Source: Bacteroidota bacterium
GTDB lineage: Bacteria; Bacteroidota; Bacteroidia; Flavobacteriales; Flavobacteriaceae
Assembly (NCBI GenBank): GCA_024280145.1
Contig: JAJRQR010000187.1
Coordinates: 1 to 47,682, forward strand
Direction of reading: 5' to 3'
DNA: 47,682 nt
Within the stretch, counting starts at the first letter, position 1; every line of letters starts with the position of its first letter. Of the stretch, positions 1 through 47,682 are shown piece by piece. The position numbers and the translations under genes were made by a program. A model generated the notes under the pieces. It was given only the letters and a program-made list of their open reading frames with translations. It was not told the DNA's origin and did no database searches.

Positions 1-60
1 TATACCCTATACTGTGAATAGTAGTAAAAGGACAAAAAAACTTACGAATATCAAAACAAT

Positions 61-98
61 AAAACCGATAGTTATTAACGGTTTTAACCCTTTTTTTT
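61..98 (+). terminator. Candidate hairpin/T-run upstream of gyrA
   Basis: A 7-bp stem (AAAACCG at 61-67, CGGTTTT at 79-85) with an 11-base loop is followed after a few bases by a run of eight T. This could end a rightward transcript entering the window, but no upstream gene is visible. The rest of 1-201 is A+T-rich with no coding potential that I can support; a degenerate -7-like TATCTTG lies about 40 bases before the gyrA start. Confidence 0.3.
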
Positions 99-201
99 GT
101 TAATAAAATAGTTATTTTTTAAAGTGTTTTTTATGCTCAGAAATATACAAATAATGTATCTTGCTTTTTTAGAATTATAAATTAAAATAAAGAAAATATT
201 T

Positions 202-2747
202 ATGGCTGAAGGCGAAAAATTAATCCCTATTAACATTGAGGATGAAATGAAGTCAGCTTACATTGATTATTCAATGTCAGTTATTGTGTCACGTGCGTTA
301 CCAGATGTAAGAGATGGTATGAAACCAGTTCACAGAAGAGTTTTATTTGGAATGCACGAACTAGGAATTAGAGCTACAGGCGCTCATAAAAAATCGGCAA
401 GAATTGTTGGGGAAGTTTTAGGTAAGTATCATCCACACGGTGATACCTCTGTTTACGATGCAATGGTGCGTATGGCTCAAGAATGGAGTTTGCGTTATAT
501 GTTGGTTGATGGACAAGGAAACTTTGGATCAATTGATGGTGACAGTCCGGCTGCCATGCGTTATACAGAAGCGCGTATGCAGAAGATTTCGGAAGACATG
601 TTGGCAGATATCGATAAAGATACTGTAGATCATCAATTAAACTTTGATGATACATTAAAAGAGCCTACAGTGCTTCCAACGCGTGTTCCAGGATTGCTAA
701 TTAACGGAGCCTCAGGTATTGCCGTTGGTATGGCAACCAATATGCCTCCTCATAATTTAACCGAAGTTATTGAAGGTACCATTGCTTATATTGAAGACAA
801 TGATATTGATATTGACGGTTTAATGCAACACGTAAAGGCTCCCGATTTTCCAACGGGTGGAACTATTTATGGTTATGAAGGTGTAAAAGATGCTTTTCAT
901 ACCGGAAGAGGGAAAATAGTAATGCGTGCAAAAACTTCTTTTGAAGAAGTAAACGGAAGAGAATGTATTATCGTTAGTGAAGTTCCTTATCAAGTGAATA
1001 AGGCAGATATGATTAAAAAAACTGCCGATCTTGTAAACGATAAGAAAATTGAAGGTATTTCAAATATTCGTGATGAGTCTGATAGAAAAGGAATGCGTAT
1101 CGTTTATATTTTAAAACGCGATGCTATCCCAAATATCGTATTGAATATGTTGTACAAATACACGGCGCTTCAGTCGAGTTTTAGTGTCAATAATATCTGT
1201 TTGGTAAATGGAAGACCCCGTCTTTTAAATCTGAAAGAATTGATTCATTATTTTGTTGAACACCGTCATGAAGTTGTGGTAAGGCGAACAAAATACTGTT
1301 AAAGAAAGCCGAAGAACGTGCGCATATTTTAGAGGGATTAATTATTGCTTCAGATAATATCGACGAAGTAATTCGATTAATTCGTGCATCAAAAAATGCA
1401 GATGAAGCAAAAGCAAAATTAATAGAAGCATTTAAGCTTACTGAAATTCAGGCAAAAGCTATTGTTGAAATGCGTTTGCGTCAGCTTACAGGTTTAGAAC
1501 AAGATAAATTACGTTCTGAATATGAAGAGTTGATGAAAACTATTCAAGGCTATAGAGATATTCTAGATAGCGAAGAACTTAGAATGAATATTATTAAGGA
1601 AGAACTAGAAGAAATTAAAGCTAAATATGGTGATGAAAGACGTTCAGTAATTGAGTATGCTGGAGGTGATGTAAGTATTACCGATTTAATTCCTGATGAA
1701 AAAGTAGTAATTACTATTTCTCACGCTGGTTATATTAAACGTACTTCTCTTTCAGAATATAAAAAACAAAATAGAGGAGGAGTTGGAGCAAAAGCAACTT
1801 CCACTAGAAATGAAGATTTCTTAGAACATTTATTTGTAGGAACCAATCACCAATATATGTTGTTCTTTACACAAACCGGAAAATGTTTCTGGATGCGTGT
1901 ATTTGAAATTCCGGAAGGAAGTAGAACTTCAAAAGGTAGAGCCATTCAAAACCTAATAAATATAGGCCTAGAAGATAAAGTGAAAGCATTTATTTGTACA
2001 CAAGATCTAAAAGACGAAGAGTATATTAATAGTCATTATGTAATAATGGCGACCAAAAAAGGTCAGGTTAAGAAAACACCTTTAGAGCAATATTCTAGGC
2101 CTCGTACTAACGGAATTAACGCTATTACTATTAAGGAAGGTGATGAGTTATTAGAAGCTAAATTAACAACTGGCGATAGCCAAGTAATGTTGGCAGTTCG
2201 TTCTGGTAAAGCCATTCGTTTTGAAGAAGAGAAAACACGCTCAATGGGACGTAATGCTTCGGGAGTTAGAGGAATTCGTTTAGGGAATGATACCGATGAA
2301 GTAATTGGTATGATTACTATTAACGATTCTGAAACAGACGTTTTAGTTGTAGCCGAAAATGGCTATGGTAAACGTTAAAGTTTAGATGATTACCGTATTA
2401 CCAACCGTGGAGGAAAAGGTGTAAAAACCATTAGTATTACCGAAAAAACATGGAAAGTAGTCGCCATTAAAAAGGTAACGGATCACTATGATTTAATGAT
2501 CATCAATAAATCGGGTATTGCTATTCGATTAGAAGTCTCTAAATTACGTGTTATGGGAAGAGCAACACAAGGTGTTCGACTTATAAAAGTTAGAGACGGT
2601 GATGCCATTGCTGCTGTTGCAAAAGTAATGCACGATGATGATGAAGTAGAATTAGACGAAGATGGAAATGTAATTATTTCAGAAAATGAAGAAACTACAG
2701 ATCAGTCTGATGAAACTACATCTGAAGTAAATAACGAAGAAGAATAA
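202..2747 (+). pseudogene. gyrA: DNA gyrase subunit A, interrupted by a frameshift and an in-frame TAA
   Basis: GyrA cleaves and rejoins DNA in the gyrase A2B2 complex, introducing negative supercoils. The N-terminal breakage-reunion domain is clear: catalytic Tyr121 in AAMRYTEAR and the quinolone region [10 protein letters not shown] with Thr82 and Asp86 at the E. coli Ser83/Asp87 positions. The C-terminal domain carries GyrA-box-like QNRGGVG and an acidic tail, and the full span (about 848 residues) is a normal length. The reading frame is broken twice. After RRTKY (1294-1296) only two bases (1297-1298) stand where a codon is expected, and [11 protein letters not shown] continues in another frame from 1299. 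A TAA at 2376-2378 interrupts GYGKR-SLDDYRITNRGGKG without a frame change. This is the canonical flavobacterial gyrA locus (gyrA then TPR gene), so loss is implausible and sequence error is likely, though not proven. Confidence 0.93.
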
Positions 2748-2777
2748 ACCTAATTAAATAATTTAAAATATATTACG

Positions 2778-4040
2778 ATGAAAAAACAAATTTTAATAGT
2801 AGGCTTGATGATGATATCTGCTATAACTTTTGGACAAAAAAAAGAGATTAAATCTGCTCTTAAATTCTTAAAAGCAAATAATTTTCCTGAAGCAATTTCT
2901 ATATTAACACCATTAGAAGGTGCTATAGCTACTGCAGATTCTTCTGTAGAACAACAGTATTATCTAGTATTGGGTAAATCATATCTAGGAGATGCTGGAA
3001 ATGATTATGAAAAAATGGAGAAAGCAGGAGAAGCTTTTGATAAAGCACTTGCTGTTGATAAAAAAGGAAAATATAAAGAGGATATAGAAATTGGGTTGAA
3101 TGATTTAAAAAATGCATTAATTGAAAGTGTAAAACTAGATCAGCAATCAAAAAAATATATCGATGGTTCAAAAAAGCTTTATAAAGGATATACTCTAAGT
3201 AAGCAAGACACTATCTTTTTATATTATGCTGCATCATTTGCTACAGATGGAAAAGATTATGATAGAGCTATTGATTATTATTCAGAATTGTTAGAACTTA
3301 GTTATACAGGGATTCAAGACGAGTATTATGCCATAAAAAAAGGAACAACGGAAGAGGTAAAATTTGGCTCTAAAAAAGAAAGAGATTTAGTTATAAAAAG
3401 TGGTGATTATGTAATCCCAACAGAGAAAAAAACGAAATCTAAAAAGCCAGATATATTAAAAAGTTTGACGTTCATTTATAATATTAAAGGAGAAACCGAG
3501 AAAGCAAAAGTTTTAATCAAAGAAGCTAGAAAAGAAAACCCTGACGATATTGATTTACTAAATGCTGAAGCTAATATGTATTACAAAGCAAATGATATGG
3601 TAAATTATAAGAAAGTGGTAAATGAAATGATTTCTAAAGATCCTAAAAATCCACAATTATATTATAATTTGGGAGTAGCAAGTAAGAAAAATGGAGAAGT
3701 TGAAGAAGCTTCAAAATATTATGATAAAGCAATTGAGTTAAAACCAGACTATGTTGAAGCATTAATTAATAGATCACAAATCATTCTTGCAGGTGAGGCT
3801 GCGATCATTGAAGAAATGAATGGATTAGGAACTTCAAATGCGGATTACAAACGCTATGACGAATTAAAAGAAGTTAAAAATGGTTTGTATAATGAAGCGT
3901 TGCCATATCTAGAAAAAGCATTAAATGTTCGTAAAGACGATGCAGATATCATCAGAACCTTAAAAAGTATGTATGATTTATTAGGTATGGATGATAAAGC
4001 TAAGGAGATGAGAACTCGTTTATCTGAAATAGAAGGTTAG
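2778..4040 (+). CDS. Secreted tetratricopeptide-repeat protein
   Basis: A 420-residue protein with an N-terminal signal peptide (MKKQ followed by a hydrophobic stretch ending near TFG-Q). It then carries helical TPR-type repeats, for example around residues 270-330 (LYYNLGVASKKNGEVEEASKYYDKAIELKPDY). TPRs are protein-binding scaffolds; the export signal points to the periplasm or outer-membrane inner face. It starts 30 bases after gyrA on the same strand, with no separate promoter that I can see, so co-transcription with gyrA is likely. A gyrA-TPR pair is a recurring flavobacterial arrangement (established synteny, recalled rather than checked). The specific partner is unknown. The frame is intact and a bidirectional terminator follows. 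Confidence 0.85.
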   Translation: MKKQILIVGLMMISAITFGQKKEIKSALKFLKANNFPEAISILTPLEGAIATADSSVEQQYYLVLGKSYLGDAGNDYEKMEKAGEAFDKALAVDKKGKYKEDIEIGLNDLKNALIESVKLDQQSKKYIDGSKKLYKGYTLSKQDTIFLYYAASFATDGKDYDRAIDYYSELLELSYTGIQDEYYAIKKGTTEEVKFGSKKERDLVIKSGDYVIPTEKKTKSKKPDILKSLTFIYNIKGETEKAKVLIKEARKENPDDIDLLNAEANMYYKANDMVNYKKVVNEMISKDPKNPQLYYNLGVASKKNGEVEEASKYYDKAIELKPDYVEALINRSQIILAGEAAIIEEMNGLGTSNADYKRYDELKEVKNGLYNEALPYLEKALNVRKDDADIIRTLKSMYDLLGMDDKAKEMRTRLSEIEG

Positions 4041-4058
4041 CAATAAATTGTTATTATA

Positions 4059-4098
4059 AAAAAACTTCCAAAATCAATTTGACTTTGGAAGTTTTTTT
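4059..4098. terminator. Bidirectional rho-independent terminator
   Basis: Inverted repeat with arms AAAACTTCCAAA and TTTGGAAGTTTT around a loop of about ten bases, with an A-run on the left and a T-run on the right. It therefore terminates both the rightward gyrA-TPR transcript and the leftward thiolase-NlpC transcript. It overlaps the last codon of the NlpC/P60 gene. Confidence 0.8.
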
Positions 4099-4846
4099 AT
4101 ACAATTCGTTTTATAACTCTTAGCTTATGAGTGTGGATATTTTTTTCAGTATTAAAAATTCCAGAATGATCTAAGTGATCTATTCGAACTTTTCCATGAG
4201 CATGAATAATACGATTATTTTTCATTATAATACCTACGTGAGTAATAGCACCTTCCTCATTATCAAAAAAGGCCAAATCTCCTGGTTCACTTTCTTCAAT
4301 AAAACTTAGAACCTCACCTTGAGTAGCTTGTTGGCTAGCATCTCTTAATAACTGATACCCATTCATTTTATAAACCATTTGTGTAAAACCACTGCAATCT
4401 ATTCCGAAGGGTGTTTTTCCGCCCCATAGATATGGACTGTTTAGATAAAGTTCTGCGGTTTCAATTAAACTGGATTTAGTTAAAACTCCTGTTAATATTT
4501 CGCCTTCAAAAGAATGCTTTAAAAAATCTGAAACATTTGTATTACTACCTAAAGAAATAGGTAAAAGCTCGTTTGAATTGGTAGTCACAATATCTACAAG
4601 ATTTGAAGAATACTGTTTTGTTTGATTATTTAAGGTGTTGTAATCAGTTTCAGAAATAGAAACAAACTGTTTGTTGTCTATCCAGCCTTCATAAGTATCA
4701 TAACTTAAACGAATTAAGCTCCATTTTTTTGTAAATTCAATAATTTCAAATAATTCACCATAAAGTACTTGAGATATCATTTCGCTTCGGTCTGATGCTT
4801 CAGAACGCAAAGGGACAATACTCAAATTACAAAGGCCGTAGTTCAT
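4097..4846 (-). CDS. SH3-domain NlpC/P60 cell-wall hydrolase
   Basis: A 249-residue protein of the NlpC/P60 cysteine peptidase family, which cuts peptide bonds within peptidoglycan stems (typically D-Glu to diamino acid). A bacterial SH3-like segment occupies about residues 1-65 (SIVPLRSEASDRSEMISQVLYGE...WSLIRLSYDTYEGWID). The NlpC/P60 domain spans about 125-249, with catalytic Cys151 in FGIDCSGF, His203 in ITHVGII, and His215 in IIHAHGKVRID. No signal peptide is evident, as is common for this flavobacterial family. The gene lies 29 bases after the thiolase gene on the same strand, probably as the second gene of that operon, and ends in the shared terminator. Confidence 0.88.
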   Translation of the reverse strand: MNYGLCNLSIVPLRSEASDRSEMISQVLYGELFEIIEFTKKWSLIRLSYDTYEGWIDNKQFVSISETDYNTLNNQTKQYSSNLVDIVTTNSNELLPISLGSNTNVSDFLKHSFEGEILTGVLTKSSLIETAELYLNSPYLWGGKTPFGIDCSGFTQMVYKMNGYQLLRDASQQATQGEVLSFIEESEPGDLAFFDNEEGAITHVGIIMKNNRIIHAHGKVRIDHLDHSGIFNTEKNIHTHKLRVIKRIV

Positions 4847-4875
4847 TTAAAAAGAATTTCTAGAGAAAGTTTGTA

Positions 4876-6054
4876 TTAATTTCTTTCAATTACCATGGCT
4901 GATGCACCACCACCACCATTACAAATAGCAGCAGCACCAATTTTAGCATTGTTTTGTTTAAGGACATTGATTAAAGTAATTAAAATCCGAACTCCACTAC
5001 ATCCTAGAGGATGTCCTAATGATACAGCACCACCATTTACATTAACATTTCTATCGTTTAAGCCTAAAATTTTCATATTTGCCAAACCTACTACAGAAAA
5101 AGCTTCATTAAACTCAAAGTATTCAACATCATTAAGATTAATGTTTGCTTTTGCCAATGCTTTAGGTAAAGCTTTTGCTGGTGCAGTTGTAAACCATTCA
5201 GGTTCGTGAGCTGCATCTGCATAACTTTTGATAGTTGCCAAAGGAGTAAGACCTAGTTCGTTTGCTTTTTCTTCACTCATTAAAATCATTGCACCTGCAC
5301 CATCATTTATAGTAGAAGAATTTGCTGCTGTTGCAGTACCGTCTTTAGTAAAGGCAGGTCGCAAAGCAGGAATTTTTTCCATTCTAACGTTTTTGTATTC
5401 TTCATCTTCAGAAAATATAACAGGCTCACCTCTTCGTTGTGGGATTTCAACAGGAATTACTTCGTCATTATATTTTCCATCTTTCCACGCTTGAGCAGAA
5501 CGGTTGTAAGATTGTACTGCAAATTTGTCTTGATCTTCTCTTGAGAAATTATATTCCGAAGCACATAAGTCTGCACAAACTCCCATTGCGTTATTATCGT
5601 AAGCATCTACAAGACCGTCTTTTTGCATACCGTCTTCCATTGTTTTTGGTCCAAACTTATGAGCATTACGTAGATGTGTATAATGCGGTATGTTACTCAT
5701 ACTTTCCATACCACCAGCAATTACAACATCTGCATCACCCAAAGCAATGGTTTGAGCAGCGTTCATCACCGCTTTCATACCAGAAGCACAAACTTTATTA
5801 ACTGTTGTACAAGGAACGGTATTTGGTATTCCAGCACCCAAAGCAGCTTGTCTTGCAGGAGCTTGACCAACGCCAGCTTGTACTACATTACCCATAAAAA
5901 CCTCTTGTACTAAAGAAGGATCTAAATTAATTTTATCCAAAGCACCCTTTATAGCAACCGATCCTAATTTAGTAGCGGTTAATGATGATAAACTTCCCAT
6001 AAAACTTCCGATGGGAGTTCTTACTGCAGCAACTATTACAACTTTTTTATTCAT
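4876..6054 (-). CDS. Acetyl-CoA C-acetyltransferase (thiolase)
   Basis: Thiolase II type enzyme that condenses or cleaves acetoacetyl-CoA/acetyl-CoA. Visible family marks are the nucleophile Cys89 in NKVCASGMKA, the NEAF motif, GHPLGCSG with the second catalytic Cys near the C-terminus, and a glycine-rich CNGGGGASA end. I chose the start at MNKKVVIVAAVRTPIG (6054), which gives 392 residues, the family norm. An in-frame ATG at 6066 adds only MYNK. It is the first gene of a leftward pair with the NlpC/P60 gene and is divergent from the PgpH-type gene. Degradative or biosynthetic use cannot be told from the sequence. Confidence 0.92.
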   Translation of the reverse strand: MNKKVVIVAAVRTPIGSFMGSLSSLTATKLGSVAIKGALDKINLDPSLVQEVFMGNVVQAGVGQAPARQAALGAGIPNTVPCTTVNKVCASGMKAVMNAAQTIALGDADVVIAGGMESMSNIPHYTHLRNAHKFGPKTMEDGMQKDGLVDAYDNNAMGVCADLCASEYNFSREDQDKFAVQSYNRSAQAWKDGKYNDEVIPVEIPQRRGEPVIFSEDEEYKNVRMEKIPALRPAFTKDGTATAANSSTINDGAGAMILMSEEKANELGLTPLATIKSYADAAHEPEWFTTAPAKALPKALAKANINLNDVEYFEFNEAFSVVGLANMKILGLNDRNVNVNGGAVSLGHPLGCSGVRILITLINVLKQNNAKIGAAAICNGGGGASAMVIERN

Positions 6055-6089
6055 TTTATTGTACAATTTTTTAATTAAAAATAGGATTA

Positions 6090-6097
6090 CAAATTTA
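6090..6097 (-). promoter_or_regulatory. Candidate -7 element for the thiolase operon
   Basis: On the minus strand TAAATTTG matches the Bacteroidota -7 consensus TAnnTTTG, about 36 bases before the thiolase start. No TTG sits at the expected -33 distance, so support is partial. Confidence 0.4.
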
Positions 6098-6135
6098 CGG
6101 ATTTAATATTAAAAAGTATCCCGAATATTATGTAA

Positions 6136-6167
6136 TTGAAAATAAACAAACGATATTTATACCTTTA
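6136..6167 (+). promoter_or_regulatory. Candidate promoter for the pgpH-type gene
   Basis: TTG at 6136-6138, a 21-base spacer and TACCTTTA at 6160-6167 (one mismatch to TAnnTTTG) lie 20 bases before the start codon at 6188. Confidence 0.4.
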
Positions 6168-6187
6168 ATTTTCGCACTAAATATTTA

Positions 6188-8233
6188 ATGAAAAGTATTT
6201 TTTCTTTTTTTTCTAAAAATCAATCTTTTATCTACAAGGCTTTACTTTTTGTATTTGCCACGTTATTAGTAATATATCTGTTACCAAAAGGGGGACAGTT
6301 TAAATATAGTTTCCAAAAAGGAAAGCATTGGCAGTACGAAAACCTATATGCTCCCTTTAGTTTTGCTATTAAAAAAACACAGGAAGACTTAGATATTGAG
6401 ATAAATGAAATAAGAAATAAGTCAATCCCTTATTTTGAAGTTGATACTTCTAAAGTTTCTGAAACAAGAAATTTATATATCAATTTGTTTGAAGAATCAT
6501 TTACGGCGGATTTTATTAAAGCTAAAAAACCTAAAGTTAAGAAAGTTGGATTATTAATAATTGACAAACTTTATTCTTCTGGGGTTTTAAAAGAGAATTA
6601 TCCGTATGCTTCGGATAAATTAATTTATCTAAAAAACGGAAGTGAAGTACAAAAGATCTCATTCAGCCAATTGTATTATATTGAAAATATCGAAATTATA
6701 ATTAAAGAGTTTGTCGATAAAAACTCGGTGAGTGAATCTGAATTATTTTTAAATGAACTACTATCAAAAGTAATTAGTCCAAATGTATTATTTAATAATG
6801 ATTTAACCGAAACTACTATTAATTCAGAAATTGAGGCTATAAATCCCAATATTGGAATTATTGAAAAAGGAAGTAGGATAATAGCGAAAGGTGAGGTAGT
6901 TGAAGGCGAGAAGTTTCAAAAACTAAATTCTTTTAAAGCGGTATTTCAATCTCAAGTTTGGAGCAAATCAAACTATTATTGGTTGCTTTTAGGTTATTCG
7001 TTATTGGTAATGTTGGTGTTTTTCATGTTGTTTTTATTTATGAAAAACTACAGAAAGGAAATCTATGAAAACAATACTAAGGTTTCGTTTATATTTTTTA
7101 ATATTATATTAATGGTATTTCTTACTACCATTGTGGTAAAGTATGATGTAAAAATGGTTTACATTACACCATTATGTATTTTGCCATTGGTTTTAAAAAC
7201 CTTTTTTGATGCTAGATTGGGATTGTTTGTTCACGTGCTAACTATCTTATTATTAGGTTTTATTGTGCCTGATAGTTTTCAGTTTTTATTTTTACAAACC
7301 ATTGCTGGAATGGTAACAATATTAACAGTTTCAGAGCTTTACAAAAGAGCTAACTTATTTATATAAGTAGGTCAAATTACCTTTGTTTATATATTAGGAT
7401 ACTTCGCTTTTTACATTATTCAGGAAGGAAATATTGAATTTATTGAAATTAAAAATTTCGGATATTTTGTATTGTGTGGTATGTTAACTTTATTTTCATT
7501 TCCGCTTATTTATATCTATGAAAAAGCTTTTGGATTGGTTTCTGACGTTACTTTGTTGGAATTGAGTGACACCAATTCTAAATTACTAAAAGAGCTATCT
7601 AACAAAGCACCGGGTACCTTTCATCATTCCTTAAATGTAGCTAATTTAGCTGAAGCGGCAGCAAATGAAATAGGTGCAAATGCAATGTTGGTAAGGGTAG
7701 GAGCCTTGTATCATGATATTGGTAAAATGACAAATCCTACTTATTTTACTGAAAATCAAGTATCGTCAATCAACTCACACGATGAGTTAGAACCCAAAGA
7801 AAGTGCACAAATTATTATAGATCACGTAATTAAAGGAATTGAAATAGCTAAGAAAAATAAATTGCCTGATCGTATTATAGATTTTATTCGAACGCATCAC
7901 GGTACCAGTTTGGTCTACTATTTTTATTCAAAAGAAAGTGAAAATTTAGGTGAAGTTAATAAAGCAAATTTCTCGTATCCTGGCCCCATTCCTTTTTCAA
8001 AAGAAACAGCAATCTTAATGATGGCTGATAGTGTAGAGGCTGCAAGTAAAAGTTTAAAAGAACCTACATCCTCTAAATTAGATACTTTTGTTGAAAAAAT
8101 TATAGATGGGCAGATGGCAAATGGACAGTTTTTAAATGCAAATATTACTTTAAAGGAAATTCAAAAAATAAAGAAAATTCTTAAAAAGAAATTGAATAAT
8201 ATGTATCACCTCAGAATTGAGTATCCTGAATAA
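6188..8233 (+). pseudogene. PgpH-type 7TM-HD domain hydrolase with an in-frame TAA
   Basis: Member of the 7TMR-HD family, of which PgpH is a membrane cyclic-di-AMP phosphodiesterase (family knowledge). One membrane segment lies near residues 17-33, followed by an extracytoplasmic domain to about 255 and a bundle of hydrophobic segments from about 262 to 440. The cytoplasmic HD domain has GTFHHSLNV, the metal pair His509-Asp510 in YHDIGKM, and IRTHHGT. The total is about 681 residues, normal for the family. A TAA at 7364-7366 interrupts the membrane region between LYKRANLFI and VGQITFVYILGYF with no change of frame. A TCA serine codon would fit by one base change (inference). If real, the stop would remove the whole catalytic domain. 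The downstream part contains a possible internal TTG start at 7472, which would give an HD domain with few membrane spans. Confidence 0.88.
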
Positions 8234-8244
8234 AATTATTGTTT

Positions 8245-8722
8245 TTGTGTTTTGATATTTCATCTGCAAAAATTAAACAGTTTATTGCAAAAAAAACAAA
8301 AGGCAATCTCAGATGGTTTTTTTTGAGTCACATTTTTCCTTTGGAAACAAGTTGCCTTATTACTGTTATATCCCTTCAGCTGAATTTAAAGATGGACAGA
8401 ATTTATTCATGTTAGCTTTGATTTTTAATGAAACAGATGCGATAAATTCCAGTTGCTCAATAATTACAATGGAAGCAACCAATTTCTTTTCTGAAGTTCA
8501 TAATCTTAATAAACAAATGCCTTTAGTGTTGGATGATTCTATAATTCAAAACTGGTTAAATACAGATTTAAATGAAAATGGAATAAGATCAATATTAAAA
8601 GTAGGGTTACAAAAAAGGAGTTTAAAGCTCATTCTGTTTCAAAAAAAGTATATTTAAAAAAAGAAAATACTAACTATTCAGAAATTTTAAACTTGATGGA
8701 ATACCCCAATTTATTTAGTTAG
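8245..8722 (+). pseudogene. Decayed SRAP (YedK/HMCES-like) gene
   Basis: SRAP proteins shield abasic sites in single-stranded DNA by cross-linking through the cysteine at position 2. A TTG start at 8245 gives LCFDISSAKIKQFIAKK, resembling the Met-Cys N-terminus. After a T8 run (8317-8324) the frame must slip to continue as FFESHFSFGNKLPYYCY and SCSIITMEATNFFSEVHNLNKQMPLVL, the family core. A second slip at an A6 run (8611-8616) leads to EFKAHSVSKKVYLKKENTNYSE and a stop at 8722. Even after repair the product is only about 158 residues and lacks some 70-90 residues of the N-terminal half that full SRAP proteins have. So this is real decay by internal deletion and not merely two base errors. 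It converges with, and overlaps by four bases, the DUF4421 gene. Confidence 0.7.
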
Positions 8723-9801
8723 TTTTTATTTTCATCTTCTTTTAAGATTGGTACAATTTCTTCAATTTTTTCAACAGGTTTTCTTACTTGTTTTGGAGCT
8801 CTAAAACGATAACCTATATACACATGAAACTGATCCTTACTAGGTTGAATTTGAACCCCTTTGCTATGGAATTTTTCACTTGCATAGGTGTAATCATAAG
8901 CGGCACCTGCAAATATTTTCTTTCCATTATACCCAATTGAAGCTCCAGTATTTAATACATAAAACAAATCATTACCATTATTTATATCACTACCGTTTAG
9001 AGTATAGGAAGTACTGTTATAAAAATCTATTCCAAGTCCAGGATTTACATAAGCGTGTGCAAACAAGTATTTATGGAAAACAAAGGTATAATAGTAACCT
9101 GCATTTGCGGTAAAATCAATACCATATACCTCATTGTAATTTTCTCTATAAATGGTTTCACTCGGTGCAATTTTAACTTCCTCTGTCCCTTTAATATTAT
9201 AATATTTATATATAAAACCTGGCATAAATGTACCAACGCTTTTTATCTGAATTTCTGTTTGAGATTCTACCGCTCTAAGTGAAAAGTTGTCATTAAATTT
9301 ATACAATGATATTCCTTGAAATTCATTGGTTGCTAAATTTGGGAATTGAGTATGAAAGTTTTCATTTTCTGTATTAAAACTAAAATCACTAGAATTCCCA
9401 ATGTAATAGCCTTCGTTTCTGTTATATTCAAATTGATGAGACCATTTATCAAACAATAATTTTACCCGTAAACGAAATGATTTTGAATCTCCTTTATTTT
9501 GTTTTTCTTCATCTGAAACAGGAGGCCTAAAACCCAAACGAATGGATAAGAACTTATAACTAAAAACAAAAGCATATCGAATGCTTAAATTTGATTTTAC
9601 ACTCGCTTGACCTTCTTCAAACGGTACAAAATAATTGGTTCGTTCATTGCTAACTTCAAAATTAATATTAAGTTGTTGATGGTGTTTTTCAATAAAACTA
9701 TTTTCTGTAGTAGGAGGAATACTATCGTTTTCTGTACTAGCTTCTTGCGAAAAAGTTAATAAAGGAATTAGTATTACAAATAGTACTATTCTTTTTAGCA
9801 T
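8719..9801 (-). CDS. DUF4421-like outer-membrane beta-barrel protein (copy 1)
   Basis: A 360-residue protein with a signal peptide (MLKRIVLFVILIPLLTFSQ). It is followed by alternating polar/aromatic strands such as YRTNYFVPF, SIRYAFVFSYKFLSIRLGFRP and FHVYIGYRFRAPK, the pattern of an outer-membrane barrel. It resembles the protein encoded at 22206-23194 (shared TQTEIQ-KS-GTFMPGF and IGYRF-APK segments), and the family is probably DUF4421 (recognition from memory). A charged tail (KPVEKIEEIVPILKEDENKN) extends beyond the barrel. It is the last gene of a leftward five-gene operon, 10 bases after its neighbour. The function is unknown. Confidence 0.75.
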   Translation of the reverse strand: MLKRIVLFVILIPLLTFSQEASTENDSIPPTTENSFIEKHHQQLNINFEVSNERTNYFVPFEEGQASVKSNLSIRYAFVFSYKFLSIRLGFRPPVSDEEKQNKGDSKSFRLRVKLLFDKWSHQFEYNRNEGYYIGNSSDFSFNTENENFHTQFPNLATNEFQGISLYKFNDNFSLRAVESQTEIQIKSVGTFMPGFIYKYYNIKGTEEVKIAPSETIYRENYNEVYGIDFTANAGYYYTFVFHKYLFAHAYVNPGLGIDFYNSTSYTLNGSDINNGNDLFYVLNTGASIGYNGKKIFAGAAYDYTYASEKFHSKGVQIQPSKDQFHVYIGYRFRAPKQVRKPVEKIEEIVPILKEDENKN

Positions 9802-9811
9802 TTAAGTAGTT

Positions 9812-10858
9812 TTATAATAAAAAGCGATAATTAAGAGAAATTAAAATAGATTTTCTATCACCAATTAACCCAGCTTCAGAACGTAACATCCAATGTTTGT
9901 TGTATTGGTATTGCACACCAAAAATACCATTCCAAAATTCTTTAACTTGTTTGTCAATTCCGTAACGAATTATTGCACTTCCATCTGCAGCATCGATTCT
10001 ATCAATTATACTAGGAATTGATGTCGCATCTACAGCTGCTTTTTTTACTGGTGTTAAGCCATCATACCATTCATTATAATCTGAAACTATTTGTTCAGAT
10101 TTACCTTCTAAGCCTGGAATTGCTTCCGCAAGTGTTAATTGTCCTCTTGTTTCAGAATTCATTTTAATTCTCATTGCACCAGCCCAAACTGCAATATTAC
10201 TTTCTGGTTTGTTTTTAAAAACAAAAGTATGGCCAACTCTTAATCCTAATACATTTACTCTAGTTGCTTCGTCTAATAATTCTGGTTTATTCCAGGTCCA
10301 GTTAGCATCAACGCTAATCCAAACAGGTCCAATACCACCTGCACCCATAACACCAACTCCTACGGTTGAGATGCTTTGATCTACAATAGATTGAAGATTA
10401 AACTCACTTTCTCCTAAACGATTAATATTTACTTCTGTATGAGAATTTCCATAACCAAAAATACCGTAAACATTTAAAAATGGAAATACCCAAACATCGG
10501 GTCTAAAATTTACAGTATAAGAAGTATTGGTGTTATCTCCAAAGCCAATAAAATCAACTGCTGTTAAAGGAATGTCTGAGTCATCAGTTTTTAAGCCCAA
10601 CTGTAAATTATCAATGGTAATTCCTTGATCCATCCACATATAATTACCCATAACACCAACAGGATAAGGTATGTCGAACCCTTTACTATAAGCACCTTGC
10701 CCCAGTAATGGAAAAATATAATCGTATTTAACTTGCTGTAAACTATCGGTATATTGTTGATGTTTACTTTTAACTTTAGTTGTAACGTATTGTGCTTGAC
10801 TGTTAAAGGAAAACATGAACAAACTTATTACTAATACTAATGAGATTTTTTTAATCAT
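9812..10858 (-). CDS. Predicted outer-membrane beta-barrel protein, unrecognised family
   Basis: A 348-residue protein with a clear signal peptide (MIKKISLVLVISLFMFSFNSQAQ). Strand-like segments follow (PFLNVYGIFGYGNSHTEV, VGVMGAGGIGPVWISVDANWTW, NVLGLRVGHTFVFK, WNGIFGVQYQYNKHWMLRSEAGLIGDRKSILISLNYRFLL), ending in an aromatic/leucine residue as barrels do. A soluble-looking insert of about 80 residues (EAIPGLEGKSEQIV...DAADGSAIIRYG) lies before the last strands. I do not assign a family or substrate. It sits five bases after the neighbouring barrel gene (10864-11646) and ten bases before DUF4421, inside the compact operon, so the envelope proteins here are probably made together. Confidence 0.7.
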   Translation of the reverse strand: MIKKISLVLVISLFMFSFNSQAQYVTTKVKSKHQQYTDSLQQVKYDYIFPLLGQGAYSKGFDIPYPVGVMGNYMWMDQGITIDNLQLGLKTDDSDIPLTAVDFIGFGDNTNTSYTVNFRPDVWVFPFLNVYGIFGYGNSHTEVNINRLGESEFNLQSIVDQSISTVGVGVMGAGGIGPVWISVDANWTWNKPELLDEATRVNVLGLRVGHTFVFKNKPESNIAVWAGAMRIKMNSETRGQLTLAEAIPGLEGKSEQIVSDYNEWYDGLTPVKKAAVDATSIPSIIDRIDAADGSAIIRYGIDKQVKEFWNGIFGVQYQYNKHWMLRSEAGLIGDRKSILISLNYRFLL

Positions 10859-10863
10859 AATAT

Positions 10864-11646
10864 TTAGTTTTTATTTTCTTTAGCAGCTTTACGGGCCACC
10901 TTTTTTTCTTCTTTTTTGGTATTAAGCTGAACTTTCATTTCAGTAATTGCTTGTTTTTTCTCATCACTCACACCAAACGGAATATTAACTTTTAAATACA
11001 AAGCATCGTTAGTGGCACCTGATTTCCCTTTATAAACGTTGGTAAGCCCATAATAATAACGAACTCCAAGAGTCCATCCCAAACCTTTTAAAAGTCTGTA
11101 ACCAACGCCTGCTGAAACACCCGCTTCAAACCAATTAAGGTCATCTCTATTATTTTCTTTTAACTTTCCAGAAATCCCATCAATATCATAGTTATATTCA
11201 ATCCAACCATTATAGGTCCAACCAACTTGTGGTCCTATTTCCACGTGCATGTTGTTATCGAATACATACTTGGCCATAATGGGAACTACAAAAGAATTTA
11301 ATTTTTGACTGTATTTCCCACCAGCAGGCTCATGAATTGTTGCTCCTAATAAGAGTAAATCATTGGTAGATAAATCTTCAGAACCTAAAGTAGATTTCAC
11401 TAAAACTCCCGTATTTAGTAGAAAATGATCTTTTAATTTAATATCAAAATAGAATCCTAAATTAAATGCTCTGATATAATCTCTATTTTCTAGGTTTGAG
11501 ATACTTGAAAAGTTCATTCCTCCGTCCAATCCAAATTCAATTTTCCCTGTATTTAGTTTATCTCCTAATAACAGTGCAATTAATACTTGAGATTGTGCTC
11601 CAGCAGTAATTAATAGAAAGAATGCAATTAAAAAATGTTTTTTCAT
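10864..11646 (-). CDS. Outer-membrane beta-barrel protein (OMP_b-brl_2/PorT-like fold)
   Basis: A 260-residue protein with a signal peptide (MKKHFLIAFFLLITAGAQSQ). Its eight-strand-like pattern is typical of small Bacteroidota barrels: GKIEFGLDGGMNFSSISN, FNLGFYFDIKLKDHFLLNTGVL, NMHVEIGPQVGWTYNG, FEAGVSAGVGYRLLKGLGWTLGVRYYYGLTNVY, LYLKVNIPFGV. A lysine-rich tail (KKEEKKVARKAAKENKN) follows the last strand, probably in the periplasm. It is the middle gene of the five-gene leftward operon, nine bases after the glycine-zipper gene. Porin, assembly or structural roles are all possible and the sequence does not decide. Confidence 0.75.
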   Translation of the reverse strand: MKKHFLIAFFLLITAGAQSQVLIALLLGDKLNTGKIEFGLDGGMNFSSISNLENRDYIRAFNLGFYFDIKLKDHFLLNTGVLVKSTLGSEDLSTNDLLLLGATIHEPAGGKYSQKLNSFVVPIMAKYVFDNNMHVEIGPQVGWTYNGWIEYNYDIDGISGKLKENNRDDLNWFEAGVSAGVGYRLLKGLGWTLGVRYYYGLTNVYKGKSGATNDALYLKVNIPFGVSDEKKQAITEMKVQLNTKKEEKKVARKAAKENKN

Positions 11647-11655
11647 ATTAAAATA

Positions 11656-12150
11656 TTAGTTAACCGTATAGCCTTTTGCTTGTAAACAAGTACTAAAAGC
11701 TTTTTTATAATCTGCTGCCATTGCTGCGCTTTTATTTGCAGCAGCGGCATTATTTGCTTGCTGTTGATTTGCATCTCTAGCTTTACTTTGTCTTCTTCCT
11801 CTAATTCCACCGATAATTGCTCCAGCGGCAGCACCTTTTCCCATTTCACCACCAATAGAACCTAAAGCGGCACCAGCGGCGGCACCTTTTGCAGAACCTA
11901 CAACTGCAGATCCATCTGGTGAAGTGTCAACTTTATTTGCAGTGACAGTAGGAGGGTTCATAGGATCATATCCTGTTTGATCCATTGCCCATTTATAACA
12001 AGTAGATTCGTCATTATTTTGAGTGGCTGCATCTTGTCCATCATTCGGAAAAACATAAACACCTATGCTTTTTGCTAATCCGTTGCTTTGTGCAAAACTA
12101 CTCCCAATCCCTGTAAGTAAAATTGCTAATGTGAATATAATTTTTTTCAT
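11656..12150 (-). CDS. Secreted glycine-zipper protein
   Basis: A 164-residue protein with a signal peptide ending near SFAQ. Residues about 80-120 form a glycine-zipper repeat (AVVGSAKGAAAGAALGSIGGEMGKGAAAGAIIGGIRGRR), a membrane-inserting motif seen in YMGG/Gly-zipper envelope proteins. An Ala/Gln/Asn-rich segment then leads to a short C-terminal piece with a cysteine (FSTCLQAKGYTVN). A second cysteine lies in ESTCYKWAMDQTGYDP, so a disulfide between the two halves is possible. It is seven bases after the NTF2-like lipoprotein gene and ten before the barrel gene, in one operon. Glycine-zipper proteins often sit in the outer membrane; the precise role is unknown. Confidence 0.78.
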   Translation of the reverse strand: MKKIIFTLAILLTGIGSSFAQSNGLAKSIGVYVFPNDGQDAATQNNDESTCYKWAMDQTGYDPMNPPTVTANKVDTSPDGSAVVGSAKGAAAGAALGSIGGEMGKGAAAGAIIGGIRGRRQSKARDANQQQANNAAAANKSAAMAADYKKAFSTCLQAKGYTVN

Positions 12151-12156
12151 CTGTGT

Positions 12157-12645
12157 CTATTTTTTTATGAATGTATAATTTAATTGGTTCAAAATATCTG
12201 CTTCATTATAAATAGTATAACTTTTAGTGATTTTACCATCTTTAATTTTATAAAGCGTATTTGCCCAAAAAGTAACTTCTTTATTATTGCTTTTATAAAC
12301 AATAGTAGCTTCTGCCCAATTGGTGACCCATTCGCCTTTATTTTCACCATCTGGGATGCTAACTGCTATGTTTCTGTTTTTATCATAAGAAATACTTTTG
12401 TATAAATCTTCTGAAGCACTTTTCCAATTAGCAATGGCATTTTCTTTATTAGTAGATTGGTTAAACGAAGGACCGTAACCTATATAATCATCTGCTAAAA
12501 TGTTATCCATTGCTTCTGAATCTAAATTTTCAACAGATTGGATATACTTTTCAATCAATGCAATATTTTCTTTGGTGTTGTCTTCTTTTTGTGTACAACT
12601 AACAAAAGCAGTTGCAACAAATAAAATCAGTGCTATTCTTTTCAT
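12157..12645 (-). CDS. SnoaL/NTF2-like lipoprotein
   Basis: A 162-residue predicted lipoprotein: signal sequence MKRIALILFVATAFVSC with lipobox cysteine at 17. The mature part has the order of a cone-shaped SnoaL/NTF2 fold: helix IALIEKYIQSVENLDSEAMDNILADDYIGYGPS, then strands around WVTNWAEATIVYKSNNKEVTFWANTLYKIKDGKITKSYTIYNEADIL. Such proteins bind or transform small hydrophobic molecules, or are non-enzymatic. It is the first gene of the tight five-gene leftward operon (gaps of 6, 9, 5 and 10 bases to 8719). A TAAATTTG element lies 20 bases upstream. The ligand is unknown. Confidence 0.75.
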   Translation of the reverse strand: MKRIALILFVATAFVSCTQKEDNTKENIALIEKYIQSVENLDSEAMDNILADDYIGYGPSFNQSTNKENAIANWKSASEDLYKSISYDKNRNIAVSIPDGENKGEWVTNWAEATIVYKSNNKEVTFWANTLYKIKDGKITKSYTIYNEADILNQLNYTFIKK

Positions 12646-12664
12646 GTTTATAATTTTAGTTTTT

Positions 12665-12672
12665 CAAATTTA
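12665..12672 (-). promoter_or_regulatory. Candidate -7 element for the five-gene envelope operon
   Basis: Minus-strand TAAATTTG, an exact match to TAnnTTTG, lies 20 bases before the NTF2-like start at 12645. I find no TTG at -33 distance. Confidence 0.35.
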
Positions 12673-12679
12673 ATAATTT

Positions 12680-12905
12680 CTATTCTATTATTTCAGTTAA
12701 TATTTCACCATCTGCACTAGAAGGTGGTCTTGTTTTTATTTATTGTGCTAAGGCTTTGCTCTGTAGCTCTGTTAATTAACTGCCCTTTAATACGCCAACC
12801 TGCAAATATTACTGGAACAAAGAAATCGTACATCCAAGGGCTCCTATTTACAGCAACTATTTCAACATTAAAATTATTAAAATTAGATAAAGAGAATCTT
12901 TGAAA
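12680..12905 (-). pseudogene. Gene remnant of unrecognised family
   Basis: The 307-base gap between 12645 and 12953 holds an open stretch without a usable start. On the minus strand from 12905 it reads FQRFSLSNFNNFNVEIVAV, then RSPWMYDFFVPVIFAGWRIK and GQLINRATEQSLSTINKNK, with a stop at 12717. A shift of one base near 12730 continues as TRPPSSADGEILTEIIE with a stop at 12680. The amino-acid make-up looks protein-like, with a hydrophobic centre. An in-frame TAA at 12906-12908 closes the upstream side. I read this as the C-terminal leftover of a deleted gene; the parent family is not recognised. Confidence 0.45.
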
Positions 12906-12952
12906 TTATAAATTAATTTTCCTATTTTCCAATCTAGCCAAACCCTTTGAAA

Positions 12953-13959
12953 TCATTCCGAAACAGCTTCAGTATTTCTTTTTCCAGTTAAAATATTAGG
13001 AATAAAAATAACACTTAAAGACAGAAAATTACTTTTAAAACGTTGTTTTGTACCATAATCTAAAGCATATTTTGCTCTTATATTTAATTTTTCTATAATT
13101 GGCCAAGCACCTGCACCAAAACTAACAGTACTGGTTTGGTCTTTATCAAATAATTGGGAGTCTTTCCACCAAATACCTTCACCCGTATCGTTTCCTATTT
13201 GCCAGTTATGCCCGTTTATTACTTCAAATTCTAACCATGAATTAACGTATTGACTAATTCCGTATTCAATAGTAAACCTACTTCCAGGACGAACACTTGA
13301 ATCTTTAATTTCTCCGTTCATTTCGTAAGTTGGCATTACAAATAAAGCGGTTGCTTTTTCCATTAAATAATAATAAAAAGGAACTTGTAATTGATGTGTC
13401 CAATAACCTTTACCAATATTGTCGTCTGCACCCGTTTCATATTTTCCAGTAGGAGCGTAGGCAGTGTAGATAAATGAAAAATCCATTTTATCTTTTGTCC
13501 AAGATAGATTTAATGGCGAAAAAGCCATATCACCAAACCCACTTGTGTTTCCTTTGGTATATACTTCGTTATTATCTGTATGAATGTTTGCTTTATAGTT
13601 TGAGGAAATTAATGTAGGAGCAATTGAAACTGAATATCTTCCACCTAATAGTTTAAATTTTGAAGTATAAAATAGTACAGGGACATTAATGTAACCAGAA
13701 ACATTAATATCAAGATTAAGAAGTTTGTCTTGTACTTGAATCCCTGTAACTTTATTTCCGTTTTTATCGTAATAACCATTGCTGTTGTTCCAATAATTAT
13801 AATCTATAAATATGAGCCCAGGGCTTGTAATTGATGCTAAATCACGAACATTCATTATCCCAGGTTGGTAAGAACCACTTTGATATGCACTGACTCTTTG
13901 GGCTAATACATTACTAAAAATTAATGTTGTAAATGACAGTAGGAGTAATATTTTTTCAT
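12953..13959 (-). pseudogene. MetA-pathway/SphA-type outer-membrane protein with a frameshifted signal peptide
   Basis: The body (VSAYQSGSYQPGIMNVRDLASITSPGLIFIDYNYW to TGKRNTEAVSE) has the pattern of the PF13557 family ('MetA-pathway of phenol degradation'), outer-membrane barrels thought to pass hydrophobic compounds: GDMAFSPLNLSW, FIYTAYAPTGKYETGADDNIGKGYWTHQLQ, FTIEYGISQYVNSWLEFEVINGHN. The uninterrupted frame has its first ATG only at 13855. Upstream it reads ILLLLSFTTLIFSNVLAQ, an ideal signal peptide, which connects to ATGAAAAAA at 13959 only if the six-base A run (13951-13956 on the plus strand) had one more base. So a one-base deletion in a homopolymer separates start and signal core. 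Repaired length is about 335 residues. It follows the DUF1254 gene (14020-15573) after a hairpin. Confidence 0.75.
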
Positions 13960-13974
13960 CTTTAAACTTTTTTT

Positions 13975-14007
13975 TATAACACTGCCGAATTAAACAACAG
14001 TGTTATA
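13975..14007. repeat. Perfect intercistronic hairpin
   Basis: Arms TATAACACTG (13975-13984) and CAGTGTTATA (13998-14007) form a perfect 10-bp stem with a 13-base loop between the DUF1254 gene and the MetA-type gene, both leftward. On the transcribed (minus) strand it is followed by A rather than T, so it is not a standard terminator there. RNA stabilisation or processing between the two cistrons is possible. Confidence 0.5.
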
Positions 14008-14019
14008 AAGTTTATTTTT

Positions 14020-15573
14020 TTATTTCACCAACTCTGGGTCACCCAATATCCATACTTTTTCAAACCAAGGTTCCAATGGACCATATAATCTAAAAAGCAT
14101 ATTCCAACCTCTACCAGGAATGGTTTGTATCCAGTTGTTTTCTTGTCCTTTTGGTGCTTTTGGTCCAAAATAAACATCAACAGAACCGTCTTCGTTAACA
14201 ATCAACCCTTTTTTATTCATATCGACACCTGGAAATTGTTGATCCGTTTGAAGCATCGCTCTTGTTTGATTATCATATAAGGTAAATGACCAAAAATCTT
14301 TGGCAGGTACATTTGCTGGAACATTCACTTTATAGGTTTTTGAACCGTCAAGGGAGTTTCCGTCTTTTCCTAAATAAGCTGCAGCATATTGTGATCCTGC
14401 ACCAATAAATTTCTTAGACATTGCAGGTGTAATTCCTGTTGCGTAGAAATGAAAAGCAGCACGAGCATCAATTAAACGAACACCATCTACTAAAAATTCG
14501 TGACTTCCTCCTACAAAAGGAACGGTCCATACCTTACTCACACCAGGAAAAACATAGAATCCTATATCTCTAGGACGTGACATTAAAGCACGTACCGTTA
14601 CAGAACCTACCTCAGCAGCTTCGTCTAAAATCTTTTGCATCCTTGCATCTGGTTTAAACTCTTGTCCTTTTTTGATACCGATAGCAGCAAAAGTTCCTAA
14701 TATTTCTGGGTTCTGACCTGCAGCAGGCTCTGATTGTACCACTTCGTTTATCTCTTCAAACATGGTTCCGTCCATGGTATGGATTGTACTATTGAATTTT
14801 ACAGAAACATTGATAAAATTCATTTCAGGAATATTATTTTTTTGAGATAATGGATACGCTTTAAATACTTTCTTGGTTAAATCAATCGCTGGTTTAGGGC
14901 TTCCGTCTTTTTGAAAACCTCTCCAAATCACCCAGTTTCCATAGGTTTCGGTATGAAATACAATGTATCCTTCTGGAATTTCTCCTTCATATCCTGGAGG
15001 AACAATTAAGAATTTTCCACCTTTATTTTTGTCTGGACCTAATCTTCCAAAATCACCTACATACTGAAACCAGTGATTATCAATAATACCCAAAACATCT
15101 GCCGGAGTTTCTAATACATACGGTTCATCCTCTAATTGCAACCACATCGTCATATAAACACTGGTGGTATTTGGCGTTAACCAAAGTGCTTTCGAATCCA
15201 TTAAAGTTTCAAACAACAGCGCCGTTTTATTAGCAGGACCAAATTCAAGAATCCCTTTTCGCATGGCGTCCATCGATGCAATTTGAATACCTCCTAAAAA
15301 AGCCTGAACACCTCGCATATAATCTAAATTATCATAGATTACTTCGGTCGTTTTTTCGTCTGGCACACCATCAAAAGAGTTTAATTCCCCAATACGAGAG
15401 TTGATATAATCTGGTGTTAATATACCTTCAGGCATATCGGTAGTCATTTTCATTTTAGGGATTTCTACTTTTTTTTCTGGAGTAGATTTGGCTTCCTCAT
15501 TTTTTGGTGCTTCATTACAAGCAAAAACAGATACAAGTAGGGCTGTAGCTAATATATGATTTACTATTTTCAT
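14020..15573 (-). CDS. DUF1254/DUF1214 lipoprotein (copy 1)
   Basis: A 517-residue predicted lipoprotein: MKIVNHILATALLVSVFAC with lipobox cysteine 19. It has an N-terminal DUF1254-type region (about 55-200: TPDYINSRIGELNSFDGVPDEKTTEVIYDNLDYMRGVQAFLGG...NHWFQYVGDFGRLGPDKNKGGKFLIVPPGYEGEIP) and a C-terminal DUF1214-type region (about 375-510: AFHFYATGITPAMSKKFIGAGSQYAAAYLG...FWSFTLYDNQTRAMLQTDQQFPG). The biochemical role is not established; members often sit beside hydrophobic-compound transport or oxidation genes. It resembles the protein at 16209-17771 along its length, so the two are an old tandem duplication. It lies two bases after the small membrane protein gene, hence co-transcribed with it. 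Confidence 0.88.
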   Translation of the reverse strand: MKIVNHILATALLVSVFACNEAPKNEEAKSTPEKKVEIPKMKMTTDMPEGILTPDYINSRIGELNSFDGVPDEKTTEVIYDNLDYMRGVQAFLGGIQIASMDAMRKGILEFGPANKTALLFETLMDSKALWLTPNTTSVYMTMWLQLEDEPYVLETPADVLGIIDNHWFQYVGDFGRLGPDKNKGGKFLIVPPGYEGEIPEGYIVFHTETYGNWVIWRGFQKDGSPKPAIDLTKKVFKAYPLSQKNNIPEMNFINVSVKFNSTIHTMDGTMFEEINEVVQSEPAAGQNPEILGTFAAIGIKKGQEFKPDARMQKILDEAAEVGSVTVRALMSRPRDIGFYVFPGVSKVWTVPFVGGSHEFLVDGVRLIDARAAFHFYATGITPAMSKKFIGAGSQYAAAYLGKDGNSLDGSKTYKVNVPANVPAKDFWSFTLYDNQTRAMLQTDQQFPGVDMNKKGLIVNEDGSVDVYFGPKAPKGQENNWIQTIPGRGWNMLFRLYGPLEPWFEKVWILGDPELVK

Positions 15574-15575
15574 TA

Positions 15576-16151
15576 TTATTTGTTTTTAGTTATTAATATT
15601 TCTGTAAGCATTAAATCGTAATACTGTTGCAAATCTTCTTCTAAAGGAATGATATAACTTAGAAATTGTTTGGTATTTTCTAATTGATTGATAGCTTCAC
15701 TTTTTTGATATTTTATGGAGTTTGATAAAATGTATTGCTTTACAATAGATTCGTAATAAGACTGAAGATTATACACTTTAGCCAGATTATTTACATCGTC
15801 AAAATTTATATAGAAAACAACATTGGTTACTTTAGCCATTTCCCAAGCAGAGGAATTTATTAAAGAAATATCTAGGGTTTCGATGCTTTTTTTAATGGAA
15901 GTTTCATTTCCTTCAATTTCTGAAAACTCGTTTAATTGTGAAAGCAATAATTTATGATTGGGTATTAATTCTGACATTAATTCCGTGTTTTCAGTAAACT
16001 CTTCTTTAATATTAAATATGGCTTGTTCTGCTAACCTGTTGTTATTCCTATCTTCTCGCCATTGATTAACAAATAATGCTAATAATACAGCAAAGGAAAC
16101 TGAAATAAATTCGAACAGCAATTTACTAAACCTAATTTTCTTTTTACTCAT
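15576..16151 (-). CDS. Hypothetical single-span membrane protein
   Basis: A 191-residue protein not assigned to a family. A positively charged N-terminus (MSKKKIRFSK) precedes one membrane segment (LLFEFISVSFAVLLALFVNQW, about 11-31). A mostly helical soluble domain with several polar coiled stretches (NNNRLAEQAIFNIKEEFTENTELMSEL) follows. The charge pattern puts the C-terminal domain in the periplasm (inference). The start resembles small Bacteroidota membrane proteins of the DUF6090 kind, but I am not confident in that. It is between the two DUF1254 genes, 57 bases after the upstream one and 2 before the downstream one, so it is probably part of the same transcript. Confidence 0.7.
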   Translation of the reverse strand: MSKKKIRFSKLLFEFISVSFAVLLALFVNQWREDRNNNRLAEQAIFNIKEEFTENTELMSELIPNHKLLLSQLNEFSEIEGNETSIKKSIETLDISLINSSAWEMAKVTNVVFYINFDDVNNLAKVYNLQSYYESIVKQYILSNSIKYQKSEAINQLENTKQFLSYIIPLEEDLQQYYDLMLTEILITKNK

Positions 16152-16208
16152 TTTTAATAAATTCGATTTATTTTAAAAGATTGCTTTTTCGTTCCTTATC
16201 GCAATGAT

Positions 16209-17771
16209 TTACTTTACCAATTCAATTTCACTTGGTCTCCAAATTTTATTAATCCAAGGCTCTAAAGTACCGTACATTCTTAAAATAACGAACCAACTTT
16301 TTCCAGGAATTGTTTGCAACCAGTTTTTACCTTCTGGTTTTTCAGGAGCAAAATATACATCGTAAGAGCCATCTTCATTTTGAGTGAATCCTTCATCTTG
16401 ACTTCCTAAAGTTGGGAAGGGTTGATCTGTTTGTAACTGCGAACGAGTTTGTGTATCGTACATAGTTAATGCCCAGAAATCTGCAGCAGGTACATCTGCA
16501 GGAATATGAATTTTATAGGTTTTTGAACCGTCAAAAGCTTCGTGATTAGTATCTTTAAATGCGATGGCATAATCAGATCCTTTTCCAACTCTTGGTGTTG
16601 CCATTGCTGGAGTTACCGCAGTATAGGTATAGTGGAAAAATGCACGAGCATCGGTATCTAAAGCACCATCGTAGGTATAAAATACGTTTTTACCAGGATA
16701 TGCCATTACCCATTCAGTTGGCTTGTCTGTATAAAAATAAACCATTTTTAAATCGCCACGAGGATAATAATTATTTGCACGAGCAGTTGCATTTGCAATC
16801 GCTACAGCATCTACTAAAATATCTTTCATTCTTTTGTTTGGAGCAAATTCATGTCCTTTTTTAATTCCGATAGAAGCAAATAACCCTTTGGTTTCTGGAT
16901 CTAACATTTCTTCTGATTCATAATTTACCAATTCTGCTAAATGCTCATAGAAAGTGAAATCGTTGGTATGAACGGTATTAAAATATTTAAATGACATACT
17001 TACATATTCTGCTTTGCGAGGATTATTTACTTCAGATAAAGGATATACCTTTAAATGATCTTTTACATTTTTTACAGCAATGTCAATTCCGTTACTAATA
17101 TTTCCACGCATAAATAACCAAATACCATAGGTTTTAGTTTTTACTACATTATATCCTGAAGGAATTTTTCCATCATAACCAGGAGGCAAGATTAAATATT
17201 TCCCACCTTTTCCACGGTCAGGACCAGCCAAGCCAACATCACCAATATAACGGAACCAAGCATCGTTAAAAGCTCCTAACATCATTGGTGGAACTTCAAC
17301 AACTACAGGACCATCAACTTTGGTATCGATATAAGGTAAGATGTATAATGTTGAAGTATTAGCGGTTAGAAACAAGGCTTTTGAATCCATTAATTTATCA
17401 AAAATTGCCACCTTACCATTGGCATTAACTCCCAACTCAGCTGGGCCTTGACGCAAACCACGAATTGATAATCCAGGAATTCCTTTTAAGAAAACATCAA
17501 CTCCTCTTGCTTTATCAATAAAGTTGTGTGCAAGATCTGCGGTTTCTTTTGTTGGAACACCATCAAAAAAATTAAGGGTTCCTATAGATGTTTCTACTAC
17601 ATCTGGAGTGGTAATTCCTACAGGAATTTCAGTCGTATTTTCATAAGTTGCAACTTCAATTTTTTCATATTGAGTTTCTTTTTTTACTTCAGATTTTTTC
17701 CCCCCTTCTGTACAACTAGCAAATAGCGTTACTAATGAAAGTATTGCTATGGATATTTTTAGTTTTTTCAT
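16209..17771 (-). CDS. DUF1254/DUF1214 lipoprotein (copy 2)
   Basis: A 520-residue lipoprotein: MKKLKISIAILSLVTLFASC, lipobox cysteine 20. The DUF1254-type region spans about 55-205 (VVETSIGTLNFFDGVPTKETADLAHNFIDKARGVDVFLKG...DAWFRYIGDVGLAGPDRGKGGKYLILPPGYDGKIP). The DUF1214-type region is C-terminal (FFHYTYTAVTPAMATPRVGKGSDYAIAF...FWALTMYDTQTRSQLQTDQPFP). It is homologous to the 14020-15573 product across the whole length. It is the first gene of the leftward group and is divergent from the AraC-type gene across 167 bases that carry a paired inverted repeat. That arrangement makes it the likely target of the regulator. Its chemistry is unknown. Confidence 0.88.
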   Translation of the reverse strand: MKKLKISIAILSLVTLFASCTEGGKKSEVKKETQYEKIEVATYENTTEIPVGITTPDVVETSIGTLNFFDGVPTKETADLAHNFIDKARGVDVFLKGIPGLSIRGLRQGPAELGVNANGKVAIFDKLMDSKALFLTANTSTLYILPYIDTKVDGPVVVEVPPMMLGAFNDAWFRYIGDVGLAGPDRGKGGKYLILPPGYDGKIPSGYNVVKTKTYGIWLFMRGNISNGIDIAVKNVKDHLKVYPLSEVNNPRKAEYVSMSFKYFNTVHTNDFTFYEHLAELVNYESEEMLDPETKGLFASIGIKKGHEFAPNKRMKDILVDAVAIANATARANNYYPRGDLKMVYFYTDKPTEWVMAYPGKNVFYTYDGALDTDARAFFHYTYTAVTPAMATPRVGKGSDYAIAFKDTNHEAFDGSKTYKIHIPADVPAADFWALTMYDTQTRSQLQTDQPFPTLGSQDEGFTQNEDGSYDVYFAPEKPEGKNWLQTIPGKSWFVILRMYGTLEPWINKIWRPSEIELVK

Positions 17772-17809
17772 ATCATAAAATTATATTTTATCTCTTAGAA
17801 TCAATTAAA

Positions 17810-17861
17810 TTAAGATGAAATTAAATTACACTTTAAAAAATTTAATTTTCAAATTTCATCT
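17810..17861. promoter_or_regulatory. Paired inverted-repeat operator candidate
   Basis: AGATGAAATT at 17813-17822 and its exact complement AATTTCATCT at 17852-17861 lie 39 bases apart, close to four helical turns, in the divergent region between the DUF1254 lipoprotein and the AraC-type gene. The left copy extends to TTAAGATGAAATTAA (17810-17824). The same 15 bases occur at 19886-19900 inside another promoter. Paired half-sites on one face of the helix are typical of AraC-family operators (family knowledge). Confidence 0.5.
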
Positions 17862-17938
17862 AATAAATGAAAACACAACATCAATAATCCGCAAAAATGA
17901 ATATATTTACAATTACTTAGTTTTTAAACTTATAGCTA

Positions 17939-18883
17939 ATGCAAATAATAAAAGCAATTTTTACTGATTTTGATATATACAATGCTACCGTAGAAGATTG
18001 GCAATTACATTATAATGTTTTAAGTAAAAGTGATTTTAAAGCCGATTTAAATATGTTTACGGACACACTTTTTGCATTGAGTCGAGTTTCATTACAAGGT
18101 AAGTTGGTTCATTCTGGAAAAACACCAATTGGCTTTAGATCTATTGTAATCCCAATAAACTATGAAGATAAATTTATTTGGTATAATAAGGGCTCGGGAG
18201 GAAATGAATTGCTCATTTTTAATAAACAATGCGATCTTGACGCTATAACTTTTAACGATTTTGATGCTTATGTGATTTCAATAGAAGAAGAATTATTAAA
18301 AAATATCACCACAGATTTAAATTATAATAATTGTAAAAATATTTTTGTTGATGCTGAACAAGAGCTGCATTTAACTAAAGAATTTTTATCTGAATTTCAT
18401 GAATTAGCAGATTGGTTTTTAAATGAATATATAATAGATATTAACTTCACCGTAAATGACCTAAAAAAACATGAAAAATTAGTACAAACTCTTATTTATA
18501 AAGTACTTGGTTATATTGAAAAAGCACCAAAAAAGAAGCCAGTAAAGAGTAAACATAAAAAATAAATTGCGTTAAAAGAAGCGATAGAAATTATTCATAA
18601 AGATCAAGAAAATTTATATTCAATAAAGGAATTAAGTATTTTGACAAATGTGAGTGAACGTTCTCTTTTATATGCCTTTAAAGAAAAATACAAAGTATCA
18701 CCAAGTCAATTTATTAAAGCTTCACGGCTTAATAAAGTTAAGAATGAATTATTTGCGTTAAAGGATAAAAAACCATCCATTGCAAATATCGCTGGAAAAT
18801 ATCAATTTTGGCATATGGGTCAATTTGCAAAAGATTTTAAAGAGCAATTTGGAATACTTCCCTCAAAAATGGTAAATAAGTAA
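17939..18883 (+). pseudogene. AraC-family transcriptional regulator split by a TAA between its domains
   Basis: The first part (208 residues, to 18565) is the ligand-sensing half: FDIYNATVEDWQLHYNVLSKSDFKADLNMFTDTLFALSRVSLQGKLVHSGKTPIGFRSIVIPI, EutR/cupin-like in outline. After a TAA at 18563-18565 the same frame continues IALKEAIEIIHKDQENLYSIKELSILTNVSERSLLYAFKEKYKVSPSQFIKASRLNKVKNELF. The two helix-turn-helix units of the AraC DNA-binding domain then end at 18883. The joined length, about 314 residues, is normal. The stop falls in the Lys-rich linker (PKKKPVKSKHKK), so it separates sensor from DNA-binding domain cleanly. A TTG at 18641 could start a shortened DNA-binding piece. The gene is divergent from the DUF1254 gene, suggesting it regulates that group. 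Confidence 0.85.
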
Positions 18884-18891
18884 AATGAAAA

Positions 18892-19851
18892 TTAATTTTT
18901 ATTAGCTGGTTGTTTTGAGGCCTTATTTTTACCAAACCATACAAAACTATAACCCAATAGTGCAGTGGTAAAATTTGCGCCAGAACCAGTATAAAGTCCA
19001 TTTGTTAATGCAAACTTAAGAGATCCAAGTTTGCCTATTTTATGGGAAGCTGTAAAACCATACCTAGAATTTTCCTGATTGTTGTCTTGCTCAATACCAT
19101 TTATAGAAGTTTCCCCATAAGCAACTTGACCAATAGAACCAGAAATCCAAAATTTTGGATTAAATAAATATGCTATATGTAATTGGGTGGTAAATAAAGG
19201 TTTTTGGGTTAGCATATTTACATTAAAAAACGATGAATTTTCTGTAAAAAACCAAGAGTCAACATGAAGCTCTAAAATTATTTTTTTTGCAGGTTGATAC
19301 GAAGCAGCAACTTTTAATTGGAATGCCCATCTATTCGCTCCCAGATTAATTAGTTTTGTATCGTCGTACCTTCCTAAAGGAGCTTTAACTTTAAATGCGG
19401 TACCTAATTTAAATTTTTTCACACCTCTTTGTGCAAACTCCTTTAAATTTAGAGCTTGATCTCCAATTAAAATAACAGAAACTCTAATAGTTGGATCTAT
19501 AAAGCCATTTTTATAAACAGTGGAATCTACCTGAGAAACTAAGGCATTAAGCTTTCCGAAAGCATAAGGCAAAACAACATCATATTTTGCAGGTTTATTA
19601 AATATTTTGAAGCTATGTCCGTAAAAAACAGCTATGGAATTTAATTTAGCATTTAATACCTCAATTTGTTGAGAGTTTAATAAAATATCGCCCGAAGAAT
19701 AGCCATAAACAATACCTGAGTAATTCGTTTTTAAAGGAACCGATGACAAAAAACGAGGTTCTAAATCTTGTGCATAACAATTTATACTTGCTATTGAAAA
19801 GTAACTAGAAACAATCGTAATTATAAAATATTTATATCTGGGAATTCTCAT
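18892..19851 (-). CDS. MetA-pathway-type (PF13557-like) outer-membrane protein, copy A
   Basis: A 319-residue outer-membrane barrel with an N-terminal hydrophobic export signal ending near CYA-QDLEPR. Family-type features: QDLEPRFLSSVPLKTNY, YDVVLPYAFGKLNALV, VKAPLGRYDDTKLINLGANRWAFQLKVAASYQ, LHVDSWFFTENSSFF, NSRYGFTASHKIGKLGSLKFALTNGLYTGSGANF and a final FVWF before a Lys-rich tail. PF13557 proteins are thought to pass hydrophobic molecules. It starts with ATG (MRIPRYKYF) and has a good promoter whose spacer carries the motif seen in the DUF1254/AraC intergenic region. It is a paralogue of the next gene and converges with the AraC-type gene. Confidence 0.82.
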   Translation of the reverse strand: MRIPRYKYFIITIVSSYFSIASINCYAQDLEPRFLSSVPLKTNYSGIVYGYSSGDILLNSQQIEVLNAKLNSIAVFYGHSFKIFNKPAKYDVVLPYAFGKLNALVSQVDSTVYKNGFIDPTIRVSVILIGDQALNLKEFAQRGVKKFKLGTAFKVKAPLGRYDDTKLINLGANRWAFQLKVAASYQPAKKIILELHVDSWFFTENSSFFNVNMLTQKPLFTTQLHIAYLFNPKFWISGSIGQVAYGETSINGIEQDNNQENSRYGFTASHKIGKLGSLKFALTNGLYTGSGANFTTALLGYSFVWFGKNKASKQPANKN

Positions 19852-19873
19852 TAAGTTTTAAAGACTATTCATA

Positions 19874-19905
19874 CAAATATAATTATTAAGATGAAATTAA
19901 GGCAA
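19874..19905 (-). promoter_or_regulatory. Promoter of barrel copy A, with shared motif in its spacer
   Basis: On the minus strand TTG (19905-19903), a 21-base spacer and TATATTTG (19881-19874) match the Bacteroidota promoter pattern, 22 bases before the start at 19851. The spacer contains TTAATTTCATCTTAA (complement of 19886-19900), identical to the motif at 17810-17824. A regulator bound there would sit between the -33 and -7 elements. Confidence 0.65.
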
Positions 19906-19955
19906 GATTGATGTAAAAGTATTACAGGCTCTAAAGAACAATAAACAGTGTATTA

Positions 19956-20900
19956 TTATTTCTGCTTCGGTTTATCAAACCAAACATAACTATAGTTGAA
20001 AATTAAAGTATTAAAATCGGCTCCAGCCCTTGTAGAAAATCCACTGGTAAAAGCTAATTTTAATCCACTATGCTTACTTATTTTATAAGCAACTGCTGCT
20101 CCAAAGCGGCTATTATTCTGTGGTATGTCTTGTAGAACGTCGTTGATTTCTAATTTCCCTCCAAATGTTTTTCCAGTTGAAATTGCTGCCCAAAACCCAG
20201 GTTTAAATACGTAAGCAAAATGAACTTGCACACCAAATAATGATTTTTGTTGTGTGGTGCTTTCGTCAAAGAAATTGGAGGTTTCAGTAAATAACCAAGA
20301 GTTTAAATGCGCTTCAACTATAAATTTTTTCTTTAAAGTATAGGAACCTCCAACTCCAGTCTGAAAAGACCATCTATTAGTTCCTACATTTAATAAATAA
20401 TCTGAATTATAAGAACCAATTGGAATTTTCACTCTAAAATTAAGCCCTAATTTAAAGTTTCCGGATTCTTGTGTAAAATAATCTTGTGGCTTTGAGGGTT
20501 TTGTTCCTAAAAGTAAAACAGAAAACCGAAGCATTGGGTCTGCAAAACCATTTCGGTTAACTTTGGTATTTACACTATCTACAATAGCTTCGTATTTTCC
20601 TAAAGAGTAGGGGATTACAATATCAGCTTTTGCCAGTTTATTTAAGAATTTAAAACTTCGAACATACGCCACAACAAGGTTGTTTAAATTTGCATCAAGA
20701 TCTTCAATTGGTAAACTTGGGTCTATTAATATATTTCCTCCTGAATAACTGTAAGAAGCTATTAAAATATTGCCATTTATTGGCATGGAAGATAATAATC
20801 TGGGTTCTAAATCCTGGCTATGTAATGATGTAATAACAAAGCTGAGTCCAATAAAAATGATAATTTTAATTGTGAATAATGTATTTATTAATATTCTCAA
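19956..20900 (-). CDS. MetA-pathway-type (PF13557-like) outer-membrane protein, copy B
   Basis: A 314-residue paralogue of the preceding protein: QDLEPRLLSSMPINGNILIASYSYSGG, ADIVIPYSLGKYEAIVD, VKIPIGSYNSDYLLNVGTNRWSFQTGVGGSYT, LNSWLFTETSNFF, NNSRFGAAVAYKISKHSGLKLAFTSGFSTRAGADF and YSYVWF near the end. The signal peptide ends at about LHS-QDLEP. The best start is a TTG at 20900 (LRILINTLF), matching ATG-AGA-AT in copy A; no in-frame ATG lies upstream. The TTG sits inside a 24-base perfect palindrome. A -7 element lies at 20936-20929. Copies A and B are about 100 bases apart, a tandem pair. Confidence 0.8.
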   Translation of the reverse strand: MRILINTLFTIKIIIFIGLSFVITSLHSQDLEPRLLSSMPINGNILIASYSYSGGNILIDPSLPIEDLDANLNNLVVAYVRSFKFLNKLAKADIVIPYSLGKYEAIVDSVNTKVNRNGFADPMLRFSVLLLGTKPSKPQDYFTQESGNFKLGLNFRVKIPIGSYNSDYLLNVGTNRWSFQTGVGGSYTLKKKFIVEAHLNSWLFTETSNFFDESTTQQKSLFGVQVHFAYVFKPGFWAAISTGKTFGGKLEINDVLQDIPQNNSRFGAAVAYKISKHSGLKLAFTSGFSTRAGADFNTLIFNYSYVWFDKPKQK

Positions 20901-20913
20901 ATTTGAGAATATT
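20890..20913. repeat. 24-base perfect palindrome over the start codon
   Basis: The half AATATTCTCAAA is followed by its exact complement TTTGAGAATATT, with no loop, spanning the TTG start at 20900-20898. Perfect palindromes of this length are candidate sites for a dimeric regulator, or an RNA hairpin hiding the start codon. A -7 match TATATTTG is 16 bases upstream (minus strand 20936-20929), without a clear -33 TTG. Confidence 0.5.
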
Positions 20914-21038
20914 TCTAGTAATATATTACAAATATAAATTTTCTATTGTTTAAAAAGCCCTCGAGCATTAAAATAATAATTTGAGTTCGATAGTTCTAAA
21001 GCAGTGGGAAAAGTTGTTACTTAATAATTATATACAAA

Positions 21039-21066
21039 AAAAGATTGCCAATTAAGACAATCTTTT
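21039..21066 (-). terminator. Terminator after tRNA-Arg
   Basis: Arms AAAAGATTG (21039-21047) and CAATCTTTT (21058-21066) with a 10-base loop, followed on the minus strand by a T-run. It lies directly downstream of the tRNA-Arg gene. Confidence 0.75.
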
Positions 21067-21070
21067 TGAG

Positions 21071-21144
21071 TGAGCCCGACAGGATTCGAACCTGTGACCG
21101 CCTCCTTAGAAGGGAGGTGCTCTATCCAGCTGAGCTACGAGCCC
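21071..21144 (-). tRNA. tRNA-Arg (anticodon TCT)
   Basis: A 74-base cloverleaf on the minus strand: 5' GGGCTCG acceptor with wobble pairs to CGGGCTC, D-arm TAGCTCAGCTGGATAGAGC, anticodon stem CCTCC/GGAGG around loop CTTCTAA (anticodon TCT), T-arm ACAGGTTCGAATCCTGT, discriminator A, no encoded CCA. It stands alone with its own terminator. A short inverted repeat (GCAAAAA/TTTTTGC, 21150-21170) lies just upstream. Confidence 0.95.
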
Positions 21145-21217
21145 TCAATGCAAAAAACGATTCTTTTTGCGGGTGCGAATATACAAATTATATTAAATAA
21201 CAATATAATATTTACAA

Positions 21218-22096
21218 TTAAAAATTAGCATTTATTGTTAAAAGAGGGCCTTGAAAATTCATTGAGAATGATCCGTTCCATTTACTTTTATCAACTTTAG
21301 CTGAAAAATCAAAATATCTATATTTAAGACCTACACCAATGTTCTTATGAAATTGATAATTTACACCAGCTCCAAGGTTCCACATATTTCCAGAATATTC
21401 ACCTACAGATAATGCAAACCAATCTACTCTAGCTGCTAATAACCATTTATTATGAGGTGCGTAAAAGAACCAAGTGCCAATATTTGGTAAGGGAGCAACT
21501 ATATTAACAGAACTTCTTTCAAAACTCACATCAGCGCCTTCTCCAGTATCTTCGTTATTTATGTATGCTTCTCCTTCTATATAGGTTTTTATATCTAATG
21601 TATGTGCTCCTAATCCAACACCAAATTCGTATTTCTGACCTTTTGTGATGGTTCTTCCCACCATCACACGGTACATACTTAGATTCAACCCTAATTTTAC
21701 ACCCGCTCCTGCATTAAATATTTGATCTCCCCACTCAAAATTTTCATCAATACTTCTGCTAATACCGTTTTTGACTCTAAAATATTCAGAAGACAATGTC
21801 CACATTCTTGCAAACCGCCAATTAAAATTTAAAAATAATGTAATTTCATTATCATTAAAATCTGTCTTTTCACTAAAATCAATAATTTCATTTTCTGTAG
21901 AACCATTAACACCAATTCTTATACCTTTTGTTGAACTGTAAACTCCTGCGTAAAAAATAAATTTACTTGATAATAGCGGATGTTGTATACCTGTATCTGA
22001 TTTTAAATTCTTGTCAATATTATTATTTTGAGAAAAAAGCAGAGAATTAGTAAAAAGAATAACGACTATAAATAAAGTATATTTAGAGAGTTTCAT
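21218..22096 (-). CDS. Outer-membrane beta-barrel protein (OmpW/Omp-like), unassigned family
   Basis: A 292-residue protein with a signal peptide (MKLSKYTLFIVVILFTNSLLFSQ). It has an eight-strand barrel pattern: SKFIFYAGVYSSTKGIRIGVNG, EITLFLNFNWRFARMWTLSSEYFRV, AGAGVKLGLNLSMYRVMVGR, KYEFGVGLGAHTLDI, WLLAARVDWFALSVGEYSGNMWNLGAGVNYQFHKNIGVGLKYRYFDFSAKV, with a final LTINANF ending in Phe as expected for BAM substrates. It is leftward, just upstream of tRNA-Arg, and divergent from the second DUF4421 gene. A 14-base palindrome (TTTAGATATCTAAA, 22107-22120) lies ten bases before the start. The function is unknown. Confidence 0.75.
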   Translation of the reverse strand: MKLSKYTLFIVVILFTNSLLFSQNNNIDKNLKSDTGIQHPLLSSKFIFYAGVYSSTKGIRIGVNGSTENEIIDFSEKTDFNDNEITLFLNFNWRFARMWTLSSEYFRVKNGISRSIDENFEWGDQIFNAGAGVKLGLNLSMYRVMVGRTITKGQKYEFGVGLGAHTLDIKTYIEGEAYINNEDTGEGADVSFERSSVNIVAPLPNIGTWFFYAPHNKWLLAARVDWFALSVGEYSGNMWNLGAGVNYQFHKNIGVGLKYRYFDFSAKVDKSKWNGSFSMNFQGPLLTINANF

Positions 22097-22205
22097 TTGT
22101 TTTAGATTTAGATATCTAAAGTAAAGAAAAAATATGAAAAGAGATTTAAACCATTAATTAATTCAGAAATTAATAGTATTTTTATATTAAATCTTAAATA
22201 AAATT

Positions 22206-23194
22206 ATGAAGAAATTTCTACTTGTAATTATTGTATTCATACCACTAGTGTCTACTTCTCAAAAGAGTGATTCTATACCAGGTAATAATTATATAGAAGT
22301 TATGAATGATAAATTAAGTGTTAAAATTGATGTAGATAACGACATAGAAATTTTTACTGCTGAAGAAAACGGGATTGGTTTTAAAATAAAACCAAATATT
22401 GATTATCGTACTGAAGTATCGGTACATTACCGATTTATCTCGTTTAAATTAGGCTTCTCACCACATTTATTTACCAATTTTGATAATGAAAATAAAGGAA
22501 ATACTAAAGTGTTTAAATTTGAAACCGATTTTTATATCAAAAAATGGATACAGACTTTATCTTATTCTCAAACCAAAGGATATTACTCACCAGATTTTCC
22601 TGTTCCAGATGAGTATCCTGCTGATTTTCTAATTTTAGATCAACTAAAAGTTTATAATTTTAAAGGAATCACAAGATATCGTTTTAACCCAAATTATTCT
22701 ATTAAAGCGATTACAACTCAAACCGAAATACAAAAAAAAAGCGCAGGAACTTTTATGCCAAGCTTTACTCATAGCTATAATCATTTAAAAAATGGAGCAA
22801 CTAATCAGAAACTTAATACTTGGAATTTTATATTAAGTGCGGGGTATTTACATACGTTTGTAATAAATAAGAAGTTGTACGCTAGTATTGGTGGTTCGCC
22901 AGGAGCTGGTGTTGATTTCAATAAAATTATTGTAAATATAGATGGGGATAAAATAACGGATAACGATACTAATTATACCTTCAATTTTGATGGTCATTTA
23001 GGTTTGGGGTATAATTCAAACAGGTGGTTTGGTGGTGTTTTTTTAGATTACTTACCACAACCCGAAAAGAAACCACAATTGTTAATTACGATACCGTTAG
23101 AACACATTTTCAATTATTTATTGGGTACCGTTTTGGTGCCCCAAAGTTTTTAGAGAAACAAGCAGATTGGCTAGAGGAGAAGTCTCCTTTTTGA
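22206..23194 (+). pseudogene. DUF4421-like outer-membrane protein (copy 2) with a late frameshift
   Basis: Signal peptide MKKFLLVIIVFIPLVSTSQ, then a barrel pattern homologous to the protein at 8719-9801 (YRFISFKLGFSPHLF, TQTEIQKKSAGTFMPSFTHSYNHL, LYASIGGSPGAGVDF, GHLGLGYNSNRWFGGVFLDYL). The frame read from the start ends in an unrelated tail (LLITIPLEHIFNYLL) at 23153. Shifting by one base near 23055-23085 restores NYDTVRTHFQLFIGYRFGAPKFLEKQADWLEEKSPF with a stop at 23192-23194. That gives the same IGYRF-AP ending as copy 1, so a one-base deletion, perhaps in the AAA run of GAAAAGAAACC, is the simplest reading. Repaired length is about 330 residues. A terminator follows at 23221. Confidence 0.8.
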
Positions 23195-23220
23195 AAAACC
23201 AAATAGTGTAAAAATAAAAA

Positions 23221-23250
23221 AGCCTAACTTAATTAAAAGTTAGGCTTTTT
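23221..23250. terminator. Bidirectional terminator between copy 2 and tRNA genes
   Basis: A perfect 10-bp stem (AGCCTAACTT at 23221-23230, AAGTTAGGCT at 23237-23246) with a six-base loop, A-run to the left and T-run to the right. It ends the rightward DUF4421 transcript and the leftward tRNA-Ser/tRNA-Pro transcript. Confidence 0.85.
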
Positions 23251-23252
23251 TG

Positions 23253-23327
23253 TCGGGGTGGCAGGATTCGAACCTGCGGCCTCCACGTCCCAAACGTGGC
23301 GCGATAACCGGGCTACGCTACACCCCG
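23253..23327 (-). tRNA. tRNA-Pro (anticodon TGG)
   Basis: A 75-base cloverleaf on the minus strand: acceptor CGGGGTG/CACCCCG, D-arm TAGCGTAGCCCGGTTATCGCG, anticodon stem CCACG/CGTGG with loop TTTGGGA (anticodon TGG), T-arm GCAGGTTCGAATCCTGC, discriminator A, no encoded CCA. It is 39 bases downstream of tRNA-Ser and probably shares its transcript. Confidence 0.95.
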
Positions 23328-23366
23328 AGTAAGTTATCTGGAATTTTACTTCCTATTTCAATGATG

Positions 23367-23454
23367 CGGAGAGACAGGGATTCGAACCCTGGGTACCCTT
23401 TTGAGGTACGCTTATTTAGCAAACAAGTCCTTTCGGCCACTCAGGCATCTCTCC
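23367..23454 (-). tRNA. tRNA-Ser (anticodon GCT)
   Basis: An 88-base class II tRNA on the minus strand: acceptor GGAGAGA/TCTCTCC, anticodon stem CTTGT/ATAAG with loop TTGCTAA (anticodon GCT), a long variable arm (CGTACCTCAAAAGGGTACC), T-arm CAGGGTTCGAATCCCTG, discriminator G. It is the first of a Ser-Pro pair. Confidence 0.95.
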
Positions 23455-23490
23455 AATTTAAAAACAATTGGTTGTTATAAATTGCGAGTG

Positions 23491-23521
23491 CAAATTTACT
23501 TTAACAATTCGTATATGCCAA
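23491..23521 (-). promoter_or_regulatory. Promoter of the tRNA-Ser/tRNA-Pro pair
   Basis: Minus-strand TTG (23521-23519), a 20-base spacer and TAAATTTG (23498-23491), an exact Bacteroidota promoter pattern, lie 37 bases before the tRNA-Ser 5' end. Confidence 0.65.
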
Positions 23522-23565
23522 ACAAAAATGATGCTTTTTTTAATAAATTTTTAGTGAGTTTGTTT

Positions 23566-24738
23566 TCAGACTTTTGAACAGGCTAAAATAATTTTCTGAT
23601 CATTTTCTGAAGTAGTAAAAAACAAATAATCATCACCGCCATCGCTAATTTTAAACTTTCTTCTAATTTCCGAAACACTTTCGGGAAAGTTTCGAGTAGT
23701 GATATTTGCTTTATTAATTTGTAAAGATTTTTTGATTTCTTTTTTTGAATAGGGAATAGTTGCGTTTATAATAAATTTTCGTCCTGGAAAATTTACTGTT
23801 TTATCACTAGTAAACAGATGAGTGTTTTTATGAAGTTTTTGAACACTATACCTTTCAGAAATAAGATGAAATGCGCCACTTTTCAGTACGGCAGCATTGG
23901 GCTCGTATAGAAATTTTAAAGGACTAGAGAAATTTGATTGCGATTCGTCTCCCCAAACAAAGTCGAATTTTTCATTTAATGTTTTATTAAAGTTTATAGT
24001 TTTAATTTTGGGAGCTTTACTAAACCCTTTGTTAATTAGCCATAGCAACTCTTTTACTTCGTTGTTTATAGCGACTATATGTATTTCCGAAACATACTGC
24101 AGTTCATTTAAACCAACTGTAATATCCAGCATTGGCGAGGTTTTAAGAAGTAGATGCTTGCAGTTATTTAAAATTAAATTGAGGGTTTCTGGAACATTTG
24201 GCAAACAATCATTTAGTAAAAACACTTTACCCTTACGTTCATTTCGCCTTGAAGGATCTATATAAATAACGTCGTATTGTTTATTTTGAATTTGCTGTAA
24301 TCCATCTTCTGAAATGCATTGAATGTTTTTTCTTTGTAAAACTGAAAAATTATAAGAGGCTATTTCAGAAAGAGACTTATTGATTTCAAAATGGTATACT
24401 TCTTTAAATATTTCTGAAAAGTAATAGCTGTCAATTCCAAATCCTCCAGTTACATCTGCAATGGTTTTTCCGTTAATTATAGATGCTTTGTATTTGGCAG
24501 TTTTTTCAGAGGAGGTTTGCTATAAGTTAAGTTTTGGTGGATAGAAAATATTTTTAGTCAGAAACCAAGTAGGAAGTTTTTTTTCAATTTTTTTACGACT
24601 TTCAATCTGCTGAATAAGTTCTTGAACTCTAACTTCATCAAACGGACTTCCTGCAAAAGCAAGTTTTGAAATATCTCCATTGTAATTGATGATAAACTCC
24701 TGTATTTCCGAAGTTAATATATCTTTATTTAAACTGAT
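23566..24738 (-). pseudogene. THUMP-like class I methyltransferase with an in-frame TAG and no ATG start
   Basis: A SAM-dependent methyltransferase of a family common in flavobacteria. The N-terminal helical part (LNKDILTSEIQEFIINYNGDISKLAFAG...IESRKKIEKKLPTWF) is followed by the SAM site TIADVTGGFGIDSYYF, the catalytic-type motif YIDPSRR, and a C-terminal THUMP-like domain. Two lesions are seen: a TAG at 24520-24522 within YPPKLNL-QTSSEKTAKYKA, frame unchanged, and an ATC at 24738-24736 where an ATG (ATG-AGT-TTA-AAT) would be expected, directly after the permease stop codon. Glu (GAG) at the stop position would need one base change (inference). Repaired length is about 390 residues. It is the last gene of the tsaD operon. 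The substrate is unknown. Confidence 0.85.
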
Positions 24739-24739
24739 A

Positions 24740-25828
24740 CTAAAGATTTTTTGTAAGGCTTTGTACTATTTTATTTTCAGATAAAAACTCTTTTAAAATT
24801 ACTTTTATCGATGTGTATGCTGGCACAGCAACAATTAATCCAACCACGCCAAAAAGAACTCCTACCATTGAGATAACTAAGAAAATTTCAAGAGGATGCG
24901 ATTTCACACTTTTAGAAAAAATAACGGGTTGACTAAAGAAATTATCTACCAACTGGCCCATTAAAAAACCGATTAATACAAATATTGTTTTCGGTAGAAT
25001 TACGGTTTGAAAATCACTTCCTATAAAGCTTGTCATAGTTAAAAACACCATTAAAACTCCACCAATTAATGGACCAACGTAAGGTATTAGATTAAGTAAT
25101 GCACATAAAAAAGCAATTACAATGGCGTTATCAACACCAAAAATCAATAAAACAATCGTATAAATAATAAACAATATTAATATTTGGAATATAAGGCCGA
25201 CAAAGTATCTGGATAATAAATCTTTAATTTTATTCATTGATCGTTTGGAGCCTTCTTCTTTACGATCTGGCACTACACTTAGCACAACTTGTTCTAGCAA
25301 CTTGCTGTCTTTCAGTAAGAAAAACGATATAAATATGACCGAAAATAAAGCAATACTAAAGGTTCCGAGACCACTAAAAACCGAATTCAAAAAATCAGGA
25401 ATTATTGAATAATCAAATTTAGATAAAAAACTAGATTTAGAAATTGATGGATTAATATCTAAATTATTATTTGAAAAATAAGAAACTACTTTATGATTTA
25501 AATTTTCAATAGTTTGTTGTAACTCTTCAATATTTAATAGCGATAAATTATGTCCTTGTTCTACAACAAGAGGTATGAATAAGCTAATTAAACTAAAAAG
25601 TAATCCCATTAATAATACTATAGTTACCACTACTGCAAGGGTGTTTTTAAACTTTAATCGGTTTTTTAAAAAATCTACAATAGGCAAACCAATTAATGAA
25701 ATAATTGCTGCAACTACTACGTAAACGATTACAGATTGTATTTGATAAAGAAATAATAATAGGAATAAAACTCCTACTATACTTGCAACTGCACGTAAAA
25801 TTCCGTTTGAAATAATTTTTGAATCCAT
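24740..25828 (-). CDS. AI-2E/PerM-family permease
   Basis: A 362-residue integral membrane protein of the AI-2E transporter (PerM/TqsA) family. Hydrophobic helices lie at about 12-45, 60-80, 155-175, and 205-320 (ILILFIIYTIVLLIFGVDNAIVIAFLCALLNLIPYVGPLIGGVLMVF). The family signature NLIPYVGPLIGG is visible, plus a large extracytoplasmic segment between the second and third groups. Members export small molecules or act as Na+/H+ antiporters, so no substrate should be assumed. It starts directly at the TAA of the TrmH-like gene (TAA then ATG with no gap), so it is translationally coupled in the operon. Confidence 0.88.
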   Translation of the reverse strand: MDSKIISNGILRAVASIVGVLFLLLFLYQIQSVIVYVVVAAIISLIGLPIVDFLKNRLKFKNTLAVVVTIVLLMGLLFSLISLFIPLVVEQGHNLSLLNIEELQQTIENLNHKVVSYFSNNNLDINPSISKSSFLSKFDYSIIPDFLNSVFSGLGTFSIALFSVIFISFFLLKDSKLLEQVVLSVVPDRKEEGSKRSMNKIKDLLSRYFVGLIFQILILFIIYTIVLLIFGVDNAIVIAFLCALLNLIPYVGPLIGGVLMVFLTMTSFIGSDFQTVILPKTIFVLIGFLMGQLVDNFFSQPVIFSKSVKSHPLEIFLVISMVGVLFGVVGLIVAVPAYTSIKVILKEFLSENKIVQSLTKNL

Positions 25829-26344
25829 TTAGTAAAGGTATAATTTATTTATGATAGTATAAAGAGCAATCGAAGTTGCTTGCACCACATTCATAGAGCT
25901 ATTTTCGCCAAACATTGGTATTGAAATTACTTGATCGGCTAGGTTCAAAATCTCTTCTGAAATCCCATTTTGCTCATTTCCAATTATCAATACTGTTTTT
26001 TGTTCTTTTGAAACTGAAATATTCTCTACTGAAATACTTTTATCTGTAATTTCTAGCGCTATAATTTGAAATCCTTCTTTTTTGAAATTATTGATTTCTG
26101 AAATAATAGCTGTTGAAATAGTATATACAACTTTCTTTTGAGTACTTCTAGCAGTTTTCTGAAGCCGAGAAGATTTAATATTAATATCTGCTTTATAAAA
26201 AACAATTTCCGAAACTCCTAAAGCATCACAAACCCTAAATAAGGCACCAATATTTGAAGGGCTTTTAACTCCATCGCATAGCAATTTTATTGGAAATGTT
26301 TTAGCAGAATTATTTGTGTTGTTATGTTGGAGTTGGGTTGGCAT
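25829..26344 (-). CDS. TrmH/SpoU-family RNA 2'-O-methyltransferase
   Basis: A 171-residue SPOUT-class RNA methyltransferase. The family motifs are present: motif 1 KSPSNIGALFRVCDALG near residues 27-43, motif 2 LIIGNEQNGISEEI, and motif 3 IPMFGENSSMNVVQATSIALY near the C-terminus, which together form the knotted SAM site. It is short because it lacks the N-terminal substrate-binding extension of RlmB/TrmH. The target (tRNA or rRNA ribose) cannot be told. The ATG overlaps the upstream stop as TAATG, and the next gene follows without a gap, so coupling within the operon is strong. Confidence 0.88.
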   Translation of the reverse strand: MPTQLQHNNTNNSAKTFPIKLLCDGVKSPSNIGALFRVCDALGVSEIVFYKADINIKSSRLQKTARSTQKKVVYTISTAIISEINNFKKEGFQIIALEITDKSISVENISVSKEQKTVLIIGNEQNGISEEILNLADQVISIPMFGENSSMNVVQATSIALYTIINKLYLY

Positions 26345-26997
26345 TAATTCTTAAAAACATAATTAATAATGTTCGCACCCATTCGCAATGCTTTTAAACG
26401 TACTTCTTGAGGGTCGTTGTGTACTTCTGGATTTTCCCAACCGTCTCCTATATCGCTTTCAAAAGTATAAAGCAACACCAATCTTCCTTCATTAAAAATC
26501 CCAAATGCTTGCGGACGACTATTATCGTGTTCGTGAATTTTTGGAAGTCCGTTTGGAAAATTAAAGGGGGTACTAAAAATAGGATGATTTTTGGGTATTT
26601 CTATCAATTCTTTATTCGGAAATATTTTAATCAATTCTTTTCTTAAATATTTATCCATTCCGTAATTATCGTCAATATGTAGAAACCCACCACTTAAAAG
26701 ATAATTTCGAAGGTTTACAACATCTTCTTCTGAAAAATATAGATTTCCGTGTCCCGTCATATGCACAAAGGGATAATCGAATAAATCTACACTATTTGGA
26801 GTAACCACTTGAGGTTTTTCTGAAATAGTGGTGTTGATATTTTGATTGCAAAACTTTATTAAATTTGGTAAAGAAGTTGGATTTGCATACCAATCACCGC
26901 CACCGCCATATTGTAAAACTGCAATTTCTTGAGCTGAAATTGAAATTGATAAAAGCAAAAATATGATTATTGAAACTATTTTATTCATAGCTTTCAA
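26344..26997 (-). CDS. DUF4159 secreted protein
   Basis: A 217-residue protein with a signal peptide (MKAMNKIVSIIIFLLLSISISAQ). Its domain resembles DUF4159, related to the glutamine amidotransferase-like/ThuA-type fold of gliding and envelope proteins: LQYGGGGDWYANPTSLPNLIKF, VDLFDYPFVHMTGHGNLYFSEEDVVNLRNYLLSGGFLHIDDNYGMDKYLRKELIKIFP, and HEHDNSRPQAFGIFNEGRLVLLYTFESDIGDGWE. The role is unknown, but the gene is almost always beside trmH/rsmE-like genes in this group (recalled). An alternative start at residue 4 (MNKIV) is possible. It overlaps the TrmH-like gene by one base and is 30 bases after rsmE. Confidence 0.85.
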   Translation of the reverse strand: MKAMNKIVSIIIFLLLSISISAQEIAVLQYGGGGDWYANPTSLPNLIKFCNQNINTTISEKPQVVTPNSVDLFDYPFVHMTGHGNLYFSEEDVVNLRNYLLSGGFLHIDDNYGMDKYLRKELIKIFPNKELIEIPKNHPIFSTPFNFPNGLPKIHEHDNSRPQAFGIFNEGRLVLLYTFESDIGDGWENPEVHNDPQEVRLKALRMGANIINYVFKN

Positions 26998-27027
26998 AAA
27001 TACAATTCTTTTTGTTTTATGGGCTAC

Positions 27028-27738
27028 TTATTCATTAACAAAAGCAATACTATGACAAGCGACAATTGCAGCAGTTTCAGTTCGTAATCTGCTTTCACCT
27101 AAGCTTACAGGTTGATAGCCTTCCTGCAATGCAATATTGATTTCGTTATTAGAAAAATCTCCTTCAGGACCAATTAAAATTAAGTAATCCCCTTTGGGTT
27201 TTAAAACACTTTTTAAAGATTGTTTTCTTGTTTCTTCGCAGTGTGCTATTAACTTATGGTGATTTGTTGGTTTTTGTTTATTAAGAAACTCTTTTAAAGT
27301 AATTGCTTCATTAATAATCGGTAAATAGGCTTTTAACGATTGCTTCATTGCGCTTTGAATTTTTTTCTCAAAGCGTTGTAGTTTGATAACTTTCCGTTCG
27401 CTATGTTCACAAATAATAGGAGTAATTTCCCCAATTCCAATCTCGGTTGCTTTTTCTAAAAGCCATTCGTATCGATCGTTTAACTTTGTTGGAGCAACGG
27501 CCAAATGTAAATAATAGGGAAGTGGCTCTTTACTTTCTACAGAAATTACTTTTGCTACACAATGTTTAGGGTTGCTTTGTAACAATTCCACTTTAAAAAA
27601 GAATCCTTTCCCATTGGTAATCATCAATTGATCGCTCTCTTTTTTCCGAAGTACTTTAAATATATGCCTACTTTCTTCTTTATCAAAAAGTAGTTCTTTA
27701 GAATCTTCTGTTATGTTTGGGTTGTAGAAAAGTTGCAT
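27028..27738 (-). CDS. rsmE: 16S rRNA (uracil-1498 N3)-methyltransferase RsmE
   Basis: A 236-residue SPOUT methyltransferase that modifies U1498 of 16S rRNA. Its N-terminal PUA-like part (MQLFYNPNITEDSKELLFDKEESRHIFKVLRKK, about 1-70) is followed by the SPOUT domain. Key marks: KLNDRYEWLLEKATEIGIGEITPIICEHSE, LILIGPEGDFSNNEI, and the knot VSLGESRLRTETAAIVAC. The length is normal. It starts nine bases after tsaD, in the same leftward operon. The frame is intact. Confidence 0.95.
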   Translation of the reverse strand: MQLFYNPNITEDSKELLFDKEESRHIFKVLRKKESDQLMITNGKGFFFKVELLQSNPKHCVAKVISVESKEPLPYYLHLAVAPTKLNDRYEWLLEKATEIGIGEITPIICEHSERKVIKLQRFEKKIQSAMKQSLKAYLPIINEAITLKEFLNKQKPTNHHKLIAHCEETRKQSLKSVLKPKGDYLILIGPEGDFSNNEINIALQEGYQPVSLGESRLRTETAAIVACHSIAFVNE

Positions 27739-27747
27739 AATTAATTT

Positions 27748-28785
27748 TTAAAACTTCATTCTAGCTTTTGCAACTACATCGTTACTAGCAAATAGCTCTT
27801 CCTTATATTTTAATTCGCCAACAATAGCAATCATAGCTGCATTATCGGTACAATATTCAAATTTTGGTATATGTACTTTCCAACCTAAGTTATTTTCAGC
27901 AGTAAGCAAGGCATTTCTAATCCCAGAATTTGCCGAAACTCCACCACCAATTGCAACTTCGTTAATACCTGTTTGCTTTACAGCACTCTTTAGTTTATCC
28001 ATTAAATAATCAACAATAGTAAATTGTAAACTCGCACAAATGTCGTTCAGGTTTTCAGAAACAAAATTTGGATTGTCTTTCGTGTTTCTTTGTACAAAAT
28101 ATAATACCGCTGTTTTTAATCCACTAAAGCTAAAATCCAATGGACTTACTTTAGGTTTTGGAAATTGAAAAGCTTTTGGGTTTCCAAGTTGTGCATATTT
28201 ATCAATTAACGGACCTCCAGGGTAGGGTAATCCTAATATTTTAGCACTTTTATCGAAGGCTTCACCAACGGCATCATCTATTGTTTGTCCAATAATTTCC
28301 ATTTCAAAATAATTGCTAATCTTCACTATTTGAGTATGACCTCCGCTTATTGTTAAAGCTAAAAATGGAAAATTAGGAGTACTATGTGCTTCAGATTTAA
28401 TAAAATGCGCCAAAATATGTGCTTGCATATGGTTCACATCTATCAACGGAATGTCCAATCCCATCGCTAAAGACTTTGAAAATGAGGTGCCTACCAACAG
28501 CGAACCCATTAATCCAGGACCACGAGTAAATGCTATGGCATTTAACTGATTTTTGTCGATATTTGCTTTGCGTAATGCAAGCTGTACAACTGGCACAATA
28601 TTTTGCTGATGTGCTCTTGAAGCAAGTTCAGGAACAACACCTCCGTATTCTTCGTGAATATGCTGTGTTGCAACAACATTTGAAAGTATAGTACCGTTGT
28701 TTATTACCGCTGCTGCAGTATCATCGCAAGAAGATTCGATGCCTAAAATATATGTTTGTTTTGGTGTCAATTTTAAAAAGGGCAA
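27748..28785 (-). CDS. tsaD: tRNA threonylcarbamoyladenosine transferase TsaD
   Basis: A 345-residue essential enzyme that transfers threonylcarbamoyl to A37 of ANN-decoding tRNAs, working with TsaB and TsaE. The ASKHA-type motifs ILGIESSCDDTAAAVI (residues 13-28), the metal-binding HMQAH (His119, His123), ISGGHTQIV, and GGVSANSGIR near the C-terminus are present. The length is normal. It is the first gene of a leftward operon with rsmE, DUF4159, trmH-like, permease and methyltransferase genes, and is divergent from tamB with 45 bases between. A good promoter lies in that gap. Confidence 0.95.
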   Translation of the reverse strand: MPFLKLTPKQTYILGIESSCDDTAAAVINNGTILSNVVATQHIHEEYGGVVPELASRAHQQNIVPVVQLALRKANIDKNQLNAIAFTRGPGLMGSLLVGTSFSKSLAMGLDIPLIDVNHMQAHILAHFIKSEAHSTPNFPFLALTISGGHTQIVKISNYFEMEIIGQTIDDAVGEAFDKSAKILGLPYPGGPLIDKYAQLGNPKAFQFPKPKVSPLDFSFSGLKTAVLYFVQRNTKDNPNFVSENLNDICASLQFTIVDYLMDKLKSAVKQTGINEVAIGGGVSANSGIRNALLTAENNLGWKVHIPKFEYCTDNAAMIAIVGELKYKEELFASNDVVAKARMKF

Positions 28786-28798
28786 TATTTATTGAATG

Positions 28799-28826
28799 CA
28801 AAAATAAAACATTAAGGTCGTATCAA
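28799..28826 (-). promoter_or_regulatory. Promoter of the tsaD operon
   Basis: Minus-strand TTG (28826-28824), a 17-base spacer and TATTTTTG (28806-28799) match the Bacteroidota pattern. The ATG at 28785 is only 13 bases downstream, so the mRNA leader is short. Confidence 0.6.
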
Positions 28827-28830
28827 AAAA

Positions 28831-31800
28831 TTGAAAAAAATAATAAAAAGAATAATTGCAATACTATTGCTCTTTATTGTACTCGTTATTATTACTTTAT
28901 CTATTCCCGCCGTTCAAACTTTAATAGCAAAAAAAGTTACTATTAAGTTAAACGAAGAATTTGGCACCAATATCAACATTCAACGCCTAGGGCTTAATTG
29001 GAAAGGCGAAGTAGATATACGAGAAGTGTATATTCAAGACCACCATCAAGATACTTTAATTTATTCAAAAAGGCTTCAAACCAATATATTGAGCATTAAA
29101 AACTTGATAGATGGTAACTTAGATTTTGGTTTTATTGAATTAAATGAAGCAAAATTTTATTTAAAAACATATAAAGGGGAAGATTCTGATAATGTTACCA
29201 TATTTTCAGATAAATTTAGTTCAGACAAACCTAAAAGTGACAAACCATTTAGTCTTTTGGGAGAGGATATAACACTTACAAATAGCAAGGTTAAAATTAT
29301 AAATGAAAATCTTGAAACCCCTGAAATATTTAATCTTTCTGAGATAGAAATCAAAAGCAATAATTTATTAATTAATGGACCTAATGTAAATACAGACATC
29401 AAATTATTAGCACTAAAAGCTAAGCGTGGTTTTACTATTAAAAGTATGTCTGGTGACTTTTCCTATTCATTAACTTCTTTAAATTTAGAAAACTTACTAT
29501 TAAATACGGGGACTTCTACTATTAATGGGAATATTAAAATGAATTATGATGAAGGCGGAATGTCAGACTTTGTCAATAAAGTTAACATGGATGTTCAGCT
29601 TCGAGAAACTAAAATCTCAACCAATGATATTAATGCTTTTTATAATGAATTCGGAAAAAACCAACTTATTCAAATTGAAGGTGAGATAAAAGGAACATTA
29701 AATAATTTTATTTTTACCAACGGAAAAATCACCAACGGGCGAATAAGTTTAATTGGAGATTATACCTTTAAGGATTTAATTAGTGAAGAAAAAGACTTTT
29801 CAATAAATGCGACAAATCATAGCATTACGGCTAATTATAATTCATTGGTTAGGTTTATGCCAAGAGTTTTAGGAAAAACACTTCCAGATGAATTAAAAAT
29901 TTTAGGAAACATTAAATTTAAAGGGAACACAACTATTACAAGTACCACTTTAAAAACTGTAAGTACCTTATATAGTTCATTAGGAAATGCAAAAACAAAT
30001 ATTACAATTAATAATTTAAGCAATCCCAAAAAAGCAACTTATATAGGGGATTTAGTTTTCACTAATTTTAAAATCGGCACACTTATAAATTCTGAAACTT
30101 TTGGTGCCATTTCATCTAACTTACATGTTGAAGGCACAGGGTTTACACAACAATCCTTAGACACTAAAATTGATGGTCTTATAAATTCCTTTGTCTTTAA
30201 AGATTATGAATACAATAATATAATTGTTTCTGGGAATTTAAAAAACCCTGTTTTTGATGGTGAGTTAATTATTGATGACCCTAATATTAAAATGAATTTT
30301 AAGGGTTTGGTTGATGTTTCTAAAGAGTTAAATCGATTTGATTTTTCAGCAGATGTAGATTTTGCTGAACTCAATAAATTAAACCTAATGAAACGAGATA
30401 GTATCTCCGTTTTTGTAGGGAAAATTTATATGAATATGAATGGAAATGACATAGATAATACTTTTGGCACTATATCTTTTAAAGAAACTTTTTATCAAAA
30501 TGAAAACGATGACTTCTATTTTAATGACTTTGTTATAACCTCAAAAAAGGAAGGATTAAAAAGAACCATCGATATTAATTCTCCAGATATTATGACAGGG
30601 AAAATTTCAGGAGAATTTAAAATTAAAGAAATTCCGAAGTTATTTTTAAATGGGATAGGTAGTATTTATGCCAATTATATTCCCAAAGAAATTTCAGAAA
30701 ATCAATATATAAATTATGACTTTCAAATTTATAATAAATTAATTGAAGTTTTTATTCCAGAAATTGAGCTTGGGGAAAACACTCGGATTAAAGGCGCTGT
30801 TTTTTCAAATGAATCTAAGTTTAAATTCGATTTTAATTCTCCAGAAATGATTGTGTATAATAATTACCTTGGGAAAGTGAAATTTCAAGTGGATAATAAA
30901 AACCCATTATACAATGCATATATTTATGTAGATACCTTGTACAATGGTTTTTATAATTTAAAGGATATCAATTTAATTAACAAAACACTAAATGATACAC
31001 TTTATATTGGAACTTCTTTTAAAGGTGGCACAAATGCAGAGAATGAATTTAATTTGTCGTTGTACCATACTATTAACCCAGAAGGAAACTCAGTAGTTGG
31101 AGTAAAAAAATCAGATATTACTTATAAAGAAAATACTTGGTATTTAAACGAAAAAAACGATCGCTTTAATAAGATAATATTTGATAATGAATTTAAAAAT
31201 GTTCATTTTGATTCCATAGTTTTAAGTCATAACAATGAAGAAATTCAATTTGCAGGAACAACAAGTGATAGCTTACATAATAAACATTTACAAGTCCATT
31301 TTCATAATGTAAATATCGGAAATATTGTACCAAAAGTAGATAGTTTACGACTATATGGAAAGCTTGATGGCGATTTGAGTGTAATTCAGACAAATGGAGA
31401 ATACTTCCCAAGTTCTAGTTTAGATATCACAGATATCAACATTAACGATGTTGATTTTGGAGATTTAAATATTGATATTGAAGGTAATAATAGTTTAACT
31501 CGGTACAATCTAAATGCTGCATTAGTAAATAAAAATATAAAATCTATCAACGCAATAGGCTTTATGGATGCTACAGAAGATCCTACTCAAATTAATTTAA
31601 ATATTGATTTAAATGATTTTAATATGAAAGCAATAAGCCCTTTTGGCGGCAGTGTTGTTACAGATATTAGAGGATTAATTTCTGGAAGCGGTCAATTAAC
31701 AGGAAACCTAAACTCTCCAAATATTTTAGGGAATTTTAGTCTGAGAGATAGCGGATTAAAAGTACCTTATTTAAACATAGATTTAGATTTTGATGAAATC

Positions 31801-33242
31801 ACTAATATTATTGTCACTAAAGAAAAACTAGAAATATTAAATACGCATATCACCGATACCAAATATAAATCAGTTGGGAGGTTCTCTGGGAATGCAACAC
31901 ATAAAAATTTCAGTAACTGGAAATTGGACTTAAATATTACAACAGATAATTTATTAGTTTTAGATACTTCAATTGATGATAATAGTATGTATTACGGAAC
32001 TGCTTTTATAAGCGGAAAAGCAGATATTTATGGACCTATTAACGAATTGATAATTGATGTTGTAGCGACTACTGAGAAAAATACAGTCTTTAAAATTCCT
32101 TTAAGCGATACAGAATCTATTGGCGATAGTTCATTTATAAGATTTCTTTCTCCTAAAGAAAAAGAAGCAAGATTACGTGGTGAAACTATATTAATCAATG
32201 ATTTAACTGGTTTATCTCTTAATTTTGAATTGGACATTAACCGAAATGCAGAAGTTGAAATCGTAATTGATCAAGTAAATAAATCTGCTTTGCGAGGAAG
32301 AGGAGCAGGTACCCTTTATTAGAAATAAACACCCTGGGGAAATTTAATATGTGGGGGGATTTTATTGTATATGAAGGAATTTACGATTTTAGATATGGTA
32401 AAATAATTCGGAAGGAAATTGAAGTTGAAAGAGATGGAACTATTACTTGGGATGGAAACGCTAGTAAAGCCGAGCTAAATTTAAAAGCAGTTTACAAAAC
32501 CAAAGCAAATCCATCTGCATTACTTGATGATCCAACCATTAACCGAAAAATCCCAGTAGAAGTATTTGTAGAGTTACAAAAAGACATTACGCAACCAGAA
32601 TTAATTTTTGACATTGGTTTTCCAGATGTACGTTCAACGGTTAGAAGTGAATTAGAATACAAGTTGCAAACTGATGAAGAACGCGACAAACAGGCTCTCT
32701 TCCTACTTACAACAGGTTCGTTTATTAGTAATACAGCAGGACAAAGTGCTCTTTCGGGAACGGTGACAGATGGAATAAATGCAATACTTTCTCAATTACT
32801 AACAGACGATGAGGCGATAATTAATATTTCTCCTTATTATGATATGGGAATTGATACCCCAGAAATTGAAACTCAAGATGAGTTTGGGGTTCAGTTTTCT
32901 TCTCAAATAAGCGAACGAATTATTATAAATGGTAAAGTAGGAATTCCAGTTGGAGGTATTAACGATTCCAGAGTCGCGGGAGATGTTGATGTGCAATGGT
33001 TAGTTAATGAAGATGGAAGTCTACGTATTAACTTTTTTAACCGCCAAGCGGAATTGCAATTTATTGGAGAAGATCAAACTTTTGAACAGGGGGCAGGTAT
33101 TTCTTATTCAGTTAATTTTGATACAATGAAAGAATTAATGAATAAATTATTTGGTATAAAAATCGAATTAGAACCTGAAGAGGAGGTATTTATACCAGAT
33201 GATAATTCTCCTGTTATCTTTAAATCGAAATCTAAAAATTAA
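28831..33242 (+). pseudogene. TamB/DUF490-type translocation-assembly protein with a frameshift
   Basis: A very large envelope protein (about 1,470 residues when repaired). One N-terminal membrane anchor (MKKIIKRIIAILLLFIVLVIITLSIPAVQTLIA) precedes a long series of beta-rich AsmA/TamB-type repeats and a C-terminal TamB (DUF490) domain. TamB-like proteins span the periplasm and help transport lipids or assemble outer-membrane proteins. The start is a TTG at 28831; an in-frame TAA just upstream excludes an earlier ATG. At 32314-32322 the frame reads ctt-tat-tag and stops after GAGTLY. Skipping to the next frame gives LEINTLGKFNMWGDFIVYEGIYDFRYGKI, so one base is missing around 32315-32318. Divergent tamB-tsaD is usual in Bacteroidota. 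Confidence 0.88.
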
Positions 33243-33243
33243 C

Positions 33244-33624
33244 CTATAAAGAAGCGATTACCGAAATTTCTACATTTACATTTTTAGGAAGTCTAGCTAC
33301 TTCTACAGTTTCACGAGCAGGAGCTTTGGCTTCATCAAAATAAGAGCCATACACTTTATTAACTTCAGCAAAGTCATCCATATTAGCTAAAAAAATAGAG
33401 CACTTAATTACATTTTCAAAGGTCATTCCTGCTTCAATTAAAATGGCTTTTAAATTTTCCATTACCAATTTGGTTTCAGATTGTATGTTTTCTATTTTTA
33501 ATTCGCCTGTCTTTGGATCTAAAGCAACTTGCCCCGAAGTATAGAGCATATTATCGTTTAAAACTGCTTGATTATAAGGTCCAATAGGTGCAGGTGCATT
33601 TGAGGTATTGATGATTTTTTTCAT
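33244..33624 (-). CDS. RidA-family enamine/imine deaminase
   Basis: A 126-residue YjgF/YER057c/UK114 protein. RidA hydrolyses reactive enamines/imines produced by PLP enzymes such as threonine dehydratase. Family marks: APAPIGPYNQAVL at the N-terminus, YTSGQVALDPKTGEL, and the catalytic-type arginine in ETVEVARLPKNVNVEISVIASL. It is 45 bases after lptD on the same strand and converges with tamB (stop codons two bases apart). The frame is intact and the length is exact for the family. Confidence 0.92.
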   Translation of the reverse strand: MKKIINTSNAPAPIGPYNQAVLNDNMLYTSGQVALDPKTGELKIENIQSETKLVMENLKAILIEAGMTFENVIKCSIFLANMDDFAEVNKVYGSYFDEAKAPARETVEVARLPKNVNVEISVIASL

Positions 33625-33669
33625 AATTATTTCCGAAACAATCGGTTTGTTTTATGTTAATACTATTTA

Positions 33670-36367
33670 CTATAATCGTTTGTCTGGTTCTCTTCGCTTT
33701 TCATATTTAATATCACTAAGCATTGATGATTTAATACCAATAAACATATACCAAGAAGTATTGGTAGCACCAATTGGTGTCCAGTTAAAGCTCAATCGCC
33801 AACTTTCTAAATCTCTTTGAAAACGAAATTGTGTTAGAGTGATTCCTTTGTTTTTAAAGTCGTATCCAGGGGAAATACCAACTTTCCATTTAGGCGAAAA
33901 CTCTACGTTTGAACTAAACATTATGGACTGTGATGATATTTCATTCTGTCTAGAAAAATTATTATAGGTGATGGTATATGCCATTCTAAAATCCCAAGGA
34001 ATTGAAAAATTATACCAGTTAAAATCTGATTTTGAGGCAGCTTCATCATCTTCATATTTACTTCTATCATTGATAGGAGTGGAATCACCAAACAAATCAT
34101 CAGGACGCCCACCATTTCTAAATGTTTCTGTGTTAAAATCATCTTTTTCTTTTCCTTTAAAGTCCCTGCTTGAAAAAGAATAGTTAATACTTATGTTTCC
34201 TGCAGTTAATCTGAAAAGGCTACCACCATTATTAATATTAAATTGATCAACTCGTTGATTGTTATTATCTAAAGCATAAGGGTCTAAAGTTGCTCTAAAG
34301 TTAAAATCCAATTTATTTACCAAAGGTATGCTACCAGTAATATTCAACGGACTCCAGTTTAGTGAATCACCAGCAATATTATAAGCAGTTCTAAAATCTA
34401 AATTATTTAGGATAACTATTTTTTTGCCTTTGCAATAGTAGTGTCTCGATCTCTTACTTTTGCCTCTAATGTATTACTCATTCCAATATTAACGCTACTA
34501 GATTTAACTCTTCCTGGTGATCCATATAGTGATTTTTCAAACCTAGAATAGTAAACAGTTTCGCTAGTATTATCACCTAATGGTTTTTCATAAGAATCCC
34601 AAAACTGATCAAAGGAAGGGTTCACTGTATAACCAATAGATGGTCTTAAAATATGGCGAATAGCTTGTATCTTTTTGTCTTTCCCAAAACTAAACATACC
34701 ATAAACGGTCGTACCTAAACTAGTCGAAAAGTTATAAGTCCGAAAACTATCAAAACCATTGATAGTATCTTCTACTACACCACCAACTCCATCATTAAAA
34801 TTAGGATCGTATTCTTTATTTGTAGTTTTAAATGTCCAATTTTCTTTATAAGTGGTATTCGCAGATGCACTTAAATATTTAAGTATTTTAAAATTGGTGC
34901 TTAAAGGAATGGTATGCTGAACACCAATTTGAGCGTTTTCAAACATCTCAGGTTTAAAAAAAGTGAATCGGTTGTTTTTATTCTGTTTTCTGCTGTAAGA
35001 TTGTACTGTAAATTAATATTATCAATGATTCCTTTTTTAGTTCCAACTTTTGGTTCAAAAGGAAAAATACGTGCCACACTTGCATTTAAATTTGGAAGTG
35101 ACATATTAATTTCTTGAGTGTTGGTGTTTTGTGAATGTGTACCAGCAACAGAAAAATTAACTTGAGGAACCGTTTCAAAAGTTTTTGAATAGGAAATAGA
35201 AGAACTTAAGGTATTTACCAAAGCACTTGCATTATTAGTCTGATTTATGGATTCTTGAAAATACTTACTCGAACCTAAATTCACCGAAGCGGAGAAACGA
35301 GAACTCGGATTTGATTTCGCATCTTGATTATGATTCCAACGTATATTATAAACAGAACTTTCGCTAAAATCATCAAAGCCACGTTGACTATTTATTAATT
35401 TTTCAAACCGTAAGCTTAGATTACCATTGAATTTATAACGTACTGCATAAGAGGATTCTGCACGCAATGCATAACTTCCATTGGTATAATAATCGCCCAA
35501 TACAGTTAGGTCTAAATAATCATTAATTGCAAAATAATATCCGCCATTTTGAAAGAAAAATCCACGTGCATTATTATCCCCGAAACTAGGTATTATAAAG
35601 CCTGATGCTCGATCTTTTGTTAATGGAAAAAAGGCAAATGGCAAGCCTAATGGCAAAGGGACATCCGCAATATACATATTGGTAAACCCAGTTACAATCT
35701 TTTTATTGGGTACAACTTTTGCCCTTCGAGTATAGAAATAATATTCTGGGTTGTCAATATCTTTTGAGGTAGTAAATTTTATATTTTTCAAAAAATAAAC
35801 AGAATCATTTACTCTTTTAGTTACTTCGGCTTTATAATTTAATTCCCCCTCACCAGAACGAGAATTATAAATTAAAGCTTTTTTGGTATCCATATTAAAA
35901 CGAATAGAATCGGGAACAACTTCAGTACCAGCCTGAGTAAATATAGGTAATTGCGAATAAACACCAGCACTATCAATCCCTCTAGCATATATTTCATTTT
36001 TACTATAATCTAATATAATATAACCCGCTTCAATTTTCATGTCTTGATAAGTGATATAGGCCTTATCGTACATATAAACTTTATGCTCCTTTTTGTTCAT
36101 ATATACATACTCTTCCCCATAATAATCCATTACTTCGGTAAGTAGTTCTTCTTTTGGTTGAACAGTATCTGTCTTTACAGAATCCAAAGCAATTTCATTT
36201 ACTTCAGGATTAATAATAGGTTTAATGTTTAATGAAACGGAATCTTGTTGTTTGCTAGTTGGGATTTCAACTTCATTTTTTGAAGGAATATCTTGCGAAT
36301 ACAAAGTGGTATTGCATAAAAGAAGCAAGATGAGAATTTCCAAGAAAAAATGCCTAAATGTTTGCAA
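33670..36367 (-). pseudogene. lptD: LPS-assembly protein LptD with two homopolymer frameshifts
   Basis: LptD is the outer-membrane barrel that inserts lipopolysaccharide with LptE, and is normally essential in LPS-containing bacteria. The signal-like start MQTFRHFFLEILILLLLCNTTLYSQ is followed by an OstA-type beta-jellyroll (VYMYDKAYITYQDMKIEAGYIILDYSKNEIYARG) and a long barrel (PLPLGLPFAFFPLTKDRASGFIIPSFGDN). The frame slips at a seven-base A/T run (34956-34962), after TTDSL, and resumes as FFKPEMFENAQIGVQHTIPL. It slips again at 34419-34425, after TTIAKAKK, and resumes as IVILNNLDFRTAYNIAGDSLNWSPL. One extra base in each run would restore a normal chain of about 899 residues ending at 33670. 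It is divergent from the amidase gene. Confidence 0.9.
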
Positions 36368-36395
36368 TGCTACGATACTATTTTTTGTAAATTTG
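36361..36395 (+). promoter_or_regulatory. Candidate promoter of the amidase gene
   Basis: TTTG at 36361-36364, a 23-base spacer and TAAATTTG at 36388-36395 fit the Bacteroidota pattern. The leader to 36539 would be about 135 bases; it overlaps the start of lptD on the other strand. Confidence 0.45.
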
Positions 36396-36538
36396 GCTTA
36401 GTAATTGTATGTTTACCTAAGTAGGCATACAGGCTCAAAAATAAGCATATTTTTTATGCAATTATTTTTAAAAGTAATTTTTTAACAATAGTGTTATAAA
36501 CAACACGTTATTACTTAATTAGAAAAAACAATTTATCT

Positions 36539-37660
36539 ATGAAGACGAAAATCATTTCTCTTTTTACACTTATTTTTATTGTTATAGTCACTTCTTCGTT
36601 TATTCTCAACAATAACAATACCGAAAACCAATTTATTGTTGTTTTAGATGCAGGACATGGAGGCCACGATCCAGGAAATATGGGGAATGGTTATAAGGAA
36701 AAAGATATTGCTTTAAAAATTGTTCTTAAAATTGGTAAAATACTAGAAAAACAACCCAATATAAAAGTATTGTACACTCGTAAAACAGATGTGTTTATAA
36801 AGCTTTGGGAAAGAGCGCCAGTAGCCAATAAAGCAGATGCCGACTTGTTTGTTTCTATACATTGCAACGCACACTCTAGCCAAGCTCATGGCACCGAAAC
36901 ATTTGTATTAGGACTACATAAAAATCAAGCAAATTTTGAAATCGCCAAGAAAGAAAACGAAGTGATTTTTTTAGAAGAAGATTATAAAGAAAACTATGCA
37001 GGATTCGATCCTAGTTCGCCAGAATCTTTAATAGGAATGACTTTAATGCAGGAAGAATATCTAGATCAAAGTATTTTGTTGGCAAGTTTAATTCAGAATA
37101 ATTTTACCAATAACCTAAAACGAACCAACCGAAGTGTTAAACAAGCAGGTTTTATGGTGCTTTACAAAAGTTATATGCCGAGTGTTTTAGTTGAAACAGG
37201 ATTTTTAACCTATAAAAAAGAGGGCGCTTACCTTAATTCCGCAAAGGGGCAGGAAGAAATGGCAAGAGAGATTGCCAACGGAATCCTTTCTTATAAAAGT
37301 AGTCTGTCTTTAGCAACAAACGATTCTCAAAATCCTGTAATCACGCAAGAAGAAATTGATGAAGCTATTGAATCAGTAGAAGAAAAGATTTATAAAGGCT
37401 ATACATTTAAGGTTCAATTAGCAGCTTCAAGTAAAAAACTAAATCCAAAACCTTATAATTTTAAGGGACTCACTGATGTTATAAGAAATAAAGAAGGGAA
37501 ACTTTATAAATATTATTATGGAGAGACATCCGATTATAATAAAATTCAACTAATGAAAAAGTTTGCTAAAGAAAAGGGCTATGACTCTTGTTATATTGTC
37601 GCTTTTAAGGAGGGTAAAAAGTTAAAACTTTCAGAGGTTTTAAATTCTGAAGACAAATAA
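36539..37660 (+). CDS. N-acetylmuramoyl-L-alanine amidase (Amidase_3)
   Basis: A 373-residue zinc amidase that removes stem peptides from peptidoglycan during division. A signal/anchor segment (KIISLFTLIFIVIVTSSFIL) precedes the Amidase_3 domain: VVLDAGHGGHDPGN (first zinc His), KEKDIALKIVLKIG, SIHCNAHSS (second His), and VLVETGFLTYKKE with the catalytic Glu. A C-terminal region (about 290-360, YKGYTFKVQLAASSKKLNPKPYNFKGL...YYYGETSDYNKIQLMKKFAKEKGYDSCYIVAF) resembles a SPOR domain that binds denuded glycan at the septum. It is followed 55 bases later by the MlaD-type gene. The frame is intact. Confidence 0.92.
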   Translation: MKTKIISLFTLIFIVIVTSSFILNNNNTENQFIVVLDAGHGGHDPGNMGNGYKEKDIALKIVLKIGKILEKQPNIKVLYTRKTDVFIKLWERAPVANKADADLFVSIHCNAHSSQAHGTETFVLGLHKNQANFEIAKKENEVIFLEEDYKENYAGFDPSSPESLIGMTLMQEEYLDQSILLASLIQNNFTNNLKRTNRSVKQAGFMVLYKSYMPSVLVETGFLTYKKEGAYLNSAKGQEEMAREIANGILSYKSSLSLATNDSQNPVITQEEIDEAIESVEEKIYKGYTFKVQLAASSKKLNPKPYNFKGLTDVIRNKEGKLYKYYYGETSDYNKIQLMKKFAKEKGYDSCYIVAFKEGKKLKLSEVLNSEDK

Positions 37661-37661
37661 G

Positions 37662-37690
37662 TTGAAATCACCATTTTATTTATAAATTTG
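37662..37690 (+). promoter_or_regulatory. Candidate promoter of the mlaD-type gene
   Basis: TTG at 37662-37664, an 18-base spacer and TAAATTTG at 37683-37690 match the Bacteroidota pattern, 25 bases before the TTG start at 37716. It sits between the amidase stop and the gene. Confidence 0.5.
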
Positions 37691-37715
37691 TTACTAATCA
37701 AAAATTCTAATTTCA

Positions 37716-38666
37716 TTGAAAATATCTAAAGAAGTTAAAACAGGAATGCTAGCCTTATTTGCCATTTTTATGGTTATTTATGGCTACAGTTTTTTAAAAG
37801 GCTCTAATATGTTTTCTAGTGATAGAACCTTTTATGTTTCCTATGATAATGTTGCAGGACTAGCAGTTTCAGCTCCTGTTACGATTAATGGTTATACAAT
37901 TGGGCAAGTTAAAAACATATCTTTTCAGGACGAAACAGGAAGGTTATTAGTAACTTTTTTATTAAATAAAGATTTTGATTTTTCTCAAAAAAGTATCGTT
38001 CGTATTTATAGCACCAGTTTTATTGGTGGAAATGCTTTGGCTATTATCCCCATAATTGATAAAGAAAATATCGCAAAAAGCGGGGATACACTTCAAGGTG
38101 AAATTGAAAAAGGAATGTTAGAGACTATTTCAAAAACATTAAAACCTTTAGAAAAAGGGATGCACAATACTCTTTCGGGTTTAGATACATTAATGTTAAA
38201 TTTTAATACTATTTTAAATGATTCTACAAAAAGAGATCTAATTGAAGCTATTGCAAGTTTAAACAAGACGATGAAATCTTTTGAAGGAATATCATCTGAA
38301 TTAAATTCATTATTAAAAGAAAATACTCCAAAATTAGACAGCACATTTACCTATCTTGAAACAACAACAGCAAACCTAGCTAGTTTTACAGATTCACTTT
38401 CTCAGATTAATGTCAAAGCAATGGCAACTAATTTAGAAGAAACTTTAGCCAGTTTTGATGCAATTATGAGTAAAATTGAAAATGGAGAGGGTAGCATCGG
38501 AAAATTAGTGAATGACGAACAATTATATACCAACCTAGAAAATGCTTCAAAGGAATTAGAAGAGTTGCTTCGTGATTTAAAAGAACATCCAAAACGATAT
38601 GTAAATATTTCTGTCTTCGGAAAAAAAGAAAAGCCGTACCAACCTACGGAAGAACCAAAAAACTAA
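37716..38666 (+). CDS. MlaD/MCE-domain lipid-transport subunit
   Basis: A 316-residue periplasmic-facing protein of the MCE family, the substrate-binding ring of phospholipid transporters (Mla-type). A short cytoplasmic start and one membrane helix (KTGMLALFAIFMVIYGYSFLKG, about 8-29) are followed by the MCE domain (FYVSYDNVAGLAVSAPVTINGYTIGQVKNISF...FIGGNALAIIPI, about 40-125). A helical coiled region ends with EHPKRYVNISVFGKKEK, a conserved tail in this family. The start is TTG; no in-frame ATG fits. The ATPase and permease partners are not in this window. It is three bases before the Fe-S oxidoreductase gene. Confidence 0.9.
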   Translation: MKISKEVKTGMLALFAIFMVIYGYSFLKGSNMFSSDRTFYVSYDNVAGLAVSAPVTINGYTIGQVKNISFQDETGRLLVTFLLNKDFDFSQKSIVRIYSTSFIGGNALAIIPIIDKENIAKSGDTLQGEIEKGMLETISKTLKPLEKGMHNTLSGLDTLMLNFNTILNDSTKRDLIEAIASLNKTMKSFEGISSELNSLLKENTPKLDSTFTYLETTTANLASFTDSLSQINVKAMATNLEETLASFDAIMSKIENGEGSIGKLVNDEQLYTNLENASKELEELLRDLKEHPKRYVNISVFGKKEKPYQPTEEPKN

Positions 38667-38669
38667 ACC

Positions 38670-39968
38670 ATGGAATACATTCCTAATATTTTATTTTTAA
38701 TTTTATTAATTGCAGGAGCTGGATTTTTTATTAGAAATAGTAAAAAAATTATCCGAAATATTAAGATTGGTCATAAAGTTAATGCTTCAGATCACAAAAA
38801 GGAGCGTTGGAATAATGTAATTAGAATTGCATTAGGGCAATCCAAAATGGTAGCACGACCACTAGCAGGAATCCTTCATATTATTGTATATGTAGGTTTT
38901 ATAATTATTAATATAGAAGTGCTAGAAATCATTATTGATGGACTCTTCGGAACACATCGTATATTCTCTGGACTTGGTAGTATATATGGTTTCTTAATTG
39001 CTTCTTTTGAAATATTAGCAGTTCTGGTATTGGTTTCTGTAAGTATTTTTTGGTTGCGAAGAATGGTCAAACGTATTCCTAGATTTTGGTCTAAAGAAAT
39101 GACCAAATGGCCAAAAAACGATGCCTTGTATATTCTGTATTTTGAAATGGTGTTAATGTCACTTTTCTTATTAATGAATGCGACAGATACTCATTTTCAA
39201 AATATGGGTTCAGGAAATATTATCAGTCAATTTATAGCTCCATTGTTTTCTAGTTTAGGTGAAGGAACCCTTCATTTAATAGAGCGTTCTGCTTGGTGGA
39301 TTCATATTATCGGAATTTTTATATTCCTAAACTATTTATACTATTCTAAACATTTACATATTCTATTGGCATTTCCTAATGTATATTATGGAAGTGTGGA
39401 AGCTAAAGGAAAATTCAAAAATTTAGAATCGGTTACCAACGAAGTAAAATTAATGATGGATCCTAATGTAGATCCCTTTGCAGCTCCACCAGAAGGGGCT
39501 GAAGTTCCCGCGAAATTTGGAGCTAGCGATGTGCTGGATTTAAACAGAACTCAATTATTAAACGCTTATACATGTACCGAATGTGGACGTTGTACGAGCA
39601 ATTGTCCGGCCAATCAAACTGGCAAAAAATTATCACCTCGTAAAATTATGATGGACACCAGAGATCGTCTGGAAGAAATTGGTAAAAACATTAATGCAAA
39701 CGGTGAGTTTAAACCAGATAACAAACAATTATTAGATGATTATATAACTAGAGAAGAACTTTGGGCTTGTACTACTTGTAATGCTTGTGTAGAGGCTTGT
39801 CCAGTGAGTATTGATCCGCTTTCTATTATTATGGATATGCGTCAGTATTTGGTTATGGAACAATCTGCAGCTCCCAATGAGCTTAATATATCGATGACAA
39901 ATATTGAAAATAATGGTGCGCCTTGGCCTTATAACCAGATGGATAGGCTGAACTGGAAAGATGAATAG
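38670..39968 (+). CDS. Membrane 4Fe-4S oxidoreductase subunit (HdrD/GlpC-like, N-terminal half)
   Basis: A 432-residue protein with about five to six N-terminal membrane helices (residues 5-240; DsrM/NarI-like, likely quinone or haem contact). Its ferredoxin-type domain has two classic 4Fe-4S clusters: Cys302, 305, 308, 312 in CTECGRCTSNCP and Cys367, 370, 373, 377 in CTTCNACVEACP. It probably passes electrons between the membrane pool and the partner CCG protein encoded at 40906. The donor is not known. The start ATG is three bases after the MlaD-type stop, so co-transcription is likely. The HAD-type and DUF2147 genes lie between this gene and its partner. Confidence 0.9.
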   Translation: MEYIPNILFLILLIAGAGFFIRNSKKIIRNIKIGHKVNASDHKKERWNNVIRIALGQSKMVARPLAGILHIIVYVGFIIINIEVLEIIIDGLFGTHRIFSGLGSIYGFLIASFEILAVLVLVSVSIFWLRRMVKRIPRFWSKEMTKWPKNDALYILYFEMVLMSLFLLMNATDTHFQNMGSGNIISQFIAPLFSSLGEGTLHLIERSAWWIHIIGIFIFLNYLYYSKHLHILLAFPNVYYGSVEAKGKFKNLESVTNEVKLMMDPNVDPFAAPPEGAEVPAKFGASDVLDLNRTQLLNAYTCTECGRCTSNCPANQTGKKLSPRKIMMDTRDRLEEIGKNINANGEFKPDNKQLLDDYITREELWACTTCNACVEACPVSIDPLSIIMDMRQYLVMEQSAAPNELNISMTNIENNGAPWPYNQMDRLNWKDE

Positions 39969-40040
39969 TATATTTATTAATACTCGTTCGTTTAATAATA
40001 AAAAGCAATAAAATACCCCTGTCTAATCAGGAAGTTAGTT

Positions 40041-40475
40041 ATGAAAAAAGAAGAAATAGAAAAACTATTACACGATAAGGTTGAAGGAGGAGAACATATA
40101 AGTCCAATTCTGCCAGGGGAAATTAAAAATTATCTGATAGATATTGACGGTACAATTGGAGATGACATTCCTAATGAAGAGCCCGAGCGAATGCTAACTG
40201 CAGAGGTTTATCCAGATGCGCTAAAGACGCTAAACAAATGGTATGACGAAGGGCATATTATCTGTTTCTTTACAGCAAGAACCGAAGAACATAGAGAATA
40301 CACAGAAATTTGGTTGAAAAAACATGGTTTTAAATACCATACCATGCTAATGGGGAAACCACGTGGAGGAAACTACCATTGGATTGATAATCATTTAGTG
40401 AAAGCAACACAATATAAAGGAAAATTTACAGATTTGGTTGACAAGAAGGTAACCATTCAAGTTTTTGATGATTAA
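40041..40475 (+). CDS. HAD-superfamily phosphatase-like protein
   Basis: A 144-residue protein with the HAD motif I DIDGTIGDD (nucleophile Asp34, Asp36), motif II around ICFFTARTEEH, and late residues RGGNYHWIDNHLV resembling motif III/IV. No cap domain is large enough to bind a big substrate, so a small soluble phosphate ester or sugar phosphate is plausible. Related flavobacterial proteins are often mislabelled phosphoheptose isomerase. It lies 72 bases after the Fe-S gene and eight before the DUF2147 gene on the same strand. The substrate is not identified. Confidence 0.8.
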   Translation: MKKEEIEKLLHDKVEGGEHISPILPGEIKNYLIDIDGTIGDDIPNEEPERMLTAEVYPDALKTLNKWYDEGHIICFFTARTEEHREYTEIWLKKHGFKYHTMLMGKPRGGNYHWIDNHLVKATQYKGKFTDLVDKKVTIQVFDD

Positions 40476-40483
40476 TTAACCTT

Positions 40484-40903
40484 ATGAAAAAAGTATTTTT
40501 TGTAGTTTTTTTCATTTTAAGTATTGTTGTAAACGCTCAGCCTATTGTGGGTGAATGGGAAACTTACGATGATAAAACAGGTGATAAATTATCGGTAGTT
40601 GAAATTTATAAAACAGGAAATAAATATTTTGGGAAAATCACACACTTATATAAGGATCCCTTAGATAGTGTTTGTGAGAAATGTGAAGGGAAAAATAAAA
40701 ACAAACCAGTTGTTGGTTTGTTGATTTTAGAAAATTTAGAAGAAGATGATGATGAGTATAATGGAGGAACTATTTTAGATCCTGATAATGGTGAATATTA
40801 TAAATGTTACATTGAACTTGTCAACGAAAATAAATTAAAGTTAAGAGGCTATATTGGAATTTCATTACTTGGAAGAACTCAATATTGGCATAGAAAGAAA
40901 TAA
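40484..40903 (+). CDS. DUF2147 secreted protein
   Basis: A 139-residue exported protein: signal MKKVFFVVFFILSIVVNAQ, then a small beta-barrel-type domain of DUF2147 (PIVGEWETYDDKTGDKLSVVEIYKTGNKYFGKITHLYK...GLLILENLEEDDDEYNGGTILDPDNGEYYKCYIEL...LKLRGYIGISLLGRTQYWHRK). A Cys-x-x-Cys (CEKC) lies mid-domain, perhaps a structural or metal site. The family is widespread and of unknown function. It follows the HAD gene by eight bases and precedes the CCG Fe-S gene by two, so these are one transcript. Confidence 0.88.
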   Translation: MKKVFFVVFFILSIVVNAQPIVGEWETYDDKTGDKLSVVEIYKTGNKYFGKITHLYKDPLDSVCEKCEGKNKNKPVVGLLILENLEEDDDEYNGGTILDPDNGEYYKCYIELVNENKLKLRGYIGISLLGRTQYWHRKK

Positions 40904-40905
40904 AA

Positions 40906-41697
40906 ATGAGCGATACAATTAAAGTACCTACAATGGCAGAATTTCTTGCCCAAGGAAAACAACCCGAAGTATTATTTTGGGTAGGATGTGCAGGAAGTTT
41001 TGACGATAGAGCAAAGAAAATTACCAAGGCTTTTGTAAAAATTCTAAATAAAGCAAATATTGATTTTGCTGTTTTAGGAACCGAAGAAAGCTGTTCTGGA
41101 GATCCTGCAAAACGTGCTGGAAACGAATTTTTATTCCAGATGCAAGCGATGATGAATATCCAAGTATTGGATGGCTATGAAATTAAAAAAATTGTAACTA
41201 CTTGTCCGCATTGCTTTAATACCTTAAAAAATGAATATCCCGAATTAGGAGGAAATTATGAAGTAATGCACCATACTCAATTTTTAAAAGACCTTTTAAA
41301 CGAAGGACGACTAAAAGTGGAAGGTGGAAGATATAAAGGAAAACGAATTACATTCCACGATCCTTGTTATTTAGGAAGAGCCAACAACGAATATGAAGCT
41401 CTACGTGATCTACTAAGAAAATTAGAAGTAGAGTTGATTGAAATGAATCGTTGTAAGTCTAACGGACTTTGTTGTGGGGCTGGAGGAGCGCAAATGTGTA
41501 AAGATGCTGAACCTGGAGATAAAGAAATTTTCGTTGAACGCACAGAAGAAGCGATTGAAGTACAACCTTCAATTATAGCAACAGGCTGTCCGTTTTGTAA
41601 TACGATGATGACTGATGGCGTAAAAGTAAAGGAAAAAGAAGACGATGTACAAGTGTTGGATATTGCTGAAATGATTGCTAATGCGGATGATTTATAA
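40906..41697 (+). CDS. CCG-domain heterodisulfide-reductase-like Fe-S protein
   Basis: A 263-residue cytoplasmic partner of the membrane Fe-S subunit. Two CCG-type half-sites, the binding mode for the unusual 4Fe-4S cluster of HdrB/GlpC/LutA proteins, are seen. The first uses Cys63 (ESCSGD) and TTCPHC at 100 and 103. The second has CCGAGGAQMC with Cys189-Cys190, and CPFC at Cys228/231. It likely completes an electron-transfer module for an oxidoreductase such as lactate or glycolate oxidation (inference from family). It is two bases after the DUF2147 gene and is followed by a bidirectional terminator. Confidence 0.9.
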   Translation: MSDTIKVPTMAEFLAQGKQPEVLFWVGCAGSFDDRAKKITKAFVKILNKANIDFAVLGTEESCSGDPAKRAGNEFLFQMQAMMNIQVLDGYEIKKIVTTCPHCFNTLKNEYPELGGNYEVMHHTQFLKDLLNEGRLKVEGGRYKGKRITFHDPCYLGRANNEYEALRDLLRKLEVELIEMNRCKSNGLCCGAGGAQMCKDAEPGDKEIFVERTEEAIEVQPSIIATGCPFCNTMMTDGVKVKEKEDDVQVLDIAEMIANADDL

Positions 41698-41731
41698 TAT
41701 TTAGATAATCAAATTCAAATCTATTAAAATA

Positions 41732-41755
41732 AAAAGGGGCAATTAAGCCCCTTTT
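41732..41755. terminator. Bidirectional terminator between Fe-S gene and M16 gene
   Basis: Arms AAAAGGGGC (41732-41740) and GCCCCTTTT (41747-41755) with a six-base AATTAA loop form a GC-rich stem, A-rich on the left and T-rich on the right. It ends the rightward Fe-S operon and the leftward M16 gene. Confidence 0.85.
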
Positions 41756-41785
41756 ATAATTTATACTAATTTAGGAAAGTGTCTT

Positions 41786-44497
41786 TTATTTAAAGTCACC
41801 AGCATTTACAACAGTCCATTCGTTAAAAGCTTTTAGGTATTTTTTAATAGCTTTATTAACATCATTTACAGATAGTTTTTTAATTTTTTCTTCAAAACTT
41901 TTCTGATATTCTAGTGTTCTATGATAATAAATATTATTATTTATTAATGATGAAAGTTCTCCGTCTTTAGCTCTAGAAACCGTTTGTCCTTGAACCCATC
42001 CATTAATTGCGTTATCTAATTCTTCTTGTGTAATTCCTTCCTTTATTAGTAAGTCAATTTCTTCTGTAAACCCAAGTTGAACCTTATCGTAATTGGCTGG
42101 AGCGTAAATTGCATAAACAAAGAAGGAAGAATTTTTATCTTCTTTATCTCCATCTACATTAAAACTAGCACCAACACCATAACTTACTCCATCTTTCTGA
42201 CGTAATCGGTCTGCCAATCTTGAATTTAAAAACCCACCTCCTAAAATAGAAGCAGCAATTCGTATGGCAGGATAGTCATCATCTGTTTCACACATTTCAA
42301 TTGCTAATGTTCCAAATGTTGTTGCGTTTTTCTTATCTGGCGTAATAATATCTTCTTTTACAGCTTTGTTTGGTTGATGAGGTTCTTTAATTTCACTATA
42401 CTTATTATTGCTTTTGAAATCGCCAAATTCATCTTAAATAAATTGCTTTACTTCAGCACTATTAAATGTTCCCATTGCTACTAATGAGCTTCTTCCCAAA
42501 CCATAAAAGTCATTATAAAACTTAGCAATATCTTCTATAGTAACACTTTTAATCGCTTCAACTTCCTCTTCTAATGTCATTGCATAAAGAGGGTGACCTT
42601 TTGAAAAATTATTGTTAATTAAACTAAGACGCTTCGAAGCTAAAAATTGCGGTTCTGTTGTGCTTTGCTCAAGTCCTGCCAATCTTTGTGTTTTAATTTT
42701 TTCTAATTCAGCTTCATCAAATTTAGGATGTTTAATCATTTCAGCCATTAATTGTAAAGTAGGCATTAAATTTTCTTTAGTTGAATTTACAGATGTGTAC
42801 AGATTTCCATTTCTAGCATAAAAAGATACAGAAGATTTTAATTTACTTAATTCATCTTCAATCTGTTGTCTGTTTTTTGATGTTGTACCTTTATTAAGCA
42901 TTGCAGATGTAAACGCAGGAGTAAATCCTTTGTTTGAAAGAGTTTTTACATCTCCATTCCTTAAATTAAAACTAATCGAAACTGTTTCTCCACGATTATT
43001 TTTTTCAATCATGCCATATTCTACACCGTTTGATAATGCGCCTTGATCTAATCTTTTTGTAATATTATCATAGCTAACATCAAACGCTTCACCTGCATCA
43101 AAACCTTTGTTACCTTTATAGTTTGAAACTAATTCTTGTAAGTTTGTGGTGTGATCAATACGAACTCTTTTTGGTTCTTTAGTAGGAATAAATCGACCTA
43201 TAGTTCGGTTGGTTGGTATGATGTATTTTTCTAATGCTTTGTTAACATTTTCTAGCGTCATATTTTCTATTCTATCTCTTTGGATAAACGCTAGTCGCCA
43301 ATCTCCAGCACCAATAAATTCACTCATATATGTTCCTAAGTAAGAGGAGGTCCTACTAATTTGATCTATTTGTTTGAGCAAATTAGCTTTCGCTCTATCT
43401 AGTTCTTCTTGAGTAATTGGTTCTAAGTTATCAAGGGTGTTTCTAAGGATTTCTTCAACTTCATCTGGGTCTTTACTAGAAGGTACATCTATATTCATAT
43501 AGACAAATCCAGGTTCTTTGGTGAAAGGCATAAACGACCATAATGAAGAAGCTTTTTGGCTATCAATTAGCTTTTTATATAAACGACCAGAAGGAGTATC
43601 TGTTAACACTTGTTCTATAATACTTAGACTTGCATAATCTTCATGCGATCCAGCAGGAGTATGGTATAACGCAGAAACAACATTTAAATCGCCAACTCTA
43701 CTAACAGTTACCCTTTTTTCTCCGTCTTGAGCTGGTTCTTCAGTGTAGGATTGAGAAATAGATACGTTTGGGTTTTCTAGTTTTGCGTATTTTTCTTCAA
43801 TAAGTTTTAAAATTTCTTCTTTATTAAACTTTCCTGTAACCATTAATACTGCATTATCAGGACGATAAAATTTATGATAAAATGCTTTTAAGTTTTCAAT
43901 AGGAACGCGTTCAATATCAGATCTATTTCCGATGGTTGAATTTCCGTAATTATGCCAAAGATAAGCTGCATCAATAACCTTCTGCATTAATACGCCAGTT
44001 GGATTATTTTCGCCACTTTCAAATTCATTTCTAACAACACTAAATTCACTTTCTAAATCTTCTTTAGCAATAAATGAATTTAACATTCTATCAGCCTCTA
44101 GATCCAAAGCCCATTCTAGATTTTCTGAAGTGGCATTAAAAGTTTCAAAATAATTTGTTCTATCATACCATGTTGTACCGTTGGGTCTTGCTCCGTGGGT
44201 GGTTAATTCTTTTGGAATATCCTTATGATTAGGGGTTCCTTTAAACACCATATGCTCTAGGAGGTGAGCCATCCCTTTTTCTCCGTAACCTTCATGTCTT
44301 GAACCCACTAGATAGGTTATATTTACAGTAATTGTTTGTGATGAATTATCTGGAAAGAGTAATACTTTAAGTCCGTTTTTTAATTGATACTCAGTAATAC
44401 CTTCAACTTGAGCGGTTTGTTTAAGCTGCGCCCAAGAGTTTGAAACTAAAAATACAAATAGAAGTAGTGTTAGTTTGGATAGAAATTGCTTTTTCAT
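41786..44497 (-). pseudogene. M16 zinc metallopeptidase, split by an in-frame TAA
   Basis: A two-domain insulinase-family (M16) peptidase, exported by MKKQFLSKLTLLLFVFLVSNSWAQ. The first domain has the zinc motif HLLEH (His78, Glu81, His82) and the third ligand-type Glu158 (RNEFE), spaced as in the family. The second half is the inactive-type partner domain, with a later SYGVGASFN resembling the R/Y substrate motif. The frame stops at a TAA (42434-42436) after AEVKQFI, then continues unchanged with DEFGDFKSNNKYSEIKEPHQPN to a normal end at 41786. Total is about 903 residues. If real, the stop would remove the last quarter of the chain, containing the R/Y motif that M16 enzymes need. Its substrate is unknown. 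Confidence 0.9.
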
Positions 44498-44581
44498 TTT
44501 ATATATGGTTATTAGTTAATAAAGGATGATTACTTATAGTCTATTACGATACTTAAAAGATGTTAACTGTAATCTAAAATT

Positions 44582-44613
44582 TTGAATTTATAATATTCAT
44601 TATAGTATCTTTG
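44582..44613 (+). promoter_or_regulatory. Promoter of the 44716 gene
   Basis: TTG at 44582-44584, a 21-base spacer and TATCTTTG at 44606-44613 exactly match the Bacteroidota promoter pattern. The leader to 44716 is about 95 bases and A+T-rich, with no hairpin that I trust. Confidence 0.6.
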
Positions 44614-44715
44614 TGATTCTACAAACTATACTCAAAAAATAAAAATACTAATTATTATTTATTGTATAATTATTTTAAGGGAAGTTTTAACATATTAATT
44701 AAATATATTAGTTAA

Positions 44716-45201
44716 ATGATACGATTTTTTAAAGATTTACCAGACGATTCAAGAGTTTGGATATACCAATCAAACAGAAAGCTTAGTGATGAAGAGGTAA
44801 GTCAAATTAAAGAAAAAGTAATCGACTTTTTAAAAGAATGGACGGCTCACGGTCAAGATTTAGAAGCGGGTTATGAAATTAAATACAATCGTTTTATTGT
44901 ATTTGGATTAAACCAAGAAAATGCTTCTGCTTCAGGTTGCAGTATTGATGCTTCTGTTTATTTTATTCAGAAATTAGAAACAGAATTCGGTATCGATTTA
45001 TTAGATAAAATGAATGTTACTTTCTATAACGGTGAATTTATTGCTCATAAAACGCTTTCAGATTTCAGAAAAATGGCAAAAGCTAAATCTGTTTCAAAAA
45101 ATACCGTAGTGTTTAATAATCTGGTGAATACAAAAATAGATTACCTTGAAAATTGGGAAGTGCCTGCAAAAGACAGTTGGCACAATAGATTTTTAGCATA
45201 G
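44716..45201 (+). CDS. Conserved flavobacterial protein, often labelled ABC transporter ATPase
   Basis: A 161-residue protein that I recognise as a conserved small flavobacterial family: FKDLPDDSRVWIYQSNRKLSDEEVSQIKEKVIDFLKEWTAHGQDLEAGYEIKYNRFIVFGLN, then ASASGCSIDASVYFIQKLETEFGIDLLDKMNVTFYNGEFIAHKTLSDFRKMAKAKSVSKNTVVFNNLVNT, and WEVPAKDSWHNRF at the end. Databases often call it an ABC transporter ATPase, but there is no Walker A or B motif here, so that name is not supported. The function is unknown. It has its own promoter and stands 20 bases before the GH3 fusion gene, with which it may be co-transcribed. Confidence 0.85.
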   Translation: MIRFFKDLPDDSRVWIYQSNRKLSDEEVSQIKEKVIDFLKEWTAHGQDLEAGYEIKYNRFIVFGLNQENASASGCSIDASVYFIQKLETEFGIDLLDKMNVTFYNGEFIAHKTLSDFRKMAKAKSVSKNTVVFNNLVNTKIDYLENWEVPAKDSWHNRFLA

Positions 45202-45221
45202 TTATTGATATCTTTCGGTAT

Positions 45222-47682
45222 ATGAAAAAACTCCTTATAACCTCACTTTTATTTCTATTTTATTTTTCTGGATATGCTCAGCAAATCAATCCATTACTTG
45301 TTGAAAACGACCTTGTAAATCAAAAAAAATGGGTAGACAGTATTTATAATACTATGTCGCTTGAAGAAAAAGTAGGGCAGCTTTTTATGGTCGATGTTTT
45401 TTCAAAAGATCCAATAGCTAAAATCGATAAGGTTGATTCCCTAATTATTAACCAACATATTGGTGGTATTATATTTTCAAAAGGAGGTCCAAAACGTCAA
45501 GTTAAAATTAATAATCATTTTCAAGAACTTGCTAAAACTCCTTTAATAATGGCTATGGATGCTGAATGGGGATTAGCAATGCGATTGGATTCTACCTTCG
45601 CATATCCTTGGAATATGACGTTGGGTGCCATTACAGACAATCAAATAATTTATAAAATAGGTAAAAGAATAGGGGAGCATACCAAACGAATTGGAATGCA
45701 TATAAATTTTGCTCCGGTGGTTGATATCAACACCAATCCAAACAATCCCATCATCGGAAATCGTTCCTTTGGAGAGGATCGAGATAATGTTACCGAAAAA
45801 TCACTAGCATTTATGAAGGGAATGCAAAGTGTAGGAGTGTTAGCAAATGCGAAACATTTTCCGGGTCATGGTGACACTGAAAAAGATTCGCATAAAACAT
45901 TACCGACCATCAATTTTTCGAAACAACGAATAGATAGTATTGAGTTATACCCATATAAACGTTTGATTGAGGAAGGGTTAAGCAGTGTTATGGTCGCTCA
46001 TTTAAATGTTCCAGCTTTGGAAAAACGATCTAATTTTCCCTCTTCTATTTCTAAAAGCATTGTAACCGATTTATTACAAAACGAACTTGGTTTTAATGGT
46101 TTGGTGTTTACAGATGCCCTAAATATGAAAGGCGCAGCTAATTTTAAGGAACCTGGAGAAATAGATTTAGCCGCGTTTTTGGCTGGAAATGATGTCTTAT
46201 TAATTTCTGAAAGTATTCCGAAAGCACATCAACTAATTGTTGAAGCATATCAAAATAAAACGATTACAGAAGAACGACTTATGCGTTCCGTTAAAAAGAT
46301 TTTATATGCAAAATATAAAGTAGGATTACATAATTACCAACCTATTGAAACTGAAAATATAATTGAAGATTTAAATGCTCCAATTGACAACGTGCTTTAT
46401 GAAGAAGCCATGGAAAACGCTTTGACTGTCCTTAAAAATGAACGTTTAATTATACCGATAAAAGAACTGGAAAACACTAAAATTGCTTATGTTCATTTTG
46501 GTGATGATTCAGGAGAATCTTTTTATAATCAGTTAAAAAAGTATAGTGAAGTAGATTGGATAAAAGCCAAATCTTTAGAGGGTTATAACAAACAACTTAA
46601 AGAATACGATTTGGTGGTTATTGGTTTTCATAAATCCAACGCAAACCCTTGGAAAGGCTATAAATTTTCAGATACAGAAATCACTTGGCTGTATGAAATA
46701 GCCAGACAAAATAAAGTGATTTTAGATGTTTTTGCAAGACCTTATGCATTATTAGATTTAACAGCAACCTCAAATTTTGAAGGAATAATTATGTCCTATC
46801 AAAACAGTAAGGTAATGCAAGAATTATCTGCGCAACTTATTTTTGGTGCTAGAAATTCACTGGGAATGCTACCAGTTTCTTTAGGAGATGATTTCCCTTT
46901 AGAAACCACTAATTTTATTAGAACTATAAAAAGATTGCAATACGGAACACCCGAAAGTGTTGGTTTAAATTCTAAAAAACTATTAAAGATAGATTCTTTA
47001 GCAAGAGTTGGTTTAAGAGGAGATATGATGCCAGGAGCTCAAATATTGGTTGCAAGAAAAGGGAAAGTTGTTTATCAAAAAACATTTGGTTATCATACTC
47101 AAAAAAAGAAGATTAGAGTTTCTGAAGATGATATATATGATGTTGCTTCATTAACAAAAATATTGGCGACACTTCCTATGGTTATTGAGCTAGTAGATAA
47201 TAAAACGATTAATTTAGAAACCACTATTTCAGAATTACTTCCTGAATTTAAAGGCTCCAATAAAGAGAATATTACCCTTCGAAAAATGCTTTCACATTAT
47301 GCGCGTATCAAGGCGTGGATTCCTTTTTATACTAACACTTTAGATTCCTTAAAAAATCCTGATCCCAGATTTTACCGAAAAGAAAAAACAGCTGTTTATA
47401 AATACCAAGTTGCAGATAAAATGTATATGCGTTTAGACTTAAAAGACAGTATTTACAATCAAATTAAAGAAAGTGAATTGTATTCTAAATTAAAATACAA
47501 ATACAGTGATTTACCTTATTATATATTAAAAGAATATTTAGAAAGACACTATACTTTGCCCATGCAAGATATAGTTCAAGAGCGATTGTACAAATATTTG
47601 GGAGCGAATAACACCACCTATAATCCTTTAGAGAAGTTCCCAAAAAATATGATTCCGCCTACTGAGGATGATAACTATTTCA
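45222..47682 (+). CDS. GH3 glycosidase fused to a class C beta-lactamase-type domain (3' end beyond window)
   Basis: A large exported protein, at least 820 residues and open at the window end. The signal MKKLLITSLLFLFYFSGYAQ precedes a GH3/NagZ-type domain (about 35-400) with KHFPGHGDT (211-219) and the catalytic Asp298 in FTDALNMKGA, consistent with beta-N-acetylhexosaminidase activity on cell-wall sugars. A GH3 C-terminal-like domain (about 400-560) follows, then a serine hydrolase/beta-lactamase-type domain from about 590, with the SxxK site Ser643-Lys646 (ASLTK). The two-enzyme architecture (glycosidase then beta-lactamase fold) is known in Bacteroidota. A muropeptide-processing role is likely (inference). 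The frame is open throughout the visible part. Confidence 0.88.
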   Translation, partial: MKKLLITSLLFLFYFSGYAQQINPLLVENDLVNQKKWVDSIYNTMSLEEKVGQLFMVDVFSKDPIAKIDKVDSLIINQHIGGIIFSKGGPKRQVKINNHFQELAKTPLIMAMDAEWGLAMRLDSTFAYPWNMTLGAITDNQIIYKIGKRIGEHTKRIGMHINFAPVVDINTNPNNPIIGNRSFGEDRDNVTEKSLAFMKGMQSVGVLANAKHFPGHGDTEKDSHKTLPTINFSKQRIDSIELYPYKRLIEEGLSSVMVAHLNVPALEKRSNFPSSISKSIVTDLLQNELGFNGLVFTDALNMKGAANFKEPGEIDLAAFLAGNDVLLISESIPKAHQLIVEAYQNKTITEERLMRSVKKILYAKYKVGLHNYQPIETENIIEDLNAPIDNVLYEEAMENALTVLKNERLIIPIKELENTKIAYVHFGDDSGESFYNQLKKYSEVDWIKAKSLEGYNKQLKEYDLVVIGFHKSNANPWKGYKFSDTEITWLYEIARQNKVILDVFARPYALLDLTATSNFEGIIMSYQNSKVMQELSAQLIFGARNSLGMLPVSLGDDFPLETTNFIRTIKRLQYGTPESVGLNSKKLLKIDSLARVGLRGDMMPGAQILVARKGKVVYQKTFGYHTQKKKIRVSEDDIYDVASLTKILATLPMVIELVDNKTINLETTISELLPEFKGSNKENITLRKMLSHYARIKAWIPFYTNTLDSLKNPDPRFYRKEKTAVYKYQVADKMYMRLDLKDSIYNQIKESELYSKLKYKYSDLPYYILKEYLERHYTLPMQDIVQERLYKYLGANNTTYNPLEKFPKNMIPPTEDDNYF

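Follow-up and report, generated by a model that had tools for sequence, protein, structure and literature searches.

Most interrupted genes in a Flavobacteriaceae metagenome draft contig are very probably mistakes of short-read assembly

Interrupted genes at the locus

The window, which is the whole stretch of 47,682 nucleotides analysed here, is a single contig (C193) of G000, a draft metagenome genome of a Flavobacteriaceae genus. The draft amounts to 2.78 Mb in 210 contigs and is 87% complete. Genes along the window are interrupted by in-frame stops or by slips of the reading frame, and both ends of the window overlap other contigs (Table 1). Breaks were scored by tblastn, with open reading frames taken from relatives (about 65-90% identical to G000 at the nucleotide level), and by nucleotide alignments, and support is given as the number of relatives showing a break over the number covering the site. 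The coverage of a sequence by open frames, taken without homology, was also tried as a measure of breakage, and it was too coarse to tell genomes apart.

Table 1. Features of the window, with the lesions or overlaps that they carry
Feature	Position	Strand	Lesion or overlap	Evidence
Window end	1..141		Exact 141-base overlap with contig C11	k-mer signature of the assembler
gyrA	202..2747	+	One-base loss near 1295-1297; in-frame stop 2376	Both large pieces match NCBIfam gyrA
7TM receptor with HD hydrolase domain	6188..8233	+	Stop 7364	Pfam PF07698, PF07697 in first window piece
SRAP remnant	8319..8716	+		Pfam SRAP; tblastn with intact relatives
Phenol_MetA_deg family gene	12953..13970 (upper end approximate)	-	Possible one-base loss just after start codon (13951)	Pfam
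DUF4421 gene	22206..23190 (end approximate)	+	One base missing, a few positions before 23055	Pfam
Gene with PG_1098 ferredoxin-like and THUMP-like domains	23566..24735 (upper end approximate)	-	Stop 24520-24522	Pfam in window piece and intact ortholog
tamB	28831..33242	+	One-base loss near 32316	Pfam TamB in intact ortholog
lptD	33670..36367	-	One-base losses near 34422 and 34956	Pfam LptD_2 in intact ortholog
M16 peptidase gene	41786..44497	-	In-frame stop 42434-42436	Pfam
Window end	47202..47682		481-base overlap with contig C25, carrying 4 substitutions

The original prediction listed 13 interrupted sites, of which eight are borne out by at least three relatives, six of them by 12-14. Both lesions of gyrA, a slip of -1 at about 1297 and the stop at 2376, are shown by 13 of 13 relatives. 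The stop at 7364 is shown by 12 of 12, and the intact ortholog of that gene matches Pfam PF07698, PF01966 and PF07697. A slip of -1 in tamB at 32316 is seen with 12 of 13 relatives, and lptD, the gene to which the slips at 34422 and 34956 belong, has lost one base at each site according to 14/14 and 12/14 relatives, respectively. The stops at 24522 (4/5) and at 42436 (3/3), the latter placed by Pfam in an M16 peptidase gene, are covered by fewer relatives. As had been claimed, genes of an essential type are among those interrupted, with gyrA and lptD each struck twice.

The remaining sites fared unevenly. The -1 slip in the DUF4421 gene is supported by two of three relatives by tblastn and by three of three in the nucleotide alignment, at a place a few bases upstream of the predicted 23055. 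At 13951, the frame that matches a relative lacks a start codon, and an ATG lies one frame off, ahead of an A run; the slip is plausible, with a single relative speaking for it. For the supposed stop at 18563, no homolog was found in any of the stretches fetched, and the claim is therefore unsupported. The sites at 8317 and 8611 both fall within one shared pseudogene. The SRAP remnant is without about 107 N-terminal codons, homology to intact relatives beginning at 8317, and changes frame at 8611, as seen with two of three relatives. The sister genomes G011 and G012 retain even less of the gene, so that the decay is true and shared with them, and the remnant is a genuine pseudogene.

Excess of breaks across the draft

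Break frequencies were compared at a strict level (at least eight relatives agreeing) and a looser one (at least three), with 18 control genomes, and G000 outside the window was represented by sampled contigs amounting to about 6% of its remaining sequence. At the strict level, there are 6 breaks in 29,252 bases of the window, 3 in 34,327 bases of other G000 contigs and 1 in 704,610 bases of the controls. At the looser level, the corresponding counts are 8 in 39,716, 7 in 72,062 and 28 in 991,831. The excess of the sampled G000 sequence over the controls is about hundredfold and about fivefold, respectively, and the window does not differ significantly from the other G000 contigs at either cut-off (binomial P 0.18 and 0.12). 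In the part of the draft that was sampled, the excess is thus a property of the assembly and not of one region.

The breaks are unevenly spread. The first samplings of other contigs gave 0 in 30.4 kb and 1 in 43.0 kb, and the addition of more stretches brought the count to 7 in 72.1 kb, with three of these seven on contig C180. Decay local to the window contig, which the early counts of 0 and 1 had suggested, was withdrawn after the further stretches, the sampling having been sequential.

The breaks do not avoid core genes. Nine fall in 63.6 kb of core stretches, those covered by at least eight relatives, and six in 48.2 kb of sequence that is less conserved. Besides gyrA, lptD and tamB, the broken genes include obgE and a gene for an ECF sigma factor, both on contig C180. 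Away from the breaks, private changes at invariant residues number 35 of 2163 in 10 broken genes and 264 of 12,050 in 91 unbroken genes, and for these two gene sets the direction is the same in 12 of 15 relatives. Broken genes, when pooled, are as constrained as unbroken ones, with no sign of the relaxed constraint expected of decay outside the SRAP remnant. The exceptions are tamB (14/462) and an ABC-2 permease gene (6/168), which lie above the average unbroken gene in private changes. Some rates of private residues were inflated by columns misaligned beside slips, and these were not relied on. Clusters of private changes showed no clear excess in G000, and in some relatives they appeared to be dominated by paralogs.

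Types of lesion and the substitution spectrum

Counted without the sites at 8317, 8611, 13951 and 18563, and without L022:7610, L021:2755 and L151:10504 (two relatives each), G000 has seven in-frame stops and nine aligned one-base slips, five of the slips in the window and four elsewhere; the slips include L166:2963, first called a stop, where the alignment shows the loss of one base. The prediction that most slips are one base short in an A/T homopolymer survives in part. All nine slips lose a base, but only five are inside a run of at least five identical bases or no more than two bases away from one, as judged by reading the alignments. The seven stops are substitutions rather than homopolymer miscalls, such that homopolymer indels do not dominate over substitutions.

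Every one of the seven aligned stop-creating changes is C:G to A:T, against an expectation of about 0.27 per change, with a probability of about 1e-4. The pattern was first noticed on the four window stops and then held on 3/3 stops elsewhere; it is only partly explained. At invariant sites, an excess of this change is not clear, given that it makes up 12% of amino-acid-changing private changes (with three window sites counted twice via a second anchor gene) versus 7-14% in 16 of 19 other genomes, which range from 0 to 20%. A signature of A/C and G/T cross-talk was sought in the amino-acid-changing substitutions and not found, the share being 20.5% for the window and 26.5% for G000 outside it, compared with 15-27% in seven relatives.

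Contig-end overlaps

Twelve pairs of contigs overlap at their ends. Five overlaps are exact at 141 bases, three others are exact at 126, 116 (a contig with itself) and 79 bases, and four are imperfect. Five exact joints of one fixed length are the mark of short-read assembly by a de Bruijn graph with k=141. In the imperfect overlap of the window with C25, one site has C25 at odds with 14 of 14 relatives, and another has the window at odds with 9 of 9. Across three imperfect overlaps, the more diverged fourth pair (C93/C200) being left out, five of nine substitutions are C/A. An error rate drawn from the imperfect overlaps was rejected, because an imperfect overlap can arise only between contigs that have no 141-mer in common, a condition that would select for differences.

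Weighing the explanations

Most of the broken genes in the window are very probably mistakes of a short-read draft and not the marks of a decaying organism. The error-rich assembly that had been offered as one of two readings is favoured, since breaks occur in other contigs too, core genes are not avoided and pooled constraint is kept. It is likely, to a high degree, that all the interruptions except the SRAP remnant are errors of a draft built from short metagenomic reads at thin coverage. At a site of low read depth, as is supposed here, a wrong or lost base of a read could become the contig sequence, and read or library errors may be retained by such an assembly; a substitution would then appear as a stop whenever it creates one, and a lost base as a frame slip. 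Against assembly error stand one-base losses that are commoner than expected from ordinary Illumina reads, the uneven spread of the breaks, the raised private changes in tamB and the ABC-2 permease gene, the small excess of C:G to A:T at invariant sites and the exact overlaps of 126 and 79 bases. Intact gyrA, lptD, tamB and obgE are most likely present in the organism itself.

Recent inactivation that is real and spans the genome, in a lineage decaying like young symbionts and whose cells live without the genes or need a host, would agree with breaks that are each locally convincing, with the true decay of the SRAP gene in sister genomes and with the loss of bases in A or T runs, a common natural slip. 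It is nonetheless very unlikely, because core genes are struck as often as others, gyrA and lptD carrying two breaks each, because the pooled broken genes lack relaxed constraint, and because G000 has patterns of private change like those of the relatives. A second gyrA was looked for in the draft, and only a distant paralog was found. A long-read or flow chemistry (nanopore, 454, Ion Torrent) as the source of error would account for slips that all lose one base, more than half of them in or near runs, and many one-base shifts, mostly gains, are also seen in G030, a draft of the same genus in 20 contigs. The exact 141-base overlaps, which agree with de Bruijn assembly of short reads, fit poorly with this homopolymer explanation, and stops nearly as frequent as slips would not be produced by indel-dominated chemistries; the homopolymer chemistry that the original prediction put forward is quite improbable as the cause.

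The breaks could also be real in the DNA that was sequenced, through oxidised template or a subpopulation of G:C to T:A mutators, and have been fixed into contigs at low coverage. The uniform C:G to A:T change among stops and the C/A differences at imperfect overlaps speak for such an origin, which is unlikely all the same: the change is barely in excess at invariant sites, and G000 has mutY as an open frame of 343 codons without stops, though its match starts at position 15 of the profile and the 14 full matches in relatives at position 2. Contigs C178 and C130 both bear mutY sequence and may be two copies of one locus. That a living population carries a strong G:C to T:A load, as an oxidative mutator or as oxidised dormant DNA, with core genes newly broken in many of its cells and contigs recording true, short-lived mutations, is highly improbable. 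Recoding, by which slippage at A/T runs or read-through of stops yields full proteins, can draw on transcriptional slippage at homopolymers, whose role in AT-rich symbionts is treated in parts of the literature. It is extremely unlikely here, with four of nine slips having no run of at least five nearby and the frames of relatives uninterrupted at the same sites. TAA makes up five of the seven internal stops and also ends 106 of the 126 open frames of at least 200 codons in the sampled G000 sequence; TAA terminates genes, and reassignment of the stop codon was not observed.

Implications and comparison with known cases

Annotations of G000 are not to be taken as gene losses. Extrapolation from 15 breaks in the 112 kb tested would give some 300-370 false breaks in 2.78 Mb, and completeness scores for the draft may be depressed by them. 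Ortholog tests combined with contig-end overlaps can reveal an error-rich draft without reads.

Many broken genes in one genome recall Sodalis glossinidius, which reportedly has undergone genuine mass pseudogenisation. Unlike that case, the breaks of G000 reach core genes, are confined to a single draft and go with normal constraint. A closer precedent for assembly error is found in portions of the account by Cooley and Wright 2024 (PMC11017572), where low coverage is described as leading to spurious stops and frameshifts, and low read quality as raising stops more than frameshifts. There, as here, an excess of stops and frameshifts over relatives is treated as a property of one assembly; the isolates described there are near-identical, whereas G000 is a metagenome-assembled genome set against relatives at far greater distance, and the present work adds break counts from ortholog tests and the C:G to A:T bias among stops. 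Similarly, a significant proportion of the interrupted coding sequences of Mycobacterium smegmatis are described, in part of the report on them (PMC1852416), as sequencing errors, a matter settled there by resequencing and proteomics and for G000 by comparison only.

Interrupted genes in the window

The window is the whole of contig C193 of G000, a draft metagenome genome of 2,779,323 bases in 210 contigs that is 87.15% complete. A search with one protein from the window matched seven named loci, from four metagenome genomes (assigned to Flavobacteriaceae, Flavobacteriales or Flavobacterium), two Flavobacterium isolates and one Algoriphagus. The genus comprises 18 genomes besides G000, and the closest, G011 and G012, are mostly 80-90% identical to the window at the nucleotide level where aligned. 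Open reading frames from matching stretches of relatives, with shadow frames removed, were used as tblastn queries to find an internal stop or frame change inside a match. In the final count, for which stretches were added over successive rounds, a break was accepted if no fewer than 60% of the relatives covering it agreed.

The interrupted genes listed in the original prediction were largely recovered. Eight of the breaks are borne out by at least three relatives, six of these by 12-14 relatives each, and all eight can be seen directly in nucleotide alignments.

Breaks judged against the open frames of relatives, by window position or by contig of G000 (supported: at least three relatives by tblastn)
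Location	Gene	Outcome
1297	gyrA, 202..2747 (+)	supported
2376	gyrA	supported
7364		supported
8317	SRAP remnant, 8319..8716 (+)	in a decayed gene
8611	SRAP remnant	in a decayed gene
13951		single relative; homologous frame lacks a start, ATG one frame off ahead of an A run
18563		no homolog among relative stretches compared
near 23055	DUF4421 gene	two of three relatives by tblastn; true position a few bases upstream
24522		supported
32316	tamB, 28831..33242 (+)	supported
34422	lptD, 33670..36367 (-)	supported
34956	lptD	supported
42436		supported
C180	obgE, ECF sigma factor, TPR gene	aligned
C127	proline dehydrogenase	aligned
C20	ABC-2 permease	aligned
C34	oxidoreductase	aligned
C80	P-type ATPase	aligned

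The SRAP remnant lacks approximately its first 107 codons. Given that G011 and G012 keep only end fragments (37 terminal residues in the former, a nucleotide-level match at the 3' end in the latter), the gene has truly decayed in the group, and it is the one true pseudogene among the listed sites. Elsewhere in the window, positions 12953-20900 hold two DUF1254/DUF1214 genes and three Phenol_MetA_deg-type genes, which relatives match in scattered pieces only.

Extent of the breaks

At the strict level, where at least eight relatives agree, the window carries 6 breaks in 29,252 covered bases, compared with 1 in 704,610 in 18 control genomes. At the looser level of at least three relatives, the counts are 8 in 39,716 and 28 in 991,831, and part of the 28 are probably misalignments. 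The controls were 16 genomes of the genus and the two Flavobacterium isolates, and did not include G008 or G030, the latter excluded as error-rich itself (6 breaks in 16,823 bases, some doubtful). G030 (20 contigs; stretches L104, L158 and L182) has numerous one-base frame shifts, of which most are gains, with its six breaks strictly supported in 16.8 kb; its identity to G001, where 1 break was counted in 48.7 kb, is approximately 93-96%. Its errors are probably of another type.

Early samples of other G000 contigs, with 0 breaks in 30.4 kb and then 1 in 43.0 kb (at least three relatives), suggested that these contigs were clean, a reading dropped once more stretches were counted. The enlarged sample holds 7 breaks in 72,062 bases at the looser level, three of them on one contig. 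Under the strict requirement it holds 3 in 34,327. Because these rates are not significantly below those of the window (P 0.12 and 0.18, respectively), the excess looks like a property of the draft, of which approximately 6% was sampled beyond the window. The warning that every annotation here should be read with this in mind was justified. Two stretches of about 60 bases (L032:4940-4996 and L032:7710-7771) recur widely in G000 and several relatives, and are possibly a dispersed repeat family.

Assembly error or gene decay

The original prediction allowed for an error-rich assembly or for a real, heavily mutated genome. Among core stretches, 9 breaks fall in 63.6 kb, and among less conserved stretches 6 fall in 48.2 kb, as derived from the break counts, so important genes are not spared. 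Both gyrA and lptD are broken twice, and a search of G000 for a second gyrA found only a distant paralog on C127. Away from their breaks, the broken genes (10 among 101) have 35 private changes in 2163 invariant residues, compared with 264 in 12,050 for unbroken genes (P 0.10, in the direction of more constraint in broken genes). Taken together, broken genes are as constrained as unbroken ones outside their breaks, with tamB and the ABC-2 permease as exceptions whose private changes exceed the average. The same gene sets also change less in 12 of 15 relatives; therefore, the lower rate reflects the genes themselves. Given breaks that also occur in other sampled contigs, strike core genes and leave broken genes constrained, an error-rich assembly is preferred over decay, and we infer that a thinly covered short-read assembly is the most likely cause. 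Reassignment of a stop codon was rejected, as stop codon use is ordinary.

Nature of the probable errors

Exactly 141 identical bases are shared at five contig joints (C193/C11, C80/C24, C8/C140, C104/C100 and C16/C1), and an overlap length that recurs in this way marks the work of a de Bruijn assembler with k taken up to 141, the usual largest value of MEGAHIT. Such an assembly needs short, accurate reads of more than 141 bases. Other ends overlap exactly at 126 (C44/C140) and 79 (C80/C83) bases, and four pairs overlap imperfectly. C93 (L197; 4355 bases) overlaps itself: it opens and closes with the same 116 bases, in direct orientation, as a circular element of approximately 4.2 kb would; one of its ends is also similar to the start of C200.

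All seven stop-creating changes are C:G to A:T, compared with about two expected, a pattern spotted at four window sites and then found at three of three others; at one of the seven, L032:5895, the third codon position also differs from the relatives shown. C/A differences make up five of nine substitutions across three imperfect contig overlaps. Oxidised guanine in a library would yield such changes. Neither oxidative damage nor a mutator is shown, because the class is not clearly raised at invariant sites (12% of amino-acid-changing private changes) and mutY is present with an open frame. G000 has two mutY matches, on C178 and C130, of which one is close to full length and the other sits at the end of its contig; contigs of two strains may have been binned together.

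The suggestion that most slips reflect bases lost from homopolymers holds in part: all nine aligned slips in G000 lose one base, but only five lie in, or at most two bases from, runs of at least five, as judged from the alignments. Stops are almost as common (seven). Given that a random substitution creates a stop in a computed 5.3% or so of cases, seven stops would point to about 130 erroneous bases over 112 kb, or roughly 0.1%. Cooley and Wright (PMC11017572) describe spurious stops and frameshifts from low-coverage short reads, with stops increasing at low read quality. With some 130 wrong bases, substitutions in G000 would exceed lost bases, unlike the errors of long-read or flow chemistries.
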